Origin: Spirogloea muscicola
Taxonomy: Eukaryota > Streptophyta > Zygnematophyceae > Spirogloeales > Spirogloeaceae
Length of the DNA: 39,552 nt
Direction of reading: 5' to 3'
NCBI GenBank assembly: GCA_009602725.1
Contig: WELB01000018.1
Coordinates: forward strand, 309,176-348,727
The stretch's first letter is position 1. Every line of letters begins with the position of its first letter. Made by a program: the position numbers and the translations under genes. Below are positions 1-39,552 of this stretch, one piece after another. The notes beneath the pieces are model-generated. The model made no database searches and was not told the origin of the DNA. It worked only from the letters and a program-made list of their open reading frames with translations.

Positions 1-3000
1 GCCGCGCCGGCGCCTCCGACCGCCGAGGAGGCAGCAGCCCCGCCGGCCGCGCACGGCGGCGGGGGCAGCGTCTCGGCAGACCCGGAGGACGGCTGCGGCG
101 GTGCAGCTGCCGCAGACTTCTCCAGCGATCTCGTGCACAAGGCAAGAGCAGCCCTCTCGCTTTGACTTGGTCGCCGTCGGCGGCTCTGCTGGCGCTGCTG
201 CGCCGCAGCCGTCGCCGCGCTGCGGTGCTCGGACCATTGAGGCAATGGCGGCTGCTGCGGCTCTGCACGCAGATCTTCTCCACGCTGAGCCGGCGGGACC
301 TGTGCAGCGCCGCGGCGGTGTGCCGCCAGTGGGCGGCTGTGAGCATGCACCCCGACTTCTGGCGCTCCCTGGCCTTCACCGGGCCCCAGCTGGCGCAGGC
401 GACAGTCTGCCGCTTGTGCAGGCGGTACGGCGCCCACGTCGCGTCGCTGGCGCTACGTGGCAATGGCAGCAGCGGAGCGGCCGCCGACGGCCCCGGCGGC
501 GACGCACTGCTGGTGCAGACTCTGCTGCTGTGGGAGGCAGCGCCGGTGCTGCCTGCGCTGCGGGAGCTCGCCCTCGCCGCGTGCGAGCTCGGCCGGCCGC
601 TCTGCAAGGCGCTGCCCACGCGCAAGTTCGCCGCGCTGACGAGCCTCAGCATCCACGAGGTGTTCTGGGGGCCGCCCGAGGTCGCCATCGAGCACGCGAC
701 GCTCTCGGCCCTCCGCATCACCAGCTGCTGCGCCCTGCGCATCACCATCAAGTGCGCCGTGCCCTCTGCTCCTCCCTGCTGCCACGACCGCACTGCCGCC
801 GCTCAGCATCGGCGCTGGCCGCCATCGTAGCGCCAATGGTCGTGCTCTTGACTGGCAGCTTCAGAAGAGTCCTGCCCTGTCCTCACTCCTCCTCCCTCCT
901 CCCTCCCTATCTCTCCTCCCCTCCCTCCTCCATCCTCCTTCCCTCCAGGTGCCCGATGCTAGAGACGCTGTCGCTGCGCAAAAATACAGCAACATCGCTG
1001 TCGCTGGCCTGCCCCGTGCTCTGGACACTGGACCTCGCCAGCTGCCCCAAGCTGGCTGACAGCGCCGTCCGCGAAGCTGCCACATCGTGCCCGCTCCTCC
1101 GCGCTCTCGACGTGTCAGGGTGCCCCAACCTGTCCGACGACACGCTGCACGATGTGGGGACCGCATGCACAGGCCTCGCCCACCTCGACGCGTCGCACTG
1201 CCCGCTCCTCTCGCTCGAGGGTGTGCGGCTGCTCGCGCTGGTGGAGGCCCGCCTCGAGGGCTGCGAAGCGATCGGCGCAGAGGCGGTGGAGGCGCTCAAC
1301 CACTCGGGAGCGCTCGAGCTCCTCTGCCTCGACCGGTGCTGGCTGCTGGGCGCCGTAGCGCTCTCCCTGCCCGTGCTTGCCTCACTCTCCCTCGCACACT
1401 GCCGCAAGCTGCAGGCGCTCACGCTCGTCGTGCCCGTCCTCACATCCCTCGCCCTCACCTCCTGCCCGTTCCTCGCCTCCGTCAGCATCAAGTCCCTGGC
1501 GCTGCAGGTATGTGTGGACCGTCGTTGCTGTTGCAGTTGCTGCCGCTTCCCTGCCTCAGGGGCTCCACAGGCACAATGAGCTCACAGATGATGTGATGTC
1601 TGCGCGCCAAGATCGCACTTAATTGAGATGTAAGGCGCGGCTTGTTGACATTCCATGGCCTGCACTCACCTGATGCCCGCTTGCCGGCGGTTGCAGACGC
1701 TGGCGCTGCGGGCGCAGCCGCGGCTGTGCTCGCTGGAGCTCGACTGCCCCGGCCTCTTGTCGGCGAACCTGTCCGAGTGCGACATGCTGCCCGACGCTGC
1801 TCTGGCCACTTTCTCCAGCAACAGTATCGCCAGCACCGGCGGCTGCCCCAGACTGCTGTCGCTCCTGCTTGATGCATGCGAGGTAAGCTGAGAGGAAGCC
1901 ACTCGACTGACTTGCGCCTCCCAGGGCCTCTCAGTTGGACGAGGGAGCTAATGATGTGGCCCTGGAGGGCTGCCAATTTTGTGCAGACCCTTCAGGAGGT
2001 GAAGCTGTGCTGCTCCTCTCTGCGCTCGCTGTCGCTTGCCGGCTGCTCCTCGCTCGAGGCACTGGCGCTCACGTGCCCCGTGCTGCGGCACCTCCAGCTT
2101 GAGGGCTGCGACCGCCTCGCCGCTGCCAGCCTTAACCCGGTCTGTGCCTGTGGCTTTGCCAGCATTGCCACTACCTCAAAGCTTGGCTCCAGATGATGGA
2201 TGTAGTCCAGTGGATTTAATTTTAAGGCCTGGTCCTTAATATTCATACAAGGATGAAGCGAGTTCAGGGCATGAGTGATGATTGTTGGTGAGTGCCACAT
2301 TTGGTGAGTGCTTCGCAGGTTGGCTTGGCGGAGCTCAGCCTGGGCATCTGCCCTCACCTCGTGACGCTGCGCCTCTGCGCGAGCAGCCTGGCCAGCCTCG
2401 ACCTCAAGGGCTGCGGCGGCTTGCGCAAGCTCGAGCTCACCTGCCCAGCGCTCACCACGCTTGACGCATCGTACTGCAGGTCAGGGCAAAGTAGTTCATC
2501 TTATGGCTGCTCCCCCGCATACCTCCCTTTGTCTGTTCTCACCTTCCTATCGGCCTCCCTCTCCTGAAGCTGAGCTCAAAAGCAGAATTGGACCTGACTT
2601 TGTATATTGATCCTTAATTGACTTTGTATTATGGCCCTTAACTCTTCTAAATGCTTCTCCTCCCCCCTTCCTTACCGCTGACAGCCAGTTGGACGATGCT
2701 TCCCTGGCGGACGTGGCGCGGAGTTCCCCGCGGCTGTCCACGCTCGTGCTGGCGGCGTGCCCCGTCTTCCGGTCGCAGGGCCTGTTCACACTGCGCGCGC
2801 TCGCGGAGCTCACCACGCTCGACCTCTCCTACACATTCCTCACTGCCCTCGCGCCCATCCTTACCTGCTGTCCTAAGCTCCAGGCAATGCCCGCCCCCGA
2901 GGCGCCAAAGTCCCTGCTAGTCTTTCTAGCCTTATACACGTTCAGATGCCATGGGCCTTGTGTGTATCCAGCTATATTCACCAACTTCTCAAGTATCTCA

Positions 3001-4373
3001 GATATGTTCTCAAGAATAGTAAACCTTCTATATTATATATTCTCTGGTGCAATCGGATAATCGGTGGTTCATTCCTGTTACTGACAGCCATCCTGCTTAA
3101 CCATGTTGGTGTGGAGCACGGCAGGTGCTGCGGCTGTCAGCGTGCAAGTACTTGGAGCAGGACGCTCTGACGCCGCTGTGCCAGGTGGCCAGCAGCAGCA
3201 GCCGCAGCGATAGCAGTGGCAACGGCGGGCTGCCGCCACTGCGCTCGCTGCGGGAGCTGGACGCGTCGTACTCCTCCCTGCGTGCGCCAGCACTGGAGGA
3301 GCTTCTGCGCTCGTGCCCACGCCTGACGCACGTCTCGCTCAATGGCTCGCCACACGTTGCCGACTCCCTGTGGGCCTGCATCGGCTCTTACGGTAGTAGC
3401 AGCGGCAGCGCCAGCAGCGGGTGGGGCCTCCGGTGGCTCAGCTGTGTGGGCTGCCATGGCCTGCGGAGCGTGCGCATCGCCCCCGGCGCGACGTGCGGCC
3501 GACTCGCTGCCCTCAATATTGCACTTGCTGCCAACCTTCGCTCAGTGCAGCTTTCCTGCCCCAGCCTTGTGAGCCTGACGCTCAGGTGAGGCCCTGGCCC
3601 CACTTGCTGCTGCCATTACCAGGCTAAGTTGGAAGTGAGATTCTTGCTCGACGCTGGCCACGAGTTCCGCGAGACGCCTGCATGCGCCGGTGAGGGTCGA
3701 GCTCAGGGCTCTTGGCATTTGTCGAGCAGCAAGTGCATGGCGCTGGAGGTGCTGGAGCTCGACTGTCCGCGCCTCAACTCCCTCCTCCTACAGGCAATGG
3801 TCCATCTGCAAGGCCCCCTTGTATCATGCCAACGATTTCTACCGTCACGCATCCTAATATAATACGCGTATATTAAATCACTCCTGCATGCCTCTGCATT
3901 TGAAACGGGTTGGTCTCCATCAAGCGGTGCTTGCTTGAGAGACGCATTCATAGACATAGACTTGGCGCTCAATTTTGGTTCTCCCTTCGATGCTGGCCTG
4001 CGCAGGGATGTGCTCTGGAGGGCTCCACGCTGGAGTGCGCACTGGCTGGTTGCAGCATGCTGGAGACGCTGGATGTCCGCAACTGTGCCAAGGTGAGCAG
4101 GCATTGCTGCGCACAGGCTGATTTATATGAATGGCTGAGAACCCGCTGGCATACTGCTTGCTGGCTTGAATCAGTAAGCTACCTATCAATCACTGTTGTG
4201 CTCTCATGTACCTCCTTGACCAGTTCTGAGTTGCTCTGCCCCAAGTTACTGCTGCGAACGCTGAAACAGTAATGCGATGATGTTACTCTGTCATGTACCA
4301 GCTCACAGCGGACTCCCTGGCCCGCATGAGGTCCTGCTGCCCAAGCCTGCGCCGTCTGTATAGTAGCATCTGA
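1..4373 (+). CDS. F-box/LRR-repeat protein, FBL15/SLOMO-like (5' partial)
   Basis: Predicted substrate adaptor of an SCF E3 ubiquitin ligase: the F-box binds SKP1 and the leucine-rich repeats select the target. Exons: <1-141, 273-751, 949-1507, 1697-1882, 1987-2139, 2319-2479, 2685-2883, 3125-3585, 3730-3793, 4006-4092, 4302-4373 (853 codons in the window, phases all consistent). Exon 1 is Ala/Pro/Gly-rich and ends in DFSSDLVHK, which joins IFSTLSRRDLCSAAAVCRQW to complete the F-box. Exons 3-11 encode about 20 cysteine-type LRRs of the form CPxLxxLxLxxC. The order of repeats, the LDLSYTFL block, the ACKYLE-type block and the final CSMLETLDVRNC...CCPSLRRLYSS tail match what I remember of Arabidopsis FBL15/SLOMO, so full-length orthology is likely. 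The true N-terminus lies before the window. Introns 1, 7 and 9 use GC donors (AAG|GCAAGA, CAG|GCAATG twice). Alternative GT donors exist for introns 7 and 9 but break the conserved repeat. Confidence 0.9.
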
Positions 4374-4775
4374 AAGTGCCAGCAACCTGGCAGGACCCAG
4401 CTGGCCAGTTAGCTATACCCTCCGGCCAGCATTGCTGCGAGCTTGCTTGACTGAAGTGAGCTTTGTAGGCGGCTATTTTGTTGTATCCCTAGTAACAGAT
4501 CTTGAGCCATTTTCCCATTTAGCCACTTTTAGCCACGTTGCCATTTAGCTGGCTTGCAAGCCTGCTCTTGCTCTCAGTGAGCATTGCCCAATCCGCCATA
4601 AAGACGGCTCTGACTGACAGCACTGCAGGAGAAGCTTATACACGAAGACCCTCAATCGTGAGAGGTTTGTTACAGGTGCAGGGGCCCACTGAAAGACGGC
4701 TTGGCTTTGATTTTGGTTTGGGCCGGTGCGATGTGTTGAAAGATTTTGTGATCATTTTGCACGCTGTGGGAATGC
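4374..4775. other. Convergent 3' flanks
   Basis: About 400 bases between the stop of the F-box gene and the stop of the FHA gene, which point at each other. I see no coding frame, hairpin repeat or RNA gene here. It presumably holds the two 3' untranslated regions. Confidence 0.6.
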
Positions 4776-6662
4776 TTAATTGTTGAGGTCGATGTTGCGG
4801 CGCTCGCGGCGGGAGGCCTGCGGCCGGAGCTCGACCATGTCAACAAGTGCGCGCCCTTTGAGGCGTACGGAGCGAGTGAAGTTGCGAGTGTTGCGGCCCA
4901 GCACTGCGCCCAGGCCCGCCCAGTGCTTCTCATTCGATGGCTGCTGGTTGGCAACCGGCAGCACGCCCAGACGCTGCGCCTGCTCGTACAGGCCAGGAAA
5001 CTGTGCCTGCAGCTATATCCGCTCAAACGCCGCCCAAGCCCATGTCATGGTCAGGCCAGAGCTGCCTGAATTGAGTCCAGGCTACATGATACGGGGAAAG
5101 CTTTCAATCAAATTTGGTTGGAAAACTGGGTGTGGCTTAAGAATGGGACATACCTTGCAGCCATCTAGGACGGCACACCTGGCGCAAATGCTAGTGCAGG
5201 ATGCAGCACCGACTGACCAAGTGGGACCAGGCATGGCCCGCAAGAGGGGTGCAGATAAGGGGGCAGCCCACCTCCAGGTTAACAGTGGCCAGCGCCATTG
5301 GCTCGCCAGGGTTGTTGGCGTGCAAGATGGAAGCCACGGCATCATTGACCTGCAGCTCAACCGCGGCGGCAAATGCTGGTGCCGCAGGCCCTCGCGGTGG
5401 CTCTCCTGCTTCTGCATGGCGCCATGCACGCAGGCATTAGCGCCAGTTGTGGATGAGAAAGCTAGCATTAGCTGCGGTTTCCAAGTCCAGCTCCGATAGG
5501 CTTGCAGCTTCAGGTGGCGCATTAGGATCGGGATTGAGAGCCAAGATGATGGTATCTACATGGTTCACTTGAGGTATCGAGCATCAGCTTGCGCGGCGGT
5601 GCTGAATGCTGGCTGGCTGCAACATGATTGGCTATGGCCCTGGCTCACCAAGGTCGTCACCTTTCTTAGGCGCTGCCCCCCCCGAGTTGGGGCTCGACCT
5701 GCTCCCGCTGTTGCCAGGGTGCTCACTATCCGATGCAGCACCTTCCGGTGGCTGCAGGACTTGCCGGCGGGAGGGCGCAGCTGGCTTGGCCAGACCTGCA
5801 CAAATACGGCAATGGGCAGTGCTAAGGCATCGAGGGCGACAAGCCCCTGAGCTCGTGGCACAGCCAACGCTGTTTGACAAAGGGCAAGTGGTTATAAGGT
5901 GTAAGGGTTGAGACTACACCATCGATGGCTGGCCGATCAACGGGAGTGGCCGGCTGCGGGCCTGCTTGGAGCGGAGAGCCGCCTGGACGGGCTGCAGCGG
6001 CAGCGGCGGTGTCGGTGCGAGCAGCAGCGGCCTTGATGGGCGAGTCGTCAGCTGTGGACTCGTTGGGCTTGAGCTCGGCGGGGAGGAGGAAGTAGAAGAG
6101 CTTGTCCCCGATCTGGAGCAGGTCCTGGGACGCCAGCGGCACGGCGGGGCACCCGCCCAGGTGCAGCTCGCTGCGGACGTGCAGGCCGTTCTTGCCCAGC
6201 ACCTCCAGCTCGAACCTGGCCTCGGGCACAGCCAAGACGAGGGCGGCGCCGCCGTGACCACAACAACGGTCAGAGGGCTGCTGGCTGAGATGGGTGGTGG
6301 CAGTAATGACAAGATTTAATACCAGGGCTTAGGCGCAGCTCCTCGCATGCCTTAGAGCCCCATAATGGCGACAACGGCGCCAGTAGTGCTGTGAGGTATC
6401 GTCAGGTCACTGGGCTTGGGATTTAGGGGTCAGGGTATAACCGTCGGCGGTCGAAGGAGTAGTAGAGGCAGGCGTGCTGGCGGGAGATGTTCATGCCGCC
6501 GCCGAGCGCCGCGAGGTCGAGGTCCACTGCGCCGCGCTTGCTGGCGCGCCCCAGCGTCACGCTGTACTTGCGCACCACGAACTCAAAGTCCTCGCCCACC
6601 AGCTTCGCCACGCCCGCCACCTTGCCGCCGCCGCCGCCGCCCGCCTCGTCCTCCTTCGGCAT
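4776..6662 (-). CDS. FHA-domain protein, FHA2-like
   Basis: Predicted nuclear phosphothreonine-binding protein. Exons on the minus strand: 6662-6442, 6215-5920, 5795-5649, 5411-5218, 5006-4776 (362 aa, all GT-AG, phases consistent). The start ATG at 6662 is preceded in frame by a TGA. The FHA domain covers about residues 21-125, with the Gly-Arg of VTLGRASKR, the Ser-Arg-x-His of GGGMNISRQHA and the Asn-Gly of LEVLGKNG, then LLQIGDKLFYFLLP. A low-complexity linker follows (poly-Ala, Pro/Ser/Gly). The C-terminal block contains NDAVASILHANNPGEP, GHAWSHL and KHWAGLGAVLGRN...LKGRALVDMVEL, which resembles the conserved C-terminus of plant FHA2 (KPWYGLLMLL...RSKGRVTLEFV from memory). The linker exons are supported by splice phase only. 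An in-frame TAA at 5439-5437 lies in the intron before exon 4, close to a CTAAT branch-point-like motif. Confidence 0.87.
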
Positions 6663-7506
6663 CGCCGCCGCTGCCGCCGCCGCCGTCGAGCAAGCTGCTC
6701 ACGAAACTCCTCAGCAACCTGTCGACGAACTGGACCAGGAGCCCATCTTTGTTGACCTCTTCATCCTCAACTGACCTTCCCCACTGCTCGACTGCTCGCT
6801 CTGTTCTGCTGCATGCTGAGGAATTGTCGTGAAGAGCAGACTGGACATACTCGTAAGCGGACTGCTTACTAAAAACAAATCTTAATGGAGGATCCTCAGC
6901 CGTGCACGTTGTGCTCTGTGCCAGGGCTTCTTGGGCACATGCTGCATGGCCGTCACTGCTGCTCGACAGCATCCTTAGCTGCTCGTGTGGCTGTCTTGGG
7001 CTATGTTGCAGTTGCAGTTACGTCACGTTGCCAAATATGTTGCACAACAGCACAGGTGCAGGCAACAACAGTCTGTGCTTACTAGTCTGCATGCTAACGA
7101 TGGAGCAGCAAACTCCCATCACGGCAGACATGATACTTTACGCTGATGAGCACAGCATGGCGCGGAGGGTGCACAGCCGCGGCCTGTTGACTAACGTGTG
7201 ATAGTGGGACTAGGCAGACGGGGCTGCAGACGGCAGGCCTAAGCTTTCGGAAATGGTTCCCCTAAATCCTTCAGATCGCCTATTAATTTCGAATGTCCTG
7301 ATTTCAACATGGGCCCCAGTGCAGGTAGCGACTCGTAGGTAGGGGAAGAAAGGGTATGGCTTGTGTGGGTACTCTCAGGCTCCTCTTGACAAGAGACTTA
7401 GTGAGCACATGGACGACTTCAGGTGGGTTTGCCAATGTTGAAGACATGTCATATCATTGGAGGTTCAGCGGTCTATATGGATTAGAACGTCATCATCAAT
7501 TGAAAA

Positions 7507-7545
7507 GGAAATGCGTGTGTATTAAGAGATGGGGAGGCCATGTGT
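7507..7545 (+). repeat. Dispersed repeat 'R2', fragment
   Basis: The segment reading AATGCGTGTgTATTAAGAGAT then GGGGAGGCCATGTGT recurs almost unchanged at 19950-19987, and in diverged reverse-complement form near 38960-39000. A second partial copy of its surroundings (CATCAATTGAAAAGGA) flanks it on both sides, at 7492-7508 and 7549-7565. Family unknown. Confidence 0.6.
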
Positions 7546-7579
7546 TATCATCAATTGAAAAGGAGATGTAAGCTCATCC

Positions 7580-7640
7580 ATTGGGACGGAGGGCTATGAA
7601 AGCCAGCCCGAAAAGATTGACATCCGAAGGGGCCGGAAAG
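7580..7640 (-). repeat. Hairpin-tail repeat, decayed
   Basis: Contains GGGCT-atgaa-AGCCAGCCC followed by GAAAAGATTGAC and CGAAGGGGCC. This is the antisense form of the hairpin repeat found in the 3' tails of the retrotransposons in this window. The stem is imperfect, so this is an old copy. Confidence 0.6.
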
Positions 7641-8046
7641 TGCTCAACCACACAAATAGTAAGTCCCATGTAGGATAATCACTTTAGTTAGACTTACTTA
7701 GCAGTCGCAAGTCAGAAAGACTAGCTGCTGGAAAGCAGTCCCCTTGACGAAAATTTGAAGGTCAAGCAAGATTAGGCAAGGAACATGCATTAACAGATGC
7801 ATGACACAGCCTGCAAAAGGAAAGACTTTCCAGCAATTAAGGCACTTGTTGATTGTATAAAGAACGCCATAATCATTTGGCCCGGTGGTTGGGAGCACAC
7901 CTTGTCCGTGCTCTACCTGTCCACCGAATAATTATTCAAAGGCGTTGGGAGAGCCAGTCGTGTTATTGGAAAAAGGCAAAGTCAGGCCTGATAATCGCTC
8001 TGACTTTACAGCTCGCAAGTGTCAAGTCTCGAACAGCATCCACAGC

Positions 8047-11000
8047 TTACTCTATTAATCCGCACTTCTTGGTGTCTTTTGGTGCATCGCCAAATTTGCC
8101 GGGGATGACAAAGACAGCCTCCATTCCTAAGACCTGTGTGAGTAACAATCGTTAGATGTATTACCGAATCTGTTGACTGGTTGTAATTGAGGCTCCATTG
8201 ACAATGACCAAGCCATGCCGCCACAAAGATATGACAGTCCTCTCATGCAACCCGGAACTGTTGGCAACATGTGCTTGGAGGACCAGGGCAGTCTTCCTTA
8301 CTGTTATACTGGGGTGGAGCAACATCTAGCTGCAAGTTGTGTGGTAACACAGCTTAGACAAAAGTGAAGGCCAATCAAGGGCCAAGTTGAGAATGTCATG
8401 ATGTCGCACCTGATGCCATATGATGTGGCAGTGGAAATTCCATGCGCCTGGATTGTCAGCAATGAAGCGGAAAGTGGTCCAGCCATAAGGGAGGACGGGT
8501 GAAGAGTGCCTGTATGGAGGGTCCACTAGATTGTACTTGGCAGGATCGCTGGCTGAATTGAATGTGCCATCGCCGTAGCCAACGACCCAAAATGAATGTC
8601 CATGCAGATGCCAGGGATGGTACTCACTGTTGTCTGCAGGTTTGTACATGCCATGGACGAGGTTACAGAGCTTGCGGGGTGGCAGGCAGCATAAGGCACC
8701 ACACAAGGCAAGTTTCTTGAAGAGCAGCATGACAAATCGATGAAAGCTTCTACATGAAAGGCCAGCTTGTGCTGCTCGTATGAGCAGCATTAGGCGGCCA
8801 GCCAGGGGTGCTTTACTTGGTGTCAATGTGTTGGTGTTCTGGATAACGATGTCCACAGTGGATCCCGGCTGCAATGTGTATACTTGTTGACCATATGTCG
8901 CATTCTTGTTGGGTGGAGGCTGAGAGTAGTCGAAGACATAGGCTGGCTTATCAAGCGGCGGACTCATGTCATAGCCATTCTTGACGTTGTCCTGCACCAG
9001 TATGCCGTGCAGCGAGTTTCCAACTCAGATTCCAAGCTAAAATGTTGATGGCCAGGAAAGGCTCAATTTCAGGGGCGTGCAGAGTTGGCCGCAGCAGCGC
9101 TAGCCAAGGTATGCACGAGTCGAGTAACGGCCTTCTTACAGCAAGCGATAGGAGGATGGGCGTCGAAGGCAAGGTGTACGATCGGTTGTTGACAGCCCAT
9201 CGAATGGCTCCATTTATGAGATTCTGTGTTCCAACCATGATGATCTGACGGTCAGCTTTCTTTGGTACTTTGGGGGCATTGCTGCGCACGTCGTATCTCC
9301 CCTTGTACTGGATGAGCTGGGCCTTGCTAGAAGCCGTGTCGTTCCACAGTGGGCTGACAGGAGGAGCCGTCGTTGGCAAGGCCGAACGACTAACACCTGA
9401 CACAACCCAGTCCACTGTTATAGCTTAACCTGAGTCCACCGAAGAGTGCAGGTGCCAGTGGAGTCTGCGAGCTCTTCACTGATCTCAGTGGCTGAGGCAT
9501 CTCATGTGTCATATCACGTAAGCTGCACCAGTATGAATCTAACCTGCCAAATTAAGCACCGCCAATCCGGTGGGAGTGCTTGGCTTGCGCCCACGCACAT
9601 TGATGCCTATCCAGTAGTTCTTGGCAACCTGTAAGAATAATCCATCATCTCCTGCTTGTGAGAAGGAGTATATCACGCATTATGACAGCGACTGTCTGCA
9701 ATCAGGCATTGGCCTGATCTTCGGTCCAGTTCAGATGGCCACCAGTAGTGCAAGACTCCCGCCAATGGCTATGCCTTGCATACCTTTGAGGTCGTCAGAA
9801 GCACTTCGACAGCCTGGCCTGAGTAAATGTTGAGCGTTGAAACGGTGAATGGCTGCATCAACCAGCCATCTGCTACTACCACTGTAAGCCTGTGGCCTTC
9901 GACCACAAGATTGAGCGTTGACAGAGAGGCCGCGCTGACGATTCTCCACCTGTATGTCTTCCCTGTCAACGATGAGCATGGCAAGCCATTGTTTAGATAG
10001 ACGCAGTATAGGAGCACACAGCTACTCCCTCTGCAAGCGTATGAACGGTTGCCTATATCAGGGGAGTTCTCGGTCAGCCCACCACGGCAGACTTTCAAAC
10101 ACAACGCCATTAGGAGCAATCTGATGCAATGCTGGGAGCTCTTTGCCAGGGCTGACCAGGTTGAAGCTGATTTGTCATGGTTGGCAAGGAGCAGGAGGGG
10201 GAGCTGGCATTGCAAGTGAGGGCATCCCCTGAACCAACTGTTGCCTTGGGCACCAGGCTGCAGTTGTACTTGCCCCTGCCGTTGATCAGAAGCGACTGCA
10301 AGGAGTACAAGAGCAGCATCAGCTCTGTAGTGATGGAGTATACCATTGAAATAAATCTGGACATGGTGGGCCCAAATGAGCGCATTATTGAATAATCTAC
10401 AGCAAATGTTGCTCTGGTCTCCAGCAAGCAAGACACCTTATGTGAAGTGACACACAGCCATTTGTCCGCATCGTGCCCTGTGCCAGCTTAGCAAGATTAG
10501 AGGAGTATGAGCCGAAGTGAAGGTAACGTGTCATGAGGTCACCCATCTGCTGTGGTTCTTCATTTACCTGGGGCTCACCAACCCAACCAAATGGTATCGA
10601 GTTCAGGCCCACCGCCTGCTCGTCTATGCTCCTGTGCCACCAGTCATTAAGGAGTAGCGGAGCGATCTCCCCGTCTATCTTGTACGGGAAGCGGCTTGAC
10701 AACTTTGACGGCGAGGAGCTCTCCTTGACGATGAGGAGGCCGGTCAGGCCGTTCGATACCTGCAGGCCGTAGTGCCCATGATAGAAGTAGGTGCCGGACT
10801 GCACTGGCAGACGGGCAGCAAGCGCCATCAGCAGCTCTTCATCAGCAGAGCTCCTATTTCATCCAGCAGCGCTCTCGTCACCAGCAGCTTAAGCAGCAGC
10901 TAGCACCTAGCCTGTTATTGCTTGTCTGCACCACAAGCTCCGGCCGTAGCAAGGCTCTTGCATTTAGCGCAGCCAATTCCCGCTGCCTCGCAGATGGATG

Positions 11001-12319
11001 GTCAGACCTTGTCAAGTGTGAACTTGTACTGGTACACCTCGTCCGTTTGGATGGGGCACTGCGTGACGTAGGCGGGCCCGTCGGCGTATGGAGTCTTGTA
11101 CTGCCGGATGCCGTGCCAGTGGATGGTCACGCCCTGGTGGACGAGCTGATTGAGCACGTTGACCACCAAGGTGTCGCCCTCGGTTGCAGTGAGCGTGGGC
11201 CCTGGGAAGACGCCGTTGATGAGAATGACCTGGATGTAAGCAGCATATGCCAAACAAGAGTTCCAGTCACCTGTCATGCCTGGGGTTCTTAGCGAGCCAA
11301 ATGAAGATGCGGCTGTCTAGCGGACAAGCCCAGGTGCGCAGTTCCTACAGGCCAAAGGAAAGACTCGAGATTTTTCTGCGACTGAAAGCCATTGACAGAT
11401 CACTGGCTGTCGTTGCAAACATTGCACAGTCACCTGCACGTGGTCTCTACGCTCTTCAGAAGCTAACAGTATCCCGACTACAGGACCTCAGAGCAGGAGC
11501 TAAGCTCTCGCTAGATATCCTGCTTGTACAGCTGGCAGGTGTCGGATCCACGAACCTCCTTCATGACACAGTCGGGTGCCGAGAAGCCTTGCGAAATGGT
11601 TAGATTGTAGGTCACCACCTTAGCACTGGCGCATCTGCATGACACAGCATTCGTCAAGAGGAAATGGGTATCAGCTCAAATGATGCCGGCTGATGCGATT
11701 CTTCATCCAGCTTGGAAAGAGTGGGTCACGAGCCGCTTGTGGGGCCTGCAAGTCACAGAAGGACGATACATACACGCAAAGAGGATCTGTCCTGCTTCTT
11801 CCACGCGCAGCAAAGTAGAATGTATCCAATACTTCAGTATGACAGCCCAGCGAACTGTACCGCCCAAAGGCAGATGACGTGCAGTGCAGGCTCATTGCAA
11901 AGCTATGCTGCTGCCGACTCCCGTGGCAGCTGCACTCCAGCAGAAGCTGCTGACGGGCAGCTCAGCGGCCACCGACACCGTGACGTGTGACGCGGGTTTT
12001 AGCGACAACGACAGTGCTTGCAACGACGGCTCCTACAGTGCTGCTCCGGCTCGCTCGCCCAGCCTCCTTCGGGCTATCCGGATAGAGTAGACTGGGTACG
12101 AGGGAGCTTCTCGCCACGACGCGGGAGTGACAGGCGTCGCCAGAACTTCCCACAGCGAAGCGCCGAAGGGGGGCGCGGCACCGAGCTGAGTCGCCAGCTG
12201 GGCTGCGGGGAAACGGCAGGACGGAGCCGGGGGGATACCCACCTGGCGGCGAGCGCGGCGGCGAGGACAATGGCGGCGAGGCGGAGGCGACAGCCGCCAG
12301 TGGGAGCCGCGGGCGCCAT
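8047..12319 (-). CDS. Secreted multicopper oxidase, L-ascorbate oxidase type
   Basis: Predicted extracellular blue-copper oxidase that couples one-electron oxidation of a small reductant (ascorbate or a phenol) to reduction of O2 to water. Exons on the minus strand: 12319-12243, 11625-11556, 11229-11008, 10798-10568, 10295-10157, 9962-9784, 9628-9544, 9396-9140, 8991-8817, 8633-8410, 8133-8047 (581 aa, the usual length). The first exon is a signal peptide ([15 protein letters not shown]). All four copper motifs are intact: HWHG (exon 3), TYFYHGHYG (exon 4), HPWHLHGH and HCHIIWH (exon 10). HCHIIWH continues across the last intron to LGM, giving the axial Met of the type-1 site. [15 protein letters not shown] and [12 protein letters not shown] resemble plant ascorbate oxidases. 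Every exon junction keeps phase. Laccase is the main alternative; substrate cannot be read from the sequence. Confidence 0.92.
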
Positions 12320-12596
12320 GGCGGCGGCGCGAGCTCCCACGGAGGCGGCGGGGTGGGGGCGCGGCGGGTGTAATAGTCCGGGGTTGCGGGCCAGTGGTTG
12401 GGCGGGCCGGGGGTNAGCGGCCCGACGTCGGCCGGCGGACGATGACGCCGCCGGCTGCCGCAGACGGTCGCGCGGCCGGGGCACGCTCGGCACGAGCCGG
12501 GATTGCCCCCCCCGCCATCTCAGTAGAGTGTGGCCACCAAGCTTATGACCAAATACCCTGGCATCTCACCCCGCTGCCAGGTAACTAACAAATGCT
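12320..12596. promoter_or_regulatory. GC-rich upstream region of the oxidase gene
   Basis: Very GC-rich stretch directly upstream of the multicopper oxidase start, including one undetermined base at 12415 and a C8 run near 12507. I see no TATA box or defined motif. Frames on both strands are open here only because of the base composition. Confidence 0.35.
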
Positions 12597-12709
12597 CTGA
12601 CCTTTCTTGACGTTGTACGTACTGAGGCTCTCAAAGCCACCGCAGCTTCCGGCAAGAAGAAGCAGCGTCCGGGCTGGTCTGTCGGATTTGAGGCTCCTCA
12701 CTCGTAACT
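12597..12709 (+). pseudogene. Fragment of a retrotransposon endonuclease (copy G)
   Basis: Reads TFLDVVRTEALKA... to a stop after WSVGFEAPHS. The LDVVxTEAxK core resembles the second catalytic Asp region of the RLE domain in the partial copy at 39312-39552 (LVDVVVTEAYKSS) and in element E (LLDVVTTDAF). It is followed at 12780-12850 by a hairpin tail in the same orientation, as expected for the 3' end of an element. The match is short, so confidence is modest. Confidence 0.45.
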
Positions 12710-12779
12710 ACTGAGTGGTCCGTCCTTCCCCCGTACTGCCATACAGTAGCTTCTTCAGGCCCCTTCGTAGCTGCTAAGC

Positions 12780-12850
12780 GTTTTTTGGCCCCTTCGAATC
12801 TTTGTCAATTCTTTAGGGCTGGCTTTTCACAGCCCTTGCCCTGAGCTTCC
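12780..12850 (+). repeat. Hairpin-tail repeat
   Basis: GGCCCCTTCGAATCTTTGTC then AATTCTTTAGGGCTGGCTTT then TCACAGCCC: the sense-oriented tail with its hairpin (GGGCTG...CAGCCC). It probably belongs to fragment G upstream and directly precedes the first recognisable part of copy A at 12889. Confidence 0.65.
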
Positions 12851-12938
12851 CTAGTATGTTGTCGTGGTTGGTAGAGTAGAGGAGTCCTTCCTCCTTTTGC
12901 CCCACCAGTTCGGCGCGGGGCTACGGAGCGGCGGAGAG

Positions 12939-13201
12939 AAGGCGCGCGGGGCGCATGAATTGAAAGGGAGGCCAATTCAAGCCAATACATTGTTCAGGCA
13001 GGGTCGAGTGCAGACTAAACAATGCTACATAATACGGAGACCTAATCTAAGGTACCTAAGATGACATTAGTACCCACGGGTGAGCACAAACAAATCTGAC
13101 AAGCTAGATTGGGGAGCTGGAGCGCCGCCACGAAAGCCGGAGGCCTGACTTAGAGCGCGCCCTGCACGTTGATGAAGAGCCAATGCTTGCGAGCGCTGCA
13201 A
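12939..13201 (-). mobile_element. Nested antisense retrotransposon 3' end (copy B)
   Basis: 263-bp insertion inside the RT frame of copy A. It is flanked by the direct repeat GGCGGAGAG (12930-12938 and 13202-13210), a target-site duplication. Read on the minus strand it begins with TTGCAGCGCTCGCAAGCA, corresponding to the LQRSLAxAxH region of the element C-terminus. It passes GTGCTCACCCGTGGGTACTAA, matching the element's terminal LLTRGY-stop region, and ends in a short 3' UTR finishing GCGCGCCTT. The same 3' UTR end is found in copy D at 20065-20110. Removing the insertion restores the RT frame of copy A. Confidence 0.85.
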
Positions 13202-15315
13202 GGCGGAGAGGTGGTCGTGCACGGCGTACGGGCCGCCTTGGACCTGAACCCCGGCTGGATGGCCTTGGCGGTGGATGTCAGGAATGCTTACAACAGCGCA
13301 GACCGAGATGTCATCGCAGAGGAGTTGAGGGCGGCCTTCCCCAGCCTCCTACCCTTCTTCAGGCTGGGCTATGGTCAGCCAAGCGACCTGCTGTGGCGTA
13401 CAGGGCACGGAGGGGTGGAGGTCCTGCAATCCTCCACAGGCGCGCGCCAAGGGGATCCACTGGCCGCGCTGTACTACGCGTTGGCCCACAACCGGGCGCT
13501 GCTGGCCACGGTCGCGGCTCACCCCGGGGTCCTCGCCCCCACGTACGCTGACGACACAACGCTGGTGGGGCCGCCAGACGACGTCGTGGCAGCCTTTGCT
13601 ACCCTGGAGGGGCAGTTGGGCGCCATCGGCCTGGGCATCCGCGCTGCCAAGTGTAGTGCTTGGGCTCCACAGGTCCTGCCTGCCCACCTGCGGTTGCCCA
13701 CGGGCTGCCAGACACCTGATGGGGGCTTCACCCTCCTCGGCGCCCCCATCGGTTCCCCAGCCTTCGCGGTGGAGCAGCTCCAGGCCTTACTGCTGGAGCA
13801 CCTCCGGCCGGCGGACCCTCTCCACACACTGCAAGACATGCAGTTGGCGACGGCGATGCTGACCAGGTGCATTGCCCAGCGCCCGCACTACTTGGCCCGC
13901 GTCCTCCCTCCCTCCCAGGCGGTGAAGGCGGCGTACGCGGCGTTTGACTCCGGCATCCTGGCCAGCGCTGCCGCTCTCCTACAGCACCCCGACTTCCTTA
14001 CCACGCCAGCCGCGCTGCTCCAAGCCAGCCTGTCTGTTAGTCGCGGCGGTCTGGGCTGCCGCCCAGTCGCCCGCGCCTGCGAGGCCGCCTATTTGGGCTG
14101 CTGGGCACAGGTTGCCGCACCCATCAGCCAGCGGTTCCAAGCTCACGGCATCCGCACCTTGGAGCGGGCGGTGGCTGAGGTGGAGAGCGGCTCGCTGCCC
14201 TTCCAGGAGGCCCTCCGCGCTGCCCGCGACGGGCTCCTGGCGGCCCACCCCGACATGTCGCAGCAGGTTGTTCCGTTCATCCACCTGGCGCACACCCCCG
14301 ACCCGCGGGCCCAGGCCCGCTGCAATGCGCTCGTGGACAAAGCGGCCTACGACCAGGTGGCGGAGCTCCTTCCGCCACCTGTTAACACCTGTATGCATCT
14401 GGCTGGCATTTCACAGCCGATTCTTTCATATCAGCAGCCGCTTCCGCCGCAAGACAGTCGCGGGCGCGCCAGGCTGCTCTCAGCCTCCTCCCCCAGGGCG
14501 GCGGCGTGGGTATCCGCGCCCCCCATCTACGCGGCCCTCACAATGCCCGATGCAGTCTACAGGACGGCGGTGCAGCGGCTTCTCGGCCTCCTCCCCCCCC
14601 TGCCTCGTCGGTATCACGCAATGCGAGTGCGGTGCCCGCCACGCTGACCCTGCGACGCTGGCGGCCCATATGCTTCGTTGTGCCCACGGCGGCGAGCGGA
14701 CCGGATCCCATGCCTGCTCAGGGACGGCATGCAAGGCGTCTCCCTCGAGGCTGGTTAGAAGGTGGCCGTGGAGCACTCGTCAATAATGCCATCCTGGGCG
14801 ACGACGACGGCCGGATCCACACCCGGCGCGCTGACCTCGTCGCCATCCCGCCCGGTGGCGGTCCGCGCATCATCGCGGATGTGGTGACCGCCGACTGTGT
14901 CGACTCCGCTAACCCCTCCAAGTCGGCGACGACCGCTGGGCATGCGGTCGCTCTGGCGGCCCGCGGCAAAGAACGGAAATATGCAGACCACCCGCCTGCC
15001 GACGAATTCGCAGCCCTGGCCATCGATGTCCACGGGGCCTATGGCCGTGGCTGGCTGGACCTTCTCCAGCGGCTTGCCCGGCAGGCCATCGAGCGGCGGC
15101 CGGGTCTGCCAAGGGGGCTGCCCGGCTTCAACGCGGCCGGCTCCCTGGCCCAGGTTTTCCGAATGCGGCTCTCCGTGTCCCTCCAACGCTCCCTCGCCTA
15201 TGCCGTCCACTCGCGTGCGGGCCGCGCTATCGCGGCTGCTTCTGGGTCGCGTCTGGATGCTTCTTTTCCTGCGTGGAGCTACTCCGACCTGATGTTGCTC
15301 ACCCGGGGGTATTGA
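13202..15315 (+). pseudogene. RT-zinc-RLE polyprotein of copy A, frameshifted
   Basis: Reverse transcriptase with motif A (ALAVDVRNAYNSADR), motif B (ARQGDPLAALYYALAHNRA), the catalytic TYADDTTLVG and FTLLGAPIGSP, all intact in the frame that is open from 13169 to 14647. A slip in a C8 run near 14595 moves the frame. The zinc knuckle CECGARH...HMLRC then lies in the frame ending at 14786, and a further indel plus an in-frame TAG near 14755 separates it from the endonuclease part (RRADLVAIPPGGGPRIIADV, ERKYADHPPADEF), which is read to the TGA at 15313. Compared with element E it carries an extra 54 nt at 14381-14434 bounded by GT and AG. Not functional as read. The N-terminal half of the protein is missing. 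Confidence 0.85.
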
Positions 15316-15820
15316 GCTTCCTGTGATTTCGTCGTGTCTCATTCTCTCGCTGCCTAGCTGTGTGTTTTTTGTTTTTTCCGGCTTTTGACATTGTCCATTC
15401 TTTCTGGGCTGGCTTTGCTGGCCCCCTTTCTCTATGGGCGCGCACTTCCTTCCTCGGCATCTCATTCTTCGGCTTTGGACATTGTCCATTCTTTTTGGGC
15501 TGGCTTTGCCAGCCCCTCTTTCCCTATGGGCGAGCCTTCTTTCTTTGCCCGCATTGGGAGTGCCACTTCTTTTTGGGCTGGCTTTGCCAGCCACTCTTCT
15601 CTATGGGCGAGCACTCCTCACTTCTTAACCACAGCCACCAGCCTAATCTGGCCGCTCTGTCGGGTTTCTGCTTTGATCTCTGAGAGTCCCCTTGCTGCCG
15701 TCTTGGCACTTACTACCGTGCTTTCTGCTCCATCCGGCTCCTTCAGACTTTGTCCATTCCTTTGGGCTGGCCTCTCACAGCCACCAGTCAATTTGGCCGC
15801 GCTTTCTTTCTAAAGCATCG
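15316..15820 (+). repeat. Hairpin-rich 3' tail of copy A
   Basis: Starts directly after the ORF stop. Contains four spaced copies of a unit of the form TTGTCCATTCTTT-GGGCTGGC-TTT-GCCAGCCCC...TATGGGCGAG, with hairpins at about 15406-15424, 15497-15515 (perfect 8-bp stem, 3-nt loop), 15575-15592 and 15765-15783. Spacing of the first units is about 91 and 78 bases. The same units occur, in both orientations, at many other sites in the window. Confidence 0.85.
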
Positions 15821-17493
15821 GAGAACCCACGCCGTCTGTGCCTGGCTGGCAACAACCCACGCGGAGCACGAAAAGGGAGAGGCACCACAAGGATCACTTC
15901 GGAGGAGACCACTTCTGACCGTGCGCTATGAACGTCTTACGACAGCTTCGGCAAGCGGCAACCTATGTTTATCTCTCCTCCAGGATCTGGCTAAGGTGGT
16001 TGACACCGTCGTGGTAGTGGGGGGGGCAAGCTTGGGGCATGCTAGCAGTCCGCAGGCGTTGTTTGCATGCTTCGAAATGTAGCTATTGCTATTCTCAGCG
16101 ATTGTTCATCAGCCGCTGAGCCGTGAGAGGGGTGGCTGTGGAAGGTTAGCCCATCAGAGGTAGACAAAGTAAGGGGTGGAGAAAATGCCACAAGATCGCT
16201 AACTCCTGTTCGGATACCAGCCTTTGAGGGCAGATGTGTAGGACCTTGCTCCCACACACTTAGTCATTCGACCTTCGGCTTGGATGAGCCTTGATCGCTG
16301 CTGCTGTTTCCTACTCTCGAGAACTGGCCTCTTAGAGCCACCATCTTCTGCCAAATAGCAGTTCCTTCTACCCTCGCGTCCCAGCTCCTCCATAAGAGCA
16401 CCACTCTCTGTCGCCCAACCCCCCGTGACAAATCCCACCTCCCAACAACGTGCGCCGCTGCCAGACCTGGCTCCTTTAGTTGCCCTACGCCGGGCTAACA
16501 TGAATGTGTCACGCTGTCCTCTACCACCTTCATTTTCCTGCTCAACAATCTTCAACGTACTTCACACGCATGACCCCCTTGGAGGAGGTCCGCATCCATT
16601 TGCCCACACTTACAGCCGCAGGCTCCGATCGCAAAGTGATACTACACATGATCGGCGTGAGTGCTGCTCTCGCTGCCCGATTGGCCATCCTTTCTCTAGT
16701 TGGCGCCTTCTTTCTGCAAAATGTGATCCTCCACCATCAGCCCAGCCATCAAGTGAAGGACATGAACAGTAAGACCATTGTCCATGATCCATACCGGACC
16801 TCAAAATGTCCACCGTCTTGCCGCTTCTCCATCAGATTGATTTCCTGTATATTTCAGCTTCACAGATCACTCAGCCGCCTTTTGCCTGCCTGCCATCCAC
16901 CTTTTTGACTAGTCCAGCAGGTGGTGCCGCACCTTCACAGCCTTTGCTGGTGTGATTGCAAATGGCGGCGCGTAGTATTCGAATCCTCTCAAACCTGCTA
17001 CGTGTACTTTGCAAGCCTCGCCTTTGCTAATGTGATGTCCCACCAGATGAGCCTCCTGTCAAATATGGTCAAGCTCACAAGATCGTTTGCTCCCGCAACA
17101 TATTGAGAAGCCAAGCACGTCAACAGTCCCAACACGAATACTGAGCAACCTGCAATACATAGACAATAGCAACTAATGGTTGTGAGGTAAATTTCTTCCT
17201 TGTACTTGAGCACGAGAATCAAAACGATTCATCCAGCAGTATGCCAATCTTTGGTCTCGGGCGACAGTTGAGGAGGCAGATACAAGTTCTTGCAACGCGG
17301 AAAGCAGTTGAGAAGGGTCTCTTGACAGTGAACCTCAAGTGAAGGACTGAAGCTTCTTGACGAGTTCCAGCAGAGGGCCTCATGTTATTTCTCATGTATA
17401 GTAGTCCTGCTCATGTACGGGACCTGCTTCGAAGATATGTGCAACCTGCTGGCTGTGCACCCAATCCTCAGCTGCCCAGCAACGGTGCAACTC
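15821..17493. other. Intergenic, 1.7 kb
   Basis: Between the tail of copy A and the stop codon of the ASC-1-like gene. Frames of up to about 130 codons occur on both strands (for example 16504-16908 plus), but none shows a motif, a plausible splice pattern or a family I recognise. No RNA gene was seen. Confidence 0.4.
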
Positions 17494-18881
17494 TCATGCC
17501 TCCGCTGCTGTAGCACCTGCTGCTTTGCTAAGGCTGGCCTCCTGAGAAATAACACCCACTGCTTCCGCGAGGGGGTCATCATGCTGGACCCGCATCCACG
17601 ATCGTTCTGATGGGCCCCGCCCAACCCCTGAAGCTGCACCGCTGCTCTTGACCGCACCCTCAGCCTTGGTAGTCCGTGTATGAGACTTGCCCAACGCTCT
17701 CAAGTCTACGAAAATGGGAGGTGGGATGCAAAGGCTTGGGCTTGGCTTCACTCGCATATTGAGATCCTGAGTGGCGCCGCTGGAAGTGCTTGTACTGAGC
17801 AGGGCTGCCTCTTCTGCCACGTCGCCCAGCTGCTCAGATTCCGCCATCACAACCTGGCACATGCATGCAGAGCAGAATCCATAGTGCTCACTTCTTGCTA
17901 ATCATGCGATTGCTGCATTGTCAATTTTGTCAATGCCGTAAGAAGTGTAGCACTTACTAGATATTCGTTGTATACCTCAATGGTGAAACTTGCAAACCCC
18001 CGACTCGCCACAGCCACAGGCCTTCCCACAAGCAGGGGAGATACATTATGATACGCGTGCTAGACTCTGGACATGGAGGCCATGCACCACACTGCTGTAT
18101 TGAGCAAGAAAATGGCACCTTCCGTCCAAGGAGATCAAAAGTAACAACAACGCGCTTCTTGCGCTCCTCCTCTGCGCGCTCCATGTCTTCCTGGCGGTTC
18201 TGGAGCTGCAGCTTCTCCTGCACTCGTGATGCAAGGGCGATGACGAAAGGCTTGAGACCAGGCTGTGGCTAGTTGGTCATGGTGCCAGCCAATTATGGCA
18301 GTTGCAACCAAACGTCTACTGGAGCCCTTGTGAGATGCAGCCTACTGGAGAGTCGGGCTGCCTTACCTCCTCGCTTAGCCAGGCGTTGCTATCAATTTGG
18401 AAATAGTCACTCTGGTCGTCAATGACTTCAGTCCTCCTTGCCGCGGTCCGGTCGTACTCCACTAGGCGATCCTGCATAGCACAAGCCACACAGTCCTCGT
18501 CAAAATTAGCCAAAGAAAGAGCCGGAGCTGATGTTTGAGGCTTGGCGCTAGGAATATCCAGTAATCCATAAGGTATCAGAGACATTTACTTCAGGTTGAG
18601 ATTTACATTAACTTACAAAACACCATCCACTTCGTGCTGGGTGGTTGTTGTGGACATGCTGCACTTGGAGATGGTGATCAACCTCGCAGACATGTCAGTG
18701 CATTCATGCTATTTGAGAGCCACTCGACTTCTCGACAGAGCTCGACCTTGAAGGCAATTGCTTTGGCCTCTGCCTCACTCGCAAGCTCCGGGGGCAGGAG
18801 CGCCTGCTCATCCAACCCAGCGTAGCTACTGCCATTGCGCAGGACCAGCGCGCCACACGTTTCGCAGGGGCCCTCGCCCTC
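17494..18881 (-). CDS. Activating signal cointegrator 1 (ASC-1/TRIP4-like), 5' part not found
   Basis: Predicted subunit of the activating-signal-cointegrator complex, a nuclear coactivator with a role in ribosome-collision and alkylation-damage responses in other eukaryotes. Exons on the minus strand: 18881-18747, 18471-18367, 18217-18119, 17853-17494 (232 aa). The first visible exon is the second half of the C2HC5 zinc finger (EGEGPCETCGALVLRNGSSY). The second holds the family signature LVEYDRTAARRTEVIDDQSDYF...NAWLSEE. The third is a charged helix (QEDMERAEEERKKR) ending VVVTFDLLGRK. The last ends with RVQHDDPL, a plant-type C-terminus without an ASCH domain. Upstream of 18882, where the first zinc-finger half (CxC...H...CLxCGxxxC) should be, there are retroelement fragments and I could not find the missing exon. 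A strong GTGAGC donor on the minus strand at 18967-18962 may belong to an unrecognised exon. Confidence 0.85.
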
Positions 18882-19019
18882 CTGCCAAACGAACGATCAG
18901 ATTGCATGCTTCAATAAAGTGGAGCTCTACATTACTTCCAGTCTAAGGTTTCAAAGTCAGGCTCACCCGTTTCCTTCTGGCGAAAGACAGTCCTGATTGA
19001 GGCAGAAAGGGGGGGGGGG
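18882..19019. other. Upstream flank of the ASC-1-like gene
   Basis: Ends in a run of 13 G's with an undetermined base at 19023, at the boundary to retroelement sequence. Such a run beside an N often marks an assembly or sequencing difficulty. Confidence 0.4.
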
Positions 19020-19085
19020 GCGNCTGCTTCCGGGTCTCGCCCGGCTGCATCTTTTCCAGCCTCGAGCTACTCTGACCTGATGAAG
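19020..19085 (+). mobile_element. Retrotransposon C-terminal scrap (copy C, sense part)
   Basis: About 64 bases matching the last coding stretch of copy A (CTGCTTCnGGGTC...GAGCTACTCnGACCTGATG, compare 15236-15295). It breaks off exactly at GACCTGATG and is followed by antisense tail sequence. Confidence 0.75.
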
Positions 19086-19345
19086 AGGGGCTGGCAAAGC
19101 CAACCCAAAAAGAATGGACAATGTTCAAAGCCAAAGAAAGAGGTGCTGAAAAAGGACTACACTACAAAGTGCAAGATGGTGCAGAGGAGCCCTGCCGATC
19201 GAAGATGAGCTCGCCCATAGAAGAGAGGGGCTGGCAGAAGCCAGCCAAAAAAGAATGGACAATATCCAAAGAGCTCCAACACTAGCTAGGCATCTAGACA
19301 ACTAGACATGACGGAACCACACGAAGTTCAATACCCGCGGGTGAG
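19086..19345 (-). mobile_element. Inverted 3' tail of copy C
   Basis: Read on the minus strand it starts GATGTTGCTCACCCGCGGGTATTGA, matching the last codons and stop of copy A. It then follows copy A's tail in order (CTTCGTGTGG, TGCCTAGCT, ATTGTCCATTCTTTT) and ends after two hairpin units near 19205-19265 and 19085-19135. It begins with the four bases GATG at which the neighbouring sense fragment stops, so the two halves look like one element whose 3' part has been inverted. Confidence 0.75.
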
Positions 19346-19500
19346 CAACATCAATGGGCGAGCACCTTCTTCTTTCCTGGAGTTGATGCAGTCGGCGGGG
19401 GCAACGTCGACTGAATGAAGGCGCGGCGCGCGAGGAGAAAGTGCTCGCCCATTGAGAGTAGGGGCTGGAACAACCAGCCCGAAAAAGAGGAGACGGCCAC
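19343..19500 (-). repeat. Hairpin-tail unit and local inverted repeat
   Basis: The unit GAAAGTGCTCGCCCATTGAG, then AGTAGGGGCTGGAACAACCAGCCC at 19437-19487, is the antisense tail repeat, nearly identical to 32586-32632 and 38668-38712. CAATGGGCGAGCACCTTCTTC at 19343-19363 is its reverse complement, so the ~75 bases between (19365-19430) are bounded by inverted repeats. Confidence 0.65.
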
Positions 19501-19737
19501 TCGCCCCAACTTTGACAGGATGGAGTAACCGCTTTCTCTCGTCTGTACTTTTACTGTAGTGCGCACCGCCGTTGTAAGAGCCTCACAATGCGAACTTTGT
19601 TCGAAGTCTGGCTCATTGCAGCTTTTATTTTGATTTGGCCGCGCTTTGAACTACCGGCTGGCCGATCACAGTTGTACCCCCGATGGGCAGGCCCGCCTCG
19701 CGCCGGTCGGGCCTCCGTCGCCGCCGCCCGCCGCCGC

Positions 19738-19801
19738 CATGGCCGCTGGCGCCGCTTGCGGCGGGCTGCTGGGCCTGGCTGGCCTGCAGGCGCGCGCGAG
19801 G
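19738..19801 (+). CDS. Possible orphan first exon
   Basis: In a GC-rich island an ATG at 19738 in a GCCGCCGCC context opens MAAGAACGGLLGLAGLQARAR and meets a good donor (GAG|GTGAGA) at 19802. I found no second exon before the following repeats. It could be the displaced or truncated start of a gene broken by retroelements, or chance in GC-rich DNA. Confidence 0.2.
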
Positions 19802-19948
19802 TGAGACGCGGGGTTCGACGCCGCGGCAGAAAGCGGCGCAGCAACTGGGGACCGTGGTGCACGTCGAGGTCGCTAACTGACGCCCGAATACCGAACGGCA
19901 AGTGGGATGCAAGCTCATCCAACGAGGGCGAGGGCTGAAGAAAGAGAG

Positions 19949-20062
19949 AAAATGCGTGTATATTAAGAGATGGGGAGGCCATGTGTGGCCAAGTACAAAG
20001 GCAAGCACATTGGACAAATGTACGTCACCTGCTGCTAAGCTGACCCGCTCAGTAACCACGAA
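19949..20062 (+). repeat. Dispersed repeat 'R2', longest copy
   Basis: Runs from AATGCGTGTATATTAAGAGA through GGCCAAGTACAAAGGCAAGC to TGACCCGCTCAGTAACC. The first part recurs at 7507-7545. The last two motifs recur in reverse complement at 38902-38972 (GGTTACTGAGCGGGTCA and GCTTGCCTTTGTACTTGGCC). Confidence 0.65.
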
Positions 20063-20064
20063 GA

Positions 20065-20505
20065 GAGAAGGCGCGCGGTGCGCATGAAATTGAATGGGAG
20101 GCAAATTCTAGCCTTACAAATGTCATTTTAACTGGGTAATGAGCTGGCCAAGGGGGACACTAATATCCCCGAGTGAGCACATGCATATCTGACAAGCTAT
20201 ACTGAGGAGCCGAACCACCACCACGGAAGCCATTAGCCTGGGCTAATGCACGACCAGCACGCTGGTGAAATCGCGAGTGCTTGGGAGCGCTGCAGACTCA
20301 ATGATAGCCTCATCCTGTAGCATGCAACGATGGCTTGTGGGACGCTAGAATGGCCTAAGCTACCCGCCCGACTACGTCGGCGGGCATCAACATGCAGTGC
20401 CAGGCGATGGAGGAGGGCAGACCACTTCGTTCCGTAGCCGCCGTAGATGTCCATGGCGCATGGGAAGAAGTGGTAAAAGAATGGACAATGGTTCGAAGGG
20501 GCCAA
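20065..20505 (-). mobile_element. Retrotransposon C-terminal fragment (copy D)
   Basis: Minus-strand frame 20505-20233 encodes AMDIYGGYGTKWSALLHRLA...MRLSLSLQRSQALA, a diverged version of the C-terminus of copy A (AIDVHGAYGRGWLDLLQRLA...MRLSVSLQRSLAYA). A degraded TGTGCTCACTCGGGGATATT region and a 3' UTR follow, ending CCGCGCGCCTT at 20066, the same end as nested copy B. It is truncated on its 5' side exactly where hairpin-tail sequence of the same orientation starts. Confidence 0.8.
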
Positions 20506-20790
20506 ATGACGGAGGGGCCTAGAAGAGCAAGCAAGCGCGGCCAGATTGACTGGTGGCTGGGAGAGGCCAGCCCAAAGGAGTGGACAAGGTCTGAAGAAGG
20601 CGGAGTGCTAAGGATTAAGACCTCAGCAATGAGACTCTCAGTAACCTCTTGTCAAGCGCTAAAGCACGAAGCAGCTACGAAGGGGCCCGAAGATGCTATG
20701 TCAGAATGGGGGGAGGATGGGCTGAAGAAGCCAGCCCGAAAAGACTGGACAAGGTCAGAAGCCGGAAAGCGCTGAAACACAGTAAACGAG
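20506..20790 (-). repeat. Stacked hairpin tails upstream of copy D
   Basis: On the minus strand two tail-like segments follow each other. One (about 20790-20660) has the hairpin GGGCTGGCTTCTTCAGCCC. The second starts at AGAGGTTACTGAG (about 20655, the sequence at the ORF stop of element E) and contains GGGCTGGCCTCTCCCAGCC. The part 20520-20600 is the reverse complement of 15745-15810 of copy A's tail with few changes. These are 3' ends of severely truncated elements, placed head to tail with copy D. Confidence 0.7.
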
Positions 20791-21322
20791 TACCTCGAAG
20801 GATGGTACCCTCGCTCAGTGCGTATGACACCTCGTGACAGCCACGGATTGACATCAGCTCTACCGCTGCAGCTTCTTCAAAGCCTGCCTGCAGCAGCTAC
20901 CACTTATCAGCAACTTAGGCCCTTGCCGTCGCGCTCCCTTGGGCACTGCCCGTGCCAGCAGTGGTGCAACCTTGTGAGTTGTGCCGCATGGATTGCAGCA
21001 GGCATCTGGATCTCAAGCCCTCTAGCCAACGAGAGCAATATGTAAGCGTGAGCCACTGAGGCAGAACAACAGTGAGGTTGCCTACATGCTGCTGTCACCT
21101 TGACAGGCATGCAGAAGCAAATTGCATGCTCTTTAATAAGCTGGTGCCGTGGAGGCAATTTCTTTCCGGCAAAAGCAAGCATTGCTGACAAGCTCACGGG
21201 CGCCGATGCAGCCATCAGGAGCCTAAGCATCTAATGTGCTGATGATGACATTGTAGAGAACATAGCAAAAGAGATATGAAGCATCTCCTCCTATAAGTAC
21301 GTGGGTGCAGCCTAGCTCATTG
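20791..21322. other. Intergenic, 0.5 kb
   Basis: Between retroelement tails and the SURF1 stop codon. Open frames of about 75-107 codons exist on both strands, but none has a recognisable motif. It presumably includes the SURF1 3' untranslated region. Confidence 0.4.
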
Positions 21323-23870
21323 CTATAGCTTTCCCTTGGACTTCATGGGCGCCCGCACCATATGTAGCCGCCGATATGCGATGTAGGCTGTTGCTGCCGA
21401 AAGAGTGTACCTGCGCATTCACAAGGACAGCCTCATACACATGTTGTTCTCATATACTGCTCAACATTTGCCCATACGCAAAGGGTGTTGCATGCGATAT
21501 CCTATGTAATACAGGTCCATTAACAAGCAATGTCCAACTACAAGCAATGTGCTGGCAATGAAGTAAAGAAAGGCAGGCGGTGTGAGATGGACAGTCCACG
21601 CTCAGGAATCAATTTCAGAAATCTATCAAGGTGGGCCACGGCTTAAAACATAGATAAGCAAGCCTTGACGACTCTATCACGTGATGCACCGTCGTTGACC
21701 TACCAGGTGATTGCATAGTTGAGATGGTCCTGTGGCATCACAGACTGCCGAACGAGCTCCGATGGTTCCTTGGGAATCGGCGACCCTTGCAACGTCGCCT
21801 CCAAGGCGCCACCATCTCTGATTGCGTCCACTAGCAGCGTGCCCGGCGGCAGGCCGCAGGCGGCCGCCATGGCAGGTACATCCATATAGAACCACTGCCC
21901 GGCGGTCGGCACATTTGCCGGCACAAAGGCGCTCGGCTGCTCGCTCGAGCGTACGACTCCGCAGATCCTCATCACAGGTGGCGGCGCTGTGCCCTGCCCA
22001 GCTAGCACATTCCACAGTCGTGTCACCACAAAATCTCTGTGGTGGTAATTTCTAGGTGTGCAGCGGGCTGTCAATGCCTGCCACCGGCTCCGCTACGACA
22101 GTGGGCACACACCTCCACCGCAGCGCTTTTAGCTTCATGTCCGGTGCTCCAGAAGTGCCACCAGCTCCTTTGGTGCCTATTATCATTTGTAACAACAGAG
22201 CCAGAGCCCGATGGACTGGCAGTCAAAGTGCGCACCGGCCCGGTAAGGGCCGCAACTTGATCGACGCCCTCGTTGTGGTCATGCTCCCTCCTCCACGCCT
22301 CAGTCACCCAGCCCCTGTTGACGAGGACCGGTGGCCGCGAGCTGCACCCCCATGGAAAACAGCAGTCATGGCTGTTGGGTTACACCATTCAACTAATCCC
22401 TAAATGCAACTGTTCAGATCCCAACATAGACCTGCAGAGCTTGAGTCTAGGCGGCACTGCGGAAGTCTGTGATGCTGCACGCCGCAAGCGTGCTGAGGAC
22501 CTGGAGAAGCTTCTACCACAGGCCGTTCTCAGCGTCGGGGAGGACCGGCGTGATGAGATAGTAGCCCTTCTCGGTGATGCCGCCAACGCTGCGCCCCCGT
22601 GGCCCGACAAACAGTGATCGTGCCTCGTCGAGCGTGCCCTCGCAGACCACCCTCCGATACTCAAGTGGGCCGGTATTGCCCGCCCCGCTACCTCCCACGT
22701 GCTGGCTGCTGCTGGCAGCAAGCTTCAGCTCCAGAGTCAGGGGCACCGGCTCCTCTTGTAGCCGCTGCTCACGCTGCTGGAGAAGGTCCACCTGCTCAAG
22801 CAATGGCCATCTCTGACTGCAGCTTTAGGTTCAAGAAGGCATCATATTGGATCTCTCAGAGTGTGCTACTAGCAGAGTGCGTGCAGCTTTTTACAAAAAA
22901 CTGCTGCAAAGCGGGAGCTTCAGTGCAAGAGCTGTCCTTGCACTGGACCACTGAAGCTGCTCAATCTAACACCACAAGTTGCTCTTCAATCCTATACACA
23001 TTTTACTTCCTGGAGCAACTAGATGAATAAGCACAACCTCTTCTGCACTACGTTGGCAGAGAAAGTTCCAGTGGCATACGTGGCTTCGGCTTGTTGCAAA
23101 GCAGAGCTCTGATGGACTGAGAGCACGGGGGCGTTGAGGTTCAGGAGGGGCAAGACCTTCCGCTGCCGCCTCTGAAGCTGCCACGTGCCGAGGCCGAACG
23201 CAGCAGCAGGGGGCAGGAGCAGCACAAGAATGGACCACCCAGGGGGCCGCTTCTCTGCGCCTGGTGGTACCACTCTTACCAGTGTTTCTGTGCATTACAA
23301 GCACAATTTTGCCTGTCATAAGCTGTGAACTAAAGTAGCACAGGTGGGGGCTGAACAAGGGGACGACACAAGGCACAGGCTCGCTGGTGCCTCAGCTCAA
23401 TGGTCCGTGGTGGTTAATCCATCATCCACAGTCTGAATATAGCTCACCGCTACTCCCTCAGTCCCATGCTAACGTAACTCCACAGACGGACCTGTCAACC
23501 TGCTCCGCAGTGCCCCCTGTTGCCGAAATTGGTCGTGACAGCAGCTTGGCCAGGCTCGGCGCCATCTGCGAAGCTCTAAGCTGAACCCCTCATAGTGCTC
23601 ACTGTGTGATCCCGCCCGCCGCAAGGGCCACAAGAGGCCGCAGATGCATCGCTGACCCAGCTTGCAGAACCACGCGCCGGCGCCCGGGATGTCGCTGCGG
23701 CAGTAAGCATCACCTGGCGGCGCGTGCGCAGAAGCAGCGGTGGAGAGTCGCTGGACGGGGCTTCCACACGGGGCGCCGTCAATGGAGCTCCAGAGGGACG
23801 GCCTCGAGACGGCAGCAGTGGATCGTCTGAGCTGCCGAGCGGCTGCCGCAAGGGCGGCTTTCAGATCCAT
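21323..23870 (-). CDS. SURF1, cytochrome c oxidase assembly factor
   Basis: Inner-mitochondrial-membrane protein needed for assembly of complex IV, probably at the haem a insertion step of COX1. Exons on the minus strand: 23870-23714, 23287-23157, 22791-22517, 22341-22113, 21993-21704, 21410-21323 (389 aa, phases consistent). The first exon is an Arg/Ala/Ser-rich mitochondrial presequence (MDLKAALAAAARQLRRSTAA). The first membrane segment precedes the family motif FGLGTWQLQRRQRK. LEYRRVVCEGTLD, RSLFVGPRG, GYYLITP, VLVNRGWV, WFYMDVPAMAAACGLP and SVMPQDHLNYAITW all match the SURF1 core, and the last exon carries the second membrane segment (YTLSAATAYIAYRRL). The exon 3 end is uncertain by 3 nt (donor at 22516 or at 22519). 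Exon 4 has a longer, less conserved loop than I would expect. Confidence 0.92.
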
Positions 23871-24790
23871 CGGGCGACGCGCCGGCGGAGCTCCTCAGCC
23901 AGCGGGCCCCCACGGCTGCAGCAGGCGCTGCCACTGAGACAACGGCAGTGGCCAGTGGCCCAGCAAGCCCAGGCGACACGCCGGCGATGGAATGGCGGCG
24001 CGGCAAGGCTGGGCAAGGCTGGGCAAGGCTCTGCCGTGGCAGAACTGGCGGCGTCTGGGAGCTGGCTAAGCAGCGGCTGCTGCACCTCCCTCCCCACCTC
24101 CCTCTCTCTCACTCTCCCTCCTCCCCTCCCCTCTCTTCTCTCTCCCTCGTCTCCCTCTGATGCCCACCACTCCCCTCCTCTCCCTGTCGCCCCCCTTCCG
24201 GCCCCAGCTCTCCCTCTCTCTCCGCATCCCAGGACCTCTGTCTCTCTATCTCCCTCTCAATCTCCTGTCTCTCGCATGTCGCAGTTCCAGTCGTCCTCGC
24301 ACCTGGCCTCCTTCCCTCGTCCCCTCCGCCAGCCTTCAGTGAAGCTCATCCGCTGATATTGAGCATTGGCACAGAGCAGGACCTTGCCGTCGCGCACGGC
24401 TGTCGTACCCCTTGATTATATGCGAAACGCCCATCTCCCACCTCGCAGCGGCACACGCCTGCATCCCTCCACAGGCCTCTTCCTGATGCTCGCCTGCTCC
24501 ATGCTCCGCTTGTGGAGTGCTGGAGGGCGATGACGCCACTGCTTGCCGCTCTCTCAACTGGTCCCTCGGCGGACGGGGCCAGCAGCGCTATGGACATGCG
24601 CAAGATTGCACAAGGCGGCAGCCGGAAGCCTGGAGAGGTGGCTGAGTCTCCTGGCATGCGGTGAGGCGACCAGCGACGGTCTACAGGCGACGGGCGACGG
24701 CGCTGAGCTATATCCCCAGTGCCAGAGCTTGAGGACGTCAATTGGGTTCTCGCCGCTGACGCACCGGCCGGGAGCTGCCAAGGAGTTGCC
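23871..24790. promoter_or_regulatory. Shared upstream region of SURF1 and U11/U12-65K
   Basis: The two genes are divergent and 920 bases apart. The region contains a triplicated GGCAAGGCTG motif around 24004-24030 and a strongly strand-biased CT-rich tract at about 24085-24290 (CTCCCTCTCTCTC type). No TATA box is obvious. Because the promoters share this space, some joint regulation is possible. Confidence 0.4.
24085..24290. repeat. Polypyrimidine (CT-rich) tract
   Basis: About 200 bases made almost only of C and T on the plus strand, with CCCTC and TCTCTC units. Simple-sequence DNA of this kind can form non-B structures and often lies in algal promoters or 5' UTR introns. Confidence 0.6.
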
Positions 24791-27700
24791 ATGGTGGAGC
24801 CTCCTGGCGCGCCAAAAGGCTGCGCCACTGCTACTGCAGCAACGCTGCTCGTGAAGCACATTCCCGACACAGTGCAGCCAGAGACGCTGCAGTGCCTGCT
24901 CGCCCACTACGGCGCTGCGGTCGTCCGGCCCTGCTCGGTTGGCAGGTCGGACCGCAGCCGCAGCCTCGTGGATGCCCTTGTTGATGGGCGGCCATGCCAT
25001 TGCACGCTTGGGATGCCAGAGGCTGACAGGGGCCCGTGCGGCGGGGGCGGCTGCGGCTGCTGCTGCTGCTCTGCAGGCTGAAGAACTGCGCCTACGTCGA
25101 CTTTGCCGACGTGGCCGCCGCCGTACGGGCACAGGCGCAGCTCCACAGGTGCGCTGTTCAGCCCTTGGCTTCGTAGCAGCAAGACGTTGCACAAGTGGCA
25201 TGCAGTCCTGCCACTGCCATTTACTGGAGGACGAGACCGACTCCGCAGGCGCCACCGTAGATCACGGCATGTCTCTGCGTCAGCAGCATCCTGCCCGTGC
25301 CGCTGCAACCGCAACTGGGTGGCTCTGAGCCCGTCTTCTGTGCTTGGTGTCTGCCCCCGCCTTCTTTGCATGAGCGCGCCTGTACATTGGTGCTCTTGCC
25401 GGTTACTCAAGCACCATATACCAAATAACCAGAGTCACGTAGTAGGGCTCAGGGCTTTGGGTTCTGTGTCAGTTACTTAGGCTCATGGTTTAGCTGTCAG
25501 GGCTTCTGCTAGGACTAGTCCCGGGGTTGACCCTCGTTGGCGCCCCCCAGGCTGCGACTCCTGAACAAGACGCTGTGGGTCGGGCGTGCGCCTGAGACCG
25601 AGCCCAAGGCCGAGCTCGCCGGTGGTAGCACTGCCAAGGCCGTGGTGGTGTCAGGCGCCCGCAGCAGCGGCCCCACTCCAGCACCGGCACCTATCGCTGT
25701 GCAGGCAGCTGCCGCCCCACCTGACGCTTCTCTCGAGCTCCACGCTCTCCCGCCGCCTTCCTCGCCACAGCCGGCACTTCGGAGACCGTACCTCGCCAGT
25801 CCCACCGAGCTGCAGTCGACTGCCAGCTTCAATCTAAGACCTGTCCTGCGAGGTCCCGCCCCTGTACCGACCCTGCTGCCGGGAAGCTATGCGGCAAAGC
25901 CTCCACCTCCTGGCGAGCCAATCGCTCCCTCGCTCGGCGTCGACTACCCATTCCCACCTGACTTGGAGTTCGTCCCATGCTCCCTCCGTCAGTATGGACT
26001 GTCGCCATGGTGTGAAGAGTACAGAGTGCTTGCTGTGCTGTAGTTTCGTTCCTGCAGTCAAGCTTGCCTACTCTCAAGTACTCCTCAATGTTATGTGGAT
26101 TTATGTTCATACAGTTTGGTAGTCCAATGCTGTTGTGAGGTCTGTGTTGAAGCGGCGGATGATGCTGATGCTTATGACTAAACACGGGTGCTGGCTTCTG
26201 TCGCGGCATATTGGCAGGTATGCCTACCCTCCCCCAGACAGCAACATTCTCAGCAACATCACGAGTGCGCTCATCGCGGTGCCACGGCTCTACACGCAGG
26301 CAGGCTGGCCTTGCCCACATCCCTTTGTCATACCCCTTTGCTCTGGGGCGGCAGCCCCTTCCACACAGGAACTTGCACTGGCTTCGCTTTGCCTCGCTTG
26401 CCCTTGCACCACAAGGCATGAAGATGTGCATGCTTTCAACGGCCTGTTTCTTGCATGGAGCTCTCACTTGTCAAGTCTTCTGGCAGCATCCGCTCGACTG
26501 GAGACTGAGATTGTTGTCTCGCTTCTTGGGTATTGCCAGATATGGATAAAAAGCTTGCATACTGACATTTGTGTGGTTGTCCTTGTCATGATCAAGCTGA
26601 GCCCTTTCTGGGGGTGTGTGCCTGTGACAGGTGCTCCATCTTATGAACAAGATGAACCTTCCTGCACCATTTCGGCCGGCCGTCCCCACTCCTCCATTCC
26701 CCTCAGCTGCCCCGCCTCCAGCGCCTCCCTCTTCTCCTCCCCTGACTGCTCAAGCGGCTCCTGAACTTTCCGACGGCGAGTCGGAGCTTGAGTCTGATGA
26801 GGAGGTCTGCTGGCGAACCAGCCCCATGCCTACTCCAATGCGAGCCATGTCGAAAATTGGCAACTGGCAATTGTGACTCAGGACTGTGCATAATCCTCTC
26901 ACTGAATTGCTTTGAGACTAGTTTTTAAAGCCAATGCACGCGACCAGGTGAGGGAAGGAGAAGGAGAGGATGCCCTTACATCCGGCATAAGACCAAGGAA
27001 GAAAGCGAGGGTCTCCGTCACAAGCTTGCCCCCACTGAAAGACGTGGCCAAGCCTACTTCCGTCATCAAGAAGAATGCAACCGTCATCCAAGTACGAGCA
27101 TTCTAGCTGTTGACATAAGACCTGCAGACATATTGACTGTGCTACACAGTCTGGGGGCCTAGAAGCTTGTCGTACACCATAAAATATGCTCAAAATTCTG
27201 TCTTCAATGAAGCCGTGTATAAATCAGGTGACTGAGTGCACTGACTTTCTGATCTGACGATGTGCTTCAGATAAAGTTAGGGTCAAAGCTTGCTCCAGCA
27301 CAACGACCAGGAGCAGGTGAAGAGACAAGAGCCGCTCGGAAGCAGAACTCTGACTTGGCTGTCATTGAGGAGATTCAGAAGAGCAAGCTGTCGCCCGAGG
27401 AGATCCTAGCCATGCCCATGTTCAAGGTGCATGTGTTGACCGTCTGGCTTGGCCAATCAGAACCCCAATTTAGTCCAGATTACCTACAATTTTGGGTCAA
27501 CTAGTTCGTCCACCTGCACCTCCAATCAAGCACTGTGTGATGCACTATACAGAACTCCTGTATGAGGGGCCGGCAAGCAGTCTCAACACGCTTGGCAATG
27601 ACCCAAATCAACGCGTTCAATCAACTTCCATTTCCAGAATTACTCAGTGGGAGAGCCTTCGGACGTCCTTTACATCAAGAACCTGGCCAAGGATGTCACA

Positions 27701-28527
27701 CAAGAAGATTTGCTGCATATCTATGGCAAGCATCTCCTGACAAACCCTTGACTGCTAAGTCTATGCTCTTAGCAGGACTGAGTAGCTCTTACACTTGATG
27801 AGTGCCACTGAAGTCTGTGATATAATACAAGCATGGCTCACAGCAAGGACGCAATATTGTGGAGCAGGTCCTTTTGTGGGATCAGAAGAGACTGCAAAGG
27901 AAGAGCTTGGCGTGAAGCTAATGCAGGTTACTTGCAAAGACCTGATTCTACATAACAATACATGTTCTTTGACATAAGCATGGGGCCACATTGGGGTTCC
28001 AATCACTGATGCAATGCAGAAGTTCGTCAGGTTGCAACCTTTCTTAAGTAGAATGCTCGTTAGACGGATATTGTCTCTGATGTCATGTAGACTTGAACGT
28101 AGCACACCCAGACACTAATCCAGGAAGTACTCCATGTGCCTGACTCAGGAGGGTCGTATGCGCGGGCAAGCTTTTGTGACTTTCCCAGCCCCCAACCTGG
28201 CTCAAAAAGCTCTGGTAAGTGGTACATACTGCTCCTCTTATCGTAAAACTACACATAAGGTAGATTTATGCACAACAGTCCAAAGCAGCAGACTGGCAGT
28301 CTATGCAGTTGTACTGCAAGCAACAGTGGCCGTTTGCACGTAAAGTCCAAAAGTCCAACTACATATATGAAATAGGGGATTTATATAGGACAATTTGTGG
28401 ACTTCAATGTCATTGGCCTTGCTTGTGTCAGGTCGCCACACATGGCTACTTGCTGAAGGACAAGCCCATGGTTGTCCAATATGGACGCAAGCCTGTCACT
28501 CGTAAAAGCGACGAGGGGAAGAAGTGA
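24791..28527 (+). CDS. RNPC3: U11/U12-65K, minor spliceosome protein (RNPC3)
   Basis: Component of the U11/U12 di-snRNP that recognises U12-type introns. In known systems the N-terminal half contacts U11-59K and the C-terminal RRM binds U12 snRNA. Exons: 24791-24945, 25077-25148, 25551-25967, 26218-26299, 26631-26804, 26948-27091, 27271-27426, 27638-27725, 27868-27926, 28149-28214, 28432-28527 (502 aa). ATG 24791 is the first Met after an in-frame TGA at 24704. RRM1 (residues ~14-90) has TLLVKHIP and NCAYVDF. A Pro/Ala-rich linker follows, then the family signature LGVDYPFPPDLEYAYPPPD and ALIAVPRLYTQVLHLMNKMN, an acidic stretch, a basic stretch, and RRM2 (about 405-495) with VLYIKNLAKDV and MRGQAFVTF. 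Introns 4 and 8 use GC donors (CAG|GCAGGC, ATG|GCAAGC); for intron 8 no GT alternative precedes the stop. Exon 6 start is the least certain. Confidence 0.93.
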
Positions 28528-29582
28528 TATTCAAAGGTGAACACTCCAGCTCTTGTCAAACTCCGTGGCACACTTCCTTATTCTACTAGCATGGGTCAAG
28601 ATTGCAAGCAAGGATGGCATGCACAAACATCTCTTGATGAAGCCATGGCCTTTTCAGGCGAATGGAGAGCAGCAGAACTGCTTCCACTGTCCACTTTCTT
28701 TGAGGATACATGGCAGCTATTGGCTCCAAAGGGATCATAAGGCCAGGATGCAATACACATGGTTAGCATGATTGCAACTGCATCATGTATGAAATCATGA
28801 CAGCAGGCAGATCTTCATATGTATGTGCATGGATCCACGTGCCCTGTGCCCAATGAGACCTTCTCGCCCTGCTTCGTCTTTGATGCAAGCACAGTCATCT
28901 GCATGTGTTGTCGTTCTACCAAGATGAGACTGATGCATGCATGCAAAGCTCGTGTACCACTTCAACGTGGTGGCCAAGCTCATGTACCCCGCCCATAGGT
29001 CCTCTGGGCTTGCACAGGACTGGGCTCTGGGCTGTAAATCTCCAAGCGAAGGCTCTTTCATGAGGTTGGCTGTGAAAGGCCATCCCGAAATGACGGACAA
29101 AATCTAAGCCCAACACGAGCGCAAACTACACAGCAGTACACCTGGCTACCGTTAATAGCGACGTTAGTAAGCCTAGTTGACAGTCGCAAATTGGAATGAC
29201 TAGTAGCAGCTCTTCCAACAGCGAAAGGCCCGCGGTGCACTAGAAGAATAAGCGAGGCCAAGCTGAGCCAACACACCGTTAAGATGAAAGCAAAGGTAGT
29301 AAAGGAGGCTGGCCGTCGGAGGAGGCCACCGCCAATGACCTGAAGCGGCAGCCAAGGCACAGTCACCACGAAGATGCTAGGCGAAAGCTTATGATAGTCG
29401 CAAAATGCAAAACAATAGGCTCTTCCGAAGGCGATGGCTGTGCCGAGTAGTGCGCTGTGGGAGCAATGGTGGCGAGGAGGGCTTTCCATGACAATTCTAA
29501 ACCCCTCAAATCCATGAACAAATATATAATACAAAGGACAAGGTCTGCTGGGGCCCGGGAAGCAAGACTCTTCCAGTAGATG
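28528..29582. other. Intergenic, 1 kb
   Basis: Between U11/U12-65K and element E. Contains a decayed antisense hairpin unit at 29060-29105 (GGCTGTGAAAGGCCATCCCG then ACGGACAAAATC). The rest has no recognisable gene. Confidence 0.45.
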
Positions 29583-29630
29583 GCTGTGATTGGCCAGCCC
29601 AGACAAAAGATGAACAAAGGAGGGGCAATG
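29583..29630 (+). repeat. Left ~48-bp direct repeat flanking element E
   Basis: GGCTGTGATTGGCCAGCCC, then AGACAAAAGATGAACAAAG, then a purine-rich end GGGGCAATGAG. It matches 32668-32717 with a few substitutions and a 2-bp length difference, and the similarity stops abruptly on both sides. The repeat itself is an antisense hairpin-tail unit. Confidence 0.75.
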
Positions 29631-29638
29631 AGGAAGAA

Positions 29639-32350
29639 GTGGCACTCCAAAAAAGAAGTGGTACTCCCAATGGGGGCGGGCACTGGGAGGAGCTCCTGGC
29701 CAGGCACGACGCAGCCGTGGCGGCGTCCGCGGCCAACCGTGGTGGCCGAGGGGCAACACACGCCCGGGCCGCCAGCGTCCGCAGGGCTCTTCGCTACGGC
29801 CACGCGGGTGAGCTCTCCCGGGCGGTGCAGGCCCTGGACGATGCGATGCTGGCGCCGACCAGTGCGGCCACTCGGGCGGCCCTGGACTCCCTCCACCCCC
29901 CGGCCAGCTCCTCCCTGCCACCGTGGTTGGCCGCGTTCACCCCGCCGGAGGCGGTGGTCTTGGAAGCCGACGCCCTCAAGAAGGCTCTCCAGACCAGCCG
30001 TCGCGCAGCCGCCGGCGGTCCCTCCCGCATGCTCACTGAGCACCTGCGGGAGATCTTCCTCGAGGGCGAGGCGGCGGACTTCAACGCGCTGCTGCAGATC
30101 TGCCAGCACCTGGCCAGGGACAATGTGCCGGCCAGCATCCGTGGCGTCCTGTGCGCCAGCACGCTGCTCGCCCTCGACAAGCCGAGCGGGGGGGTCAGAC
30201 CCATTGCCATTGGGGAGGTCCTGTACCGCCTGGTGAGTCGCGTACTCTGGCAGCAGCATGCGGGGCCGGCGCAGGTGCACATGGCGCCACACCAGTACGG
30301 CGCGGGGCTGCGGAGTGGGGGTGAGGCCGTCGTCCACGGGGTCCGTGCAACCTTGGACCAGCACCCGAGCTGGCTGGTGCTTGCCGTCGACGTGGCAAAC
30401 GCCTTCAACACCGTGGAGCGCGCCTGCATTGCGGAGGAGCTCCGGGCCTCCTTCCCCTCCCTGGTCCCCTTTTTCCGCTTGGGGTACGGTCAGCCCAGCG
30501 ACCTCCTCTGGTGGACAGGGGGTGATCAGGTGGAGGTCCTGCAGTCCCGCTCGGGCACGCGGCAAGGGGACCCCCTCGCCGGCTTCTTCTTTGCGCTCGC
30601 GCACAACCGGGCTCTGCAGGCTACCGCTGCGGCCCACCCAGGAGTCCTTCTTCCCACCTACGCGGACGACACCACCATCGTCGGCCCTCCGGAAGACGTG
30701 GCGGCGGCCTTCGTTACTTTCACGCAGCAGCTGGCCACCCTCGGCCTGACCATCCGGCCGGCGAAGTGCGCGGCTTGGTCCCCTGGCGTGATCCTACCCA
30801 CCCTGGCGCTGCCCCCGGGCTGCCGGACTCCGGCAGACGGCTTCACCCTCCTGGGAGTCCCCATCGGCACGCCAGCCTTCGTGGAGGGGCAGCTGCGAGC
30901 CCGCCTCGTGGAGCACCTTCAGCCCGCGGCCCGGCTCCCCGAGCTGGAGGATATGCAGCTGTCCTTGGCCATGCTGACCAAGGCCATCGGGCAGCGGCCC
31001 CAGTACTTGACGCGGGCCACCCCGCCGTCCCCAGAGGCATTGGCGGCGTACGCGACTTTCGACGCGGGCATGGTGGCGAGCTTGGCGGCCCTGGTCCGCC
31101 ACCAGGGCTTCCCCCAGTCGCCAGCCGCTATCCACCAGGCGGCGCTACCCATCAGCCACGGGGGTCTCGGCCTGCGCCCGCTCGTCCGCTCATGCCGGGC
31201 TGCATACCTCGGCAGCTGGGCGCAGACTGCCGCCTCCGTGGCTCAGCGCTTCATGGTCCATGGCCGGCGTGCACTGGAGCAGGCGGTGGTGGAGGTGGAC
31301 AAAGGCGCGCTGCCGTTCCAGGTGGCGCTTCGCACCGCCCACCAGGAGCTGCTCGCGGCGCACCCCGACATGGCCGGCCAGGCGGTCTCCTTTGCGCACC
31401 TCGCGCACACCGCTGACCTGCGCGTCCAAGCGCGCTTCGCGGCCGTCGTCGACAAGGCCGCCTACACCACCGCCGTGCTGCAGCTTCCTGAGGCTGACCT
31501 GCGCGGGCGCGCGAGACTACATTCGGCCTCCTCCCCGGGGGCAGCGGCGTGGCTCCAGGCACTCCCCATCACTGACGCCCTGACCCTCCCAGATGAGGTG
31601 TTTCGCACTGCCGTCCACCGGCTCCTGGGGCTGCCGCCTCCATGCCTCCAGGGCGTGCGTCAATGCCAGTGTGGCGAGCGAGGGGCCAAGCCTGGCGAGC
31701 TGGCTGCTCACGTCCTGCGCTGTTCCCATGGCGGCGAGAGGACGGCGGCCCACGACCGCCTCCGGGACGCGATGCACAGCATCCTGGTGGAGGCTGGCTT
31801 CGCGGTGGCAGCGGAGCACTCCGGCGTCATGCCGCTCCAGGCCAGGGCCGACGGTCTCCACGCTCGTCGCGTCGACCTGGTGGCCACCCCACAGGCCGGC
31901 GGGCCACGTCTGCTTCTGGATGTGGTGACTACCGACGCATTTGACCGCTCCCACCCAGCCCAGTCTGCCACCAAGGCTGGGTATGCGGTCGCCTGCGCCG
32001 CTCGGGCAAAAGAGATCAAGTACGCCGACCATCCACCGGAAGACGAGTTCTTCCCGTTGGCAATTGACATCCATGGGGCACTGGGCGCTCGGTGGCTTGA
32101 GCTACTTAACCAGCTCGCCCGCCACGCAATCGCCCGTCGCTTCCATGGTGAACCGGTAGACTTTCCTGCAGCCGGGTCGCTGGCGCAAGTGTATCGCATG
32201 CGCTTGGCCGTCTCGCTGCAGAGGTCCATGGCCCGTGCGCTGCACCTTCGTGCCGGGAGAGCCCTCGCTGCTGCCTCTGGCTCTGTCCAGGGGACCCACT
32301 TCCAGGACCCTAGCCTCTCTGATTTGCGGCTGCTTAGCAGGGGTTACTGA
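29639..32350 (+). CDS. Reverse transcriptase-zinc-knuckle-RLE protein of element E
   Basis: Uninterrupted frame of 903 codons from a GTG at 29639; the first ATG is at 29846 (codon 70), so the true start is unknown and probably lost upstream. RT runs from about residues 110 to 440: RPIAIGEVLYRLVSR, then motif A VLAVDVANAFNTVER, motif B GTRQGDPLAGFFFALAHNRA, the catalytic TYADDTTIVG, and FTLLGVPIGTP. A long thumb/linker follows. Near residue 680 is the knuckle CQCGERG...HVLRC. The endonuclease shows RRVDLVATPQAGGPRLLLDV (Asp-x14-Asp), AKEIKYADHP (Lys) and LAIDIHGALG. The protein presumably nicks DNA and primes reverse transcription from the nick. All catalytic residues look present, unlike copy A, which argues for a recent insertion. 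The strand opposite has long chance frames only. Confidence 0.9.
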   Translation: MALQKRSGTPNGGGHWEELLARHDAAVAASAANRGGRGATHARAASVRRALRYGHAGELSRAVQALDDAMLAPTSAATRAALDSLHPPASSSLPPWLAAFTPPEAVVLEADALKKALQTSRRAAAGGPSRMLTEHLREIFLEGEAADFNALLQICQHLARDNVPASIRGVLCASTLLALDKPSGGVRPIAIGEVLYRLVSRVLWQQHAGPAQVHMAPHQYGAGLRSGGEAVVHGVRATLDQHPSWLVLAVDVANAFNTVERACIAEELRASFPSLVPFFRLGYGQPSDLLWWTGGDQVEVLQSRSGTRQGDPLAGFFFALAHNRALQATAAAHPGVLLPTYADDTTIVGPPEDVAAAFVTFTQQLATLGLTIRPAKCAAWSPGVILPTLALPPGCRTPADGFTLLGVPIGTPAFVEGQLRARLVEHLQPAARLPELEDMQLSLAMLTKAIGQRPQYLTRATPPSPEALAAYATFDAGMVASLAALVRHQGFPQSPAAIHQAALPISHGGLGLRPLVRSCRAAYLGSWAQTAASVAQRFMVHGRRALEQAVVEVDKGALPFQVALRTAHQELLAAHPDMAGQAVSFAHLAHTADLRVQARFAAVVDKAAYTTAVLQLPEADLRGRARLHSASSPGAAAWLQALPITDALTLPDEVFRTAVHRLLGLPPPCLQGVRQCQCGERGAKPGELAAHVLRCSHGGERTAAHDRLRDAMHSILVEAGFAVAAEHSGVMPLQARADGLHARRVDLVATPQAGGPRLLLDVVTTDAFDRSHPAQSATKAGYAVACAARAKEIKYADHPPEDEFFPLAIDIHGALGARWLELLNQLARHAIARRFHGEPVDFPAAGSLAQVYRMRLAVSLQRSMARALHLRAGRALAAASGSVQGTHFQDPSLSDLRLLSRGY

Positions 32351-32667
32351 GTAATTTGTAGCTGCTTTCTTTCTTTGTGTGCTTTGGTTTCTTAGCGCTT
32401 CCTCTGGCTTCCTCTGGCCCCCTTCTCGTTCTTTGTTCATTCTTTTTTGGGCTGGCTTGTCCAGCCCCTATCCTCAATGGGCGAGCCCTTTCTTTTCAAT
32501 GGGGGCAAGGGCTGCGAAAAGCCAGCCCAAAAGAATTGACAAAGGTTCGAAGGGGGCCTAAGAGCGTTGAGCAGCTACAAAGAAGAAAGTGCTCGCCCAT
32601 TGAGAATAGGGGCTGGAACAACCAGCCCGAAAAGGGGCCTGAGGGTGCGATCCAAGTGGGGGCAAGG
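32351..32667 (+). repeat. 3' tail of element E with hairpins in both orientations
   Basis: After the stop the sense tail contains CTTTGTTCATTC and TTTGGGCTGGC-TTGT-CCAGCCCC followed by CAATGGGCGAGC (32430-32492). From 32505 on the same unit appears in antisense: GGGCTGCGAAAAGCCAGCCC (32513-32532) and GAAGAAAGTGCTCGCCCATT with GGGGCTGG-AACAA-CCAGCCC (32583-32632). The point of inversion is about 32500. Confidence 0.75.
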
Positions 32668-32717
32668 GCTGTGAGTGGCCAGCCCAGACGAAAGATGAAC
32701 AAAGAGAGGGGGCAATG
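32668..32717 (+). repeat. Right ~50-bp direct repeat flanking element E
   Basis: GGCTGTGAGTGGCCAGCCC, then AGACGAAAGATGAACAAAG, then a purine-rich end GGGGGCAATGAG. It is the partner of 29583-29630. It is followed directly by TGTCGACTAACG and the GC-rich upstream region of the EF-hand gene. Confidence 0.75.
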
Positions 32718-33207
32718 AGTGTCGACTAACGGGGAGCGAGGGTTGACGGCGGCCCGCCAGCTGACGGCCGCCAAGCTCCGCCGGGCCCCGTCAAGAGGGT
32801 GACAGGGGGGGGAGGACCCGCGGAACCCCCTCCCCCCTCCGCGAACCCGTCTTCCTCCCTCCACGTGCCTGCCGACCGTCGCTCGGGCGCCCGGCAACCC
32901 CCCTCCTCCCCCCCCCCCCTCTCAGCTTCCTGTCGCCGCCCTCCTGGCCCATAGCCGTCGTGCTTGCGCCATTGCCGCCGCCGCCGACGCCGCAGCCTCC
33001 GGAGCCTTGATGCGAGGAGCGATGGCCGCGGAGGCCCGGCTCTGGCGTCTGGCGCCGGTCGGCGGCCGCTGGCGGCCGCTTCGCCAGCTCCTGCTCACGG
33101 CCCCCTAGCACGAGGCCTGCCATCCAGAGCGCTGTGCTGGCTGCAGGCCTGGCCTCACCCGAGCGGGGGAGACGGCCGTTGAGCAGGCGTCGTCCTTGTC
33201 GGCCGCC
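32718..33207. promoter_or_regulatory. GC-rich upstream region of the EF-hand/TPR gene
   Basis: About 490 bases of GC-rich DNA with G8 and C8-C10 runs, between the right repeat of element E and the start codon. An upstream ATG at 33010 opens 32 codons and stops at 33106, so it is at best a short upstream ORF. Element E therefore sits less than 0.5 kb from this start codon. Confidence 0.4.
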
Positions 33208-36200
33208 ATGACGGTCACCAATGGCGACTTCATGCCTTCGAGCATGCGCGACCGCAAGATTGCGCGCATCTTCCAGCAGTTTGACGCCAATAGCGACGGC
33301 AGCCTCAACCGCGAGGAGATGTCGGCGCTCGTCGTGGCCGTCAACCCCAACGTCAAGTTCACCGAGGACCAAATCTCCGCCATCCTGGACGAGGTCTTCC
33401 GAACTTATGGACCATATATCGACGATGACAATGGCCTCTCGCTCGCGGGCCTTCGCCAGACATACGACGACGGCGCAGGCGATGTCAACCGAGACTTTGA
33501 CGCCCTGAAGCTGAACGTCGATGGTGAGAGCTCTATCCTAGCAAGCCGGAGGAGCAGCACAATGGCGATACATGTCAGTAGGTCAATCAGTGCAGCGGCC
33601 TGGGCCCAGTGAGCAGTAAGCAACGGGGATGCAAGGGCGGCCATGACGGCATATTGACACGCGGAGCGTGCCAAAGCGTGCCTGCACTTCATTGTAGCCG
33701 CCTACTGTGTGCGAAGCTGGCTCTCAGCTGCGATGAGAGAGCAGGGTTGCTGTAGCAGCCTTTCCATGCTGAGTCAAGCATTCTCCTCATGGGATAAGAC
33801 AGTAAAGGCATTAACTTGTGTCTGGCCTGCTTGCTTGCACCGTGGACAGACATCCCAGCTCACATTCCCGGCCTCAATGGGACTCTCGCACCTGGTCTTC
33901 CTGCCGTGGTGGATGCAAGAGGGGCTGGCGCTGATGGGCCGCACTTCGAGACCACATGGCGGCTCTTAGAGGATCTCGAGATCATTCTAAAGCGCCACGA
34001 GGTTGCCATGTACGTTCCTGCACGACCGTGCTGCCGTTCTGGCTTTCCTTCTCAAGCACTCTAGGCTGCTCTTATTCTTAGGGTAGCTGAGGGGCCACCT
34101 TGGCGGCAGCTCTCGCAAGTAGATTGTGATTTCCAGCACTCTGGAAATCCGGGGGAGTCTATGTAAGGCAGTCTCAGAGACATTGCTCCAGAGCACATTG
34201 CAGTGCCGGGATGCAACAGCATGATAATGGCCTGCTGCTGCGCTACTGGACTGCTGGGTACACTGCTTATTTGGCTTCGAAAATCATGCCTGCACAGCTC
34301 GAGCTGCACGATGTAGGTGAAGTATCAGACAGTGTTGAGAAATTGACGATGTTCCAGGATGGTCACAGGCCGGCCGAGAATGCACATGGACACGATGCCG
34401 TGGATCTCCAACCTCGAACGATAGCCTACACCCCAGTCTTGGCGAAGGAGCTTGCACCTCTTCGTGCTCGTGCAGATGGAGCCGCTTCTACAGGTGCTTT
34501 ATGGTCTCATCAATGTCGAAAGCATGGCAGCTGGGTCACAAGGACTAGAGTGTGCAAGCTCTGGAGTTACCTCTCACTGCCCTTGTTATACCATGTTCAG
34601 AAGCTGCATTCGAGGGCCACATGGCAATGGGAAAGATCCTGGATGACAGGGGACTCCCCCAAGAGGCCCTTCTCAGCTTCCAGAGGGCTCAGCGGCTCAT
34701 GCCAGGGGACGCTCGGGCTCACTTCAGGGCAGGTAACGCCCTCTTCTCCTGTGACAAAGTTGGAGAAGCCAAGGTGGCCTACCAGCGAGCGCTAGATACA
34801 GGCAGGGAACAACCTCACCTTTATGCAGGGATCATTCCACAGGTGGGTGTGGCTTAGACTTCAGAGCCTCTTCCATTTACCACGTCCTGTTATTTTCCTG
34901 TGCATGTACTTTACATCTGCCACAGATCTGCAGTTGGACTGGCAGGCTTATTATATTTACTCCTTTTTGGTTAGGAGCTTGAAGACATGCTAAGACATGC
35001 ATGCCGGCTCAACGGATAGTTTCATTTTGCCAACAGTGCGTCCATCTTCTGCATTGCAAGCCAGGTTTATGTAAATATGGGCATAGTGCTAGAGACAGAG
35101 GGCATGCTAGCCAACGCCTGTGAGCAGTACCAAGAGGCTGCCATCCTGTCGCCCCAACATCATCGGGCACTCAAGCTGCTTGGCAGTGCTCAATTTGGCC
35201 TTGGAGATTATCGAGCAGCTGAGCAATCTCTCCAGCATGCCCTCTATCTTGAGGTCAGCATCTCAGGCTTCCTACTTACAACAACCTCTTCCATGCATAT
35301 GCTCTGTGTCACCTCACAAGAGGCAGATTGCTTACTCTATCAGTGCACTATCATGCATTTCATTGTAGGAAATGTGTGCTTCTTTGGAAGTTCCTTGAAT
35401 TGCTGGCAGCTCATGCTTGCCTAGCCCACTGCAGAAAGCTGCCTAGTTGAGCTGTACTCAGGGTGAAGTGGTGTTTTGCAGCCAACCTTTGCAGATGCTC
35501 ACTGCGACCTGGGCTCCACGTTGCACGCTCTCGGGGATACAGAACGAGCTAGAGAGGAGTTTGAGCAGGCTAATGAGCTCCAGCCTGTCCATCTAGACGC
35601 CATGTACAACCTCGGGCAGGTGTACAGGTGTGTTCCAGCAGTCGAGGTGCTGAAAGCTTGGTCTATTGGGCGTTTCCAGCATCTACTTTGATTTGCTTCA
35701 AAGCTGATATGGCACCATGCACTTCGAGAAGCTGCTCATGGTCAAGGTGATTGTGTTCTTGAGTGGTGCATTACCCTGCTCTGTGCAGCGACAACGGGAA
35801 CTACATCGCAGCTGCAGATGCATACAACAGGGTCCTTGCTAGGCAGCCAGACAACTGGAAAGCAGAGCTGAATAGGGCAGTGGCTTTGTTAGGTGCTGGT
35901 CGGGTAGAGGAGTCTCATACTTCATTTCAGGTCCATAATTCCTCCTCTCCCATACAGTGCAAGATGGCATCGATTCAGATATGTTGGTCTCTTCTAGCTC
36001 AACATGCATGTCTCTTTGTGCAAGGCATGTGCACTTTCGTGATGTATCTCTCCTTGTTGCACATGCAGTCAGCTTTCCAGATGACCGACAGAGTGGAGCT
36101 ATACGACGCAATCCAGCAGCTGAAGCGAGCCTCAAAGAAGAACAAGGCGCTATCCTCTATGCTGAACAGGCAGGTTACGGAGGCCTGTAGTAGCCTCTCC

Positions 36201-37924
36201 AGTGGTGGCCTTACTGTTGATGAACTTTGCTTGGACTGTTGTGAGCTGCAAAGTAGTGCATTGCTGCGCTAGACAATCAAAGGTCTGTAGTTTGCATCCA
36301 GATTTCGCACTTGTATCTTCAGGATTGTCTTTTCCATTGGAGTTAACAGCTTGCTTGGTGCAGTGTCCCAGATGCATCTCCCACGGGTTCAGAGGCTGAG
36401 CGCCAACAGAGACGAGCAACGGAGTCTACCTCTGTTGTAGTTGATCTATCTAGAATGAAGCAGACCTCTGCTGAAACCACGCCACCGAAGGAACTTGGAG
36501 CCGCCTTAGATGTTCGCAGTTTTCAGGTGCAACATCTACACAATTGTTGTTAAGATGCGGGCAGCTTCCTTACATCTGGAAGGCAGTCGCAGTGGCTAGT
36601 GGCAAGCGAAATTGCTGCTTCATCATCTGATTGTATCAGTTAAGCATCATATGCTGTTGCTGACTGTTTGTTGTAAGTCATGCATCTGCTGCAGAAGCAA
36701 ACACGACTGCACACAGTGTTAGCGGAAGCTGTAAATGGTGGGCTGCAGAGCCACAGTCTGACACCATCATCCGACAGAATGCTGAACAAGGCCTCCATGG
36801 AGAAAATATGTAGAGCTCTTTTGCCAAAGTTGAGTCCACAGGTCTTCCAACAGGCCATGCGGGCCTTGAATGTCCGTATATTTGCACTTCTGGATGACAA
36901 AAGGTAGGTCTTCTGTCTCCACAACCCACAACACTGTTGCATGGACTGCTTACCTTCTGCTCATTTATTAAGCTTAGTTGTGGGGTACTATGCACTCCTT
37001 CTGGGAGCAACTTGTTATCTTGCTTAGAGTCTTGCTTGCTCAAAGTACGATGCGTAGAGTTTGTGCCTAAAGGCGTGAGCGTTGCTGAGAGGCATGAGCA
37101 TTGTCATCAACTCACACCCCCTCCGCCACAAATAAATCCCCCTCTTATATTATATAGCAGAATCACATGGATGTATATATACTCTTACACTTCAATTACA
37201 AACTGCTCATCCCTCAAGCTCGGTTGTTGCTAAAGTGGCAGTGGCAAGTTGGACCTTGGGATGTTTCTGGCAATCATTGCCCCTCTATGCTCTGGCACTC
37301 CTGAGCAGCGGAAGCAGTGTGCGTTCAACGCTCTGTCTTGGAATGTCGGCAGGGCCTCTGGTGTGCTAGGCCTACCAGCTGCCAAGGCTTATTTTCAGCT
37401 TCTCCGTCAAGTTTACCTTGCAATCCAGCACGACCAAATTCTCGACCTGCCCAGCAGCCCTAACGAGGACATCAACGTCATCTCTTTTGCTGCCTTTGAC
37501 GAACGCTTCAGCCAAGCATTCCCAATCCTGCCTATTCTTATCAAGCTGGAGGAAGATGACAGGTAGACACAGAATATGATGCATTGGCTCTAACATTCTG
37601 CTCACAGTTTCCTGCTCAAGTTGCGACTTGTGCTGGTAGACATGAGCAGGTATGTTAGTTTGCTAAATGATATTAGTCAATCATAGTGTCTTATCTGTGG
37701 GTTCTTGCAGGGTGAGACATGGAAGGCAATCATGTGCCGTCTGCTCGCATCCAATTGTTGGGTTGCGATACAAAGAAATTTCCGCAGGCTTCAGCATCTG
37801 CAGCCATTGTTACAGCGAAGGAAGGGTTCCGAGCATCCCTCAAAGAGATGACTATCTCTTCAAGGAGTATAGCAGGGCTGAATCGTTTCTGTATTTTGGC
37901 ATGGCCAGAGAGTCACGGCAATAA
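33208..37924 (+). CDS. EF-hand, TPR and ZZ-type zinc-finger protein (At1g05150-like)
   Basis: Plant/algal protein of unknown role, presumably a calcium-responsive TPR scaffold. Exons: 33208-33523, 33850-34001, 34298-34493, 34601-34842, 35065-35253, 35482-35627, 35789-35930, 36069-36169, 36364-36526, 36695-36903, 37242-37562, 37711-37924 (796 aa, close to the ~800 of the plant family). A canonical EF-hand loop lies at residues 26-37 (DANSDGSLNREE), followed by a degenerate second one (DDDNGLSLAGL, YDDGAGDVNRDFDAL). At least six TPR units follow (GHMAMGKILDDRGLPQEALL, AHFRAGNALF, ALKLLGSAQFGLGDYRAAEQ, AHCDLGSTLHALGDTERA, AMYNLGQVY, AELNRAVALLGAGR). SGKLDLGMFLAIIAPLCSG begins a conserved helical block, and the last exon has CAVC...CSHC, a ZZ-like zinc site. 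Intron 8 only keeps frame with a GC donor (ACAG|GCAGGT). The exon 2/3 junction is the least certain. Confidence 0.92.
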
Positions 37925-38570
37925 TGGTTCTCTGAGGATGAGCTGTAATAGCTTTGTGCCTGTCCAATCCTTGTAGTGGATAATAAAGGCCACTTGCATG
38001 GTGAGCCACCCATGGGTCTTTCAAATGAGCCAATTGGCTCATTGAAAGGACCAATTAGCTGTGTCTCTGCCTGAGTCTGGCATCCTTTCCAAGACGGAGC
38101 TGCTGGTGGTGGGCTGGAGGTGCCTATGGCTGCAGCGTGTGTATGCAAGTAAGTAGAACGTTGTCATCAGGTTATTTGTCTCCATAACGTTTGTGCACTA
38201 GCAATCAAGGTGACCTTTGTCTACTCTGACTTATCCGAGTCTCATTCTCTCTAGTGAGCCCCTTGAGTCTCTGGTGCCTCATTGTCCATTCTGGTAATCA
38301 AAAGAGCATTTTGCAACAATCCCCAGTCTCTCAAGATTGATGTGAGTGATTGGTAGCATCTCCTACTTGGATGAATAAGTGAATAGCAGCTAATTTGGTC
38401 AAAGGGCAGAAATCGTGTGCTGCTGATGCATGTGCTTCAATGTCCTGAAAGCGTCCATAAGCTACAGCTTCACATGCAATTTTCATTAAGCTTCTAACAC
38501 TGACGCGGGGCTGAAGTTGGAGCTGCCAGACTGAAAGGCCCTCATTTGTATTACCTAGCAACTGTGAATG
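37925..38570. other. 3' flank of the EF-hand/TPR gene
   Basis: Contains the presumed 3' untranslated region and the palindrome at 38025-38042, listed separately. Otherwise no gene, RNA or repeat that I recognise. Confidence 0.45.
38013..38048. repeat. Near-perfect palindrome
   Basis: The 18-bp perfect palindrome ATGAGCCAATTGGCTCAT (38025-38042) extends outward as TTTCAA / TGAAA with one extra A on the left. It lies about 100 bases after the stop codon of the EF-hand/TPR gene and could form a hairpin in the 3' UTR. Confidence 0.7.
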
Positions 38571-38815
38571 AAGAAGTGAGCTCTTCCAGAGGGAGCGATG
38601 TTTGTGAAAAGCCAGCCCAAGAAGCGATTGATGAGGTCCAAAGGGGCCCAAGAGGCTGCAAAAGAAGAAAGTGCTCGCCCATTGAGGATAGGGGCTGGAA
38701 AAGCCAGCCCAAAAGAATGAACAAAGTACGAGAAGGGGGCTAGGGGAAGCGCTAAGAATGACAAGCACAAAAAGATATAAGCAGCTGCGAATCACTCAGT
38801 AACCCCTGCGAGCGA
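38571..38815 (-). mobile_element. Solo 3' end of an element-E-type retrotransposon
   Basis: Read on the minus strand it starts GCAGGGGTTACTGAGT, which is the sequence around the stop codon of element E (32340-32354). It follows E's tail in order: AGCTGCTT, TGTGCTT, TTCTTAGCGCTTCC, GCCCCCTTCTCGT, CTTTGTTCATTC and the hairpin GGGCTGGC-TTT-TCCAGCCCC. A second hairpin unit lies at 38605-38650. It is a copy truncated to the stop codon plus tail. Confidence 0.85.
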
Positions 38816-38879
38816 GCGAACTCTGGTGGGTGGCAGAAGGGCTTCTTATCCGACATCTAGTATTCAGGCATCGATTGGC

Positions 38880-39005
38880 GACCTTAATGTTTTTGACCCG
38901 CGGTTACTGAGCGGGTCATTCTGCTGTAGGTTATATAGATCTTAGATGTGCTTGCCTTTGTACTTGGCCATTTGGCCTTCGTTTGTCTAAATACACGAAT
39001 CCGTA
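38880..39005 (-). repeat. Dispersed repeat 'R2', diverged antisense copy
   Basis: GGTTACTGAGCGGGTCA (38906-38922) and GCTTGCCTTTGTACTTGGCC (38951-38970), followed by TCTAAATACACGAATCC, are the reverse complement of motifs in the copy at 19949-20062, in the same relative order and spacing. Confidence 0.6.
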
Positions 39006-39024
39006 TCCCTGCTAAGCAGCCGCA

Positions 39025-39115
39025 CCCATTGGAAGTGCCACTTCTTCTTCTAAGCAGCCGCAAAAGGCCAGCCCGGAGAGGAGGGACAAGGTCCGAAGGG
39101 GCCTGAGGGCCGGGT
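39025..39115 (-). repeat. Hairpin-tail fragments before copy F
   Basis: CATTGGAAGTGCCACTTCTTC (39027-39047, sense-tail motif also at 15554-15572) is followed by AAAAGGCCAGCCCGGAGAGG, AGGGACAAGGTCCGAAGGGG and CCTGAGGGCC, the antisense tail unit. About 200 bases later copy F begins. Confidence 0.6.
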
Positions 39116-39311
39116 TACACCGGGGCGGTCGGCCACACACGTTTTGACCGCCGGGTCAAGGGGGTGGCCGCTGCCACGGAGGCCGAGGCCGCCTGAACGT
39201 GCGGAATCGCCCCCCAAGCCCCGCCAGGTCGGACTGGCTGCCCGGCGCGCTAGGGCAGCAGCTCCAAATTTCAGCTGGCCTCTCCCAGCCGCCGCCCTCT
39301 CTGGTGCGGGC

Positions 39312-39552
39312 TTGATGCGCGACGCCGGCTACCGCGCCATCGTTGAAGTGAGCAATGTAATGCCCATCACCACGGATTCCCAGGGAGGCCATCACCGTCG
39401 CACCCTGGACATTGTGGGTGTACAACCTGGCGGAGGCCCACGAGCTTTGGTTGATGTGGTGGTGACTGAGGCATACAAGAGTTCCGCTTCCACACACATT
39501 GCTGGCCACGCAGTGGGAGGTGCTGAGCAGAAAAAGCTCCGACACTACTCAG
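39312..39552 (+). mobile_element. RLE endonuclease fragment of another retrotransposon (copy F, runs off window)
   Basis: An 80-codon open frame from TTG 39312 to the window end encodes a restriction-like endonuclease segment: LMRDAGYRAIVEVSNVMPI, then HHRRTLDIVGVQPGGGPRAL, VDVVVTEAYKSSAS and GAEQKKLRHYS. It aligns with element E (EAGFAVAAEHSGVMPL, RRVDLVATPQAGGPRLLL, DVVTTDAF, AKEIKYADH). It keeps the Asp/Asp/Lys pattern but is clearly a different subfamily (Thr-Glu-Ala instead of Thr-Asp-Ala, Lys-Lys-Leu-Arg). The RT part is absent upstream, so it is 5'-truncated. Confidence 0.75.

What the first reader, a model, noticed from the sequence alone, without database searches (positions are those of the whole stretch)
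12597..39552. Elements sit in or against each other's tails: possible self-targeting RLE retrotransposon
Copy A follows the tail of fragment G. Copy D abuts two tails in its own orientation. Element E is bracketed by tail units. Copy F follows tail units. Copy B sits inside A. RLE-type LINEs are usually sequence-specific, so the simplest reading is that the hairpin tail is itself a preferred target, building chains of 5'-truncated copies like an outward-growing array. This would be an unusual genome-protective strategy for a LINE.
Basis: inference. Interest (0 to 1): 0.75.

Follow-up and report, generated by a model that had tools for sequence, protein, structure and literature searches.

The report
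Jumping gene lands near own tails
A crowded family of jumping genes often sits inside or against its own relatives' tails, mostly because such DNA is where insertions collect, but also because the tail's last letters match the short sequence it prefers to insert at.

Summary
The tail-to-element adjacencies are real, but mostly not tail targeting. The window holds several families of an R2-like LINE whose 3' ends share a hairpin (28,112 exact genome matches; 15 in the reversed control). I read 126 family-E insertions in the same genome. Copies are mostly tiny 5'-truncated pieces (median 144 nt) with short target duplications (7 bases or more in 27 of 74 young copies, 4.8 expected). Their flanks match related loci far above background (young E 100/153 windows; background 18/220). 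An unrelated copia element does the same (10/17), so the regional clustering is not E-specific. Two finer signals remain. A same-strand tail end lies just upstream of the 5' junction in 13 of 108 insertions (2.5 expected; antisense 2). A motif learned away from tail ends ranks E's own terminus, GAGCC^CTTTCTT, 1st of 2,809 positions, or 7th under another nick rule. A second hotspot, in another family's 3'UTR, abuts E-type tails 41 times in matching and 5 in reverse orientation. Self-targeting is partly supported; genome protection was not tested. Zepp and CNL1 are precedents.

The parts
29678..32497 (+). Element E, 5'-truncated copy of the R2-like LINE, between its target duplications
   Evidence: Duplication found; alignment limits of genome copies; RVT_1 E 6.4e-18 on the frame 29639-32350
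29669..29677 (+). Left copy of E's 9-bp target duplication AATGGGGGC
32498..32506 (+). Right copy of E's target duplication
31664..32350 (+). C-terminal part of E's frame: C-X1-C-X12-H-X3-C cluster and RLE-like RRVDLV...LDVVT stretch
   Evidence: RLE identity by motif only
32449..32466 (+). Hairpin of E's tail, GGGCTGGCTTGTCCAGCC
   Evidence: pattern genome-wide
32475..32494 (+). E's 3' terminus CAATGGGCGAGCCCTTTCTT, which also matches the preferred target
   Evidence: 987 exact genome matches, 0 in control; rank 1 or 7 of 2,809
32507..32582 (-). Downstream part of the antisense F2-type copy that E and an E-type tail piece interrupt
29633..29668 (-). Other half of the same antisense F2-type tail, left of E
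   Evidence: joined flanks
32583..32634 (-). Short E-type tail piece (GAGCACTTTCTT end) sitting in the F2 3'UTR hotspot
   Evidence: window sequence; its place is among the 41 (C18:341745-341773)
29582..29632 (-). Tail of a further family, left of E
   Evidence: 92% match to 32667-32719
32667..32719 (-). Second copy of that tail, right of E
12597..12845 (+). Fragment G: C-terminal end, 3'UTR and hairpin tail (hairpin 12816-12834) of an F2-type copy
12899..15447 (+). Copy A (diverged relative of E), split by the J piece, with its first tail unit
12939..13201 (-). J-family 3' piece inserted into A, duplication GGCGGAGAG on both sides
15448..15805 (+). Further same-strand tail units after A (hairpins 15497, 15575, 15764)
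19083..19488 (-). Antisense tail units
   Evidence: one strict minus hairpin at 19463
20163..20538 (-). Copy D, C-terminal piece, with same-strand hairpins upstream at 20555 and 20720
38584..38809 (-). Antisense E-type 3' end and tail (hairpin 38693)
39312..39551 (+). Copy F, cut by the window end

Best explanation
This is a multi-family, R2-like non-LTR retrotransposon clade that copies itself by target-primed reverse transcription from its 3' end. The families share a short 3' hairpin, probably the signal by which the protein picks its RNA (inferred). First-strand synthesis usually stops early, so most copies are 3' pieces of tens to a few hundred bases. The nuclease has a loose preference for a G+C-rich stretch followed by a pyrimidine run, roughly GCC^CTTT. 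E's own 3' terminus (GAGCC^CTTTCTT) is about the best match in the whole element, so every insertion leaves a fresh preferred site at its end. About one insertion in eight uses a same-strand tail end, and other matching sites, such as one in a relative's 3'UTR, are hotspots too. Most of the remaining nesting arises because this DNA is where insertions of any kind persist.
For: Shown: hairpin 28,112 versus 15; uniform 3' end, 987 versus 0; median copy length 144 nt in 118 of 126 copies whose 5' end was in the locus; duplications of 7 or more in 27 of 74 against 4.8 from permuted partners; same-strand tail end 3-18 nt upstream in 13 of 108 against 2.5, antisense 2; E's own motif alone 8 against 1.1; motif from 21 non-tail-end sites ranks the terminus 1st or 7th of 2,809, with 0.04% or 0.1% of background positions scoring as high; F2 3'UTR hotspot 41 versus 5 antisense and 5 at another F2 site, out of 4,291 E-type ends; copia control 10 of 17 against background 18 of 220, P 1e-6, and against young E 100 of 153, P 0.60. 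Reverse transcriptase: RVT_1 E 6.4e-18; nearest solved relatives R2 proteins, E 1.5e-5. Inferred: role of the hairpin, the nick order, the nuclease type.
Against: The five tail-end motifs were written after I had read the first set's empty sites. In the second, later set (40 sites) E's motif gives 2 against 0.45, P 0.076, a trend only. One of the 13 hits (L132) looks like coding sequence rather than a tail. Near pairs of E-type tail ends show no significant orientation bias. The motif rests on 21-22 sites, and tail and target share CTT, so nick positions are ambiguous. In one search the first base after the tail is C or T in 76 of 79 young copies, which may partly be ragged tail ends rather than target. 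The window's own E has a duplication AATGGGGGC that does not fit the motif. Only family E was tested.
Confidence: 0.66

Rival explanations
1. Haven only: insertions survive only in gene-poor, element-rich DNA, so nesting follows without any preference for tails.
For: An unrelated copia element has flanks in the same kind of DNA as often as E does (10 of 17 near windows, 10 of 17 far; 7 of 10 insertions on at least one side). Young E near and far windows are alike (100 of 153 and 92 of 137).
Against: It predicts no strand-specific excess at one point of the tail (13 of 108 against 2.5, antisense 2) and no oriented hotspot in a relative's 3'UTR (41 against 5).
Confidence: 0.19
2. Strong self-targeting: the tail is recognised as such, by sequence or structure, and is the main target, building outward chains.
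For: Tail-end excess; in the window, chains of same-strand tails after A.
Against: About seven in eight insertions are elsewhere; insertions fall in coding parts, 3'UTRs, hairpin loops, antisense tails and apparently unrelated DNA; the copia control; no significant orientation bias of close tail pairs.
Confidence: 0.08
3. Template jumping: the reverse transcriptase runs off one RNA and onto the 3' end of another, so tail-then-truncated-copy pairs enter in one event.
For: L016 holds two E-type pieces head to tail inside one pair of similar flanks (TGTTGTGCGCAG; sequence). R2 reverse transcriptase is known for end-to-end jumping (title cited in PMC2881922 and PMC12222951, passages seen).
Against: Several hosts of tail-end insertions belong to other families or are visibly older than the inserted copy (L032, L043, L080, L103), and J in A and E in the window have their own duplications. 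Jumping does not explain the 3'UTR hotspot.
Confidence: 0.05
4. Tandem or segmental duplication made the adjacent tails.
For: Not excluded for single pairs such as 29582-29632 and 32667-32719 (92%).
Against: Neighbouring pieces are of different families, lengths and truncation points, with duplications of their own; Tandem Repeats Finder reports no array of tail units in the window.
Confidence: 0.02

Closest known systems
Zepp and ZeppL of green algae (L1-type LINE)
   Same: Nested insertion that targets existing copies and leaves arrays made mostly of 3' ends through frequent 5' truncation, as described in PMC8226300 (passages) and PMC3446292 (passages)
   Different: Zepp is an L1 element clustered once per chromosome at centromeres or ends; here the protein is R2-like, tails carry a hairpin, copies are dispersed over the listed contigs, and only about one insertion in eight is at a tail end. 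The original Zepp papers were not held
CNL1 of Cryptococcus neoformans (R2 superfamily)
   Same: R2-superfamily element said to insert preferentially into copies of itself, 5'-truncated copies, duplications of 0-13 bp (PMC12810828, passages)
   Different: Subtelomeric arrays beside telomeric repeats; its duplications contain CACCCCT, not CTTT; its own target is described there as undefined
R2 and non-site-specific R2-like and HERO elements
   Same: Single open frame with N-terminal zinc fingers, reverse transcriptase, C-terminal zinc cluster and nuclease; 5' truncation (PMC5678591, PMC7650587, PMC4640811; passages)
   Different: R2 enters one 28S rRNA site; no hairpin-tail self-target is mentioned in the passages seen; the zinc-cluster spacing here differs from the one given for RLE LINEs

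Membership tests
Non-LTR retrotransposon (LINE) | Reverse transcriptase of the RVT_1 family | tested here: met
   E 6.4e-18 over residues 180-408; A 1e-6, just under the cut-off
Non-LTR retrotransposon (LINE) | Uniform 3' end, variable 5' truncation, short variable target duplications | tested here: met
RLE-type (R2 superfamily) LINE | Restriction-like endonuclease domain C-terminal to the reverse transcriptase | tested here: inconclusive
   Conserved D131 and D146 in a 3-row alignment resemble the motif (resemblance recalled); no PDB profile hit; model too poor to search (pLDDT 42.9); Pfam shows only RVT_1
[quoted passage not shown]
   E reads C-X1-C-X12-H-X3-C, as does a frame of another family in L143; spacing rule from PMC5678591
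RLE-type (R2 superfamily) LINE | Reverse transcriptase nearest to R2 | tested here: inconclusive
   The 3 PDB sequences matched at E up to 1 are R2 proteins, best E 1.5e-5; no tree with other LINE clades was built
RLE-type (R2 superfamily) LINE | N-terminal zinc fingers in a single open frame | tested here: inconclusive
   L143 frame 1882-3201 has two C-X2-C...H...C stretches; zf-C2H2 E 0.01, under the cut-off
Zepp-like (L1) LINE | L1-type reverse transcriptase with apurinic endonuclease and centromeric or terminal clustering | tested here: not met
   No endonuclease family other than RVT_1 in E and none in the N-terminal 440 residues of L143; tail ends spread over the listed contigs (first 100 places each)

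The most novel reading that the evidence does not exclude
The element carries its own target: its 3' terminus has evolved to be the best available match to its nuclease's site, so each insertion, however short, plants a new preferred landing place with the same polarity. The dense fields of tens-of-bases tail pieces would then be a self-seeding sink that draws later insertions of the whole clade away from genes.
Probability: 0.22. Interest if true: 0.68.

Novelty: new variant of a known kind. Interest (0 to 1): 0.45.

Why it matters
Elements that insert into themselves (Zepp, CNL1) are known, but how the target is chosen is stated as unresolved for CNL1 (PMC12810828). Here the preferred motif can be learned from sites away from tail ends and still points to the element's own terminus, so 'the tail is the target' becomes a directly testable sequence hypothesis. 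The copia control is a caution: in element-rich genomes, nesting alone says little about targeting.

Tried and rejected
Rejected: regional nesting as proof of self-targeting, because of the copia control. Its first count (10 of 14) left out three 3' flanks that my script had misfiled as 'region' and counted some region windows twice; the recount is 10 of 17 near and 10 of 17 far. Rejected: a directional outward chain, since close tail pairs show no significant orientation bias. Led nowhere: structure of E's C-terminal part (pLDDT 42.9; I made no fold search with it), PDB profile (0 hits), NCBIfam (only a group II intron RT model far below its cut-off). The strict-hairpin count near insertions (22 of 75 with any hairpin within 120 bp) was too insensitive to settle the matter. 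The first target motif (22 sites) could be biased because copies with CTT pass the length filter more easily; one search repeats it with matched bases counted only outside the element. Not done: tree of reverse transcriptases, other families' junctions, host identification, covariation of the hairpin.

Rows dropped: of the first 100 places, 84 insertions were analysed; 42 more came from the list, giving 126 (79 young). The tail-end test used 108, leaving out three extra copies at L013, copies with under 160 bases upstream, and copies with runs of N. One search used 112 and found 11 same-strand ends within 10 nt of the inferred nick, 3 antisense.
Full report
What is there. E's frame matches RVT_1 (E 6.4e-18), and the only PDB sequences matched at E up to 1 are R2 proteins (best E 1.5e-5). 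E is truncated: other copies continue upstream, two of them (L143, L146) sharing 1,226 bp at 99.9%, which gives an element of at least about 3.9 kb, with a frame that begins at L143:1882 and carries two possible zinc fingers.

Anatomy of the tail. The 3' end of E, CAATGGGCGAGCCCTTTCTT, occurs 987 times exactly, never reversed; a 55-base terminal match marks 385 young ends. The hairpin pattern shared across families occurs 28,112 times against 15. Copies are short: in 118 of 126 insertions whose 5' end lay in the locus, the median is 144 nt, 44 are under 100 nt and 107 under 300 nt. Pieces as short as 39 nt can carry a good duplication (L078, TTTGTACTTG).

Insertion process. In 74 young copies, duplications of 7 bases or more occur 27 times, against 4.8 expected when flanks are swapped among copies. 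They range up to 18 bases and often begin CTT, overlapping the tail's last CTT; some copies have 1-4 extra bases between tail end and duplication, so ends are ragged. This is what target-primed reverse transcription with early stops would leave (established for LINEs; inferred here).

Is it more than a crowded neighbourhood? Windows of 120 bp beside young E copies match other sampled related loci in 100 of 153 cases, and further out in 92 of 137; older copies 68 of 87 and 51 of 80; twenty fixed positions give 18 of 220 windows. This looks like targeting until one takes an unrelated element. RVT_2 elements exist in the genome (155 matches); one family has 15 exact LTR starts. Its flanks match the same library in 10 of 17 near and 10 of 17 far windows, and 7 of 10 insertions do so on at least one side (the first count was incomplete). 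The difference from young E is not significant (P 0.60); that from background is (P 1e-6). The library was made of E loci and the window, so it is biased towards whatever surrounds E, equally for all queries. Conclusion: most nesting needs no self-targeting.

What the haven does not explain. Measured from the 5' junction, without using duplications, a same-strand tail end lies 3-18 nt upstream in 13 of 108 insertions; the density further upstream predicts 2.5 (P about 2e-6); antisense ends there number 2. E's own motif alone gives 8 against 1.1 (P 2.4e-5) and 0 antisense; split by set, 6 against 0.68 in the first (68 sites) and 2 against 0.45 in the second (40 sites, P 0.076). The motifs were written after reading the first set, so the second is the fairer test and is only a trend. 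L010, L032, L043, L080, L103 and L134 show it plainly: a complete hairpin tail, its last pyrimidines, then the new copy.

Why the tail end. A weight matrix from 21 young sites away from tail ends, chosen by bases matched outside the element, ranks the terminus GAGCC^CTTTCTT 1st of 2,809 positions of E when the nick is put before the shared CTT, and 7th when it is put after; 0.04% and 0.1% of fixed-background positions score as high. Other sites follow the same rule. Three sampled insertions (L013-2659, L101, L136) hit the same place in the 3'UTR of family F2, CAGGCCC^CTTTGTAGC. Genome-wide, E-type tail ends abut that place 41 times in matching orientation and 5 times in reverse, and another F2 site 5 times, out of 4,291 E-type ends. 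A tail followed by what looks like a truncated F2 copy is thus often an F2 copy split at its hotspot; the window has one at 32583.

The window's own cases. E entered an antisense F2-type tail with a 9-bp duplication; J entered A's coding frame with a 9-bp duplication. Neither is a same-strand tail-end hit. A's neighbourhood does hold a run of same-strand tails (15385-15805).

Known relatives. Zepp is described as inserting into existing copies to give arrays of 3' ends (PMC8226300, passages; PMC3446292, passages), and CNL1, in the R2 superfamily, as inserting preferentially into itself with its specificity undefined (PMC12810828, passages). So self-insertion is known in both endonuclease groups. 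What differs here is the dispersed, weak form, the shared hairpin and the match between terminus and target. In 8 answered literature searches (listings only, apart from the passages named) I saw no description of this clade; that is not proof of absence. Membership in the RLE group is likely but not shown: the nuclease was not recognised by any search, and the zinc-cluster spacing, C-X1-C-X12-H-X3-C, does not fit the published rule CX2-3CX7-8HX4C.

Verdict. Tail ends are one favoured site, used in about one insertion in eight, because they look like the target. Strong tail targeting is not supported, and protection of the genome was not tested.

Noticed in passing
L078 (C8:48837-49756) and L058: Insertions of only 39 and 42 nt of E's 3' end with duplications of 10 and 9 bases: retrotransposed scraps hardly longer than the hairpin tail.
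   Followed up: partly
L016 (C2:1026793-1028913): Two E-type tail pieces head to tail within one pair of similar flanks (TGTTGTGCGCAG), as template jumping would give.
   Followed up: no
window 31664 onwards; L143 612-1739 minus frame: Zinc cluster spaced C-X1-C-X12-H-X3-C in two families, unlike the spacing published for RLE LINEs; possibly a mark of this clade.
   Followed up: partly
window 12939-13201; L062, L014, L057: Family J ends in GCGCGCCTTCTC without the GGGCTGGC hairpin, so the hairpin is not universal in the clade.
   Followed up: no
L034, L120, L140 (near 1035): Insertions into the hairpin loop of another tail (GGCTGG^CTTTTCGCAGCC-like), a further possible hotspot.
   Followed up: no
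L148 (C97:140200-148200): A young copia element with identical 426-bp LTRs sits between stretches of the R2-like clade.
   Followed up: yes
L069: At least 60 A residues directly upstream of a 107-nt E copy, in the same strand.
   Followed up: no
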